DNA from: Chlorella sorokiniana
Taxonomy: Eukaryota; Chlorophyta; Trebouxiophyceae; Chlorellales; Chlorellaceae
Reading direction: 5' to 3'
Assembly (NCBI GenBank): GCA_025917655.1
Contig: CP084616.1
Coordinates: 1,178,001-1,242,000 of the forward strand
DNA length: 64,000 nt
Within the stretch, counting starts at the first letter, position 1; every line of letters begins with the position of its first letter. A program made the translations under genes and the position numbers. This document shows, in pieces, positions 1 to 64,000 of this stretch. The notes beneath the pieces were generated by a model. The model saw only the letters and a program-made list of their open reading frames with translations. It was not told the DNA's origin and searched no databases.

Positions 1-712
1 ATAACACGTGAAATAGGAAGGAACCCCGAGACCTTTATGGCCCCCTTGAGCCACGCTGCGGCACTTTGCGCAGCGTGGGCAGGACTGGTGATGGGCGCCC
101 ACGTCAATGCGGGGCGCTGGCTAAGTATTTGAGGCGTGCGACGCGATATAATAAATTAAAAGAGTATATATTAATCAAACCTGTGAGTAAACCTCCTTGC
201 AGCGGCCACCGATTCGAGCGGGGAGCGGGGGACGGGTTCTGCCACCTGGAAAGGAGCTGCTCAGCTTTCAAGTCCTGAACCGCGCCATCCCCCTCTAATG
301 CCATATTGCAGCTTGTAATCGCCTCAGTATCCATCTGAGCATTGCAAAGAGGCCGCATCGCGTCGTTCCAAGCCAACACTGACGCTGCCCCGTCCATAAC
401 GCTCAAGCAAGGTAAATAGGGCTTATAATTGCTTCTTACTTGAAAGTATTAGGGCTGGGGTGTGTGCTGCAGCCGCAAGACAGCCGCCGGCGCAGCGATG
501 ACGCCACGGGAAGGGCCTGGTCGGTTCCCCCGGCCCAAAGAGGCTACGTTCGCTGTTCATCAAGCTTTTGGCGGGCCTTGCATGGCCTTGGCATCCCGCG
601 CAGCGAGGCAAACGCGCCTGGGAGGGGTGGTGGCAGCTGCTCACCCGCAGGACGGCACCGCCCTCCTGGTGCAGGTGGCTTCGCAGGCTCCCAGGACTCT
701 TCCCGCTGCCTC

Positions 713-1675
713 ATGGGGAGCCTCACCGGGTTTGGACTAGCTGCAGCAATGCTGAACCTCTTTGCGGTGAGGTCGGGGCTGCGTGACGGCCGCAGGCGTG
801 AGGGCTGCGTGACGGCGGCAGGCAGCGCCGGCTGCAGGTGGCGGCCCTGGCCTGCTCCAAACGGCGGGATGCACCCACCGCCAGCAGCACGGCCGCCCCC
901 TCTCACCCTGCCCCCGCCCCTCCGCCGCCCGCTGCAGTGCGCGGCAGCCGCCACCGCAGTGCTGCTTGACTTTGAGCGCCCCGTCGGCCGGGAGGGGTGC
1001 CACTGGGTGGACACAGTGCTCGTCGGCGGCGGCCTGGCCTCTGCCGCCTGCGCGCTGCTCTCCGCAGCCGGCCAGCTGCACGGTCGCAGCAAGCCGGCGC
1101 CCGCGCGGCTGAGCCTGGCGGTGCCAGCAGTCGGAACAGCAGCGCATGCCGCCATGCTGGTGGCGCTCACGCTCTACTGGCGCTGCTTTGCCACCAGGCA
1201 GTACTACCGCCCCCACGACGGCAGCTCCAGCGCCAAGCGCCAGCTTGTCAGCCGGCCCGTTGACTACTTTGAGCACTTCCACCACTGGAGCGACGAGGAG
1301 GTGGCCCTTTACGCCTTTGGCTGCGTGGCGGGCCTGGCGGCGTGGCTCCTGGCCCTTGCCGCGGCCGCCGTCGACTGGCGGGCTGCGGCGGCCGCCGGGC
1401 CGCGCGGCCCTTCCACGCCGCGGCCAGCGACTCCTGCAGCAGCCTGTACGCCGCGTCGCCGCCCCCGCAAAGGGGCTGCTGGAGCCGCTGCTGCCGCGCA
1501 GCTCGCCGCCTGCCACACCCGCGGCCTGCTGGGATGTGCCCGCCTTCATCTGCCGCTCGTAGCGGGCCACCGCCGCTGCGGCTGCGGCACGCACCCCATC
1601 TCATGGTACTTGGTCCCCCTTTCAGTACTCCCCATTTTTTTTAAGCTCCCTTGCCCTTGCCTCAGTACAGTGTAG
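713..1675 (+). CDS. hypothetical four-span membrane protein
   Basis: I do not recognise this protein. The ATG at 713 opens a short exon (713-766, ending at a gtgagg donor). A likely second exon starts at 938 after gctgcag and continues in phase. The joined product has about four hydrophobic alanine/leucine-rich stretches: the start itself, then around 1010-1075, 1115-1185 and 1300-1370. Between spans 3 and 4 is a hydrophilic loop with the acidic/aromatic motif YFEHFHHWSDEE. This suggests a small tetra-spanning membrane protein. The C-terminus is uncertain: the open frame runs to 1675, but the more protein-like ending is in another frame stopping at 1562 (WDVPAFICRS), so the tail may be disturbed by the same one-base errors seen elsewhere. 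Nothing convincing precedes it in 1-712. Confidence 0.4.
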   Translation: MGSLTGFGLAAAMLNLFAVRSGLRDGRRREGCVTAAGSAGCRWRPWPAPNGGMHPPPAARPPPLTLPPPLRRPLQCAAAATAVLLDFERPVGREGCHWVDTVLVGGGLASAACALLSAAGQLHGRSKPAPARLSLAVPAVGTAAHAAMLVALTLYWRCFATRQYYRPHDGSSSAKRQLVSRPVDYFEHFHHWSDEEVALYAFGCVAGLAAWLLALAAAAVDWRAAAAAGPRGPSTPRPATPAAACTPRRRPRKGAAGAAAAAQLAACHTRGLLGCARLHLPLVAGHRRCGCGTHPISWYLVPLSVLPIFFKLPCPCLSTV

Positions 1676-3043
1676 CGTAAGCCAGCCTCTGCACGCAACC
1701 CTGGTCGATGTGCGCTGCATCCTCTGCCCGTGGGCCCTGCCCCGCCCCCGCCCCCTGCCCCTGCACTCCGCATGCTCTTAGATGCGGCCAGCAGCCAGCA
1801 CACCCCTGTTGTGTGCTTGCCTGCTGGGCCCCTGCTTCTCCATGTCGCGACTCCCCTTACCATCCACCCCCATCCCTGACTGCACCTCAATAACCAGGTC
1901 ACCTTTTTCAGCGGCTCAGTTCGCTCTGTGACAACCTCCAACACTCGCTCCTCTTGCCATTCTGGCCGACCCTGATACCCCGCGAGGGGGCCCCTTACGA
2001 TGCTGCCCTGTGGTACAGGCAGCTTTGACCAACACCAACTGCAACATACGCAACCTGGCTTGGGAGCAGCCTCAGTGCACAGTCAAACCCTGGCAATGCA
2101 GCACGCCTTCGGCAGAGGTTGTGTCGCTGGCGGCAGCTGCCGCCGTCAAGCTTTTGGCAGCAGTCACATTGCCGTGCCGCAGCTGATTATATAATGTCAG
2201 ACGCGCGCAGAACCTATTGATGCGACTGCAGCTCAAAGCGCCAACCCAGCATTCCCCGCGCGCAGGCCCCCTGCCGTAGCTTGTAAAGTAAGGCACCGGA
2301 TGTCTTCGTGTCATTTTGACCGCACGGTAGTTTGTACTGTCACTTGTAAGTCGGACAAGAGACCCACTTGCGGCGGTGATGCCGGCGGGCGGCGGCTCAC
2401 ACAGGCCACAGCGCGCATCGGCGAGGCGGCAGCAGGAACTATCCACGTGACGAGCACACGAGCACGAAGTCAATGGATGCAAGGAGCGCTGCGGCTGTTG
2501 GCGACAGCAATCTGTCATGAGGTGTTGGCGGGGCAGAATTAGCAGGGCGAGGCGCCTCAGCACGACAGACATACTGTGCCGATGCCATGCGCCGCAGCAG
2601 CGGTCCCCTCCCTCCAGGGCCCGAGCTCGGGCCAGCCGTGCAGCGCACGCTGTCGCACACTGCAGACTAGCAGCACGCTTCCTCCCTGCTACAGCTTGGT
2701 TGAATGTTATTTACATTGCACTGCAGGATGAGTAGTTGGGTTTCCCACTGGCTGGGTTTGCATCACGTAAAGACGGCGACTCCTGCGCTCAAAGCGAGTG
2801 CATGCTGGGCACCTCAGCATGCCCAGCAGCAGCGCGCAACAGCATTGCATTGCTCTGCATTTCAACTGGTTCACAGATAGTCATGCGGTGAAATGCTGCC
2901 GAATGTCAGTGGGAGAAACCAAAACTTTGGGCAAATCACCCCAGCCTGCACAGGCAGGCACGCAACAACGCTTCAGCACACGTAAGAGGGGTAGGAGGAA
3001 CAGAGGGGTAGACAGAGCAACAAGGCCGCCATCACCAGCGGCG
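1676..3043. other. convergent intergenic region
   Basis: This is the 3' side of both flanking genes. I see no conserved coding sequence. It holds TGTAA pentamers on the plus strand (2282-2286 and near 2344), which could serve the left gene, and one on the minus strand (listed separately) for the oxidase. Confidence 0.4.
2711..2715 (-). terminator. TGTAA polyadenylation signal, oxidase gene
   Basis: TTACA on the plus strand reads TGTAA on the minus strand, about 330 bases past the oxidase stop. TGTAA is the usual chlorophyte polyadenylation pentamer. Placement is the only other support. Confidence 0.35.
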
Positions 3044-6000
3044 TCATAGGCCCAGCAAAGCGGCGCCCAACAGCGCAAGGACGCCTGCCAGCAGCCGCGG
3101 CGCGTCGGCCGCCGACGAGGGCGCCGGCGCCGGCGCCGGGCCAGACCCCGGCGCAGGCGCGGGCGCAGGGGCTGGGCTGGGCACGGGTGCGGGCTGGGGA
3201 GGGGGCTGCTCTGCTGCGGGTATGGCCAGCGGGTTGGCGGTGAAGAGGTTGCCGGGGTCAAGCGCCGTCTTCACGCTCTGCAGCCAGGGCGCGTTGTCGC
3301 CGTAGTAGCTGGCCAGCGGGTCGGCGCCAACCTGGACGTCCAGGTAGTTCACGTAGGCCGGCTGCACGTGAGTGGGTGTGGGGGAAAGAATGTTGGGGAA
3401 AGAATGTTTGGGGGGGAAGAAGCGAGAGGCAGGGAAGTTGCAACAGGGAGGAGGTGCACCGTGGACAGGCATCCAACAGGCAGTTGCCACGGCGACAAGC
3501 CAGCGCCCCGCTCCCAGGCCCCAGCTGCATCCCCCAGCCCACTGCCCGCGCAGCCCCCTGAAGATAACAACAAGCAGCAGCGAAGCAGCCCCGCACCCGC
3601 TGCGGCGCAAAGTACGGGTCCAGCGCCGCCTGCATGCCCTCGATGATGGGCAGCACTTTATTGGTGTCCACCTCGCGCTCCCACTCGGCCCCGTACTGGA
3701 TGCTGAACAGCGCGCCGCGGTGCACAAAGCCCGTGGCGTTGGAGGGCACCGCCGCCACCGCGCTCTGCGGGGTTTGGACGGGAGAGGGGGAGGGGGGGCG
3801 CGCGCGCCTGAGCAGAAATGACGGGTGTAGGGCGGGGGCAGTGACGCGTTGGGGCGGCTCTCAGCAGCCTGGCTGCCGCTCCGCCGGCACCCCCGCCGCC
3901 GAGCTTCTTTGAGCGCGAGGAAGCTGCCGCGCACCTGCGCCCCCAGCATGTCCAGCTCCACGTAGCCGCCGTACCGCTGGATCTTGGCCTGCCACTCCAT
4001 CATGGTGCGCCAGGCGGCGTCGGGCAGCGGCTCCATGGCGAAGAAGGACTTCAGCTTGAAGTAGACCCTGGGGCATGGCACAGAGGAGGCACGTGAGGGC
4101 GGGGTGGCGGCGCGTGAAGGGGGTGGTTGGGGTGTGGGAGGGGGCGGGTGTGCCATGATGTGACAGCAGATGAGCCGGGCGGCACGAGCTAGGGGCTGCT
4201 GGCTGGCACGAACAGTCCTCTGTGGAAGCAAGGGCGACAGCAGCAAGGGCAGCCTGGCAGGGGCGCTGCGCGAGCGAAGGGGCGCGCGCCGGCAGGCCGC
4301 GCCGACGGCCCCTATTTCCTTAGCGACTGCAGCCAGCCTCTCACCTGTACTGCTTCTCCATCAACGGGATGTCCAGGAGCTGGGCGGGGTCGGTGAGGCC
4401 GTCCATGTCTGGGAAAGGGGCGGGGAGGCGGAGGAGCGGCAGGGTGCACCCGGTAAGTCGACTGTCGGGTCGGGAGACCCTTAAGGAATGCAGCCATGTG
4501 ACCTAAGCGGCGGCGCCTCACATGCCCCCGCCACCACCGAGTCGATCCAGCGCATCTCGGAGAAGGACTCGTCCCGCGTCGCCCAGCTGCCGCCGTACAG
4601 CCCAGCCTCGACGAGCAGCCCCGCGCTTCCCCGCGGGGCCCTGCAGGCAGTCACGCGTGCGACGGGGAAGCCGGGGGGGCAGGCAACTTGAGGAAACCGT
4701 CGTCGCTTGTGGGCCGGCCCTGCACAGGGCTGCCCCAGTCACGCCAAACCGACGCGCGGTTCAAGAGGAGGTGGGCGAGGCGCGCAAGCACGCAGGCGGG
4801 CGACCGGCCCAGTATGTGCGGCGCTGCCTGCGCGGGCCTGCCGCTGTACGGCCGCACCGGGTATGTGCAGGTGACCAGCACCATGCCGGCCTGGATGTTG
4901 AGCTGCAGGCCCAGCGAGGAGTTGCCCACGGGCAGCCACTCGCTCTGCACGTAGTCCAAGAACGCCAGCGCCTGCTCGCGGGCTGCGGTGGGTTTGATAC
5001 AGGGGAGAGAGGGGGGGGCAGGGGGAGGAGCGGGGAGGGAATTGGGGGGTGTTCTGGGGTAGGTGGAAGCGCAGCGGAGAGCTGGGCTGCGTGAGCGGCC
5101 AGCAGGCGGGGAGAGCGCGGCAGGGCAGGCGGGCTCGCAGCTCACCGACGGTGTACTGCGCCACTGTGATCTGCGGCGGTACATCGTACAGCTTGATCGT
5201 GTACTGCGTCACCACGCCTGCGGCATGCACCGGTACGCGCAGGGGCGGCCCAGGGTCAGCACAGCACGGCAAGCGCTGCTCCGTCAAGCTGTTCGATGCT
5301 CCGTCAGCCAGAGGCTCTGCAAGCTGGCCTTCGCGCCGCCCCCGCCCAGCCCAGCAGCCCGGCGCAGCCGTGTGTCGCCAGCTCACCAAAGTTGCCGCCG
5401 CCGCCGCCGCACAGCGCGGCCAGCAGCTCGGGGTTTTGGTCAGGGCTGGCCACCACCAGCCGCCCCTCTGCGTCCACCTGCGGCCAGAGACACGCCGGGA
5501 TGATGAAGCTGCATGGCGCCGGGCGGCTACAGCGGCCCTACGATGGCCGAACGCAACCAGCACTAGCTTGCGCCGCACAAGCGAGAGACAGGCGCGGTCC
5601 CGGCCAGCAGGCTGCCCCTCCGCCTGCTCTCTCCACACACGCATGCTTGCAATGTCACCACCCGCCCCCTGCCCCAACCCCACTGGCTTGCACCACATGA
5701 CAAGGCTCCACCCACCCCCAGCACACACACACATGCACACACACGCCGCCACTCAAAAAAAGCTCGCACAGCGCCCGCCTCCCCACCCTCGCCGCCCTGC
5801 ACTACCCACCAGCTCCGCCTGCAGCAGCTGGTCGCAGCCGAGGAGGCCGTAGGGGCGGGAAAGGGGGCCGATGCCTCCGCCCTGCAGGAAGCCGCCGACG
5901 CCCACGGGGGGCAGGTGCCGCCCACCGCAGCCTTGGCGCCCGCGGTCTGGTTGAACACCCAATAGTAAAGCTGCGCGGTGGGGGGGGAGGGGGTTGGGGT

Positions 6001-8829
6001 GGGGGCGCGCGTGCGTGCCGGGCAGGAAAGGCGGGCAATGGTGTAAGGCAAGCATGAACGAGCTGGGTGTGGGCGTGGCGGGGGGGGCCAGCGCAGCGCA
6101 GAGCGCAAGCCCAGCAGCACACCGCGGTCTTGCATGCCGACCGCGGGCGCCAGCACACGCTCGGCACACCCGCATCAGGCGCCGCGCAGGCCCCCAGCAG
6201 CGCAGCGCCGCCGCCCTCTGGCCCCACCCCCGAAGCTGTGGACCCGCCCCTGTGGACCCACCTGGCCGAGGCGAGAGCCCGCCTGCACGGTGGCGCTGCC
6301 GCCGTCCGCGGCCACCGTGGTGACGTTCATGCGGGCTAGGTCGATGGTGAGGCCGTCGGGCAGCACGGAGTAGCCCATGTAGCTGTGGCCGCCGCTCCTG
6401 CGCGGACGCGGCACGGGGGGCGGGGGGGGCCGCAGCGGGTGAGGTAAGGGCGGGTAGGTCCCTGGGGGCTGGGCGCCGTGTGTGCATGCGGTGCGGCGGG
6501 GGCCTGCCGTGAGGAGTGTCTTGACAGGCAAGCTGCTGCCCGGTTGAAGCTGCAGCGGGGGCACGGGCATCTGCTGCCAGCCCACTGCAAGCTAGCCCAC
6601 CAGCATTCAGCCCTTGCCACCCCTGCTCACCGCGGCACCGGCTTCACCCCCGCCTTCTTGGCACACAGCACCGCGGCAGCCACCTGGTCGGCGTCCTCTG
6701 GGTAGCACACAGCCAGGGCCACGGTGGTGTTGAGCTTGTTCCACACCTGCCGGGAGGAGGGGGAGCAAGCGAGCGCGAAACAGGTATGGTGAAGGCGGCA
6801 GCCTCGTGATTGTGAGCAAGGGGAGCACAAGGAGGCAAGACACGGAGCAGGGCCAGCGGGCAAGCAGACGGTGCGGCCCTGCGGGGTGGGACGCCGCCGC
6901 AGAGGACTCTGGGCAGGCTGGGGCAAGCCCAGGGCAGGCCTGCTTGCCTTGGAAGCTGCATCCAGGGCCTTGGGCCTGGAGGCATCCACAAACGCCACAC
7001 CCGCCTCACGCAGGCACGCCGCCAGCTCGCCCGGCGCAGACGGGGCGGGGGCGACGCTGGGGATGGCGTCGTCTGCGGCGCATGCAGGGGACGCTCTGGA
7101 GGCATGCTCATCAAGCGGAATTACAGCAGCTGCCCAGGCTGGACTCAACAGGAGGGGGAGCTCAACACAATGAACGCCGGCCAGCCCACCGCCCCGGCCT
7201 CTGGGTGCCGCACCACCCACCTTGTTCCTGAAGTCGAACTCGGGGCTGTAGCCGTCTGAGCCCGGCAGGAACATGGGCCAGGGGCAGGAGTCGCGCCCCC
7301 AGGCAGCAGGGTGCCCCCGCCCGCACATCAATGCTGTACTCCTTGCCGTCGGCGCAGCTGCAGGGGGGCCGGCGGGGGAGCGGCAGCCGTTGCAGGCAGG
7401 GCTGGGCAGGGCAGCCAGGCTGGCGCGAGGAGGCGCTTGCTGTGAAGCGGCAGACGGCGGCGGCGGAGCGGGGTGACAGGCCCGCGGCTGCCTTGCCTGA
7501 ACTGGATGGTGCAGTAGCCATCGTACTCCCCTGTCTCGCTCTGCATGCGTGATGGTGCGGCAGGGGGCCTGAGAGGGGGCAGGCGGCCGCAGCGGGGCAA
7601 GGGACGCGTGCTCCGCCCCCCCTTCATGCTTTGCTCGGCGCGCAGCCCAGCAGCCATGGGTGGCGCAAAGGCTGAGGACACTTCACGCTGACACCCCGGA
7701 CGCGCAGGCGTGGAGCGGCGGTCGCCCAAGCCAAGCGCTCACGCTGTAGCAGCCGGCACGCATGGTGGTGGAGAGCCAGGCGGCGCCGCCGCCGCAGGCG
7801 GGCACGGCGGCCGGGTCCTCGCCAAACAGCCTGTACTTCACGCCGTTTTCGCACAGGTGCTGCAGCTCCCACATTGGGGTGAAGTCGATCTCCGGGTCCT
7901 CCAGGGGGATGGGCTCCAAGTCAGCAGGGCAGGTGACTGCCGGGAAGGGGAAGCGGCGGGGCCAGGGGCGAAAGCCGGGTGTGGGAGGGGTGAGAGATCA
8001 GCACCAGCATGGTCGGCGCGGCAACCTAAACTGGCTGCGTGCCTGGCAGCATCATAGCAGCCTCAGCACAGGACACCAGCACGCGCGGCAGGGCACTGCG
8101 CGCCGCGGTCGCAGCACAGGGGTGCAGGCTCGGCGCCCCAGCTGGGCTCACAGTTGGCGGGCAACGGCTCCACCGCCACCTCCACGCTGTCGGCTTCCCA
8201 GGGCTGCAATGTGGGGTCCTGGCCCGGGCAGGTGTGCAGCAGGGCCTGCAGGCTGAGCCGCTGCTCCGGGTCGCCGCCCTTGCAGGCGTTCTTGAAGGTG
8301 GCGGTGAGGTTGGCGTAGGTGTCTGTGGGCGCTGTGCCGGGCTGCGTCCCAGGGGAACGAAAGCCAGGCGTGCCAGCTGCTTCACACCGCACACGTGCTC
8401 CTGGGACCGGCTGGCACACGGTGCTGCCACGCCAGCAAGCTGGCTGCGGGCTACCTGGCCCAACAGCAGCTGGCCTTGTTCGCAGCCAGCGCTCACCTCG
8501 GTGCACAGCTTGGCTACGCTGAACCCGGCCTTGGAAGGGTCCGTGACAAAGTCGGGGGCTGCAGTCCTGCTGGCGGTTGTTGCGCAGCTCGTCTGTGGGC
8601 GGCGGGATACCAGGCAGGACGGCGACGGAGGGGCTTGAGCCATGGTGTTACCAGCAAGCAGCACGCCATCTGTGGGGTCCATTGTATGGAGACCACACTC
8701 ACATAGGTAGCGGGCCAGCAGGGCCTGCTCAGCATCCAAGCTCGACCCTGCCGTGCAGTCGGCCGCTGCTCCTGCGACGGCTGCAGCCGCCACCAGGAGC
8801 ACTGCAGGCACAAGGGGAGAGAACTCCAT
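3044..8829 (-). CDS. secreted berberine-bridge-like FAD oxidase
   Basis: A multi-exon FAD-linked oxidase of the berberine-bridge/oligosaccharide-oxidase type. The ATG at 8829 starts a clear signal peptide (hydrophobic core VLLVAAAAVAG, then AAADCT). A cysteine-rich N-terminal part of about 200-250 residues follows (8700-7700; for example CENGVKYRLFGED and GCYS). The FAD-binding PCMH domain lies at about 7330-5150: KLNTTVALAVCYPEDADQ near 6730, the flavinylation motif RSGGHSY at about 6381-6400, GTCP at 5903-5922, and GGGGGNFGVVTQY near 5400-5200. The BBE C-terminal motif (AYVNYLD, then YYGDNAPWLQSVKTALDPGN) is at 3370-3250. The tail is Pro/Ala-rich and ends in a hydrophobic stretch (LLAGVLALLGAALLGL), as expected for a GPI-anchor signal. 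Both His (RSGGH) and Cys (GTCP) are present, so bicovalent FAD is predicted. The frame breaks at the C/G run 5906-5911. The substrate is unknown; a sugar or alcohol oxidised at the cell surface with H2O2 release is the family expectation. Confidence 0.8.
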
Positions 8830-9842
8830 GATGGTAGCACGCTTGTTCGTGCTCTATGAGGCATGCAAATTGCCAAGGCAGCGCTGCAGTGGGCTTACGC
8901 GTGAGCCGCGCCAACGCTGCCATTTCAGATTTGCGGGACGGAGGGGAGGCGTCCTAGGCTTTGGGCCCACAATCCTGCTGAACGCCCCAAAACACTGCTT
9001 CCGAGGTGCGCCGCGGGACGCTTTCCGAGCACATGGACAGCTGTGTGTGGCACGCCCCACCAGGTGGCGCTTCCGCCCCTGGAGGTGGTCCAGCTGTTGC
9101 CATGGCATTCCCGGGACGTGAAACTCCTTCGAGACCACTCTTAACTGTGACATATTGGGGCTGGGCTTTGTGGCTCGCTGGGGACAACTTACCGTGTCCG
9201 CTGCAAACACCAGCCTGCGGCAGCATCTTCGGCTGGCAGCACGTCACTGACAGCGGCCATGTACACTTGCAGTAGTGACACACATGAAAATGACAACCAT
9301 ATAGTTTCGGCTGATCATAGACCATCGTTGCAGTCGCAGCGAAGAGGCTGTGCACAGCACCTGGCGCCTGTGAACGTCGCTGCCGGCACCCCAGACACTG
9401 CCCCCTCACACATGATTAGATGCTTGCGGCCTGCGTCTGCCGACTTTTTACAGGCAAATTCATGCAGTTCCAGGGCAGAACCTGATGGAAACCCGGCTCG
9501 TTTGTCATGTGAGGTGGCTTCACGTGGCGTCTGCGTGACCTTGATTTGGGAATCAGTGCCGCCATCGGCTGCAGCACATGCTGTTATTTCTTCACATACA
9601 ATCAAAGTTCCCCCACGCATTCCTACATCCGTTTCAGGAGCCTCTGCCGGTCAACTGGAACAACAGACCCACCGCACACTGTTTATCCTGCCCGATCTGC
9701 ACCATCCAGCGGCTTTTCACTCCTAAATAACTGTAATCAGCAAGGGTGAGGCGGCGCAGCTGGCCGCGGAGGGAAGTGCATACGTGCGTTGTTCCGGCCC
9801 TATGCCGAGCTGCTGTGCCTCCACACTCCTCTCCTCCTGCAG
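8830..9842. promoter_or_regulatory. divergent promoter region, oxidase and AdhE
   Basis: About 1 kb lies between the head-to-head starts of the FAD oxidase (-) and AdhE (+). No coding signal stands out. The bases just before the AdhE ATG (ctcctcctgcag) look like a 3' splice site, so an upstream AdhE exon may lie here. I can name no specific regulatory motif. Confidence 0.4.
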
Positions 9843-12800
9843 ATGCCGGGCGCACGGTGGCCCCTCACCGAGCCGCTGCCCGCCAACGGTGCAGAGCCTG
9901 CCCCAGGTGCCGCCCACGCCGCCAATGGCGCTGCCAACGGCACCGCCCCGCCAACCAAACCCGTCAAGGTGCACTCGGCGGCGTCAGAGCAGGACCTCAT
10001 CACACTGCGCAACATCCTGGCTGCGGCGCAGGCAGCGCAGGCGAAGTACGCCGTCTTCACCCAGGAGCAGGTGGGGTGGGGCCAGCTGCAAAGGCCCGCC
10101 TGCCGGAGGGGCCTGGCCTGGCATGGTGGCCGGCATAGACCAAGGCGGCACCGCCCCCAGCACCCAGGCCACCGCCTGCCGCTCCCTCACCCGCACAGGT
10201 GGACGAGATTTTCGTGGCGGCAGCGCTGGCGGCCAACCAGGCGCGCCTGCCGCTTGCCAAGATGGCGGTGGAGGAGACGCGCATGGGGCTCGTTGAGGAC
10301 AAGGTGGGGCAGAGCTGGCAGGGACGAAGACAGAGGAAGGCTGAACCTCATCACACCGCCCGCAAGGCCAGACAGCGGGAGCTGCTGCCTGCAGGACGCT
10401 GCAAGGGCGGCACTGGAGCCGCCCGCCTGGAGTTGCTGTCCGCCCGCGGAGACGTGGCGCCGCTCACGCCTCCCCCCGCCTCCCTGCGCGCCTGCAGGTC
10501 ACCAAGAACCATTTCGCCTCCGAGTTTGTGTGCAACAAGTACCGCTTCGAGAAGACGTGCGACGTGATCGAGACGGACGCCAGCGGCGGCGTCACCAAGA
10601 TTGCCGAGCCCGTGGGCGTGATTGCAGGCGAGGCAGGCGGCTCGCTTGCCGCTCCTCGGCCTCGGTCGCTGCGCTGCCCTGCCGCAGGGAGCAGCCAGCC
10701 GCCCGTGCAGCGGAGCTGCTGTGTCCAGTGGCATCGCAGCTGTGCCCTCTTGTGCCTTACGCCTGACGCTTGGACGGCCCGCACTGCTGCCCCGCCCAGG
10801 CGTGGTGCCCACCACCAACCCCACCTCCACCGCCATCTTCAAGTCCCTGCTGGCCCTGAAGACGCGCAACGCCCTGGTGCTGTGCCCGCACCCGCGCGCC
10901 AAGCGCTGCACCGTCGAGGCGGCGCGCATCGTGGCGGAGGCGGCGGTCAGGGCGGGCGCCCCCACATCATCTCCTGGATCGAGGAGCCCTCCATGTGCAT
11001 CAGCCAGGCCCTCATGCAGTCCCCGGAGATATCGCTCATCCTGGCCACCGGCGGGCCCCAGATGGTGCGTGCCGCCTACTCCTCCGGCCACCCCGCCCTG
11101 GGGGTGGGCGCCGGCAACACCCCGGCAGGTGGGCGCCTACAGCCTGGGCTCCTGCCACGCGTGCTGTGCCTGCCCCCGCCGCCGTTGCCTGCGCGAATGG
11201 AAGCTGGGCCATCAACCGTGTCGTCGGCCTCACGCCACCTGTCAGCCTGCCCCTCTCCCCGGGCAGTCGTGGACGAGACCGCCGACATCCAGATGGCTGT
11301 GTCCTCCATCCTCGTGTCCAAGGCAAGCTGCGCCTCGCGCCGCTCGCTCCGCCGCCGCCCCTTCCCTGCTGCCCCGCCTCTGCACGCCGGTGCTGATGCC
11401 GCCGCAACAACCTGGCCCACCCCCGCCGTCCACCCATGTCAGTTTGAATCCCCGCCTTCTGCCACCCTCAAGCCCAGCCCACTGTCTTGGCAACCCCCCT
11501 TTCCCCGCAACACCCGCCCACTCACTGTCTTGGTGCCCCCCTCTCCCCCGCAACCCACTCCCACGCAGACCTTTGACAACGGCGTCATCTGCGCCTCCGA
11601 GCAGAGCGTGGTGGTGGTGGACGCCGTGTACGAGGCGGTGCGCGCGGAGATGGTGCGCCGCGGCTGCTACTTCTTGAAGGACGAAGAGGAGAAGGACAAG
11701 GTGGGCGCTGCCACACGTCGTCGCTGGGCATGCCCAGCAGCTTGAAGATGTGCAGCCTGGCTCCGCCGCGGAGCCAGGGGCGCCGCGGCGCCGGGGGAGA
11801 CGTACGCAGCCTTGAGCTGGAACAGAGCTTGCAGCCTGCGGGGCTGGCAATGGCAGTAGCATCGGGCAACGGTGCCGACCAGCACTCGCCTCCTGTCCAT
11901 GAGCTGCAGCCGCCCCGCACATGCAGCGCAACGCCAGCATGGCAACCCCCCATCTTATAGCGCAGGTGCGGGCCAAGCTGATAGTGGATGGCCGGCTGAA
12001 CGCGGACGTGGTGGGCCAGTCTGCGGTGAAGCTGGCGGAGCTGTTTGGGCTGCAGGTGCCGGAGTGGACGCGTGTGCTGGTGGGAGAGGTGAGCGGTGTG
12101 TGTGTGTGTATGCGTGGCGGGGGGGGCGATTGGTGCGCGCGCGCTCCAGGACCACGGTGTGCGGCTGCCTCTGACCTGGCCTGCCACGCCCCCTCCCAGG
12201 TGGAGGGCATCGGCAAGCACGAGCCGCTGAGCGAGGAGAAGCTGTGCCCGCTGCTGGCCATGTACCGCGCCGCCGACTTTGAGGACGCGGTGCAGAAGGC
12301 CGACCGCCTCGTCATGCTGTTCGGCGCGGGGCACACCAGGTGAAGCGGGAAGAGGCGCTTCTGACCTTCCTTGGCGCACGGCGCTGCATCCCGTGCGTTT
12401 CCGGGCGTCCCATGCCTCTGCCTTGCGCTTGTCGGGCCGCACCCGACTCCTGCTGCCATCCCCCCGTCCACCACCCGCAGCGTGCTGTACACGGCGCCGC
12501 TCAACCGCGAGCGCGTGCGCCGCTTCACGCACGCCATCAAGACGGTTCGCGTGCTGGTCAACATGCCCGCCTCCCAGGGCGCCATCGGCGACGTCTACAA
12601 CTTCCGCCTGGACCCCTCCCTCACGCTGGGCTGCGGCACCTGGGGCTCCACCTCCGTCTCCAACAGTGAGCGCCCCCACCCCGCGGCCCCTCTCCCCGCC
12701 AGCTGGCCTGGCTGGCCGCCACGGCCCTGGCGCGCCCGGGCTGGGTGGGGGCCTGGCCCCTTTGTTGGACCTGCCCCCTACCCCACCGACGATGGGCTGC

Positions 12801-15800
12801 GGGGCCCGTTCCTGCCTCGCCCCCTCCCGCAGACGTGGGCCCGTCCCACCTGCTGAACATCAAGAGCGGCATCGAGCGGCGGGACAACATGCTGTGGTTC
12901 CGCGTGCCCCCAAGGTGTACTTCAAGGGCGGCTGCCTGGAGCCGGCGCTGCGCGAGCTGCGCGGCAAGCGCCGAGCCTTCATCGTCACGGGTGGGCGGGG
13001 CGGGGCGGCCCCGGAGGGCCGCGGCGGGCGGGCCCACCCGCGCACGGCGCGCCCCTCCGCACCCGCTCCCTCGCTCCCCCCGTCTGCTGCCCCCTCGCCT
13101 GCCGCCCACCCCACGCCTTCCCCGCTGCAGACAAGCCGCTGTTCGACCTGGGCTACGCCGATCAGGTGACACGCATCCTGGACGCCGTCAACATCCAGCA
13201 CCAGGTGGGGCCGCGGAGCGTGTGTGTGTGTGTGTGTGTGGTGGTGGGTGTGGGGGTGGGGGGCAACATCCAGCACCAGGTGGGGCCACGGAGCGTGTGT
13301 GTGTTTTGGGGGGGGCAGCACCAGGTGGGGCTCAAAGTATGACTGTGTGTGGGGGGAGGGGGAGGGGAGGGTGGCGCCGCACGCCGCACACGGTGCTCAA
13401 GGGTGGTCTGCTGGGTGGCCGTCAGGCCAGGGCGTGCAGCCCTGGCCGGGAGCTGCTTGCTGGCCACCCAGGAGGGCCCCTGACTCCCTCCCTGATGACC
13501 CCCCCCACAAAACACCGCACACAGGTGTTCTACCGCGTGGCTCCAGACCCCACCCTGGCCTGCATTCGAGAGGGGCTGGCCGAGATGGCCGAGTTCAGGC
13601 CCGACGTCGTCGTGGCCCTGGGCGGCGGCAGCCCCATGGACGCCGCCAAGGTCATGTGGTGAGCGGGGGAGGTGTGTGTGTGTGTGTGTGTGGTGTGGTG
13701 AGGGGGCATGGGGGAGCCATCCGTGTTTCCGTGGCTTTGCTTGTCCGCGCAGCAGGTCGCGAAGCGTGCAGGGACCCTGGTGCCCCCCCGGCAGTTGGCT
13801 CGGGCAGTGCGCCCCGTCGCTGTTGCTGGTTCACCGCCCCCTCGTGTGCGTGCTCCATCCCGCCAGGCTGATGTACGAGGTGCCCGACATACGCTTCGAG
13901 TCGCTGGCGGTGCGCTTCATGGACATACGAAAGGTGCAGGGGGGCAGAGGGGTGGGCGGCAACATAAGGTGCAGGGGGGGCAAAGGGGTGGGCGGCGGCG
14001 AGCAGTCCGTGCAGGGGGTATGGCCTTGCTGTGCGGCGGGGAGATGAGGCAGGGGGCATGTTTCAGGGTGTTTTAGATGTTTTCACGATGCCCCCCTGCT
14101 TGCTTCACCCCGTGCTTGCAGCGTGTGTACGAGGTGCCTGAGCTGGGGAAGAAGGCAGTCATGGTGTGCATCCCCACCACCAGCGGCACTGGCTCCGAGG
14201 TCACCCCCTTTGCAGGTGGGCTGCAAGCGCGGCGGGCCGGCCGCCCCTGCCGCCACTACAGCCCTGCCCCACCATGCAACACAAGGTGGGGGCTGTTCTA
14301 AATGCCGTGCCCGCCTCCGCTCGTGCGCAGTGGTGACCGATGAGGCCACCGGCATCAAGTACCCTCTGGCTGACTACGCGCTCACCCCCAACGTGGTGGG
14401 TTGCTGCCGTTGTGCGTCGCCTGGGTCCCGCGCGTCAGACACGACGCTCAGATCGGCACAGCTCTGCGCCCCCTGGCCTCCTTTGCATGACAGCTGCCTC
14501 CTCTACGCAGCCAGGGCCCGCGCTGATTTCACCACAGGCAGCTTGCTCTGGATGCTTGGATGCTGGCTCCTCACCTCCTCACCTCCTCACCTCCTCTGCC
14601 CCCTCCCCCAACGCACCCACCCGAGCGCAGGCCATCGTGGACCCGCAGCTGGTGGTGGACATGCCCCGCGGGCTGACCGCCTTTGGCGGCATCGACGCCC
14701 TGGTCCACGCGCTGGAGAGCTACGTCTCCATCATGAGCACCGACTTCACGCGAGGCCTGTCCCGCGAGGCAACCTCCCTCCTCTTCAAGCACCTGCCCCG
14801 CGCCTACAGGTGACGCGCCGGGGGGGCAGGCAAAAGCAGGGCAGCGGGGAAGCGAGTGCCTTGCCCGCTTTCTGGAGGGTCGGCGGCAGCCAAGTAAGGA
14901 CGGGGTGGTGTTGTAGAGCTTCCGCCGCCCAAGGCCTCGGTCCCCCTCCCGCTGCTGCAGCAACGGCGCTCACGACCTGGAGGCGAGGGAGCGGGTGCAC
15001 AGCGCCGCCACCATCGCGGGCATGGCCTTTGCCAACGCCTTCCTTGGCATCTGCCATTCCGTGAGCCCTGCTGCACCCGTTCCCAATGCATTGCGGCCCG
15101 ATCACGGCCAGACTCCCTCAGCCTCCCGCCTGCCTCTGTCGAAACCAGCAGCACTGGTGGGAGCCAGGGGACGCGGTCCGGCTGTCGCCCTCCCTGGCCC
15201 CCGACAAGAACCCCTCCTCCCCGTCGCCCCCACAGCTGGCCCACAAGCTCGGCTCCGCCTTCCATGTGCCCCACGGCCTGGCCAACGCCGCCCTCATCTC
15301 CCACGTCATCCGCTACAACGCCACCGACAGGCCCCTCAAGCAGGCCGCCTTCCCGCAGTACCAGTACCCGCAGGCGTGTGTCTGGAGGGAGGGCTGTGCG
15401 CGCGCGTGTGCACGTTTCGTTCCTGGGGCGGCGGCGCTGGTGTGTTCACCCGGCCAGGGCGCAAAGGCTTGGGGGCTGCCGTCTGCCTTCCTCCGGCCGG
15501 CTGCGATTCTGGACCAGGGTGCAGCTCGTGGCTCCCAGCCAACCGGGCCCGCCCCTCCCAACGCACCCTGCCTGCCCAGGCCAAGGGGCGGTACGCTGAG
15601 CTGAGCGACATGCTGGGCCTGGGGGCGCCTCCCCCGACGACAAGGTCGTCCGCCTGATCGAGGCGGTGGAGGAGCTCAAGCGCCGCTGCGACATCCCGGT
15701 GGGCGGCGGGGTGTGTGTTGTGTGGTGGTGGGGGTACGTCTTCCTGTGGTGTGTGGTGTATGTGGGACATGAGGATTTATCCGCAAGCAAGCAGCCAGTG

Positions 15801-16507
15801 CCCCTGCACCACCTGCCTGCACCGTGCCACAGCGTAGCCGCCGAAACGCCGGCACCTGCAGGGATGCGTGGCTGTTTGCCCTGCGCCCCCTCCTCATTCG
15901 GCTCACAAGCGCCTGCCCCCGGCCCCCTGGCCGCACCGCAGCCGACCATCCGCGACATTGTGGGCGCCGACCGCGAGGGCGAGTACATGGCGGCGCTGGA
16001 CAGCATGGCGGAGAACGCGTTTGACGACCAGTGCACGGGGGCCAACCCACGCTACCCGCTCATCGCTGACCTCAGGCAGATCCTCAAGGTGTGCGCCGCC
16101 GCCTGTCCGCCCTCGAAAGTGGCGCTGTCGAGTCCTGGGTTGGGGTAGCCGCAGGCAAACAGCGGCCCAACTGTCGACAGCTTTTTAGCGGCCGGGCGCT
16201 TCCTCGCTTTGGCACGCCTGCTGCGCGCCACCGGCTGCCCGCCGACGTGCCAGGAATCCCCCTGCCCCCGCAGGACGCGTGGGAGGCGCCCATCCTGCCC
16301 AAGAGCGGCCTGCGCGCCCTGCGCAAGTTCCCCACCGCCCTCAACTCAGAGATGGCCCAGCTGGTGGTCGAGGAGGCGGCCCGCGCCCGCACCCCGCCCG
16401 CCTCGCCCCCGGGAACCGCCTTCACCGCGCCCCTCATCATGTCGCCGCGTGCCGGCCAGGCGGGGCAGCGCCCTGGCGCAGAAGCCATGCCAGCCTCGCA
16501 CCCTTGA
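9843..16507 (+). CDS. ADHE: bifunctional aldehyde/alcohol dehydrogenase AdhE
   Basis: Converts acetyl-CoA to acetaldehyde and then ethanol with NADH, as in algal dark anaerobic fermentation. I trace 21 exons: 9843-10070, 10199-10303, 10498-10627, 10800-11128, 11267-11322, 11569-11700, 11966-12088, 12200-12339, 12481-12665, 12833-12990, 13131-13204, 13525-13658, 13867-13933, 14122-14215, 14331-14395, 14631-14809, 14961-15060, 15236-15373, 15580-15698, 15942-16088, 16274-16507. The aldehyde dehydrogenase half carries the catalytic cysteine in [13 protein letters not shown]. The iron-type alcohol dehydrogenase half carries [25 protein letters not shown] and [10 protein letters not shown] (metal-binding His/Asp). 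Three one-base losses interrupt the frame (10959-10963, 12907-12911, 15621-15625). Adding one base at each gives 979 residues with all phases correct, against about 890 in bacteria. The extra length is an Ala/Pro-rich N-terminus, possibly part of an organelle-targeting sequence with an upstream exon. Confidence 0.93.
10628..10799 (+). other. GC-AG intron in AdhE
   Basis: Exon 3 ends GCA G and is followed by gcgagg, not GT. The next exon begins GC GTG GTG CCC after cccag. The joined protein reads [14 protein letters not shown], exactly the expected AdhE sequence, so the junction is well fixed. Further GC donors are inferred at 11323 and 15374. Confidence 0.75.
13188..13335 (+). repeat. tandem copies of an AdhE exon end plus donor
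   Basis: The last bases of exon 11 with its donor and a GT-rich stretch recur in the following intron. Copies start at about 13188, at 13264 (nearly identical, followed again by gcggagcg-type sequence and GT repeats), and a shorter one at about 13315 (cagcaccaggtgggg). Confidence 0.7.
13931..13996 (+). repeat. tandem duplication spanning an AdhE donor site
   Basis: Two nearly identical units of about 30 bases (13931-13960 and 13966-13996) each begin aaggtgcagggggg and end gtgggcggc. The first includes the exon 13 end and its donor; the second lies wholly in the intron. Confidence 0.7.
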
Positions 16508-17173
16508 CCCCGGCCTGGCTTCTTGTCGCTTGTAGGACTCGGCAACTTCCCCGTACCTCGCCCCCTGTTCGACACTCGAGGCTCAGTTAGAGCAGCCCCC
16601 TAGCGAGCAGCAAGCGCGCGCCTGCGGCAGCGGCGCCCTCAGGACGACTGCCCACTTGTGCTGTCCTTTCGCCTGTCATCTGTCCCCCATGTTTCATGAG
16701 TTACTTGCCGCACTGTTCCGTGCAGCCAACCTCCGTCTCCATTGTCCCCTGAGCATTGCCAATCCTCCCTGAGCAACAGGCATGACTGCCGCCGCCGCAT
16801 ATGCCGTAAATGTTCCGTGACCGTAGCCGCCAGGCAGATTGAGTCTGGCCGGCCCATGCCCATGTACATATAGATGCTGATTTGTTCGGTAGCGCAAGCC
16901 CAACCTCTACGCTGTAGACCTCTATGCTGTGCTGAGCAACAGCAGGGTTGCTGTTACACACGCCAGGGCGGTCCTCCAATTGACCCCCATGCAAGTGTCG
17001 AGCATTAAAGTGTTCAAGGCTGGTCGAGCTGTATCAAAGCATGCATTGATCGGCAGGCCTGCAGAGGGCCTGGCTGGCGCGGAGCCGCGACCGCAGCGGC
17101 TCGCCGGCCCGGCAGGCCAAGGGCTGTGGGGTGCTGGCTGAAAGGAGCAGGTTGGCGGGCAAAGGGTCCCCAC
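16508..17173. other. convergent 3' region, AdhE and deacetylase
   Basis: No coding sequence is supported. It should contain both 3' untranslated regions. A minus-strand TGTAA lies at 16954-16958. I found no plus-strand TGTAA for AdhE. Confidence 0.4.
16954..16958 (-). terminator. TGTAA polyadenylation signal, deacetylase gene
   Basis: TGTAA read on the minus strand, about 215 bases past the proposed stop of the deacetylase gene, a normal 3' UTR distance. Confidence 0.4.
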
Positions 17174-20100
17174 TCAGAGCATCAGGCACATGGCAGCCAG
17201 GCCGGCCATGGCAAGCGCCGCGGCAGAGGAAGCCGAGCTGGCGGCGCCGCTCAGCGGTTGTCCACGGGGGTGGGGGTGGGCGTGTCGCCAGGCAGTACGA
17301 TGGCTGGCGCGGGCGCGGGGACCTCGACAGCGACGGCTGGGGCCGGGCGGGCACCTCCACAGTGAGGGCGGGGCGGGGGCGGGGACCTCGACAGTGACGG
17401 CGGGGGCGGGGGTGGGGATGGCTGTCGGGGTGGGGATGGGTGCGGGGCGGGGGCCTCCACCAGCGGCCAGGTCTTGTTGGCGTACACGGGCTGGTACCAA
17501 TCGAGGGAGGCGAAGGAGGTGGCGCCGGGCTTCTCGCAGCGCTCGTCCCAGGGCGGGATGCTGCCGGGGGGGGGGTACAGCCACCGGGTCGGTCTTCAGC
17601 CGCGGGAAGCCCTTCTGCATGGTGTGGTGGCCGCAGGCAATGCGCGGCGCAGCCGTCCCACTGGCAACGGGCAGCCTTGCAGGCTCACTTGACCACCAGG
17701 CCTGCGGGCAGGTTCCACTTGTTCTTGCCGTCGATGATGCCGTCGTTTACGGCCAGCAGCGCCTCGTCCGTGGACACGCCCCACTGCAGGGCGCTCAAAC
17801 GGGCAACAAGGAGTGCTGGTGAGGTCAGGCTGGGAGCGCGAGGCTTGTGCTGGCAGCTTGGGGGCATGTCGCGGCAGGCAGCCCCCACCTTGCCTCCCAC
17901 GGTCCAGATGTCCTCCTGCTCGCCAACCTCGTACTGCCGGCAGTACTCAATGGCTGCGATGCAGCGAACAGCGGGTGTAAAGCAGGCGGGAATGAGCAAC
18001 AGGGGGGTGTGGAGCGCAACAGCAAACCACGCGGGAGCGCCGGCGGGAGCGCCGGGAGGGCAGCGGGCACCGCCGAGGGCGCCAAGGCGGCGGCGCTCAC
18101 TGGGCGGGGCGAGCTCCACCAGGCTGCAGCGCAGGGTGTTGCCGACCTCGCTGGCGGGCACTGCGGGGGCCAAGGTTGCATCAAGAGTGAGAGCAGCGCA
18201 GGGGAGGGGGCCCGCGTTCAACTTGACGCAGCTGATGGCCGGCTTGCGGCTGCCCTGCAGGCGAGCCCGCCCCAGCCCACCCGGGTTCTTCATCCAGTCG
18301 ATCAGCTGTGACACGGTCACAAACCAGACGTCGTCCTTGTCGGCGGCGTACTTCATGAACTCCAGCAGGCCCTCGCTGTTCTCCTGCGCAGCAGGCAGGA
18401 GCGGCGTGGGGGTGAGCAGGTGCATGGATTGCTGTGGTAGGTAGGCCCATGGAGGCAGTACAGCGGGATGTTGTAGCAGGGATGAGGCAGGGCGTGGCAC
18501 GTTGGCAGGCGGGTGCAGGCAGCGCACCGCGGTGAACCAGGGGGCGTGCAGGAAGACGGGGAAGGGGGCGCGGTTGCCGTCGTATGCGGCATCGAAGTTC
18601 TGCTTCAACAGCTTGAACAGCTCCTCCTGCGGGGGTTGAACGGGTGTGGCGGGGCAGGCAGGCAAGACCGTTCAGGCTCCCCGTGTTGAACAGCTGGAGG
18701 CAGCTGGCAGGGCAGGGCGGGATGCCTCGTGACGGATGGTTGCACCCGCTCGCGCTCGCCTTGGCACAGAGTGAGTGACGCAGCCTTCCCTTCCCACCCT
18801 GCCCGCCCTCGGTGCAGCCCGCCCACCCACCGAGTCTGCAGCCACGGGGTCCAGCTGAATGCGTTGTCGCCCGCCAGGTTGGGCAGGAGCCAGACGGGCA
18901 CCTCCCACAGGCCGGCGTGCTTCTCGCCGGGGGCGCAGCTGGTGTCGGGGTCGGAGGTCCAAGCACAGTCCTGCGGCGGCGTGGAGGTGCGTGGGGTGTT
19001 TGCCGTCTGTTTTTGCTGTGAGATGTGCTGACAGTGTCGGACGCGTGTGGAAGGGGAGTGTTGTTTGATGGTGATGGAAGCGCTGCCCCTGCCACTCCTC
19101 CAGCAAGGTGCGCCGGGTGTAAACCCCGCACGAGCCGTGCTGCTACCCCACGTAGGCCTGCCTGCCCCAGCCGTTCCTGCGCCCACCGCCCCTCACGCGA
19201 GCGCACCTGCGGGATGCCGGCGTCCATGGAGTAAGGGAAGGTGCGCTGGGTCCAGGAGGGGGAGGAGGCGGTGTTGAAGGGCTCGATGATGGAGGAGTCC
19301 CACTCGTAGCCCGCCTGCTGCAGGGTCTTGCGGAACCGCTCGCTGTGCACCAGGTAGGGGGCTGCACGGTGCAGGGGGTGGGAGGAGGGGTGGTGGGGGT
19401 GCGAGGGTGGTGAGCAAGGCTGAGGCCACTGGTGGAGAGACAGCGGGGCGCCAGTAGGGCGTGGGTAATGGCGGGTAAGAGTGGAGGGGAAGCAGGCGAG
19501 GCAGGCAGGCATGGGCTAGAGGGGGCGTAGCCAGGTCAGCAAGGCGTTGTCGGGCTTCCAAACGCCCCCGCACTGCGTGCGTGGCTGCGTCACCCTCGCA
19601 CTTGCATTCCGCCCAGCCGGAGGCCTCTCCCCTGCTGTGCCTGCCCCGCTGCCTCACCGCGGAAGCCGCGCAGCTTCTCCTCCGGCACCATGCAGGTCTC
19701 CACCAGCCAGGTCTTGACGCCCTGCACCTGGGCTGCACAGCGGCGGGGGCGGGCAGGCCGGCCGTGCAAGGCGGGAGCGGTCAGGCAGCAAGGCGTGGAG
19801 CGGGGTCGAGATCCCGGCCAGGCAGCCGCAGGACCATGGCAGCTCGTGTGCGCCAGGAGCCGGGTGCCGGCGCGCTCACCCAGCATCTCGTCGTCGCTGA
19901 CGTTGGGTGCCAGGCGCAGGTGGTTCATGGTGTGGCCCGCAATCTCTGCAGGGAGATAGGTAAGTGGCGCTTGGGTGTCTGGAATGCCCGGGAGGGGGGC
20001 CACCTTGTTTTGTGTTTCAAAGTGCATTCGACCCTTTCACCGCCTGTCTCTTCTGCTGAGCCCCCCCTCCGGCCCCCTTGTGCGCACCATGGTTGTCGGC

Positions 20101-20885
20101 CAGCAGCTGCTGGACGATGGTGCAGTTGGTCTTGTCCTTGATCGTGAACCAGGTGGCGGGCACGTTGCAGCCTGAGCATCGGGGCAAAAGGGAGGGATTG
20201 GGTGGGGGAGGGGGAGGTTGGGGGCCGACAGCCGGAGGGCGAGGCAGTGAAGGGTAGAAGGCATGGTAAGGAGGGGTTCAGGCACGCAATGCGTCGCTGA
20301 GGACGCCAGGCCAACACAAGTCATCGGCACCGCCCTGTTGGGTGGCAGGCGGCGGCAGCCGTGTAACAGCGGTCTACCCACCATTCTTGTTCACGAAACC
20401 GTCGGTGACGGTGCGAACGACGCGGTTCTGCAGTGTGCTGACGGCGTCGTCATGCTGCACCAGGGCGGCAGGGAGGGGACCCATGTTGGGAGAGGCGCAG
20501 CAGACCGGGCGGGCCTCGCAGGCGGCGAACGAAAGGCAGCAAACAGGAGCGCTGGGTTCTCCTTGACCACTGAGCACAGACAGCTTCACAGGGGCGGCGA
20601 CTCACCGTGACCAGCACGAACATGGGTGTCTGCGTGGGGTCCAGGCCGCCGGGAGGGGAGGTGGATGCGCACTGGCAGCTGGGATCGGTGCAGGTGGCAG
20701 GGTCGCAGCTGTACTGGGCGGCTGCAGAGCGGGCACGTGGCACACGTGGGCGGGTTGCCACACGACACGCAGGAGAGGGCAGGCCGGCAGGAAGGCTTGC
20801 AAGGGTAGCCCTGCAGCAGGGCGCCCTGCCTACCTGCCAACCCAACCAGCAGCAGGGCTGCCAGCAGCGTGGCGTGGCGGCGCAT
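17174..20885 (-). CDS. chitin/polysaccharide deacetylase-like secreted protein
   Basis: Multi-exon NodB-family deacetylase, expected to remove acetyl groups from chitin or another wall glycan outside the cell. The ATG at 20885 begins a signal peptide (TLLAALLLVGLAGRQGAL), followed by a Cys-rich segment (CKPSC, CVSCGNPPTC, CDPATC). The catalytic domain follows: HDD at about 20465 (the TxDD-type metal/catalytic pair), GHTMNH at about 19930 (HxxxH metal motif), FRG-APYLVHSERF at about 19660-19350, FLHAPWF near 18540, and VWFVTVSQLIDWMKNP near 18310. The C-terminus is a long Pro/Ala-rich stretch. One frame stops at 17251; another continues to 17174 with SGAASSASSAAALAMAGLAA, a plausible GPI-anchor signal, so I extend to 17174. 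The frame also changes at a run of ten G (17566-17575). Key motifs look intact, so activity is plausible; the substrate is not shown. Confidence 0.75.
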
Positions 20886-22173
20886 AGCGGCGGTGGTTGA
20901 GCCGTGAGCTTCTTCTCAGGCCACCGCAAGGCTTCCTGCAGTCATAAGTAGTGTGTTTAGAGTTCAATGAAGCACACCCCGCCGGCCGTGGGGCTGTTGC
21001 GGCCTCTGTGCACGGACCACGCAACTGCCAGCCCCGGCAACAAGTCCGGCGCGACAGGAATGACGATGTGCGGGGCTGTCGGAAGCGAAAAAGCGCTGAT
21101 AGCAGCGCTGGCATTCGTGTGCGCGGGAGATCTGTTGCGCAGGGTGTCGGGACATGCGCAACTGCCCACCTGTGTCCAGGCTCCCTTTCAGCAAAAGCCC
21201 TACTATGCCGATAGTTTGATGTCTTTCCGGCAAGCTCGACCGATATCATGCGCACGGCGCCGTGCTTTCTTCCTGCCCTGCGCGCTGTGCTGCTGCTGGC
21301 GCACTGTGCCAGGAGCGTGCCGCTGCTGTGCCAGGCCACAAAGGCTTCCTCGGTACCTGTAGCTCGCTATGATTACAACAGTGGCTGAGCTGCAGAGCAG
21401 CCCCGGCAGGTGTGCAACGCCGAGAGAAAAACCGAGAGTGGGGAAAAAGGCGGCGCAACGTCATGGCATGGTTGGAGGGGGGCAGGCATTGGGAGGGGCT
21501 CTGGGGCGCCAAGCGGCGGGATGCCAGCCTTGCGGCTGCACACCGGCGGATGGGCGGGATGGCTTGCGCGATGGCCGCGGAGAGAAAACGGGGCAGGGTG
21601 GGCCGACAACGTGCTGCTAGGGCGTGGAGGTGAGGCCACTGCGCGCGCAGCCGCGCTGCCAGCGAAGTACATGGAGCGCGCTTCAGGCACCCTGGCATGG
21701 CGGTGTGGCGGGTGGGCAGGCTACAGAGGGGGCGGGACGGCTGGGCCTCCAGTGCCAAACTGTTGGGTGCGCGACGCTGGGAGGGGCAGCTTGCGCGAGC
21801 GAGGCAGGGGAGAGGGGAGGGAGGGGGTACCGCCGCAAGTACAGGGAAGTTGTGCAACAGGGAGCCGGGACAGAGCAGTGAGGCAGGGAACAGGAGCTGC
21901 GGGCTCATGAACCCAGCACGCGAGACAGGCAGGCGGGACGACAGGGGGTGGTGGGGTGCGGAGGGAAGCGGCCGCCACTGCCACATGGAAGCAGGCCTCT
22001 GCACACAGGCAGCTCCCGTATGCGTGCATTCAAGGAGTTTGTGCCCGCGGCTGCTGGACGATATGGGGGCTGCAAGGGGAGAGGCGAAGCAGCGGCCGAT
22101 GCGGCCCTGCTGCTCAGCCGAGCGCGTCCCACCCGCAGCCTGCCTGGGCGGGGACACGTGCGCTGGCATGTTC
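20886..22173. other. intergenic region
   Basis: Upstream region of the deacetylase and downstream region of trehalose-phosphate phosphatase, both on the minus strand. Long open frames here are G/C-rich reading frames without recognisable protein features. I see no supported gene. Confidence 0.35.
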
Positions 22174-24592
22174 TCAGCTCGGCTCGCCAGCAAGCTGCTG
22201 CTCCTGCTCCCGCTGCTGCGAAAGCTGCACCGGCTGCTGCTGCTGCAGCGGCGCCTTGGGCGGCAGGGCGGCCGCTGCAGCGCGCACGCTGCAGTCGCCC
22301 GGCCGCCGCCCGCCCGCCCGCCCGCCGCGGGGCCGCAGAAGCCGTCCTGGGCAGCGCGGCGGCCACGGCGGGCGAGTTGCAGCCCGCCACGGCGGCGCCG
22401 CTGCCGCCGTTGCAGGCAGGGGCGCTCCGGGGTCGTGCCGCGCGTCAGCCGCGATGGCCCAGCCCGTGCAGGATCGCACGGCGTGCCAGCGGTTGGCGTC
22501 GGTGCGGCCCCAGGCCACCAGGCGGTTGAGGAAGGCGGCCACCTCGGCGGGGTCCCGCAGCGTCCACCGCCCCGCGGTGGGCTTGGCCTTGGTGGACACA
22601 AGGATGCCGCCGCCCAGCCGCTGCTTCGCCAGCACTGCGGGGGCGGGGCGGCGGTGCGTTTCGGTGCGGCGGGGATGCGCCTGTGCGCGCTGGTGTGTGT
22701 GCAACTGTGTTGTGGCGGGGCCAGGGTGGCAGAGGGTGGCTGCAAGCACGGCCGGACGCGGGCCCGAGTCGCGCGCCCGCCAGCCGCCGCGCCCCGCGCG
22801 CCGGCGAGGGGCCAGCAAGGCACACGCTGCCAGCCACGCCAGCCTGCCCCCTGGACGCGCCCAGCCAGCAGCAAGCAGCCGGCGCCAGCAGCCCTCGCCA
22901 AGCAGCGTGCAGCGAGGCCATTCAGGTGCTAGGGTGCCCCCCCCCCCAGAAAACAACAACCACACCCACACATACAAGAGCCGCCCACCGCTGAATGCGT
23001 CCTCGTCAGTGCGGTCGTCCCGAGGTACAGGCAGTACACGCTGTCCGGGTCGTCCAGCCCCAGCATGGCCAGCAGGTGCGTCAGCGCCGCCCCCTTGTCC
23101 CAGTCCACCTGCGGCCGAACCTCCAGCACCTTGCGGCCGCGCGTGATGCGCAGCTCGGGGTGAGCCGCCGCCACGCCCTCCACCACTCCCACCACTGCGG
23201 GGGAGGGGTGGGGTGGGGGTAGCAGGGAGGGGTTGGCCGGTGGGGCACGCGCGTCATGCGATGGATGAGTGGGTGGTGGGGAGGGGCGGAGGGGACCTGG
23301 CGGGTGCCAGCCTGCAGGCGGTGGCAGCACCCACAGCTGTCCCTCCCTCTGCGGCGACATGGGCGTCGCCGCATGGCAGCGCGCAGGAGCGCCCCCCCCC
23401 CCAGCCGCCCCCAGCCGCCTACCCGCGGGGTAGTGCTCGGGCGCGCAGTTGCGGAAGTGCACCGACACACAGAACTTGTTGTGCTCCACGGCGGCACCCG
23501 GGATCGCGGCCACCCCCGCCTCCAGCTCGCCGTGCACGGCGTCCACCAGCGGCGCATAGGCTGCCGCGGGCTGGAAGGCGAGGGCGGAGGCGGCGGCCCC
23601 GCCGTCGCTGCCGTCGTCGCCGTCTGCTGTGCTGTGCACGCTGGGTCCGACGATGTCCATGCCGTGGCTGCCCGCGTAGTAGAGCTCCCGCAGGCGCACA
23701 AACTGCTGCACCTTCTCGCGGCCGCGCCCGAGATGACGGCGGTGGGGAAGAGCTGCGCCACGCGGCGCACCGCCTCCCGCGCCGCCTCCGACATCAGCGC
23801 CATGTCCGGGTTGGACACAATGGGGGTCAGCGTGCCTGCAGGGGGCTAACGAGGAGGGGTGAAGGGCGCGGTGCGAGGGGTGCACGGGGGCATCCCGGGC
23901 GTCGCACGCACATCAGCAACGAGAGCGAGGGGGTGCGCGGGAGCCGCTGCTGCCCTTCTGGCTGCCGCACACCCCGGCTCCACGGCTGCGGCGGCGTTTG
24001 GCAACAAGCCCTCGCAGGCATTGCGAGGGCAACAGCGCTGCGGCCGGCAGCTTCTGCACCCGCGCGGTGGGCTGCCCCGCGCACCGTCGTAATCCAGGAA
24101 CACAGCCACCAACTTGCCCGCGGCGCTCTGCGCTATGGCGTCGAAGTTCAGCAGTGCGCAGGGGTGCTCATCCTGCGGCCAGTCAAGGCGGAGGAACTAG
24201 GGTCACTTGGGTGCAGCCGGCATGCCAGCGGGTGCCCGCCCGATGGTGCATGCGCAGTGCCGCGTGCGGGCATGCAGCGTCCGCTTCCAGCGCAGCAGGG
24301 CAGGCAAGAGCGCGTAACATCTCTTCTGACAGCAGTGTGAGCAGAAGATCGCTCACACGCTGGTGTTCAACGCGCAGGCCTGTCGAGGCGAGGGCGGCAG
24401 GAGCGGGCGTCTGCTGCAGCTCACCCTCCAGCTGTCATACTCGCTCGCAGACTCCACAGATGCGCCACTGCCGTCCCTGCTGAGGGTTCCGTTGCCGGGA
24501 AAGACGGCGGCTTCGCTCAAGGGCTCGAAAGAGACTCGAGATACAAGCGAGGACTGCCGCTGCGCGCCCTGCTCTCCCGCCATGGCTCCCAA
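22174..24592 (-). CDS. TPP: trehalose-6-phosphate phosphatase
   Basis: Dephosphorylates trehalose 6-phosphate to trehalose; HAD superfamily, plant-type stand-alone phosphatase with no synthase domain. Five exons, in transcript order: 24592-24425, 24172-24085, 23835-23423, 23194-22989, 22634-22174. Exon 1 ends SEYDSWR and joins DEHPCALLNF, like the plant YDxW...EHPSAL entry to the domain. Motif I is FLDYDGTLTPIV, split by intron 2 and containing the nucleophile Asp. Later come the substrate-site segment around HNKFCVSVHFRNC, RGRKVLEVRP, WDKGAAL, and the HAD motif GDDRTDEDAF near 23000-23020. Two one-base losses break the frame: near 23721-23733 (ISGRGREK) and 23019-23021 (just before DDRTDEDAF). 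Adding one base at each gives 445 residues with all phases and the stop in agreement. The last 90 or so residues are Ala/Pro/Gln-rich and not conserved. Confidence 0.9.
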
Positions 24593-25602
24593 TGCTGGAC
24601 AGAGGCCGAGGACACCTCACAACGCCAGCAGGGAGAGCCGCGTGTCCGGGCTTGTCTATGTCCGCTGCATGACGCCCGAGGGACTGTACACAAGTATTTT
24701 GGAGTCGTCACAGGTCGTGAGAACTGCAGACAAGCGTGCCGGCTTCACAGCAGGCGACACGGGCGGGAGGGAAGTCGCGCTTCTTTGATGATGTGGTCTT
24801 TGTTTCGCGAGAGTTGCGATCTAGACACAGTGCGTGCAATTGTGGCCGCGAAGTCAGGCTCCCAGTGTCCGTCTCTCGTCCTCCGTGGCACATGACGTGG
24901 TGGCTGGCCTCTTGCAAAGCTTTGGCAGGCTTGCAAAGCAGGCTCTCGGGCCTGTCCAGCAAATCGGGGATAGCAGCGACACGGTTTGTGTGATGTTATC
25001 CGATACAAAAAGTGTGCCAGTGTTCAGGGTCTCCAGGGCCTGCAACTCGTATGTCAGCAGCCCTGCACAGTGTGTTTCAACAGGGAAGTATGAATGAGGC
25101 ACACACAAGGGTGCTAGCCGCCCGCAGGACCATGCTGGCGAAGAATCTGATAGGAACAGAAGAATGGCACTAATCAGCAAGGCTGGCTACCAAAGAGTGA
25201 CTTGCACTAGAGCAGGAAAGGGAGGGGAGAAGAAAGGATCGCATTGCGTGCACAGGAGTGCGGTGGTGCCTGCCTGCCTACCACTGTTGAGCATACGCTC
25301 AGCAGCAGCATCGGAGCTACGCTAGGGCTTTGGGACCGCGGCGGCAAAAGGGAAACAGGTTTGCAGCTCACAGGAGATGCAGCAGCCAGGAAATAGCGAG
25401 AAGAAAAAGTGCGCGCATTTCTGCTGTTTCAAGCTTTGTTTTTTATTTTCGGCAGCCAGCTCCAATGCTGCATGGACGGAAAAGCCCGCAAGCCTGGTGC
25501 CAGGGATCCGGCGTGCTGTGTCGCCCAGGCTGCATGCCACGGTGCGAGGATGCCACCATGCCAGCCCCAAGCGGGCGGTCGTGGCATGCTGCGCTGCATG
25601 CG
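24593..25602. other. intergenic region
   Basis: Upstream of trehalose-phosphate phosphatase and downstream of the small membrane-protein gene. No conserved coding sequence or RNA gene was recognised. Confidence 0.35.
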
Positions 25603-26373
25603 TCACCACCGCTGCTGCCGGCTGCCAAACAGCGGGGGCACCTTGGAGACCTCGTGAATGTCGAACATCGGCTCGCTGCTGCCGGCGCTGCCTGAGGAAG
25701 AGCCATCGACGCTGCCAACAGCGCTGCTCTCCTCCCCAGCATCGCTCCCCTGGGCTGGCAGCGGCGGGCCGTGCCCCTCCCTGTTGCCACGTGGGAATAT
25801 CAGGGCATCCAGCACCTCCTCCCTGCTTCCTCGCTTCTGTGAACGGCGGCGGGGTGCCCGCGCACTGGGCGGTGGCTTCGCAACCAGCTGCTGCCCCTCA
25901 CGGGTGAGCTCCTCAAAGTATGCGCGCTGGCGGGGGCCTGCATGGATTGGAGGTTTGATCGGCTGATGGATCCACACGTGGCATGCGTGGATCGCCTGCA
26001 TGAGCTGGGCACGCTTGGGTTGCATGCTGTCCGCCCCCATAAGGGCAGTGCAAAGGCGCCTGCATAGCTGCCTCACCTGCTTGTCGTAGCGATAAGTGCT
26101 GCAGCACCCCCGGCAGAGGCTGCTGCGGCAGCAGCAGCGCCGCCAGGCCCACAGCTGCCATCAGCAGCGTCACCACCACAAGCAGCAGCGCCGGGAGCGC
26201 AGGCAGGCCCAGGAGACAGCAGCCAGCGCCCCCTCCACATCTCCCTGCTGCACAGCCGCCACCAGCTCCTTGGCAGGGCTGACATGCTGGCTGCCTGGCC
26301 GCCCGCCCCCGCTTCGGTTCTTTTCCCCTGGGCTGCCCTGCTGAACAGGCAGCAGCGGCTGTACTGGCGGCAT
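25603..26373 (-). CDS. hypothetical single-pass membrane protein
   Basis: Not a family I recognise. From an ATG at 26373 the frame gives a short hydrophilic N-terminus (PAKELVAAVQQGDVEGA). After one added base at the C run 26229-26233, it continues into a strong transmembrane segment (ALPALLLVVVTLLMAAVGLA). An intron runs from a gtgagg donor near 26080 to an acceptor near 25940, joining LSLRQA to GPRQRAYFEELTREG. The last exon is basic then Ser/Gly-rich (APRRRSQKRGSREE, SVDGSSSGSAGSSEP) and ends EVSKVPPLFGSRQQRW at 25603. Total about 210 residues. The single-base loss matches the direction seen in conserved genes of this window, which is part of why I believe the join. The start is uncertain. 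Confidence 0.4.
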
Positions 26374-27860
26374 AGTTGCCGCCCGCCGCCGTCAACAGCA
26401 GGGATGCTGGCGAATGCTCCCTTCGCTTCAGCTGCGCGTGATCTGACTTTGCATTGCCTGCAGGAGCGTACCAGATTGACAGCCGATCAATGAGCAGGGT
26501 GTGGCAGGCTGAGGCCAAGCAACACGTCCAGAACCGCGTTGAGCGCAGGCTTTGCGTAGCTCCTTGCTGTCAATCCGCCGTGAAACACCTCAAGCGCGGG
26601 TGCAAGAGGCGATGGCCTGCTCAGACGCAGTTTTATGGGTTGCGTTGAAACCCCATTTGCCCCTTATGCGACTTGAGGCTGGACGCCATCAATACACCAG
26701 CTCTGCCTCACCTTATCAACTTTCGATGAGTGCGTGCGGCAGAGTGTATAAGCACGCGACGCAAGCTTTGTTTAGTCGTGTGGACTCCTTCCAGCGATCG
26801 TGCCGCCTGCCCCGGCGCCCCAACGCAATGATTGCAGATTCGGCAATGACAGTGTCCAATGCAAGTGCCTGTAAGTTCATGGGCCAGGTCAGCTACGCCG
26901 CAGGTTTCCCACGCTGCGTGCTGCGCTAGAGGCAGTGCTTGCATCGTGGGGCATTTTCACAGATCACAGTTTTAGGCTGTGAGAGTTGACATTGGCATGT
27001 GAGTCGATTTTCGCATCAATGTTGGAGTGCTAGTAAGGGCACAGCGGCACCTGGAACTGGTCAGCACCCGCCACCCATGCACCATGACGTCATCGACCAG
27101 TCACTTGCCTCCCATGACCACCTCTTCATCTTGAGACTACCTCTGCCCAGCTTCTATGCAGCTGGTCAGGGTGTGCAAACGTTGACTCGAAAGCAACGAC
27201 AGCGCCAGCAACACAAGCAGGTCCCTTGCCAGGGGAGCTGCTGCCGAGCAGAGAATTCCTCCAGCCCGGGATTCTACGCCCCCAGAGCCAAAGACTGTAC
27301 GTAGTGAAATGCGCAAAACACCGCTGCAAGCACAAATGTCTTTTCAAAATGTCTTGCAGCCACCTTTGCTGTCAGCTGCCCAGCTGCCAAGCGCACCGGC
27401 GCTGCACCCGCCCCTGGCAGGTGCACCCCTCTGTCGCGCCCACCCCCTGCTGAGCACAGCTGCTTCTCTTTCATTCATACTTGATGGGCTACCAGTGCGA
27501 TGCTTCCAGTTTAAGACCCGGGACGCTTTTGTAATAAACGATCGAAGACTTACGGGCCAGCTTGCAGGCGTTGTGCGATGCGTCAGTCCCGCTGTGGATG
27601 AAGCATCTTGTGCTGCCTGGAATGGAATATGGGTCAATCTGATTGTTCCACAATAGGGGCGCTCGCAACTGTACTGCTTCATCGCGGTTAAAAAGTGGTG
27701 GTTTGCGCTTTCAATGCCGCAAACATCTTTCATTGCAAGAGCGGGACAAACCACGCATTGCTGTATAATACAAGAGGTGAATCGCTCTGCGTGATTCGTG
27801 CTGGCGCTTCCCAGAGCGGGCTGGCAGCAGGCGCCAGCACAAGACGAAGAAGGCGAGGAC
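26374..27860. promoter_or_regulatory. divergent intergenic region
   Basis: About 1.5 kb between divergent genes. It is less GC-rich than the coding regions and has no coding sequence I can support. It presumably contains the promoters and 5' UTRs of the small membrane protein (-) and the sialidase-like gene (+). Confidence 0.35.
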
Positions 27861-30800
27861 ATGGTGGACCATAGGGCGCCGCGCTCGCACGGGCGGGGCC
27901 CTCTAGGGGTAGTTGCCGCGCTGCTGGGCGTCTGCCTGTTGGCGGCTTCCCCCTTCTCCTCTACCGGTCTGTGTCTTCAGTCACCCGCAGCCAGCAGCAG
28001 GTGTGCTTCCCTTTCACACTTTATCACATGACAGAGGCTGCCGTGTGCTGGGTGCCATTGGCGGTGCTGTGCGCCTGCAACTGGTGGCGGTGGCCGGCCG
28101 CCCTTTTGGTGATGCCAGCTGGCTCTGTGTGTCCAGCCTGCGCAAAGCCAGCTTACCTTGCTTCTCATGGGGATGTTTCTGTGGGGCGCGGTCCAGCCTG
28201 GAGCCAGCAGCAGCTGTCACCCTGCCATGCGGCGCGCTGTGCTGCCGCTGGCCCCTCCTGCAGGTGCTGCAAGTGCTGCAGCAGTCGCTGGCGGACGTCA
28301 AGGCAGAGCGAGACGCCGCTCACACCCAGCTGGACGCCATCAAGACGCAGGTGGGCCCGCCGCTGCCGCGGCTGCGACCAGGTCCGCCGGCGGTCCCCCG
28401 CCGCATCTTTGCGTGCGGTCCCTGCCAGCGCTGCTGCCAGCGGGTGGCCCTTGGCGCCGGCGCCGCCCGTCAGCCTGCTGCCGCACGGCTCGCTGCGTGC
28501 GCTGCTGCCAACCCCGCCCTCCCTTCCCCGTGCGCCCCATGCGCAGCTGCTGGAGCTGCAGGGCAGCCTGGAGGACAAGGTGAAGGCGTTGTCTGGGCTG
28601 GGGAGGTGGCGGAGGACATAAAGTTCGACCTGGACAGGCACGCCGCCCGCTTCTGGCCCGCAGACAAGGTGTCGGAGCAGCCGGCGGCGGCGATAGGTGC
28701 GTCGGATGTTTTTAGAAAGAGCAAAGGGGGAGCGTAGGGGGCACCAAGGATCAGTTGATGTGTGGAAACCAGGGGGCAGGGCCTGGTTGCAGCGCTGCCA
28801 GCGCGGGTGCCGGGCGCCAGGCCGGGGCACGCGGGCGTGCGGGCTGCACGCGCCACGCGGCACATGCTGCGCCTCCCCGCTGCACGCGCCGGATCGTCCC
28901 CCCACCCCCACCTTTCCACCTCCCCGGTGCCCGCAGTGCGCATCGACAGCAAGGGCCAGTATGTGGCCTCCCCCTCCCTGGTCAAGCTGCCCGGCGGGCG
29001 GCTGCTGGCGGCGCTGGAGCGCGCGGTGACGTGGGGCCAGACCAAGGAAACCACCATGAAGCTGGTATACTCCTCCGACGACGGCGGCTCCTCCTGGCAG
29101 CGCGCCGCGGTGGTGGGCCCCATGAACTGGCCGCAGGTGCGGCGCTGGGGCAGGATGGGGGTGGGAAGGGAAATGGGGAAAGGCAATCGGCTGGGCGGCA
29201 CTTTTCCCGCGCCTGCTAGTGCTCAGGATGCAAGCCGGATGTGGGCTTGTGGGCATGAGGGGCCTCCCGCCCGCGACCCGCACCCACACCGTGTGGCACA
29301 CCCACGCTTTGTGCAGGTGTTCAGCTGCGCCAGCGGCGTGTACATGATGGGCACGGAGCGCCACTTTTCTCCCAACAACAACCTGGTGATCAGCAAGATG
29401 CTGGATGACAAAGGTGCGCGCCGCTGTGCCCGCTGTGCACGCTCTGCGGGGCCCCCTCCCCCGGGCCTGCCGCGCCACCTTGCCGGCGCTGCCGCCCGGT
29501 CCGGGCGCCCGGCGTGCTCTGCCGCCTGCTGCATTTGCGCCGCGGTTGCTCCTGCGCCGCTGGCTTGCTCTTGTCACAACGCCGCCGGCCTCGGCTCCCT
29601 GCCTCAGGCACCAGCTGGTCTGTCCCCACCAAGCTGACCAGCGGGCTCAGCGTGGTCAGGTGGGTGCTGCCAGCGCTGCATTCAGCCCCAGCCGCACGCT
29701 CTGCCCCCGACACCAATGCGCACCGAGGCTGCTGCTGGCGCCGCGCTGCGAAGTCCCTGGTGGCCACACGCAGCTAACGAGCCGCTCTGCCGCGGCGCGG
29801 TTGCTGTGCGCGCCAGCCGTGCCTGCTGCCGTGCGCACACCGCGCCGTCCCGAGGAAAGACTTAGAGTCAAGTATGGGACGCTTTCTGGCATCTCCTTTC
29901 CCCACCCGCCGCTGCAGTGCCAACAGCGGCGTGGATGTCTCGCTGGGCCGGGTGACCAAGGCGTTTGAGGTCATCCCCTCCATGGCACAGCCTGTGGCGC
30001 AGACACGGCTCACAAAGGCGAGCAGGGAGGGGGACAGGCGGGACGAAGCCTCACATGAGCGTGCCCCCAGCCCCACCCCCGGCCGCACATCAATGCATGC
30101 ATGCCTGCAGCACGACGGTCGTGGGGCGCTGGTTTGGCCTGCTCCAACACCGCGGCAGCGCCCCTGCTTGCCAGCAGCTCTTCCCTCCTCTCTTCCCCAC
30201 ACTCCCTTCCCCCACCCCCACCGCCCACCGCCACACTCGCACCCCCCGCCTGCAGCCTGTGGAGATAGAGATCCGGGCGGGGTGCAGGGCTTCACGTGGG
30301 ACCACCAGCCGTACCTGGACCTGCCAGTGGCCTCCACCGCGGGGTTTGTCCTGTACACGTTGGTCAAGGTGCGGTGCCACAACGCGGGGACGGCGGTGCC
30401 GCCACTGCACCGCCGCCGGCTCATCACCCGGCGCCCACCCGCCTTGCCTCTCCGTGTGACGGAGGCTGTGTGCTGTGTGTGGAGGGCGCGTGTCGGGAGC
30501 CTCCTCAGATTTCGTCACGCGCTCCAGCGGGGCTTGCAGGGTGGGGCTGGGGCCCACCATGTGGTCCTGGACACCAAAGGCATGTGCCCCCTCGTTGCCA
30601 CCCCTGCACATGCAGGTGCCTGTCAAAGACAAGGCGCTCTTCTTCAGGATCGCAGGGATCGATGCAGCGAAGAAAGTGATCACGTGAGGCTCCTTAGACG
30701 CGCTCCCGGCCCGCAGGCGGCGGGGCCTTCTGCGCACAGCCGTCGCGCTCGGGGCGGCTGTCCTGGGCAGCTGTCTTGGCCCATGCATTGCGTCGCGCTG

Positions 30801-33800
30801 CGTCGTCAAACCCCGGCCTGCCTGGCTGCCCGCCCCTCCGCAGCGCGCGCCTCGAGCGCTTCAACCTGTTCTGGCAGACCGAGCCCGTCACGCTCGGGGT
30901 GAACAGCACGCTGCAAGTTGGGTCAGGTGCGGATGCGGCGGCAGCGGGGACCGCCGACGCCCACCTGCAGCGGTGCAGGCGGCCCCCAACCACCCTGCAG
31001 CACATCGCCCTGCATAGACAGCCGGCGCCGGGTGCCGGCCCTGGGCCCATGCGCTGCCGGCGCGGCTGTGCTGTTGAGGTGCAGCTGGGCGGCCTGCAGC
31101 CAGCCTGCAGGCCCCGTGTCCGCCTCCCTCACTATTTTCACCTCCCTTACCGCTTCCGGCTCCTCCTTCTCCGTAACAACTCCCCGCTTACTCCTTGCCT
31201 TGCCCTGCCCAACCCCCACCTCCCACACCCCCAGGCGCTCAAATCTACGGCGGTGTCGACTGGGTGGCCAGCGCCATGAGCGCCGATGAAACGAAAGGCA
31301 CGCGGCCACCCGCCCTGCGGCGCCTGCAGCCCCCTTGCGCCGCAGCATGGCGCGCCACACTTCTCAGCGTGCCTCTCTAGCGTCTGCCAGTGCTGCGCCC
31401 GCCCGCCCTCGCCAGTGCAGCACCATCCCAGCGTCTTGCCCGGCCGCCAACCAAGTTGCCCCCTCCCCAACCCCCACCCCCCAGCAGACCTGCGCGACCC
31501 CGAAGCCTGGGTGTTGTCGGAGGGCGTTGGCAACCCGGCATCCATGCACAGCAACGAGATGCGGGCGCTGTTCGACGCCGCCTTCCGCGGAGACTCGTCG
31601 GTGGGTGCCCCACAGTTCGCTGCGCTTGCTGTGGCTGTTCTGTGAATTTCTTGGGGGAGGTGGGCCTGCTTGCTCGCTCTGGTGCCAGTCTGGAGCAATG
31701 TCTGTTGTTGTACGTTGGATTGGAGAGGGGAGGATGGGAGGGGATGTGCACGTGGTGCCTGCACTCGGGAAAGCCTCAGGGTGCTGGCAGCAAGGCTGCA
31801 GCAGCAGCTGCTGCCTGCCCCCAGCCGCCTGCTGTTACCCCTGGTCCCGGCCTGCAGGTGCGCAAGTCCATCATCGGCTTTGATGTGCCGGGTCTGGGCA
31901 CAAGCAGCGCATGGGAAGCGGGCTTTGGCAGCCTGTACTGGATGGAGGGGGTGGTGACGCGGCTGCGGGACAAGCATGGCGGTGCGGCGCTGCCGCCGCA
32001 AGCTGCATGACGGCAGCCGAGCACCTGCCTGCCTGCTCTCAACCAGCTGCTTGGGCCTTAGCTGCACAGGAACTGTCAACCAGCGTGTGCATCGCACCGG
32101 TTGGCGGCGCCTTGCATGGCGCAATGCGTGGTGGCCGCGCAGCCTCCGTCCTTCCCCGCTCACCCCGGCCCTTGCTCACCCACCAACCTGCGCTGTTGCA
32201 GGCACCAACAAGCTGCTGAGCATCATGCGCGTCAACAACGACATGCTGTGCGACCTGGCGGCCCTCGTCGAGTTTGACGACGCCTCCCTCCTGGCGGCGG
32301 CGGCGGCCAACGCCAGCGAGGCGGGGAACGGCCGCCTCGCCGTGCGCTTCCTGCGCTACGCATTCATCCCCGGGCTGGGGTGGGCCACCCCGCCATCTTG
32401 TACGACGAGGCGAGGAGGGGGGCAGAAAGGGGCGGTGATTGTGGCAGGGATGGCGTTTTGGAAGCGGGAAGGCCGCGTGAGCAGCAGCGGGCCGCCCCAC
32501 CTCTTCACCAATGCCAGAGCCTGCCGGCCCCCTGCGGCCCCCTTCCCCTTCACACACATGCGTGCACCACTTTTCCCTGCCACCCACCCACGCATCCCAC
32601 CCGCATGTCGCGTACCGCAGGAGTCTGACCTGTACTGGATGGTGACCAACATCAACCGCGACTCCACCCGCAACTGGAAGCAGCCCGACCGCACCAGCGG
32701 CACCACCCCCAACCTCCACATCACCGCCTTCTCAAAGTGCGAGGTGGACCGCTCCACCCTGGCGCTCTACTACTCCAGGTGGGCCGGCCCGGGGCACCCT
32801 GACCCTGCTGAAGGAAGCAGGGAAAACAGGAGGAAGCGGAGCGCGCGGGAAGGTTGCAGGAGATGCGCGTTTGGGGGAAGGGGGCAGCGGGAGAGACGGC
32901 GGCCCCGCCGCACCAGTGCTCTGCACGCCCAGGCGGCGCGCTCCGCCGAGCCGCTGCTCGTGCCGGCGCCTGCGCACGACCGCTGCTCGCTGACTTGCTT
33001 GACAACCCCGCCCCCTCCCTCCCGCCTGCCTGCCGCAGCAACCTGGTCAGCTGGGTGATGGCCGGCATGGTGGATTACCACATCTCGCTGGGCCGCCACT
33101 TTGCCTACCCCCACATGATCATAGACGGTGAGCTGGCGCGTCAAAACACTTTGCTCCTTTACTCACTCGGCAGGCCTGGGCCCGCGACGGGCGGGGCTTT
33201 CGGGGACCAGTGCTGCCCGTGTGCGATGTGCTGGGGCAGAGGACAGCACGGCCGTGGCAGCGCGTGCCAGGGGCATGGCTGAGGGGGCGGGGCGCGGGGG
33301 GCTGCACGGGCGCAGCACGCCGCGGGCGCGTGCCTTGTGCGCTGCGCCGCGCACCCGGCCCCGCTTTCGCACCCACACACCAGCGCCCGCGCTTCACTCG
33401 CCGGCCCCTTGCCTCCGCCCAGGCCGGGACTTGCTGGTGGTGTCGCGCGCCGCCTTTGCGCCCTGGGCTCGCGATGCCGACGCCCCCTGAACGACTACTA
33501 CAACAACCACAACTCCAACACCATCGCCTTCCACAGGTGTGTGTGGATGGGTGGGGTGGGGGATGGGGGGCTGGAGGGCGGTTCGGCTTGCGACCACCAC
33601 CAGCAACCGCCTCGCCGCGCAGTCTGCGGCTCAGAGTGTCGTTCGCCCAAGCAACCAACATCCTCTTTCCTGTCCCGTGCTCCTTCCTTCTTCCCCAGGG
33701 TCAAGAACTTCCGCCACTTCGCCAACATTGAGTGGGTGCGGTACCAGGGCCCCTATTCCAGGTTCCCGCGCCGGACGGCCATGAAGGACGAGGTGGAAAG

Positions 33801-34068
33801 CGCGGAGGGCAAGGCGTTTGTGGCAGGTGTGGCGGAGGCACAGAAAGCGGCCGACGAGGCTGCAGCCAAGGACGCCGCCGCGTCGCAGGCCGGCAAGGGC
33901 GGCGAGCAGCAGCAGCAGGGGGCCGACGGTGGCCAGCGGGAGCAGCAGCAGCAGGCGCCGAAGCAGGAGCAGGCACAGCAGCAGGCGCCGAAGCATGAGC
34001 AGCAGCAGCCGAAGGGTGAGGGGAAGCAGCAAGGCGGCCGGCGGCGGGCCCTGGCAGAGGCCCAATAA
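27861..34068 (+). CDS. sialidase-like (BNR/Asp-box) secreted or anchored protein
   Basis: A long multi-exon protein. The ATG at 27861 begins a signal peptide or signal anchor (VVAALLGVCLLAASPF). A coiled-coil-like part follows (QQSLADVKAERDAAHTQLD; LLELQGSLEDKVKALSG). From 28938 the sialidase-type beta-propeller starts: YVASPSLVKLPGGRLLAALE, the Asp box SSDDGGSSW at about 29068-29097, then GVYMMGTERHFSPNN. The second half (31490-33790) has a conserved-looking region: DLYWMVTNINRDS, LYYSRNLVSWVMAGMVDY, FAYPHMIIDGRDLLVVSR, HNSNTIAFHRVKNFRHF. The last exon ends in a charged glutamine-rich tail, stop at 34068. The frame breaks at the C run 33483-33487; one added C joins ARDADA to LNDYYNN. This layout resembles large bacterial BNR/sialidase-like proteins more than animal sialidases. 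Catalytic residues were not confirmed, so activity is inferred only from fold signatures. Several exon junctions near the 5' end are unresolved. Confidence 0.65.
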
Positions 34069-34470
34069 CGACGATGTGAGCATTGCCCAATTTGTGGTTA
34101 TCAGGTTTGCTTTCCTTTGCGTATTCATTTGCTTATTCAAAGCTGTGAAACTCCACTATAGACGTGGAATGCCACCAACCAAGCTTGATGCGGCTCAAAA
34201 GAACGTCAGGCAGGTTTTCGCCGGCACCCTTGCACCCCGGGATGGAATGCGCTGCGCAGGCGCCTGGCCAGCACGTCCAAGCAGGTCGGCTTCATGCCCC
34301 GCCTGCGCCCAGCTCGCACCATCCAGCCCCCTGAAGCTCAGCAGCTGTGCAGGCGCTGATGCTTACAGGTGCACTGAGAAACGTGCTGCCAGGGAACGCC
34401 CTGTGCAGCATGCAAGGGAGGGCGGGCCCGGAGCACGCCGCAGGCTGCCGACCCGCCGCTGCTGCTGCTT
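34069..34470. other. convergent 3' region
   Basis: Short gap between two converging stops; holds both 3' UTRs. The minus-strand TGTAA at 34363-34367 fits the kinase gene. Confidence 0.4.
34363..34367 (-). terminator. TGTAA polyadenylation signal, kinase gene
   Basis: TGTAA on the minus strand about 105 bases past the CDPK-like stop. Confidence 0.4.
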
Positions 34471-37400
34471 TCAAGGCGCCGCCCGCGGCGTCGCCTCCTC
34501 AGGCACCGGGTCCAGGTGGCCCGCCAGCTGGCTGGCCTCCCCCTCCACGCTGCGCCGCCCATGCAGACTGCCGCCGTACCGCGAGTCGTACTGCGGGGGG
34601 CCAAGGGCGGGGCTGGGCAGGCGGAGCAGCTCGCGGCATTGGTGCGCCCCACGGCCCCTCCATGCACGGCCCCTCCGCTGAGCTGCCACGCTCCAAGCAC
34701 GGCACCAGCTTGGGCGCGGTACCGCTGTACCGCGGTCCGCACCCCCACCTGGTCCAGGGCGTCCAGGGAGTCGTAGGAGCCGACCCGCAGCATGCGCAGG
34801 AACCCCTCAAAGTCAACCTCATCCGCATCTGGGTAAAGGGGGGGGCGGCGACGGAAGCTTCCGAGTGTAAGCTTCTAGATGCACCACAAAACCAAGGAAA
34901 GGGTCCACGCGTGCCCGCGCCGATCGCTGCACGGCAGCCTGGGTCAGGGCGGCGGGCGCCTCCCAGCCGCGCCGCGCTTGCGGTGCCGCTGGCGCACCGC
35001 TGCCTGGCACCGGGTTCAGGCACGCGCCCCAGACAGCAAAGAAGCAGGAAGAGCACACACCAACACACACGCGTAGGAGGAACGAAAAACAGCAAAAGCA
35101 GGCGCCCACCCGCGTATCCCGCCTCCACCAGCGCGTCCTCCACGGCGTAGTCCACCTCGGCGGCGGGCAGCTTGCCCCGCAGCGCCCCAATCAGCGCCTC
35201 CACCCGCAGCCGCCCGTCTGCGTCGGCCGCCAGCCCCTCAAACGCGCGCCGCGCGCACTCCAGCCACAGCTCGCGGTGGCTCTCCTGCAGCGCCGCCCAG
35301 TCCAGCTGGCTGGCCACAAACTCGGGGGCGGCCACCTGGGGAGCGGGCGGAGGGGGGACGACGGTTTGAGGGGCAGGAGCCTGCTGGGGGCGACTGGGAG
35401 AGGGCTTAGAGACCGTCGGAGGCCATCAGGCCGAGACGGCATGCGCAGAGTCTTCTCCCCACACCCCCCACCCCACACACACCCACCTGCCCATCAGCAT
35501 CCAGGTCCAGCTGCTGCATCAGCGCCGCCGCCTCGCTGGGCTCCAAATCGTAGCCCAGCCGCCGCAGCCCCTCGCTCATCTCCTCTGCAGCGCGGGACCG
35601 GGGCCGTCGCAAGGAAGGCACAAGGAAGGCGCGAGGTGCAAGGGTGGAAGGAAGGGGGGCAGGCAGGGCGCGCGACTGGTGGTGCAACCGGCACCGGGGA
35701 TTGGAGCCTGGAGGCAGCGCGGGCCCAGGGCAGCGGGACGGACACGCAGGAACAGAGAGGAGGGGCGGGCAGGGCGCGCCAGCAGGGCGGCGGCGGCCTC
35801 ACCCGGCCCCAGCCCCTTGTTGCTGCGGAAGTGCATGCGCCTCATCAGCTGCTCCAGGTCCCGCGGGTCGGTCACCGCGCCAAAGTGGCCGCCGCCGCCC
35901 CCACAGCGCCCGCCGCCGTAAGCGACGCCAGCGTCTGCTGCTGCTGCTGCTGCTGCTGCGGCTGGGGTGCTGGGGGCGGTGGATCCAGGGCCATGGGCGC
36001 GGCGGGGCCAGGCGCCGCCTCCTCCACCCCGAAGCTGACGCGCTTGCCGGAGCGGGGGCCGGGCGCGCCTGGGGCGGCTGCCTCTGTAGGCGGCTGCCCG
36101 CCCAACGGCTGTCCCGACGGCGCGGCCGCCTCATCCACCGGGTGCAGGCCGCCCTCCGCGGCGCTCGGGTCCGCCGACAGGCGCTCCAGCAGAGCCTTGG
36201 CAGCGCCCCGCCCCGCCCCGCTCCTCTGCCACCGCCGCCACCCCCGCCTCGCCCGCAGGCGTGGCCCCGCAGGCGGGGCGCCGCGGCGGCAGCTGCGCCG
36301 GCGCCGAGGTCCGGCCAGCCCTGCGCGCCGCCGCCTGGCTGCTGCTGCGGCTGCGGCAGCGGCTCTGCCGCGGCCGCCGCCAGCGACGTCCCAGCAGTCG
36401 TCGGCCAGCGGCAGGCTGCCCGTGGACTTGGCATGCCTGCCCGCAACCTGCAGGCCGGCGGAGGGGCGGGAGTGCCTGATCAGCCCTGAACAGCCTGCTG
36501 GAAGGCATGGCCGGCCTGCACGGCCCGCACACCAAGACCTCACCAACCCATTCCAACAGGCACACCATGCCAAGAGGCGGCTGCCTGCCCCGGGGACGCC
36601 AGCAGCCGCAGAGAACGAGAGCCGCCGAACCCAAAGGGAAACGGTCGGGGAGACGGCGAGGCAGGCATCAACGGCCGAGCCGCTGCGCGCGGGGGGCAGG
36701 GGGCGGCCGCAACGCAGCGCAGCGCAGGGCAGCACGGCGCGGCGCGGCGCGCCTTGTGTCGCAGCTCCCGCGTCTCCAGCTGGCGCAGCATGCGGCGGTA
36801 CTCGTCGCCGCCGTGGGCCGAGGTGTCGAGGGAGAGGCGGGCGGCCTTGCGCGCCGCCAGCCGCTCCTCCTCGGTGCGGGGGCGGCCCGCAGGTAGTGGG
36901 TCCTGCCGTGGCCAGACTCTGCGGTTGGGAGGGGGAGGAAAGCGCGGCCAGCATGCGGATGGGGGGCTCCCAAGAAGGGGCAGCGAGCTGAGCTGGCTGG
37001 GCGAGCTAAGGGGGCCGGGGGCGGCTGGCAGCGGCGCAGGCACAGCGGGCTGCTCGAACAAGGATGCCGCACGGCAGGCCGGGACAGCTGCCAGGCAGCC
37101 GCCGCTGCCAGCAGAGCGCGGGCGCACCCATGGCCGCCAGCTCAGAGGCCTGCCGCATCACGCGCCAGTAGTCGCCCGGTCCGTGCACGGTGGCCGAGAG
37201 CGCGCTGCCGCTCGCTGCCGCGGGCCTGCAGGAGGGGCGCGGGACATGGAGAAGGGGGCTCACACCGACTGAGAGCAACAGCTTGGGTTTGCAACCAGGC
37301 GGCAGGGCAGCTGCCGGGGTCTGGTGAGGACGAGTGCCGCAGGCCTTGCTCAACTGCCAGACAGGGAGGCTTGCGATGCGGCCCCCGACTGCGTCCCCCT

Positions 37401-40400
37401 TTTCTTCATCCTGCCCGCCCCCACCCCCACCCCGCCCCCCCCCCCCCCCGCCCACCAGGAGCGCCAGCTGCTGCGTGGAGGGCGAGCGAGCAAAGAGGCG
37501 CCCGCCGTGCACGCTGCCCGCCCCCGCGGCCGTACGCCGCGACGCGCGCCAGCAGCCCGCCGCGCCCAAACGACTCGCCGCCGTGGCTGCTGCCGCCGGC
37601 GGAGGAGTCGATGGAGGGGGCGGGGCGGGGCGGGCCAGCTCAGCGATGCTGGGCAGGCAGGGGAGGGGGAGGGGGAGGTTAAGAGGGCTGGGCGAGAGAG
37701 TGTGGGTGGGGGTGGGGGGAGAGGGGGGTGCTTGGTGGGGTGGGGGGGGGGGGGGGCGGCGACGCATTAGCGAGGTTTGTCCGATGCCATGCATGGGAGG
37801 CTTCACAGAGCTCGCGTGCGCGTGGCCGCCGCCCCCCCACACCCCCGGGTGCAGGGAGACCCCTCCTGTTTGAATCAGACCCTCCCACACCCGCCCCCAC
37901 ATACCACACAAACCCTCCTGCAGGCCACCACCCCCGGCTCACTTGATGGAGGCGCTGCGGGGGCCGAGCTCGGAAGAGCCCAGTGCGCCGGGGAGCCAAT
38001 CTGGAGTGATTGGAGGGGAAGGGGGGACGGGGCGGGACATGCAAGGCGCTGAGCCAAAGCCTGGGCGATTGGCCCGCAGAGAGCGGCGCGGCAGCGGTGG
38101 GGCAGCGGCGGCGACAGCTCAGCGACCGTGCGGCAGCGGCGGCAGGCAGCGAGCACGCCAGGGAGGGGCCGGACACCCCGGCGCCCACCATGGCCGCAAA
38201 GCCGCGCGTCGCGCCCTCGCCGCTGTCCGGGCTCATGGCGAACAGCGTGTCGGCGGGCGCGGCGCCGCCGCCCGCCAGCGGCGACGACGACGGCTCGCTG
38301 CCGTCGCTGCTGGGCTGCTGCGCCCGCTGACCCTGCTGCGCCGCCAGGTAGGCGCCCACCTCCCGGGCCGGGCGTGCACCGTGGGAGACAGCGCCGGCGC
38401 CATCTTCAGCAGCTCCTGATGAGGAGGAAAGAAGCAGGGGGGAGGGAGGGAGGGAGGCACCAAGGGCGGCTATGTTGGCAGCCGTGTTGAGGGCGGGCAA
38501 GGGGCGGGCGGGCGTGCGGGCTGCCCACACCAGCGCAGCAGGTCTGCACCGCCTAACAAGCCAAAAGGGGAGACCCTGCTTGCCCCCGCCTGTCCAGCAC
38601 AGCCGCTTCCACCCCCAACCCTCTGCTCGATGCTGTGCCGCGCCCGCCACATCAGCGTGCCGCCTGCCGTTCAGGGCGTCGTCCCCCATGCACGCACGCA
38701 CGCACGCACACACACGCGGGCAGGCAGGCGGCAGCGGAGGGGCGCCCCACCTGAGCGATGAGCTCCAGGATGGTGCGGCGCAGCAGGTTGCCCTGCGCAA
38801 AGCGCTGGATGCGCTGCACCACGGTCGAGGATATGGGGCGGGCGCGGGCCTGGTGGAAAGCGGGGGACAGCCAGGGGTGGCGCAGCGCCTCCTTGGCGCT
38901 CGGCCGCGCAGCGTGGTCCTGCGCGGGACGCAAAAGGGAGGGCGGGCGGGCCGCGGCTGCGTTTGCGCGCAGTCACGACGCGGCGCGGCGGGGGCAGCAT
39001 GCACGATGAGCCTGTTTGGCGCCCGGGCAGTGGCACCACTGCAATAGACAGCTGGCAGCCTGGAACCAGCGGCAGCGTTGCTGCCGATGCCCCGTGTTGC
39101 AGGTTCTTTTCTACAGCACCCCCACACCTTTCCCAACTCAACCCACCCCCATGCCACCCAAGAATTGCAGCGCCACGCACAAGAGCCCCCCTTTTCCTCC
39201 CCGTCGCCGTGCCTTGTTCAGCAGCGTGCGCACAAAGTCCTTGGCCTCCTCAGACACCTCCTTCCAAGCGCTGCGTCGAAACGACGGCTCCTCCCCCAGG
39301 ATGCCCTTCCAGATCACTGCGGGGGAATAAGTTGGGGGTGGGGGGTGGGGGGGGGGGGGGGGGGGGGACAGCGAGGGAGCGTCGGGAGGAAAGGAGGGAT
39401 GGGGTCGGCTGCTGCCACGGCCGCCACAGCAGCAGGGGCGGGCAGCGGCGCGGGGCAGGCGTGCCTGACAGGGCGGGGGCGGTGGGGTTGCGCACGTCGT
39501 CAAAGGGCAGGTAGCCTGCGGGGCGGGGTGGGGTGGGCGGTTGAGGGCTTGGCAGGGCGTTGAGACGAGGTGCAGGAGGTAAGAGGCGAAGGAGGCACGG
39601 CAAGCTGTCACGCTGCAAGCTTGCACGGTAGGGGTGCCGTGCAGGCGGGCAGGCTCCGCAGCGCACCCGACAGCAGCTGGTAGGCCATCACGCCCGCCGC
39701 CCACACGTCCGAGGCGGGGTAGGTCTGGGAGGAAAGCGTCTCGGGCGCCATGAACCTGCACAGATGCACGTGGGGTGCAGGGGCAGCCGCACGCGCCTCA
39801 CCGCGCTGTTGCTGCGGGTGCGCAACACATGCTGCTGCTGCCGCAAGGGCGCACTTGGCTGCCGCACGCCAAGCCCTGGGTGCCCGCGCGTCTCCTGCCT
39901 CAGCAACCCTGCCTCGTCACTCCCACGGCAGCCTGGGGGCGACTTCCCCCGAAACATACAAACACCAGTCCCTGCCCCCCCCCCCCCCCTCCCCACACCC
40001 ACCCACCCACCAAGGTGTGCCTTCCAGCCCCAGGTCGGTGCGGGGCAGCTTCTCGGGGTCAAAGAACACGGCCAGACCGAAGTCGATGGCCTTGAGGGGG
40101 AGTCGTCCTCCTGCGTCAGCAGCATGAAGTTGCCTGCAGCAGGTGCGGGGGACAAAAGGCACCCGAGTGACTGGCGCTGTGGCGCCCACCAGGCCAGGGG
40201 CCCAGCGTCCACCAGGCTAGGGGGCGCAGCTGCAATGCAAGGGAGCGCGCCGGCCTTGAAAGCAAGAGGGCAAGGCCGGGCGCATGGCGGGCGTCCAAGC
40301 CATCAGCGCGGTCGGCGGCAGGGCGCGCACCCGGCTTGACGTCGCGGTGCAGGATGCGGTGGGAGTGGCACTGCGCCAGGGTGTGCAGCACGCTGCGCAT

Positions 40401-41627
40401 GTAGCCGGCCACCTGGCCGAATAGGGAAAGGGGGAGAGGGGGTGTTCAGAGGAGGGGAGTTGCTGCCAGCAGGGGTGTGGAGGCGGCGTCAAGGCCCTGC
40501 CCCTCTTCAGCCACCCAACCGCCCACCGTCTTCTCCGTGTATGGTCGCCGCCCAATCTCGTGCACCAGCTCCACCCCTGCGGCACAGCAGGGTCAGGCGG
40601 GCAGCGTGCTCAGCACATGCTGAGCGGGCCGACCGCAAAGTGGCGTATTCGCTGTGGCCGCTGTGCTGCCATTCCGGGCGCCGCCCCGCAGCGGCCCAGC
40701 CAGTGAGGCGGTGGCGGCACCACCTGGCGCCTGCGGGCGTGTGCACAGCTCATCTGCTTCTCGCAGCGTGTGCAGCGTGCGCGGCGTGCACAGCGTGCGC
40801 AGCACACCTGCAGAGCTCCATCACCAGGTGGATGCTGTGGTCGTCCTCGTACGCGCCCTTGAAGTGCACCACGCTGCGGCGACCACAGCAGGCACAGCGT
40901 GGTGGGCCACCCCGCGCGTGCATCGCCGCGGGAAGTGCGCCGCCTCCCAGGGACGCAGCGACCCCCGGCATGGGCTGGTCAGCGGGAGGAATGCAGGGCA
41001 ACTCGCCGCATGCGTCCCAACCATCAACCGATGCTGCGGCCCGGCGCGCGCCCGCGACCCCCCCTTTCCCCAGCGTGCCTGAGCGTGCCCCGCAGCCGAG
41101 TAAGGATGCGGATCTCGCGCTTCACGTTGTCAAGGTGCTGCGCCTGCTTCTGGGCTGCGCCAGGCACACGCCAAGCGTTTTACAACAGGAATGCTCAGGC
41201 CACGCACGCCGGCTGGGGGGGCCGCCGTAGCCACGTGCAAGATGCAGCACAAGAATGCAACAGCAAGCACCGCAAGCCTTACGCGACAGGTTGGGGATGT
41301 CCAGCGTCTTGGACACCGACTTGCAGGCGAACTGGGCGCCGGTGGCGCGCTCCGTCACAACCCTGCAGACCGGGGCAGTGCAGCGGTGGCCGCCAGCTGA
41401 GCGGCGAGGGGCGGTGGAAGCGCTGCGGCTGGTGCTGCAGGCCGCCCGGTCAGCATCTCCGGGCGCGCGTGCAAGCAGCCCTGGCCTTCGCACCTGACCA
41501 GGCCAAAGCCACCCTTGCCCAGCACCGCGCCCCACTCATAGTGGGCCTCCAGGTCCCGACCAAAGCCGCAATCAACCGCCGGCTGCTGCTGAGCGGCCTG
41601 GACGTCCCAGATGTCCACCCGCGGCAT
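34471..41627 (-). CDS. calcium-dependent-protein-kinase-like kinase with long linker
   Basis: Ser/Thr kinase of the CDPK type. The ATG at 41627 gives MPRVDIWDVQ; an in-frame upstream ATG at 41804 is possible. Kinase motifs in order: GKGGFG (P-loop), FACKSV (ATP lysine), NVKREIRILTRLRG (alpha-C Glu), ILHRDVKPGNFMLL (catalytic loop), KAIDFGLAVFF (DFG), EGTPW/FMAPETLS, PASDVWAAGVMAYQLLSG, RPSAKEALRHPWLS. The segment PISSTVVQRIQRFAQGNLLR followed by ELIAQ looks like the CDPK autoinhibitory junction (38900-38760). Normally EF-hands follow directly; here roughly 400 low-complexity residues intervene (38420-35880), including a Q run. Then come EF-hand-like units: LRRLGYDLEPSEAAALMQQL, one good loop DLDADGQVAAPE (near 35490), and degenerate ones near 35230 and 34820. 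The end reads LDALDQYDSRYGG, as in CDPKs, with stop at 34471. Frame breaks: 40096-40100 and 38362-38364, each repaired by one base. Confidence 0.82.
35935..35959 (-). repeat. CAG run encoding polyglutamine in kinase linker
   Basis: A CTG repeat on the plus strand reads CAG on the coding strand and gives about eight glutamines after PAPQP in the kinase linker. Confidence 0.75.
39347..39367. repeat. 21-base G homopolymer in a kinase intron
   Basis: An uninterrupted G run preceded by shorter G runs, inside an intron of the CDPK-like gene (poly-C on the coding strand). Confidence 0.85.
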
Positions 41628-42455
41628 GGCGCGCTGCGCACCCGCCTCCCCCTTTCCTATGGCAATGTAAGCCTGCGCAGCTGCAGCAAGCATGCGGGTG
41701 GCCAGGGTCGGGTGCGTGCAGGGCCGGGCGGCAGGCGGCGGTGGCGGCAACAGCGGCAGCAGTGGGAGGCCAGCCAGCGGCGGCCATGCCGCGAGCCGCC
41801 GCAAGTACCTTTAGATACTGACTGTAATGGGATCGTCTTTCACGAGTTACCAAGGCTTGCCAAGGGGCTTGCAAGGCGCCTTTCGTGCGGGTTCCGCTGG
41901 CGGCTAAAGCCCCTTGCTGACACAACCGGAAAGTATATGGACAAGTTTAACGAACGGGCGACTGCCCATCAATGACTCTAGGGGTTCCTGCACATGTGGC
42001 ATAAATGCATGCTGCGTTGTTTCGTGCTCGACACGCGTGGTCTGCTTCAAAACATCGGCCTAGCAACGTGCCATATTGTTATTGACGTATCTTGAAGGCA
42101 ACGATACCAGCAGCGCGCCGTCACACCCGCGTTCGTCCCAAACCCGGCCCCGAGCCGCCTGCTGTCTGCCTACATGTTCGCAGTATGTGCCTCGACGGGG
42201 CCTCCAGGCCATGCAACCGTGTGCAGCGCCCGCAACGGCCGCGAGAGAAGGCAGTCTGTGATCAGGCGGTTTAGGATACGCCAGGTGATCACCTGCGCTG
42301 TAAATGAGTGCGAATGTGTACTTCGTAACTGTGCAGTCGATCAGCGCAGCCTTGGCAGTTGAAATTCCACAGTGGTCACGGCGGCCGACGCCACAACCTC
42401 AGCTCTTCCCGCAACGCATCCTTTGTGGCCTTGTGCTGGCACCCCTTCCTGCCCG
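41628..42455. promoter_or_regulatory. divergent promoter region, kinase and DnaJ-type zinc finger
   Basis: About 0.8 kb between head-to-head genes. Part of the left side (41628-41804) could be extra N-terminal coding of the kinase. No other coding signal is seen. Confidence 0.4.
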
Positions 42456-43610
42456 ATGCAGCCTGCCGAGGGCATCCCCACGGAGTTGGAACTGAAGGAG
42501 CCTGAGGCGTGGCGTGCAGCTGCGGCGTCGCCGACCGCGACCGCACCCCCAAGCCGGCGCCAGGCGGCGGCGAGCGCGGGCGGGGAGGCCGAGATCAAGG
42601 GCCAGCCGCAGGTGCGGGGAAGTGCACAAGCGGCAAAGCATGCAAGGACGGTGGAGAGGGGTTGCGCAGAGATCAGTGTCGCAAACGTCAGGCGCTTGAC
42701 TGCAGCCCAGCCGCCGCCAGCCTTTGACGAGGTCGCAGCTTGCGGTGCTCCTTGCGCCTGGGGCGCCTGGGGGGCTAGATACCCCCCACAGCGAATGCAC
42801 CTCTTCCTTTCCCCCCACACACACGGTTCCCTTGCACCGCAGGACGCCAGCCCCGCACTGGCCAGCGCGGGGCGCTGCGGATGGCCCGAGCCCCGCGCCG
42901 CCGCGCAAGGGCATCGTCCAGGAGAGCCTGGACGGCATGAGCGTGCTGGCGGGCAACCTGCTGATGAACGCGGCCAGCTGGCGCGTGGTGCGGGGCCAGA
43001 CGTACTGCCTGCACTGCCGCGGCACGGGCAGGGAGACGTGCGCCTCCTGCCAGGGCAGCGGCATCCTGGAACCCGAGAAGGTTCGCATGAACCAGCTCCG
43101 GCATGCGGGTGAGCAGCGCTCATGATGGGGGGGCTGCCTTGCGCGCTGTCATGTCGGCTGCCTCGCCCGCCACGAGCGGCCACTGGGCGGCCCTGCCATC
43201 CGCGCTGCTGGCGTGGCACAAGGCTGCGACCCCTGCCCCCCACCCCCCACCCCCGCGCCCTCCCCCTCTTTCTCCAGCCGGCAAGCTGCAGGTGTTGCTG
43301 GGGGTGAGCGACGCGCGCATGCACGACTCCACCTGGATGAAGAGCAACCGGTGGGCGCCCGCTGGCGCAGCCGCACGCCACCGCCGCGGGGCAGCCGAGC
43401 AGCTGTTCCGTTGGCAGCGGCGGGCGGCAGGCGCTGCCGGCCTGGCCTGGGGACTGGTAGCTGTAGGGTGCAGCCCAGCCGCCCTTTTAATTGACTCCCC
43501 CCACAAACACACGCACATGCAGGTGCAAGCGCTGCCGCGGCACCGGCGCTCTGCCGTGCAAGCACTGCAACGGCACGGGGGTGCTGGGGCCTGGTGCACC
43601 CAGCAACTGA
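42456..43610 (+). CDS. DnaJ-type zinc-finger protein (BSD2-like)
   Basis: Small protein with four CxxCxGxG-type motifs in two pairs: CLHCRGTG and CASCQGSG (exon 2), CKRCRGTG and CKHCNGTG (exon 4). It has no J domain, so it belongs with plant/algal plastid zinc-finger chaperone-like proteins such as BSD2. Exons: 42456-42611, 42843-43108, 43278-43350, 43523-43610; the product ends GVLGPGAPSN. The N-terminal part is Ala/Pro-rich and could include a plastid targeting sequence. Exon 2 does not keep phase with exon 1: two bases need adding, or one removing, somewhere around 42860-42905. Alternatively exon 1 is misplaced. The zinc-finger exons 2-4 are in phase with each other and secure. The function (assembly of a plastid complex) is a family expectation only. 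Confidence 0.7.
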
Positions 43611-44591
43611 GCTGGACCGGGTGCCTGCTGTTTTGGCGGCGGCCACGTCACCTTTCTGTGGGCACCCCCAAGAAGAGGGAGCGAACGAAGCTGCAGAACA
43701 CCTGTACTACAAGCGCAATCGAATCCTGGCCATGCTTTGCACGCTGTGCAGCAACGATACATAAAGCTCTATACCTTTCTAGGCCGTTATGATCTGCTGT
43801 TCCTGTTTTGGTTTCGTCAACCGTTCACACACCCTCCCAATCGCGGGCACGCTTTGTGCTGGCAGTCGGTCGATGCACGCCGCCTCCACCTGCCTCGAGG
43901 CACCTTTCCTCAGGCACCTTTTCTTCTTGTTCCCAGCAAAATGATGCAGGGGAACGCAACCCTTCTCGTCCCCATCATTTGTGATTGACATCTGTATGCC
44001 TGTCATTTTCCGGTCTGCAGCGCTATCGTATGCACTCGCCAGTTCGGCACTGCAGCAAGCAGCCTGCCCTTGCTTTTGCCCGAGTTTTCCATCAGATCAC
44101 ATTCAACCCTACAGACATTTCTGAAGAGCTAGACAGACAGTGGTGAACCGCTGTTGTGCTTGCCCAAACTAAACCAGTAACGGCATGCATCAACGTGAGC
44201 ATGAAGAGCAGACCGCTTGGGGGCTGAGATGCGGCTGGCAAGGGCGCATGGCGAGGGGACACTCATGTGGCAGCATCACACGGAGAGTGCTGGGCAGCAG
44301 TTGAACGTGAGAAGTTGAGAGTGCCGCCGCGAGGGAAGCTGCCTGACGAGCTGCTGCTCCTGCCCCCACCTGGATCGGTCTGGCCTGCCCCCGCCGCCCC
44401 CGTCTAACCCGCCGCATGCTGTGCATTGCCACATGTGTTTGATTGTTATGTCCGATCTTGCACGCTTCTGTTCCCACCGCTCTACTTCACACAGGCGTGG
44501 CTTCAGCACCCAGCCTGGCCAACCGTGCGTGCAGGCCCACCCCGCAGCGTGCCCTGCTGTCGTGCCTCACGCAGACAGCGCAGCGACGGAA
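43611..44591. other. convergent intergenic region
   Basis: About 1 kb, visibly less GC-rich than the genes. It holds the 3' ends of the zinc-finger gene (+) and the pseudokinase gene (-). No coding sequence or RNA gene was recognised. Confidence 0.4.
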
Positions 44592-47500
44592 TCACACCAT
44601 TGGGTGCAATGTTGCAGGGTGTGGGGGTTCATATGAGAGAGCCGCCCGCCGGCCAGGCCGTGCCTGCGCTCGGCTGCGGCGGCTGCTGCGGTTGCTGAGG
44701 CTGCGGCCATTGCAAGGAGCTGCCCCCAGAGGTGTCGCGCCGCCGCTGGTTGTGCTGCTGCCCAGCGAGAAGGGGTCAAACACTGCTGCAGCGCCGCCGT
44801 TGGGAGCAGCCGCTGGGGCTGGCCGCTGCAAGCTGCTGCCTTGCGCGCCACTGCTGCCCCCACCCCCAGCTGCAGCCCAGCAAAAGGGTCCGCAAGCGCT
44901 GCAGAGCCGCCGCCGGAGCTGCTTGCCGCCAGGCCGCCGAACGAGCTGCTGCCGAGCGGCGACTGTGCGGTTGGGCGCATCCCCGCGGCGCCGCCACCGA
45001 TGTTGCTGCCGCCCCCAAAGGCTGCCCAGCTCTGCTGCTGCTGGCCGGGAGCTGCCACGGAGCCAATCGGCTTGGCAGACCCCACCCTGCTGCCAGCCAG
45101 CCCAAAGGCGCCGCTGCTGGCAGGAGGCGCGGGGAGCCGCGGCGCCGCAACCGCCGACTGCAGCTGCAGCCCGGCCAGCGGGTCAGCGGTGCTGGCGGCC
45201 GCCGAGGGCCGGCTGGAGCTGCCAAGTCCGCTGCTGGGCCCCACCGCTGTGGCAGCCAGCCAGTCCGCGGGCGGCGGTGGGGCCGCCCCTGACCGCCCGT
45301 CAGCCCGTTGGAGGTTGGCGAAGCTGCGGTCGCGGCCTGCGGCGATCCGGCGGCGGCGCCCGGCCCCCCTCCACCGCCGCCAGCACGTCGCGCACCGTTT
45401 TGACCGCCGTGGCAAACTGGTGGGAGGAGAGGGTGGGGGCCACCAGCAGCGGCGCCAGCGCGGGCAGCACGCGCTCGGCGGCCAAGCGGGGCCGTGCTGG
45501 CGGGCCAGCGCCGCTCCCAGCGCCAGCACACACATCACGGTGGGGGCCGACTTGTCCACGGCGCTGACCTGGCGGGGGGGGCCGCAACCGGGGAGCTTCA
45601 CGCTGCAGGGCGGGGCGGCGTGCAGCCAGGCACCAACAGCGCAGCTGGCTGCAGGCTGGCTGCGGAGCTGGCTCCCCATGGCGGGTCTGGGGAGGCGCCG
45701 GCGGGAGGCAGCCAAGCGCGATGCCGCAGGCTCGGCCTCCTGCGGGGGCGGCGGCGGCGCGGCCCGCCCACCTTGGCCGCCGTCGCCAGCATCGCCTCCG
45801 CCTCGCCGCCGTCCATGCGCTGCGCCAGGCGGCTCATCGCCGCAAACGCGCTCACCCGCACCGAGGCTGCGGGCAGGAGGGCGCAGGGCGGGCAGCCGGG
45901 ATCCTGGTTGGCTGGACTCTGGGGAGCGCCGCGGCCGCAGAACACATGTAACAAGTCGGGCAGCGGCGTGCCACCGCCCGTGCATGCGGCCCCCACACCT
46001 CCCCATGGCTGGTCCAGCCACCGCCCCGGCCAGCGCAGCAGCAGCAAGCAGGACCTCCCCCTTCCTTCCACGCTCCCAGGCTCCCCACCCGAGGTGGTGG
46101 CCAGGCACAGAGCGTGCACAGCGGGCAGCACCGCCGCCTTGAGCCCCTGGTAGTCCAGGGAGTCGGCCATGCCCGCCACGCGCTTCAGCATCTCCTCCTG
46201 GGCCCTCGAGTCGCCTGCGGGCAGTAAGGAGAGGGAGCGTGCGGTGAGCGGAAGAAGGCAGGGGAGCGGCGGCAGGGGCTACGTGAGCGTGCGTGCGTGA
46301 GTGTGAGGGGGCGACAGGGACGGCAGCGCACAACAGCAGCAAGCCTGCGGGTCTCCCTGGAGTTTGTGAATCTGGTGAAGGCAGGCAGGCGGCGCAGCAC
46401 GCGGGCGCGCTCACCGTGCTCCGCGGCTCGCACCAGCAGCGCGGGGATGACCTGCGCGGCCACCGCGGGCGGCATGCAGCCCTGCAGCAGCTCCGCGTGC
46501 TGCACCAGCAGCAGCAGCGTCTCGCCCGCCGCGCTCGCCAGCAGCGGCCTGCGGGGGAAGAAAGCGCGGCCCCGGGCGGAATCGAAGCAGCGACGGGTGC
46601 CTCGGTGGCTGCACGCGCCCCGGGCATCCGCCCGCCGGCCCACCCCACCTCGCCCCCGCTGCTCCCTCGGCCATCCGCGTGAGCACACATGCCGCCCAGC
46701 CGGCGCGCTTTCCCCCTCCAGCCCTGGTGGCTGGGCGATCGGCGCGGCGCAGCGCGGCGCCGCACCTGAGTGCGGGCAGCGAGGCGTCCGCAAACTCGGC
46801 AGGGTCCTGCTGTCGCACGATGCGCAGCACGATGGGCAGCAGCACGGGCTGCAGGCTGACGTCGCGCAGCTCCTGCAGCAGCGGCGGCAGCACCTGCAGG
46901 GTGCAGGGACTCGGGGGTGGGTGAAAGGGGAGAGTTAAGGTGGAGGTATGAGGGCGTGTGTGTGCGTGTGTGTGTGGAGGGGGCGCGGGCGCGCGGCGAG
47001 AACACAAACGAGCGTGCAACTCGCAACAACTTTGGGTTACCGCGCGCCCCCTGCCGGCAGGGCTCTACCCTGCTCTACCCCCAACGGGTGGGCTGGCCTC
47101 CTTGGCCGCAGGGCGGCGCAGCGCCAGGGCAGGGGGCGCACCAGGTAGCGCAGCACGCGGGAGTCGAACTGGGCGCAGAGGGAGGGCAGGTCCTGCAGGA
47201 AGGCCGCCTTCTGCGCCGCCTCCCGCTGAAGCATGGTGTCCAGGAACTGGGGGGAAAGGGGAGAGGGGGGGCGACAGCGCTTCAGGTGAGCGTGATGGGG
47301 CGCCGGATGTGCAGCGGGGTGGGTGGGGTGGGGTGGGTGGGTGGGTGGGTGGGTGCGGGGTGGGTGGGGGGGCGCGCAAGCGCAGCACGCAAGGCTGGGG
47401 GCAGAATTGCCGAGCCGCTGAGGGACAGCTTGGTGGGAGGGGGGCTGCCCAAGGGGCTATGGGCGAGGCTGCAGCTGCCCAGCCCGCTGACCCCACCTCG

Positions 47501-49987
47501 CCTCCCGCTCTGTCAGAACCTCAGCACCTGCGTGCGTACCCTCACCAACCAGCACACACGCACATGCACCCACACGCCAGTGCCAGAGCGCCCGCTGGCT
47601 CACCTTGAGTGCACGCAGCAGCACATCCGACTGGAAGTACTGGCAGCCGGCAAAGGCGGCGGCGGGGGCCGCGCGCCAGCCACCGGCGCCGCCATCGACC
47701 GCAGCGTGGGCTCCAGCGCGGGCGGCACCCCTGCAGGGGCAAGCCGGGCGAGCAGGGCGGGGCTGAGGGGCGGAGCGAGGGCGGGGAGCTCCCTCCCACC
47801 CCGCAGCCGCCAGCCACGGGCGGTGCGGGTGGGCCGCTGCCGTCTGCCGCACGCGGGCCGTGCCTGGCCAGGCCTCTGCAAACCCAGCCCGCCAGCGCCC
47901 GGCCGAACCCCACCACAAAGAACCGGCAAACACTGCTTCATACACGGAGCTGCAGGAGGAGGAGGGCTGGGGCCTGCCCTCCAATCGGCCCCCCACACAC
48001 ACAACACACACTCACACACCTCCTCAACCCCCCCCAACACACACCCACCCGTCATGTCCACCAGGGTCAGCGAGGCCACCCGGCTCTCGTACTCAGCCAG
48101 CCGCGCCCCCACCGGCAGCAGCTGGCGCCGCGCCAGCAGCTCAAAGGCCAGGGCAGCCAGGGAGAAGACGTCGGCGGCGCCGGTGGCGGGCGGCTGCGCG
48201 CCGCGGGCCACCAGCTCGGGCGCCACGTAGGCCAGCGGCGGCTGCAGGGGGCGACGGCCGAGCGGGAAGTTGGGGGTGGTGGGCGATTGCAGGTGCGGAT
48301 AAGTGGTGGTGGCGGTGATGGGTGGGGGGTGGGGGTGGGCAGAGAAGTGGTGGTGGTGGTGGTGGTGGGTGTGGGGGGGTGTGGGTGTGTGTGGGGGGGC
48401 ATCCGCGCGCGACAGCGGAGACATTAAGCGCCAGAAGGCAGCGCCGCAGGAAGCCAGCATGGGTCCGCGCTGGCAGCCTACACGCTGCCCTGCTGCTGCG
48501 CCTCCCCTCCGCCTGCTTTCTGCGGCAGCTGGGCACCCCGGGTCTTCATGTCACCCGGCCCCTTCCCCCACCGGCTGTGAGGGCCCCTCGCCTTGCATGC
48601 ACGAGCCCCAGCCCCTGGCCGCCCGGCCCTACCTGAGTCAGGCTCTGCAGCAGCTGCGGGTGGGGGTCTGAGTAGTCAAAGCCGCGGCCACCGTCCGTCC
48701 GGTACTCCAGCGGGGCCGAGAAGCCAAAGCCGGCCAGCTTCCAGGCGCCTGCGAGGCTTGGGGGCGGCGTGTGAGGCAGGGCAAGGCATACAGCAAGCCC
48801 GGCAACGTGCGGCGCAGGGCGCCCGCCCGTCGGCCGCGGCAGCATCCACAGGTGGCTTCACTCCATGGCTGTTCGCCAACAAACAAAAACGCAAAGGTCG
48901 TACCCCAAACCCGCTTTGGAAGAGCCCCCACCACCCTTGCTGCGGGCTGAGCGCCGCCCGCCACCCACCAGCAGCGGTGATGACGACGGCGGCGGGGCAG
49001 ATGCCTCGGTGCACCAGCCCCGCTTCCGCATGCAGGAAATGGAGCCCATCCGCCACCTGCAGCAGCCCGTGCTTGATCTCCAGCTCTGCGGGGTACGGGC
49101 GGCGTGGTGTGTGTGTGTGGGTGGGGGGGGGGGGATGAAGCAGGGTCGGGCAGCAGGCGACTCCACACAGGCGGGGGTGGGGGTTGGGGAGAATGCGGTA
49201 TGCCAGTCTATTACACACGCAGAACAATGCCCACCCGAGAGGTGCAGGCTGCGCCGCTCCTGTGCCAGGGCGGGTGGCAGCGCCGCGGGGCCGCCGCCGC
49301 CCAGCAGGTCAGCCAGGCTGTTGGCGAGCGGCTCGGTGATGAAGACCAGCTGCGTGCGCGACTCCTCCAGCGGCGCAATCAGGCGCAGCACGCAGGGGTG
49401 CTTCAGCCGCGCCAGGGCCTGCACGTCGTGGCGGCACTGCTCCAGCAGCACGTCCAGGCGCCGCTGCGAGGGCGCGCGTGAGCCGCCGCCGCCGCCGCCG
49501 TGCCCGCCGCCCTCGCCGCTCTGAGCGAGCTCTTGCTTGCTGAGGATCCAGGCGCTGACCACCGGGTGTGGCGAACCTGCTGGCGAGGGGTTGGAGGGTG
49601 CAAACGGGGCAGTCTGAACGCCCAGAAGCATGCAGCCGGTGAGATGGACGGCCACTGCAGCTGCACGCAGGGTCCCTGGGAGGGACTGTGTGGCGGTTGC
49701 CAGCGGCGGCAGCAGGAAGGTGTCCGCCAGCCGCGATCAGTGCACCGCAGGCAGATGATCGGGCAGAGCCACTCACCCTCCTTTTTGCTCCTCGCCGTGT
49801 ACACCCGCCAAAGGGCCTGCCCCGACCCGGCGCTGGCAACCTGCGGGCCAAGGCTGTAATCAAGAAGACATTGAGCTCCAAGGGCCTCCTGCTGCACGAA
49901 CTTGGAGGCGACCTTGGCACTCTGCACGGTGGCCTGAGTGAAAGTGCTGACGGCACTGAGCAGCTGCTCCTTGAAACCTCCTCTCAT
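44592..49987 (-). CDS. SCYL2-like pseudokinase (SCY1 family)
   Basis: SCY1-like kinase-fold protein, known in other eukaryotes for clathrin-linked membrane traffic between Golgi and endosomes. The ATG at 49987 gives MRGGFKEQLLSAVSTF, then SGQALWRVYTARSKKEG and VVSAWILSKQEL. The kinase fold follows: CRHDVQALARLKHPCVLRL, QLVFITEPLANSLADLL, LLQVADGLHFLHAEAGLVHR, AWKLAGFGFS, YVAPELVARG, DVFSLAALAFELLARR. Catalytic Asp is missing (HRG, not HRD) and DFG reads GFG, so it is a pseudokinase. HEAT-like helical repeats follow (47230-45400: FLDTMLQREAAQKAAFLQDL, VLPPLLQELRDVSLQPVLLP, VLPALAPLLVAPTLSSHQFA). The C-terminus is Ser/Gly/Ala/Gln-rich with DPFAGLQLG and FDPFSLGS, resembling trafficking-adaptor DPF motifs. 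The end is ambiguous: stops at 44592 or, in a Gln/Pro-rich frame, 44629. Frame breaks at 47664-47668 and 45488-45491 each need one base. Confidence 0.82.
47316..47356. repeat. GGGT repeat in an SCYL2-like intron
   Basis: Repeated gggt units on the plus strand within an intron of the minus-strand gene; could form a G-quadruplex. Confidence 0.6.
48347..48370. repeat. GGT microsatellite in an SCYL2-like intron
   Basis: Perfect GGT triplet repeats followed by further G/T-rich sequence, in an intron just before the exon encoding YVAPELVARG. Confidence 0.7.
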
Positions 49988-51666
49988 TGTCCTAACAAAA
50001 TGTCGAAATGTAGCAGGGGCGTCGGTGAGGGCGGGGTGAAGCATGTTGAGGAGTGCCCGGCTGGCGCACCCACGCACCCCGCCGGCGCCGGGAGAAGGCT
50101 GTTCCCGCTGTGTCCACCTCTCGCGCTGGCAGCATGATGTACCGTTGGCAATGAAACTTGGAATGCTATATTTGTGATGGAGGAAAAGACTTATCGGCAG
50201 CAAAGCCGATGTTACCTTCATGTGCATGTTCAGCGCGCAGCGTCACCGTGCTGTGCCATCGTGTTCCAGTGCTTTGCTTTGTCATTGCTGCTTTCGCGGA
50301 CGGTCTGGACCAGCTGCTTTGACACCTGTATACTTGTGCAAGCTTCCGCACAGGCGGTTAACGGCAGGCTTTCGATGACTGTAGTTCACCCTGCTCCAAG
50401 TAGCGCAGGCTCTCTCGGGTGCAGGATGCGGCACCGCTGCAACATTTGCCAGCCCATATGCTGCACCATAATAGCAACTAGAGCCTTCCTCGGACAGCAG
50501 AGAAGGGCATATACTGCTGTGAGCCCGATCTTGGCACAGTTCCGTTGCATCGACATGTGTGTGATCTCGAGGGCGAGAAGTAAGGACCCAGTGGCACCTA
50601 TCAAGGTCCTAGGCAGGGCTGACGGAGAAGGCGGAGCGCCACGCAGCCTCTTCCTTGAACTCTCAGAGATGTGTGTGAAACCCACGTCGTGAGTTTGACC
50701 CGCGAGTTGCGTTTCGAATAAATTCGGACATGCTCGGGGCGCCGCCTTGCGTCGGTGTGAATGCACCCAGATTTACTAATAGATCGAAACGCTTATCCAG
50801 CCCCGCTAGCACTTGGAGTCTGGCAATGGACGACTGGGTGCGCCGCCATAGAACGTACTTTATGGCGCGGGAAGGAGGAGGCGCCCTGCCTACCTGCCCC
50901 TTACCAGCCGCTTCCATCCCCCAGTGTTGCCTACAGGACGTTGAAACAATAATGAACCCCGTTCCGTGAAGACCGTGCGGGGAGACTGGATGGGACAGTG
51001 CCATCCTGCTGTGGCAACCAACTGGAGGGCAGAGCAAGCCCTAATTTTGGTGCCAACCCTGTGAAATTCGAGATTTATATGTATAGCTGTTATCGATTGT
51101 CGTCGTACAGGCGTTTTTGTCGGACTGCAGGGCGCGGGTGGTGTGACAAAAGCTTGATGTTGAATGTGGAATGTTGCTGTTCGCTATCCATTGTTGATTG
51201 GCGGAGCCTGGGCATTGGGCCATTCATTAGCAGCTTCTCTGTGTAGCAGTGCTTGCTGGCAGGAGAGTCAGGCCGGCACATGCCCAACTCGCACAAGTCT
51301 GTTGAGAAGGCCAAACGAGTTCAGAGAGGTGAGGCGGCATTTGGGTGCCCAGAAAACATGGCCGGGCGCCCTGCAAGCCGTCCTGGTTTGTGGGCAGGGT
51401 GTGCTGCCGCCGCTGGTTTGACGGTCTGCTGGCGCCAGTACAAGCCGCCGTCAGTCCAAGGACACCCACAGCTGCCCAGCGCTGCTTGCCCTTTTCCACG
51501 TTGATGGGTCCTTGGAAAGACCCATACAGGGTTGTGGGCAGCCTGCACGGCCGGCAAGCCGCGTCGCGCGGCGGCGGTCCTCGCGTCTCACCACCCGTTC
51601 AAATTTGACTTCTTTGACCCACGTGTGCCCCCCGCCCCCTCTCCCCCTCCTGCCCCCGCAGCTGCA
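49988..51666. promoter_or_regulatory. divergent intergenic region
   Basis: About 1.7 kb with lower GC than its neighbours, between the pseudokinase (-) and the barwin protein (+). No supported coding sequence. Just before the barwin ATG the sequence cccccgcag resembles an acceptor, so a 5' UTR intron is possible. Confidence 0.35.
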
Positions 51667-53437
51667 ATGCATCGCCCCACCCTGAACCTGGCCTTGATGG
51701 CCCTACTGGCCCTGACCGGGCTGGCGGCGCTGCCCTCCACGGCTGCGGCGCGCACCGGCCGCGCCCTGCGCCAGACCCCGAGGAGCAGGCTCTGCTGCAG
51801 GCCCAGATCGACGCGCAGAACCGGCTGAACGCCGAGGGCCAGGCCAAGATCGCGGAGCAGGTTGCCCGCGAGCAGGAGAAGGCTGCCAAGGCCGCCGCCA
51901 GGCAGCAGGCGCGCGAGGCCGAGCAGCTGGCTGAGCAGCAGCAGGAGCTGGCTGAGCTGGCGGCCCGGGAGAACGCCGCCAGGGTGGAGCAGGAGGCCCT
52001 GGAGGAGCAGGCACGCCAGGCACGCAGGGAGGCCAAGAAGGCGGCCAAGGAAGCCAAGAGGAAGGAGCGCGAGGCGGAGCGTGAGGCGGAGAAGGCGGTG
52101 GCTGAGGCGCGGCGCCAGGCGGAGAAGGCACGCCAGGAGTCCCAGGAGGCGGAGGAGGAGCAGCAGCGGCGCCAGGCCGACGCTGAAGCCGAGGTGCAGG
52201 CCGCCAGCTATTCCGACAACGACAGCGATGACAGCAACAATGACAACGGTGGCGACAGCGACAGTGGCGACAACGACAGCGACAGTGGCAACAATGACAA
52301 CGGTGGCGACAGCGACAGCGGCGACGACGACAGCGACCGTGGCAACAGCGGTGGTGGCAACAACAGTGGCGGGAACGGCGACGCTGGCCCGATCTGGGGC
52401 CTGGAAACCGGCAATGGCGGCGGCGGAGGTCCTACCTGCCGGGCCACCTATCACTGTGAGTGGCCTGTGCCTGCAAGCCTCCCACGCCGCTGCGGCCTGC
52501 CTTTACATGCTGTCTGCGGCCTGCCTTTACATGCTGTCCCAACCCCGCCCCCAGCCCACCCCAACCTCCCCTGGGCCGCGCCCAACCCCCACCCATCTGC
52601 AGACTATGCCCCCAACTATGAGACGTCCTCCCTCTACTGTGCCGACCAGTTCAACAAGTTCCTGGTGAGGCTGAGGCTGGGAAGGGATGAAAGGCTCTGC
52701 GCTGCCGCAAGCACTCAGCCTGGCCCAGCCCTGCCTTGGGGGTGCCTGTCGCCCGTCCTTGCAAGCACCTGACGCCCCGCCGCCCCCCCTTCCTCCCGCT
52801 CTTCTTCCTGTGCGCAGCCCGTGGGCCCCGACCACTGGTTGCTGCAGTACCCCTGGACTGCGTACTGCAACGACATGGGGCTGGGCCCCATGACCCAGGA
52901 CAAGTGCGGCAAGTGGTAAGTCCTGGCGGCCAGCTGGTTTGGGCGGGATACCTTGCTTCACTTCACGCAATGCTCCCCCTGAATGCTTCCTCTGGTCAGG
53001 CAAGGGCCAGTCTCATGCTGCAGACACACACACACGCACATCCCGCCGACGCTGAATCCACCCCCTTCCCTTCCAACCCCTTCCCTCCCTCCCTGCAGCC
53101 TCAAGGTCACCAACACCGCCACCGGCCAGTCGGTGAAGATGCGTGTGGTGGACATGTGTGGCCAGGGCTGCGTGGACATGGACCCACTGGGCTTCAACGC
53201 CATCGGTGAGCGCCGAGCCCAGCCGACTGCTTGCCGCGGCTGCGCCTGGGGGCCGGGGGGGGGGCGGGGGCATCGCAGCCTGCGGCCCACCACCTCCCAA
53301 CCGCTCCACGCAGGGCCATGCACCTGCAGCATGCCTGCGCTCACCCTCCTCTCCCCCTCTCCCCTGACAAAATCGCAGACGGAAACGGTCAGGGCAAGGC
53401 CGACGGAAGCATGAACGTGCGCCTGGAGTGGTGCTGA
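51667..53437 (+). CDS. secreted coiled-coil protein with C-terminal barwin domain
   Basis: Five exons: 51667-52455, 52603-52664, 52818-52915, 53099-53205, 53379-53437. With one base added at the C run 51776-51779 all phases agree and the product has 371 residues. It begins with a signal peptide (LALMALLALTGLAALPSTAA). A long charged helix of about 140 residues follows, rich in Ala/Glu/Gln/Arg/Lys (QIDAQNRLNAEGQAKIAEQV), a predicted coiled coil. Then comes a flexible Asp/Ser/Asn/Gly stretch (52204-52370). The C-terminal 110 residues match the barwin/PR-4 fold: YPWTAYCN, CGKCLKVTNTATGQSV, RVVDMCGQGCVDMDPLGFNA, and the final NVRLEWC, with six or more cysteines. Barwin domains bind or cleave wall polysaccharides or nucleic acid in plants. 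The fusion to a coiled coil is unusual. Likely located at the wall or outside the cell. Confidence 0.85.
52204..52370 (+). repeat. coding repeat of Asp/Ser/Asn/Gly units
   Basis: Imperfect tandem repeats built from gacaacggtggcgacagc-like units encode acidic DSGDNDS-type segments between the coiled coil and the barwin domain. Confidence 0.75.
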
Positions 53438-54717
53438 GACCGCACACCCAGGCGTGCCTTCTGCTGCGCCGACGCAACCGCACGGCCCTCCCAGCACTGC
53501 GCTGGGCGCCCGTTGCGGCCTTGGCCTTCACGCTGACGGCCCCCCGCCTTCTTTCCACCAGTCTTTCCACCAGAGCGTCCCCTGCTGTAGAACCCCGCCA
53601 CCACTTTTCTTGCAAATCCTGGATTGCTACCCCCTTTCCCCCAATAAACTTGATACGTCCCTGATTTCATCTGCACCCCACTCCTTTGCGTACCCTTTCC
53701 CTGTGCACAGCACTTTGGGCGGCCGGTTTCTCAGCCCCCTCAGTCTGGACCGCTGCACACTGCGCCATCAGTTTTAACGCAGATTTCCCCCTTCCACCCA
53801 CCACCCACGCCCATAAGCTTACCACGCTTTCGGCACCACGCTCACCACCCTACCGCCAACGACTGCAACCCGATGCTGCCCGGCCCTTCCAGAGCCCGAG
53901 GCTTATTTGTGCATCTGCCCCTACCATGTTCCCTCCAACATTTTTGCGCCGCCCGCCGCAGCGCACTCTCTGCCACCCCCTTCCTGACCACCGTCCCTCC
54001 TGAGCTTTCCTTTCATGCGTGCGTGTCTGTAGTGTTGTCTGAAGCGCACACCGTGTGGAGCAGGACCCTGCTGCGCATCTTCAGTAGACCCCCAGATAGA
54101 CCCCACCACTGACCTGCTATTGCTTGCCTCACACCCGTTCCTACCCGCACTGCTCTTGGCCCCTCACTCCCCATGCCCTCCACACCAGCTGAGTGCGTCC
54201 CCCCCTTGCATGTGCATTGCATCCCTCCTGGATTGCGCCCTTTTCTTAGTGCATTGTGAGACCCTGCATTCATGGCAGTGCCTGCGGGCCTGCGCTCTGT
54301 GTAAGTCAACGCTCGTGAGTGGTCGCAACGTTGCAGGGAGCCGGTGGCGGGGCGCTGGGTGTGGCGAACAGCCCTGCTGGGGCCATCAGCTCCCATGGCC
54401 TTTTGCATGTGCAGTGGCAATCCTACAAACAAGCGCCCCTGGGCCGTTTGCTCGAAGAAGTAACTGCAACCGCTCACACCCCCAAGAGAAGCTGCCAACC
54501 ACTAGCAGGCCCCCACAGTGACGTGGCGCCAAGCATGCAGCTATGTGTGCGGCTCAGCATCCGCAACAGCGGCCAACATCGCCACATCCCGACATACCTG
54601 CGCTTGGTTTGCCGAGCTCCGGGACTCGCTTGTGGGCCTCCGTATCGCCATCAGGGGCCTCTGTGTTCTTGCGTTTTTGGCGCCAATGACCGGGCCGCAG
54701 TGATCGAGGGTGCGGCA
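53438..54717. other. intergenic region
   Basis: 3' UTR of the barwin gene and upstream region of the SnRK1 beta-gamma gene, both on the plus strand. C/T-rich, with no coding signal. Confidence 0.4.
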
Positions 54718-57700
54718 ATGGCCCAATACTTCGTTCCGACTAAGTTTATTTGGAGGTTTGGGGGCAATCAGGTGCGCACCGAGCAGGTGGCTGGGCAAGA
54801 GGAGTCTCACGCTCAGTCACCTGCCGCGATGGACTGTGCACGTATCGTCAACGGCTTCAGGCGCGCCACCTGGGGCTGCAGGCGCGGCCCCGACACTGTC
54901 GTGTTGCGTGCCTTCCCCGCACTGGCAGGTGCACCTGTGCGGCTCATTCACCCGATGGGTCGAGACAGTCCCCATGACGCCGGTGGAGGGCCAGCCCGGC
55001 ACCTTCACCGTGGTGGTGCACTTGCCGCCAGGGTGAGGCGGCAAGGAGCCGGTGGTGCGCTGTAGGGAGACTGTAGGCGTGTCAACGCTCGCCCGTACCC
55101 CTGATTGCTGCCATCTTCGCTGCATTGGCTGTGTGATGGCTGGCCTGCAGCTACCACCAGTACAAGTTCATCGTCGACGGCGAGTGGCGGCATGACGAGA
55201 GCCAGCCCTTCATGCCCGACCCGCTGGGGAACGTCAACAACTGGCTGTTTGTGCGGAAGCCAGAGGGGCAGGCATCAGGCCACGGGTGCGAGGAGGCAGC
55301 GCGGTGGGCGCAGACGCCGATGGGGCTGCGGGCCCGGTGTCGGGTGGGGCAAGGGCAGGAGGCGGGACGCGAGTGGCGGGCCCCTGCTTGCCCCCTGCTG
55401 CAGGCACGCCGCGAGCGGCAGCCTGCACCAGAGCCTGCAGCAGCACGGCCAGCAGCAGCACACGGCGCAGCAGCAGCACGGCCACCATGCGCCCCAGCCG
55501 CAGCCCGGCATGCTGCACCAGCAGCTGGCAGGGCAGGGCGGCACGGTGCCGTCGTCGCGCGCCCAATCGGGTGCGCTGCTGCCCGTCTGTCTGTCTTGGT
55601 AGCGGCGCGCCGCCGCCTGCACCTCTCGCTGCCTGCGCCGAAGCACCTGGTATGACAGAGAAGCTTGCCTTTGCCTGCTTTGCTCATCATCCGGGAACAG
55701 GCATCTCGCATCGTGCGCCCACTCTCCCTCCCCAAACCCTTCCCTCTCGCTGTCTGCCCCTGTGGCCTTTGCCTGCCTTTCCCCCAAACACACACACAAG
55801 CGGGCAGCAGCAAGCACCCGCGTACACCCCTTCCTGCCGCAGTGGCCGACATGGATGTGGGCAGCAGCGAGCCGCCCGGCGGCGGCCCCGGCGGCGGCGT
55901 GATTGCCCCGATTGCGGTGCTGGCTGATGAGCCCGCCCACACGCGCAAGAAAGTGGCCGACTTCCTAAACCACCACACTGGTGCGTGAGGCTCTTCGCTT
56001 GCGTTTGCCGAGTGGGCTGTGTCTGGGGTCTGGGGTGGGCAGGGGTGGCGCATGCCTGCGCGGGCTCAGCGGCTGCGCACTTCCGACGGCAACAAACGCT
56101 GTGCCTGTCCCAGATAGCCTTCCAGTCACCCTGACGGCTGGCTTGCAGAGGGCCCGCGCGCTTGCTGCTGCACCATCAGCTCTGATGGCCTGCCTCTGGC
56201 CTTGCCGCTCTATGCCCCAACTCCCGAGACCACCCCCACCCCCACCCCCACCCCCACCCCCACCCCCCAAAAAACAACAACTGAGCAGCCTACGAGCTGA
56301 TCCCCGAGAGCGGCAAGGTGGTGCTGCTGGACGTTGACCTGCCCATGCGCCAGGCCTTCCACGCGCTGCATGAGCAGGGTGGGTGGGTGGGTGAGGTGTC
56401 AAGATGCCGCGTCGTCGCCAAGCTGCTGCGACCGCTGCAGCCTGGCGCAGCCGCCCCTCGCTGCCCGGCACGCTGCTACCCGCCGCCACCCGCGAGCCGC
56501 CCTGCACCCAGCCGCAACCCCATGTTGCCCCTGAGCACACGCGCTTGCGCACCCACCACCGCGGCGGCGCAGGCATGGCCAGCGCGCCGCTGTGGGACGG
56601 CGAGGCGGGGCGCGTGTGCGGCATGCTGTCGGCCAGCGACTTCATCCGCATGCTGCAGCGCCTGCGCTCCGTGGTCTCCTCCTCAGCCAACCCCATGAGC
56701 GAGCAGGAGATGGACCTGCACACGATACGGTGGGTGGCTGTTTGAGGGGGGCTGGCCCTGCGGGGAGGCTGCTGGGTGCAGGGGCTCCCTTGCGGTTGGG
56801 CGCGTCAGGCGGCGCCTGCTTAGGCAGGAGCTTCCATGCTCCGTGCTGGCCTCTTTCTTCCCTGCGCATCACACCTGCTGTGGGTGTGCCCCCGTCCCGG
56901 CGGCTTGCCCCACCATGCCTCCCCTCGACCCGCCCCCCACGTCCCCCCTTCCCTGCAGCTCCCTGCGCGAGGAGCTGGTGGCGGAGGGCGCCCAGCCGCC
57001 CAAGCCGCTGGTGGCGGTGCGCCCTGCGGACTCGCTGGCGGCGGTGGTGCGCACGCTGCTGGAGCGGCGCTGCAGCATGGCCCCGGTGCTGGCGGCGCAG
57101 GCAGACGGCGGCAGGCCGGGTGCAGGTGCACAGGGCGCCGTGCGCTGCGCGCGGTTGCGGGGTGCTGGCCCCGTGTGGGGCCCGTGCTGCGCCGCTGCCT
57201 GCCTGCTGCAGCAATACGTGCAAAGGCTGCTTGTTAGCGGGAGGCGCTGGCTGTGGCTTACTGCCCCCCCCCTTCGGGACACTGCAGCAGGCGCCAGCAG
57301 ATCGGCCGGAGCAGACGGCGGCCCCGGCAGCGTTGCCTCCCCGCCCGGTTCCTCCGCCGCCGCCGCCAGCTGCCTGGAGGGCGACGTGCTGCACACAGCC
57401 ACGCTGAGCGGCGTGCTGGCCTGCCTCATGCGCCACTTCCGCGCCTCGCTGGCCTCGCTGCCGCTGCTGGCGCAGCCGCTCAGCGCGCTGCCGCTGGGCA
57501 CGTGGTCACAAGGCAGCAGCCTGGCGGCGGGGCAGCAGGGCGAGGAGCAGCAGCAGGCAAGCGGGGCTGGAGGGGGTGGAGGGGAAGGAGGGTGGTGTTG
57601 GTCCGGCAAGGTAGACCGGGGGAGACAGGTGGGGGTGCAGCGAGGAGGGGCAGAAGAGGCGCGCTTTGCAGCATCCGGCGCGTCTTGGCCTGCCGCATGC

Positions 57701-58680
57701 GCTGCCGCCCCATACCAACCCACAGCCTCGCCCCAATCGCCCCTCCTCCTCTGCCATGCAGGCCAATGGCGGGGCGGTCCCCGGCAGCCCGCGGGTCGAC
57801 GGCGGGGGCCGCCGCGTGGCCAAGCTGGCCTGCGTGCACCCGACACGCCGCTGACGGCGGCGCTGGGCCTGCTGCTGGAGGCGGGGGTGTCCTGCCTGCC
57901 AGTGGTGGACCCCCAGGGCGCCCTGCTGGACGTGTATGCGCGCGCAGACATCACCACGCTGGCCAAGGTGGGTGGGGGTGAGGGTGGTGAAAGGGGGGGC
58001 GGCAAATTGTTTGTGGGTGGGTGCGGGTTGCAGGGGAATGCAGGGGAATGGGGGCCTCGCGGGTGCATTTAGGTGGGGTGCACCGCGGCGGCAGCTGCGG
58101 CGGCGGCAGATTGGGCCTGGCTGGGAGCAGCAGGGGGCTGCGCAGGCCGGCGTGCTGGTGGGCGGCAGCGCCGCTGGCCCAGGCGGTACCGCTGCGACGC
58201 TTCAGCGCTGCTGGTGGGCTTCAGCGTTGATTAGCCCCCACCCCCACCCCCTCCTCCATCCCACCCGCTACCTACCTTAGAGCGCCAACAGCCACACACA
58301 TGCGTGCACACCTCCCCCTCCCCCTGCAGGGCAACGCGTACGCTCGGCTGCAGTTTGAGGATGTCACTGTGGGGCAGGCGCTGGCGCTGTCGGGGCGCCC
58401 CCGCCTCCCCAGGTGGCCCCCATGGGCGGCTCGGCCCCCTGCACTGGGGCACCTCGCCCGCGGCTCCACCGGCAGCCTGGCGGGCGGGGAGGGCGGCGGC
58501 GGGGGCGGCGGCGGCGGGCGGCACCGCGTGCACGTGTGCACCCCGCAGGACGCGCTGCGCAGCGTGGTGGAGCGCCTGTCGGTGCCGGGGGTGCGCCGCC
58601 TGGTGGTGGTGGACGGGGACAGCCGCCGCGTGGAGGGCATCGTCAGCCTGTCAGACGTGGCGGCCTTCCTGCTGCTGTGA
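54718..58680 (+). CDS. SnRK1/AMPK beta-gamma (SNF4-type) regulatory subunit
   Basis: Energy-sensing subunit of the SnRK1 kinase of the plant-specific beta-gamma kind: an N-terminal glycogen/starch-binding CBM48 joined to four CBS repeats. Exon 1 is 54718-54771 ([18 protein letters not shown]); exon 2 is 54929-55032 ([20 protein letters not shown]); exon 3 starts at 55151 ([20 protein letters not shown]), the classic CBM48 core. CBS 1 covers [37 protein letters not shown] and SASDFIRML (56300-56670). CBS 2 covers [20 protein letters not shown] (56960-57100). CBS 3 covers [20 protein letters not shown] then [11 protein letters not shown] (57840-57968). CBS 4 covers [28 protein letters not shown] and [13 protein letters not shown], stop at 58680. 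Gly/Ala/Gln-rich insertions lie between the CBM and CBS 1, and around 57300-57800. The frame break at 57839-57841 needs one C. Probable partners are a SnRK1 alpha kinase and a beta subunit, in cytosol or nucleus. Confidence 0.88.
56232..56268. repeat. ACCCCC microsatellite in an intron
   Basis: Six-base ACCCCC units repeated about six times directly upstream of the exon starting with the [10 protein letters not shown] segment, close to its acceptor site. Confidence 0.8.
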
Positions 58681-59466
58681 GCGCTGGGAGCACCCGCCAC
58701 GGGCGGCCGCAGCCGCCCCGCGGCTGGGCCTTCTGGCTGGCTGGCAGCAAGGGCGGGCTGGCTGGGCAGCACGGGCGCGCGGTCAAGAGGCTGGGCAGCC
58801 GTGAAGGCTGCCATGTGCGCAGCAGCACCCACCTTCCCCGCGGCTTCCTGTGCACACGGGCAACCACCGCCCCCTGTCGTGCCGCACGCCTGGCCCCGCC
58901 GCTACCCCCAACACCTGCTGCCCCCAAAGAGCCCCCTCCTGCTGCGCCTCTCGGCCAAAACGCCCGACGTCCCGCGCTGAGCTGCTCTGCTGCCCCGCAC
59001 GGCTCTCGCACGCTGCCGGGCACACCTCCCACTCGCCGCTACCCACACGCATGCATGCCTTCAGGCGTGTAGCACCTCCAGCTGCATTGCATGTAACGGT
59101 GGCAGCCAGTCGCCCCAGCCAGGCGCCAGTGTCAGTGTGTGGTGCCAGGTGTCTTCAAGCCTGCGCTGTACCCAGCGCCGGCATCCGTCACGTCCAGCAG
59201 TACACATATTTGGCCTCACACAAAATATGGCCTCAATTCATTGTCAAGGTTGTGTTGCAGTCATGTCGCATCTTTTCAAAGCTCTTAAGCACCTCAACAA
59301 CCTGGTAGGGGCCGATGTGTTTTCATCTCTGGCTTCAGACGCTGAACTCTACGCCAACCGCGTATGCCATGATGCCTGGGAGTTTTCATACAACGCCCTA
59401 GGCGTACGGCACACAGGAGAGCATGCGAGCCCATCACAGAAGCGAGTTTTTGCGACGTAAGAGGCC
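58681..59466. other. intergenic region
   Basis: 3' UTR of the SnRK1 beta-gamma gene, with a TGTAA at 59092-59096, then the promoter of the MYND gene. No further coding sequence was seen. Confidence 0.4.
59092..59096 (+). terminator. TGTAA polyadenylation signal, SnRK1 beta-gamma gene
   Basis: TGTAA on the plus strand about 410 bases past the stop at 58680, the only one seen before the next gene. Confidence 0.45.
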
Positions 59467-62434
59467 ATGGCCAAAGTGCCTCGTTATGCGCGGCTTTACC
59501 AACGCAAAGCCCCGCCGTGCAGGCAACTCAAGGCTGTAGCCAATGCAGCTGAGCAGCTCGACGCCAAGCTGCGCCCAGCCGCAGCTGCCGGCAGCCCGTC
59601 TGCCCGCGCCCAGCTTTGGGTTGCCAGCGAGTTCCTTTCTGGCACCGCGATTCTTGCGCAGCACTTGGACCTTCCTGAGGACGTTGCAGCGCAGCTATGC
59701 AAGGCAGCGGCAGTGCTGCTTGGAAGCGGCAGGCTGCTGCTGCAGGCTGCCGCCAGCAAGCCAGCGGAGCTCAGGAAATGGGCTGCTGCCAAGGGCAGTT
59801 CTGCAGCTGTCAGCCCAACAGCTGATGCAGCCGACCAAATGGAGGCTGTACAGCAGCTCGTGTGCTGCTTGCAGGCTCATCCAAAGGCTGCTGCAGACTT
59901 TGCTGCTTCGACCGCTCGCCCGACCAGCTCATGGGCTGACTGTCCTCTGTGGTGGAGCTGCTGCTCGTGTCAGAGGACCAGCCGTCAGGCAAGGGCTTGG
60001 ACCACGTGCGCAGCAGAACTCCTGCATCAATCACCTGAGAGCCTGCCTGTCTTGCTGCAGTGACAACTGATAGGGGGCTTACCGTATGTTCGGCGCCATG
60101 CTGACTAATCTGCTGTACCTAAAGCAGTTTGAGGCCCACAGGCGCAGCTTAACAGCGAACGCTGCCCTGCAGCAGAGATGTGCTGCCGCGGTGCTGCTGT
60201 GCTTCCACGCCGCGGCTCGCGGCTTCGCACGCCGCCGCAGCCGACCGCCTCGGGCAAGCCGCAACGAACAGACACACTCTTCTTGGAGGGCTTGGTGGGC
60301 TGCTTTGGCAGCACAACATGCCTGTCTGGGGAGATAAAACGCCAGCTCAGGTTCGAGGACCCCGTGGCGCTGCTGACATCAGCAATGGACATTTTTGCGC
60401 AGCTGGACCTGCCTGCCAGCTCGGCAGCCCCTGCCCCGGACGGCAGCTCTGCAGCAGCTGCAGGCCGCAGCCACACCCACCTTGTGACTGTGGCGCCTCA
60501 GAGCCATCTCGCCATGGCATGCATCATGGACATGGCCCTGGCTCGCTTGGAGCAGCGCATGGCGCAGCCCTCACCCGAGGTGCCTGCGGCACTGCCAGAG
60601 GTGGGCCAGCGGCTGGTTCAGCTGGCTCCACGGTTTGCCTGGCTCTTCCGCAGCCTGGCATCCCCGGCAGCCCAGCCAGCCCTGCTGGCTGTGCAGCACG
60701 AGACAGGCGGCAACCTGCCGCACGATTTGTTAGTTAGACTGTGCTCTGTCAGCGAGGCATGCCTGCGGTGCACCAGCTGGGCGCAAGCCATCTCCAGCGC
60801 AGAAGAGCTGCGGGAGTGGAGTGCTGCTGCAGAAGCAGCGCTGCGGCTGCTGCCCCTGGCAGTCGACTATTGGGCGCAGTTCGGCGAGCCGGTCAGGACA
60901 GAGCGTCGGCGGGAGCAGGGCTTAACCGTCGAGCCGCAGCTAGAGCCTGGCCTTGTGGCTCGTGATCTGGTGAATGGCTGCCTCGGCCTGTGGTCCCAGG
61001 CAGTCAGGATGGCTGATGGGTACGTGGCTCGTGTGCTGTCTGCCCAGGCAGCTGGCGTGGAGCTGCCGGCTTCTGAGCAGGCCGCACAGCTGGCGCCGCT
61101 GCTCTGGCAGCTGCACGGCTCGTCCACTACATTGTTGGCTCGCCCTCAGGGCGGCAGAGGCTCATGCAGGGCGGCCTTGAGGAGGGATGGCCCCACCCCG
61201 GCCTTGAGGAGGGGTGGCCCCACCTGGCCAAAAGGCTCACCCAAGCCTTCATCCGCTGTGCTGGCTTGCTGGAGGCTTTGTTGGACGGAGGTGCAGCACC
61301 TGGCCAGGGACGCTGGAGGTGGGTTGAGTGAGAACGGGCAACGTTGCGTGGTACCTGGCATGAGTCGGTTTTCTCCTGTGTGTGCCTGCAGGTCGACGCT
61401 GGGCTCCCTCTCTGCTGCGCACTTGACAGCGGTGTCTGTGCTGATGCCGCATTTTGACGTGGCAGCGCAAGAAGGTTTACCATTGTTCACTCTGAGGGCG
61501 GCTTGCTATGTGCCGGGTATCCTTCTCAGCAGACCCCCTACCAAGAGTTGGTGCTGACTCTTGCACGACCCTTGTTCCAGGCAAGCATGATCTTGGGGGA
61601 GGAGTGGTGAGGGCAAGGCTCGCCAGAGCTTCCCACAGCTTCCCTTGCAGGTCCATGCCACTTTCCCGGCACTCCCCATCGCCTGCTTCTTCTCATGATG
61701 CATGAGAACGAGGCCATTGGCCTTACCATCATCCTCGTGAAGGGCAGTCTGATGCAGCAAGCGGTCGTGACTGCAGGGAACGACCCTCAACTGACCCAGG
61801 CAAGGCCGCTCGCTCCCTGCATCCGAGCAGCCTGACGCCTTCAGCGCCTTTTTTTGCCTGCGCGCTGATCAAGGCTGCCTCCACACAACCGCCGCCCCGG
61901 TGATTTGTGCAGGCTGCGGGATCTCTGCTTTTACAGCTTTGCTCCATCCTGATCGAACACGCCAACAGAAGGGTTGATGGCGAAGTTTGGGAGGAAATCA
62001 TGAGCAGTACAACGGCTTTGTTGGTTGCGCTGGAGGCCGGCGGGGCCGCTGCTTCCCAGCCTGGCACACCGTCGCCAGCAGCGCTAGCGCAGGACGCCCT
62101 CCGCTCCGCACTGCTGGGTGCCAGGAAGTTGGCGGATGCCCTGCTGGCCTGGCAGCAGCGACCCGAGCAGCTAGAAGCGGAGCGCCTGGAGCTTGCACAG
62201 GCTCAGGCCCTGCGCAGCTGCGCCTACCTGCGCTGCCCAAACGTGGGCGCAGGCGGCGGCATGATGGCGGGGCAGGGCGGCGGCGGCAAGCTGTGCAGCG
62301 GCTGCCGTGTGGCCTGGTACTGCGATACCGCATGCTCGCATGCCGACTGGCGGGCTGGCGGGCACAAGCGCGCGTGTGCCGCCCTCGGGGCTGCGCGGCC
62401 GCTAGAGCAGCAGCAGGCGCGGAGCTCTGCCTAA
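59467..62434 (+). CDS. MYND zinc-finger protein
   Basis: Large Ala/Leu-rich helical protein with a C-terminal MYND finger, of a type expanded in Chlorella-like algae. The ATG at 59467 gives MAKVPRYARLYQRKAPPCRQ. The open frame to 60063 is Leu/Ala-rich with many Q/E/K residues, so a helical repeat is likely. Coding continues at 60270-61150 (EIKRQLRFEDPVALLTSAMD; LRLLPLAVDYWAQFG), then 61690-61800 (AIGLTIILVKGSLMQQ) and 61913-62434. The MYND finger sits near 62215-62390: CAYLRC, LCSGCRVAWYCDTAC, HADWRAGGHKRAC, with all metal-binding Cys/His in place. It is interrupted only by a Gly/Met-rich insertion after the first pair. The product ends ALGAARPLEQQQARSSA. MYND domains bind proline-rich partners. 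Exon structure between about 59890 and 60270 and between 61150 and 61690 is unresolved; the frame shifts there may be introns, one-base errors or decay. Confidence 0.65.
61173..61226 (+). repeat. 27-base tandem duplication
   Basis: Two copies of ggccttgaggaggg-type sequence followed by tggccccacc, differing at one or two positions, in or next to MYND-gene coding sequence. A 27-base unit keeps the frame. Confidence 0.75.
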
Positions 62435-62860
62435 TTGCCGGTCTTCCTTTGTATGCAACACTCGGCACCACCTTTGGCAAGTGTGCCCTGCGCCTGTGGC
62501 ACCTACCTCCTGAATGCCTGCGGCTGCCCTGGGAGCTCTGCGCAGACCTCCCACCTGTGCCGGCCAGCGCAGATTTTCGATGCACACAACCGCCACAGGC
62601 GGCACGACCTGTCTGCTTCGAATTCCAACAGCTTGTGCTGAACGAGGCTATGTGGTCGCCGATCTCGTGCTACCTTTTATTGCACGATGAACTTCACGAC
62701 TTGTATGTGGATCAGTTTGTTATGTTCATGAGATTCCCAAGTGGCACTCCTTGCTCTTTGCACACATCCTAGAGAAGCTGCTTCCCTCACAGCTCATGCA
62801 TTGCAGCACTGCTGCAAGACAGGCAGGCATGGCAGGGGTGCACAGCAGCGGGAGGCCTTG
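62435..62860. other. convergent 3' region
   Basis: Short gap between the MYND gene (+) and the partial Tudor-like gene (-). No coding sequence supported. Confidence 0.35.
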
Positions 62861-63149
62861 CTACCAGGCTGCGCGTTCAGCACCGGATGCAACCTCGAGG
62901 TACGCTGCCAGGATAAGGTGGCCCGAGGGCTGCCCCACCAGATCCGCGACGTTGCGGAGGTGCCGCTCCTGCACGGCGGCAGTGCTGCGCCGGAAGGCGG
63001 CCAGGAAGCTGCCCAGAAGCTGCGGACAGAGGCACGCCGCTGCAGCCGGCCTGCCCTGTGGGCAGCAGTGCAGAACGGCCTCCATGCGCTCTGCCAGGCT
63101 GGCCGGAGGCTGCCGCCCTTCCTGCTGCTGCTGTTGCTGTTGCCTGTGT

Positions 63150-63181
<32 letters not shown>

Positions 63182-64000
63182 TTGTTGCCGCTGTCGCGGG
63201 TGCTGCTGCCCTTCTTGTTGTTGCTGCTGCCCTTCTTGTTGCTGCTGCTGCCTCCGCAGCTGCCGACGCTGTTGTCGCTGCTGCCGCTCCATTCCTGCAG
63301 CTGCTCCCGACGCAAATGTTGCAACGTCGCAGCACCTGGCGACAAGTGCTGGCCGCAAACTTGCGACGGCGTGCGCGGCTGGGCGGGGCCTTGCGCCCGG
63401 TCCAGGCCGTGTGGGCTGGCGGGCGCCTTTCGCTTCGTGCTGGGACCCTGGCTCTGAGCGGCCCCGGATACAGGCGCCACCCGCTGCGCCCCAGGCCGCT
63501 CCGTCGCTGGCTGCCCCGCCGCCAGCTGCTGCGCCTGCTCCTGCCAGCCCGGCGGCGGCGACAGGCTGAAGCGCTCCAGCACCAGGTGCAGCTCCTCCTC
63601 GTCACCGTCCTCGTACACCACAGAATGGCGGCACACGTCGCCGCCGCCGCGCGCTGGGCGCACCCTCCCTGCAGGCAGCAGGCACAGCAAGGGGTGCGGG
63701 TTGGGGGCAAGGGGGACAGGCACGTTGCTTGGGCGGGCGGGTTGTGAGCCTCAGGCAGCAGGCCGCCCCTGCCCGCACGCTGCCTGCTGCCCCCTGGGCT
63801 GGGGGAGGCGCACGGCTCCTCCACACAAACGCGGCGTGGCTGAGGCGCGCCTCCCCCTCCCACCTCGAAACCAGCGGTCCTCAGCAGGCCAGAACACGTA
63901 GACGGTGGCCTGCCCCGCCGCCAGGCCGTAGCGCCGCTCCACTTCCCTGCACCAGCAGCGGGGCGGCGGTGTGCTAAGAAGCGGCAGGACACCAAGAAGC
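62861..64000 (-). CDS. Tudor-like, glutamine-rich protein, partial at the right edge
   Basis: Cut by the window end, so the N-terminus is missing. From the right edge: one exon near 63935-63865 encodes VERRYGLAAGQATVYVFWPA then EDRWFRG. The next (about 63670-63360) encodes RHSVVYEDGDEEELHLVLER, together resembling a Tudor/Agenet-type beta barrel, which usually reads methylated histone tails. A basic/Ser/Pro-rich stretch with KRKAPASPHGLD follows. The best C-terminal frame then runs through a glutamine-rich stretch (63290-63110) to a helical end (LLGSFLAAFRRSTAAVQERH, LVGQPSGHLILAAYLEVASG), stop at 62861. The Tudor exon and Q-rich end are not in the same open frame as written, so there is either a short intron or another one-base error near 63300-63360. 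No enzyme domain is visible. The family assignment rests on the aromatic/acidic pattern only. Confidence 0.5.
63121..63270 (-). repeat. CAG/CAA-rich polyglutamine tract
   Basis: CTG/TTG repeats on the plus strand encode runs of Q broken by E, G, P and R on the minus strand, including the units QQQQQEG repeated twice. Confidence 0.7.

Follow-up and report, generated by a model that had tools for sequence, protein, structure and literature searches.

Loss of single bases is a described error of long-read assemblies, and the statements that follow refer to portions of the reports cited. For nanopore data, a ceiling of 5 bp on homopolymers is described for all callers except Scrappie, and one assembly contained 28,791 deletions against 3,900 insertions (PMC5889714); in a bacterial nanopore assembly, deletion errors peaked after runs of four to five bases (PMC12007338). 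In a high-GC bacterium, PacBio-derived assemblies carried G/C homopolymers of 4-10 bp that were shortened by 1 bp, and the same report states that ONT underestimates runs longer than four to five bases (PMC11649196). The opposite sign has been described after nanopore polishing, where homopolymers were more often too long (PMC7500977). The broken reading frames that we describe here in the nuclear DNA of a Chlorella resemble the nanopore deletion errors of PMC5889714 and PMC12007338 in their bias towards loss, their association with runs, a possible capping near five bases and the resulting gene fragmentation. They differ in that the nanopore errors, in those portions, favour A/T over G/C runs, a comparison for which long A/T coding runs are too few in our sample. 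The PacBio shortening of PMC11649196 is alike in that G/C runs of 4-10 bp are one base short, and one PacBio-only assembly there differed through deletions alone. The counts given there are different: three genomes, each of about 2.57 Mb, had 3, 5 and 8 such sites, whereas we obtained tens of calls in 244 kb; 80 differences are listed for one HGAP3 assembly. The error type is already known, and new biology is unnecessary. We hold, with high confidence, that the breaks belong to the assembly and not to the alga, bases having been dropped during basecalling or consensus building. The assembly looks as if it was made from long reads, either nanopore or PacBio presumably fitting as the platform, and one base, sometimes more, would have been dropped at many places. 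These drops would lie mostly in G/C runs of a probable true length of five to seven and, less often, at doublets within very GC-rich sequence; the missing bases presumably exist in the living genome.

The window, a stretch of 64,000 nucleotides, comprises bases 1,178,001-1,242,000 of contig C11 in an assembly of 15 contigs and 38.8 Mb. Each of the 13 large contigs starts with CCCTAAA/TTTAGGG repeats, which are also found at the end of C1, and TTTAGGG occurs close to the end of C2. C14 (77 kb) and C15 (118 kb), AT-rich in their first 10 kb, look like organelle genomes, judging by size and composition. The telomere repeats were considered as a test of known truth and set aside: most units close to the ends are perfect CCCTAAA, and since the deeper ones are degenerate, losses there are indistinguishable from natural variants. 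No tRNA and no Rfam family was found in the window at the gathering threshold. Frames were followed with a hidden Markov gene model that combines codon usage, splice sites and introns that keep the phase, with an equal penalty for a lost and a gained base. It was trained unsupervised on the window and 18 nuclear loci of 10 kb (244 kb), the sites of the initial annotation being withheld and the organelle loci L046 and L047 (the first 10 kb of C14 and C15) excluded. The model uses GC at about 9% of its splice donors, under a penalty for GC that was chosen by hand.

Over the 244 kb, the model called 40 losses and 14 gains (sign test, p=5e-4), unpruned totals in which calls in misread introns and one loss call at the edge of L050 are kept. 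The window alone accounted for 17 losses and 6 gains. Among calls with an LLR of at least 5, losses outnumbered gains 14 to 3, and the top-scoring single call overall was a gain, in L044. It should be kept in mind that a two-base loss would be scored by the model as a gain. When clean sequence was simulated by resampling the codons of the predicted genes, three replicates yielded 5 loss and 9 gain calls, and planted errors were recovered equally well for both signs (52 of 88 losses, 52 of 88 gains, a sensitivity of about 59%). The excess of losses is therefore not a bias of the method, as false calls are few and power is equal for both signs. Outside the reach of this simulation, misread introns yield false calls of both signs (window position 12701 in AdhE, L049 6432 and L049 7243, the likely true protein being visible for the two in L049), and at least two gain calls, at 12701 and L049 7243, fall in introns misread as exons. 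Spread over the 56.5 kb that the model predicts as coding, the 40 loss calls amount to about one per 1.4 kb.

Eight of the 14 gene models in the window carry a loss call, and the oxidase is a ninth through a site supported by a homologue. The proposal that nearly all conserved genes are hit was therefore too strong: no frameshift was called in the polysaccharide deacetylase, in the MYND gene or in the partial model that closes the window (g4, g12, g13), and models g0 and g8 carry gain calls only. One of the gains lies at 42906 (LLR 4.3), within an exon (42843-43108) that had been singled out as a possible exception.

An independent measure was obtained by counting the bases between the conserved residues that flank each break and comparing them with solved homologues (Table 1). 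Ten sites were counted in this way, seven in the window (5906, 10959, 12907, 15621, 23019, 23721 and 40096) and three on C1 and C2. All ten are deficits; nine are short by exactly one base, and only 10959 is short by four. As expected of a long-read deletion artefact, losses thus lie far above gains, both in the calls (40 against 14) and in the counts, where ten of ten sites have the same sign. Seven of the ten lie at runs of five or six, the exceptions being 23019, 23721 and the HSP70 on C1. The evidence is not equally firm at each site. At 23019 the model call is weak, so that the site depends on the homologue, and the identity of the lost base is ambiguous. The softest counted site is 23721, which depends on 5gvx and on a gap placed by the aligner. 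The oxidase site at 5906 is absent from the model calls, the model having skipped this stretch as an intron; 9p1o is one alignment among the 77 distinct sequences matched by the oxidase.

Table 1. Sites of broken reading frame in the window and on contigs C1 and C2, with the gene that spans three of them; "bases" gives those present against those needed or found in the homologue.
Feature	Position	Strand	Local sequence	Bases	Call and basis
FAD/BBE-type oxidase, one base lost	5906..5911	-	six-base run	8 vs 9	alignment to 9p1o
AdhE gene	9843..16507	+			21 exons; 979 aa once three unknown bases are inserted
AdhE, exon 4 break	10959..10963	+	C5 run	20 vs 24	model loss call; homologue
AdhE, one base lost	12907..12911	+	C5 run	11 vs 12	model call
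AdhE, one base lost	15621..15625	+	G5 run	14 vs 15	model call
Trehalose-phosphate phosphatase, one base lost in L-G-D-D motif	23019..23021	-	run of three	2 vs 3	LLR 1.5
Trehalose-phosphate phosphatase, one base lost after S-G	23721..23733	-	no clear run	14 vs 15	LLR 5.3; 5gvx
Gene model g6, extra missing-base call	28601..28602	+	GGGG		LLR 7.1; model only
Gene model g6 (initially annotated as sialidase-like), missing base	33483..33487	+	C5 run		LLR 4.8
Kinase gene model, extra missing-base call	35897..35902	-	five-base run		LLR 7.2; model only
Kinase gene model, extra missing-base call	36877..36882	-	five-base run		LLR 2.9; model only
Kinase gene, 3' of kinase domain, weak missing-base call	38362..38370	-	CCCGGGCCGGG		LLR 2.0; model only
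CDPK-like kinase, one base lost before P-L-K	40096..40100	-	five-base run	17 vs 18	LLR 3.1
SCYL2-like gene (name from the initial annotation), missing base	45483..45491	-	four-base run		LLR 7.7
SCYL2-like gene, candidate frame change before Y-F motif	47664..47668	-	five-base run		reading by eye only
Barwin-domain gene, missing base near N terminus	51776..51779	+	C4 run		LLR 8.5
CBS-domain gene (initially annotated as SnRK1), one base lost	57839..57841	+	CCC		LLR 6.1
Hexose transporter, C2	L049:6169		C5 run	2 vs 3	605-bit alignment to STP10
HSP70, C2, motif G-I-P-P-A-P-R-G-V			C5 run	14 vs 15	
DnaK-like HSP70, C1			no clear run	5 vs 6	

The initial annotation had listed 14 one-base losses in short G/C runs, and twelve of them found support. 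Model loss calls fell within 13 nt of eleven (10959, 12907, 15621, 23019, 23721, 33483, 38362, 40096, 45488, 51776 and 57839), and the twelfth is 5906, from its solved homologue. The other two received none from the tools: at 26229..26233, a C5 run, there is neither a gene model nor a loss call, and at 47664 the model made no call and a Pfam scan of a hand-joined, imperfect query matched nothing. As to the losses sharing one sign, their dominance over gains was borne out, and the bias proved not to be absolute, gains being called too. The size of one base each holds at nine of the ten counted sites and fails at 10959. The link to short G/C runs holds for ten of the 14 (runs of 4-6); 23019, 38362 and 57839 are runs of three, and 23721 has no clear run. 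Pfam had matches in some of these genes. The CBS match crosses the gap at 57839, where the gap residue was located separately, the Barwin domain itself was identified in the gene affected at 51776, and a kinase domain was detected in the SCYL2-like gene; in g6, no Pfam family was found at E 0.001.

The frameshifts could be an illusion if exon boundaries had been misplaced, whether by eye or by the model. The calls of both signs that fall in misread introns (12701, and 6432 and 7243 of L049) are errors of this kind. At eight of the ten counted places, however, the alignment with the homologue crosses the site without a gap (5906, 12907, 15621, 23019, 40096, L049:6169 and both HSP70s), which contradicts a misplaced boundary; a one-residue gap adjoins 10959 and 23721. 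The HSP70 on C2, for instance, aligns gapless across 109 residues with HSP70A of entry 7n6g. We therefore regard misplaced boundaries as a very improbable account of the breaks.

The losses are also concentrated at homopolymers, as a long-read deletion artefact would predict. Of the 40 losses, 13 have a G/C run of at least five within 12 nt, compared with 7.9% of 4,191 exon codons drawn at random (p=7e-6) and with only 1 of the 14 gains. Re-reading or adding one base of such a run would equal the missing base in its effect, so that the 13 losses beside five-base runs could also be understood if the shorter runs were real and decoded by -1 ribosomal frameshifting or by slippage of RNA polymerase on G/C runs. 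Against this, the predicted coding sequence contains 121 exact five-base G/C runs that are read in frame, and slippage would wreck far more genes than it rescued, barring a hidden signal. The signal that programmed frameshifting or slippage would need beside a slippery run, missing from the unshifted ones, was not found: C and G occur on the coding strand in similar proportions among the 13 shifted and the 121 unshifted runs, and downstream folding is alike (mean -20.8 vs -21.4 kcal/mol, p=0.60, a comparison of 13 with 121 runs that has low power). Moreover, no clear run on which slippage could occur accompanies the losses at 23721 and in the C1 HSP70, and the density of called losses, about one in every 1.4 kb of sequence predicted as coding, also speaks against slippage. 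Decoding of real shorter runs is highly improbable, and so is its widest form, in which a large part of the alga's genes would be decoded by a -1 slippage that acts generally at G/C-rich sites, on the ribosome or in transcription.

The length spectrum of the runs is less telling than their position. In coding sequence, G/C runs of 4, 5 and 6 numbered 404, 133 and 5, compared with 402, 130 and 35 expected from independent codons. In noncoding sequence, runs of 4 to 7 numbered 1258, 569, 76 and 27, compared with 1400, 453, 137 and 46 from an order-3 chain, and the successive ratios (4/3, 5/4, 6/5 and 7/6 of 0.31, 0.45, 0.13 and 0.36) reveal a pile-up at five. The whole genome contains 50,629 five-, 5,972 six- and 1,685 seven-base G/C runs with A/T flanks; its A/T runs with G/C flanks number 10,088 of five and 1,732 of six, a 6/5 ratio of 0.17 compared with 0.12 for G/C. 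The hole at length six was considered as a fingerprint of capped homopolymers and withdrawn, as control sequences show similar 6/5 ratios: 0.115 in two Streptomyces plasmid stretches (100 kb) and 0.118 in phage phiC31, compared with 0.076 in the alga sample and 0.157 in the window. We take these control records to be Sanger sequence. Exact five- and six-base runs did not differ between the alga and Streptomyces (p=1.0), and since the Streptomyces plasmids show the same drop, the fall from five to six may be natural and is not diagnostic, above all in coding DNA. The excess of five- over four-base runs relative to the Streptomyces plasmid stretches is significant (p=7e-7), base composition and coding density being different between the two. 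The noncoding pile-up at five gives weak support to an artefact. In the two organelle loci L046 and L047 taken together, A/T runs drop sharply past seven (55 of seven and 9 of eight bases); in AT-rich organelle DNA, this drop may correspond to what is seen in the G/C runs.

Without added bases, translation of the AdhE gene ends after 318 residues; when an N is inserted at each of its three breaks, it runs for 979 residues to its stop, with no other stop, and the initial description of a 21-exon gene of this length was exact. The protein aligns with its homologue along about 840 residues. At 10959, the count suggests a deficit of four bases, or of one base plus one codon; should four be missing at this C5 run, the true run could be of nine rather than six. 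Three of the 20 AdhE introns start with GC instead of GT (10628, 11323 and 15374). That the broken frames mark real pseudogenes decaying through one-base deletions is highly improbable, because AdhE, the gene in which other decay or an intact second copy was looked for, has neither (all 17 matches of a 692-residue query against the assembly lie at this one locus) and because HSP70s and a hexose transporter, which are not expected to be dead, are among the broken genes.

Altogether, a bias of assembly or basecalling, as the initial annotation had proposed, is the best-supported reading, given the excess of losses in otherwise intact, codon-biased genes, the enrichment at five-base runs and the recurrence on C1 and C2. 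The frames are broken, the sign is biased, the breaks are linked to five-base runs, and they are present on C1, C2 and C11. Against dropped bases stand the gains, which make up 14 of the 54 calls, a shift of the opposite class in an HSP70-like gene on C3, and some losses outside runs (23721 and the C1 HSP70). Automatic annotation would cut the affected genes short, and for a considerable fraction of genes, any gene set, orthology assignment or claim of gene loss that draws on this assembly would be wrong. From 40 calls in 56.5 kb and a sensitivity of about 59%, the rate is about one lost base per kb of coding sequence, or somewhat lower when misread introns are subtracted. The high contiguity of the assembly and the telomere repeats at its contig ends mask these losses.

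Some further sites lie outside the window. The glycosyltransferase at L050:299, presumably PIG-A-like, had no solved homologue at 1e-10; Pfam glycosyltransferase families span its gap, and it was left out of the ten counted sites. On C3 (G000:C3:1270819-1271083), two overlapping HSP70 matches have frames offset in the opposite class, with one base gained or two lost. Near position 8469 of L045, in a gene that we read as cyclase-like, an extra TG lies within a GTGTG stretch. The model counted this site as a loss, which places it within the 40 and outside the ten counted by homology, and it may instead be a two-base gain of TG.
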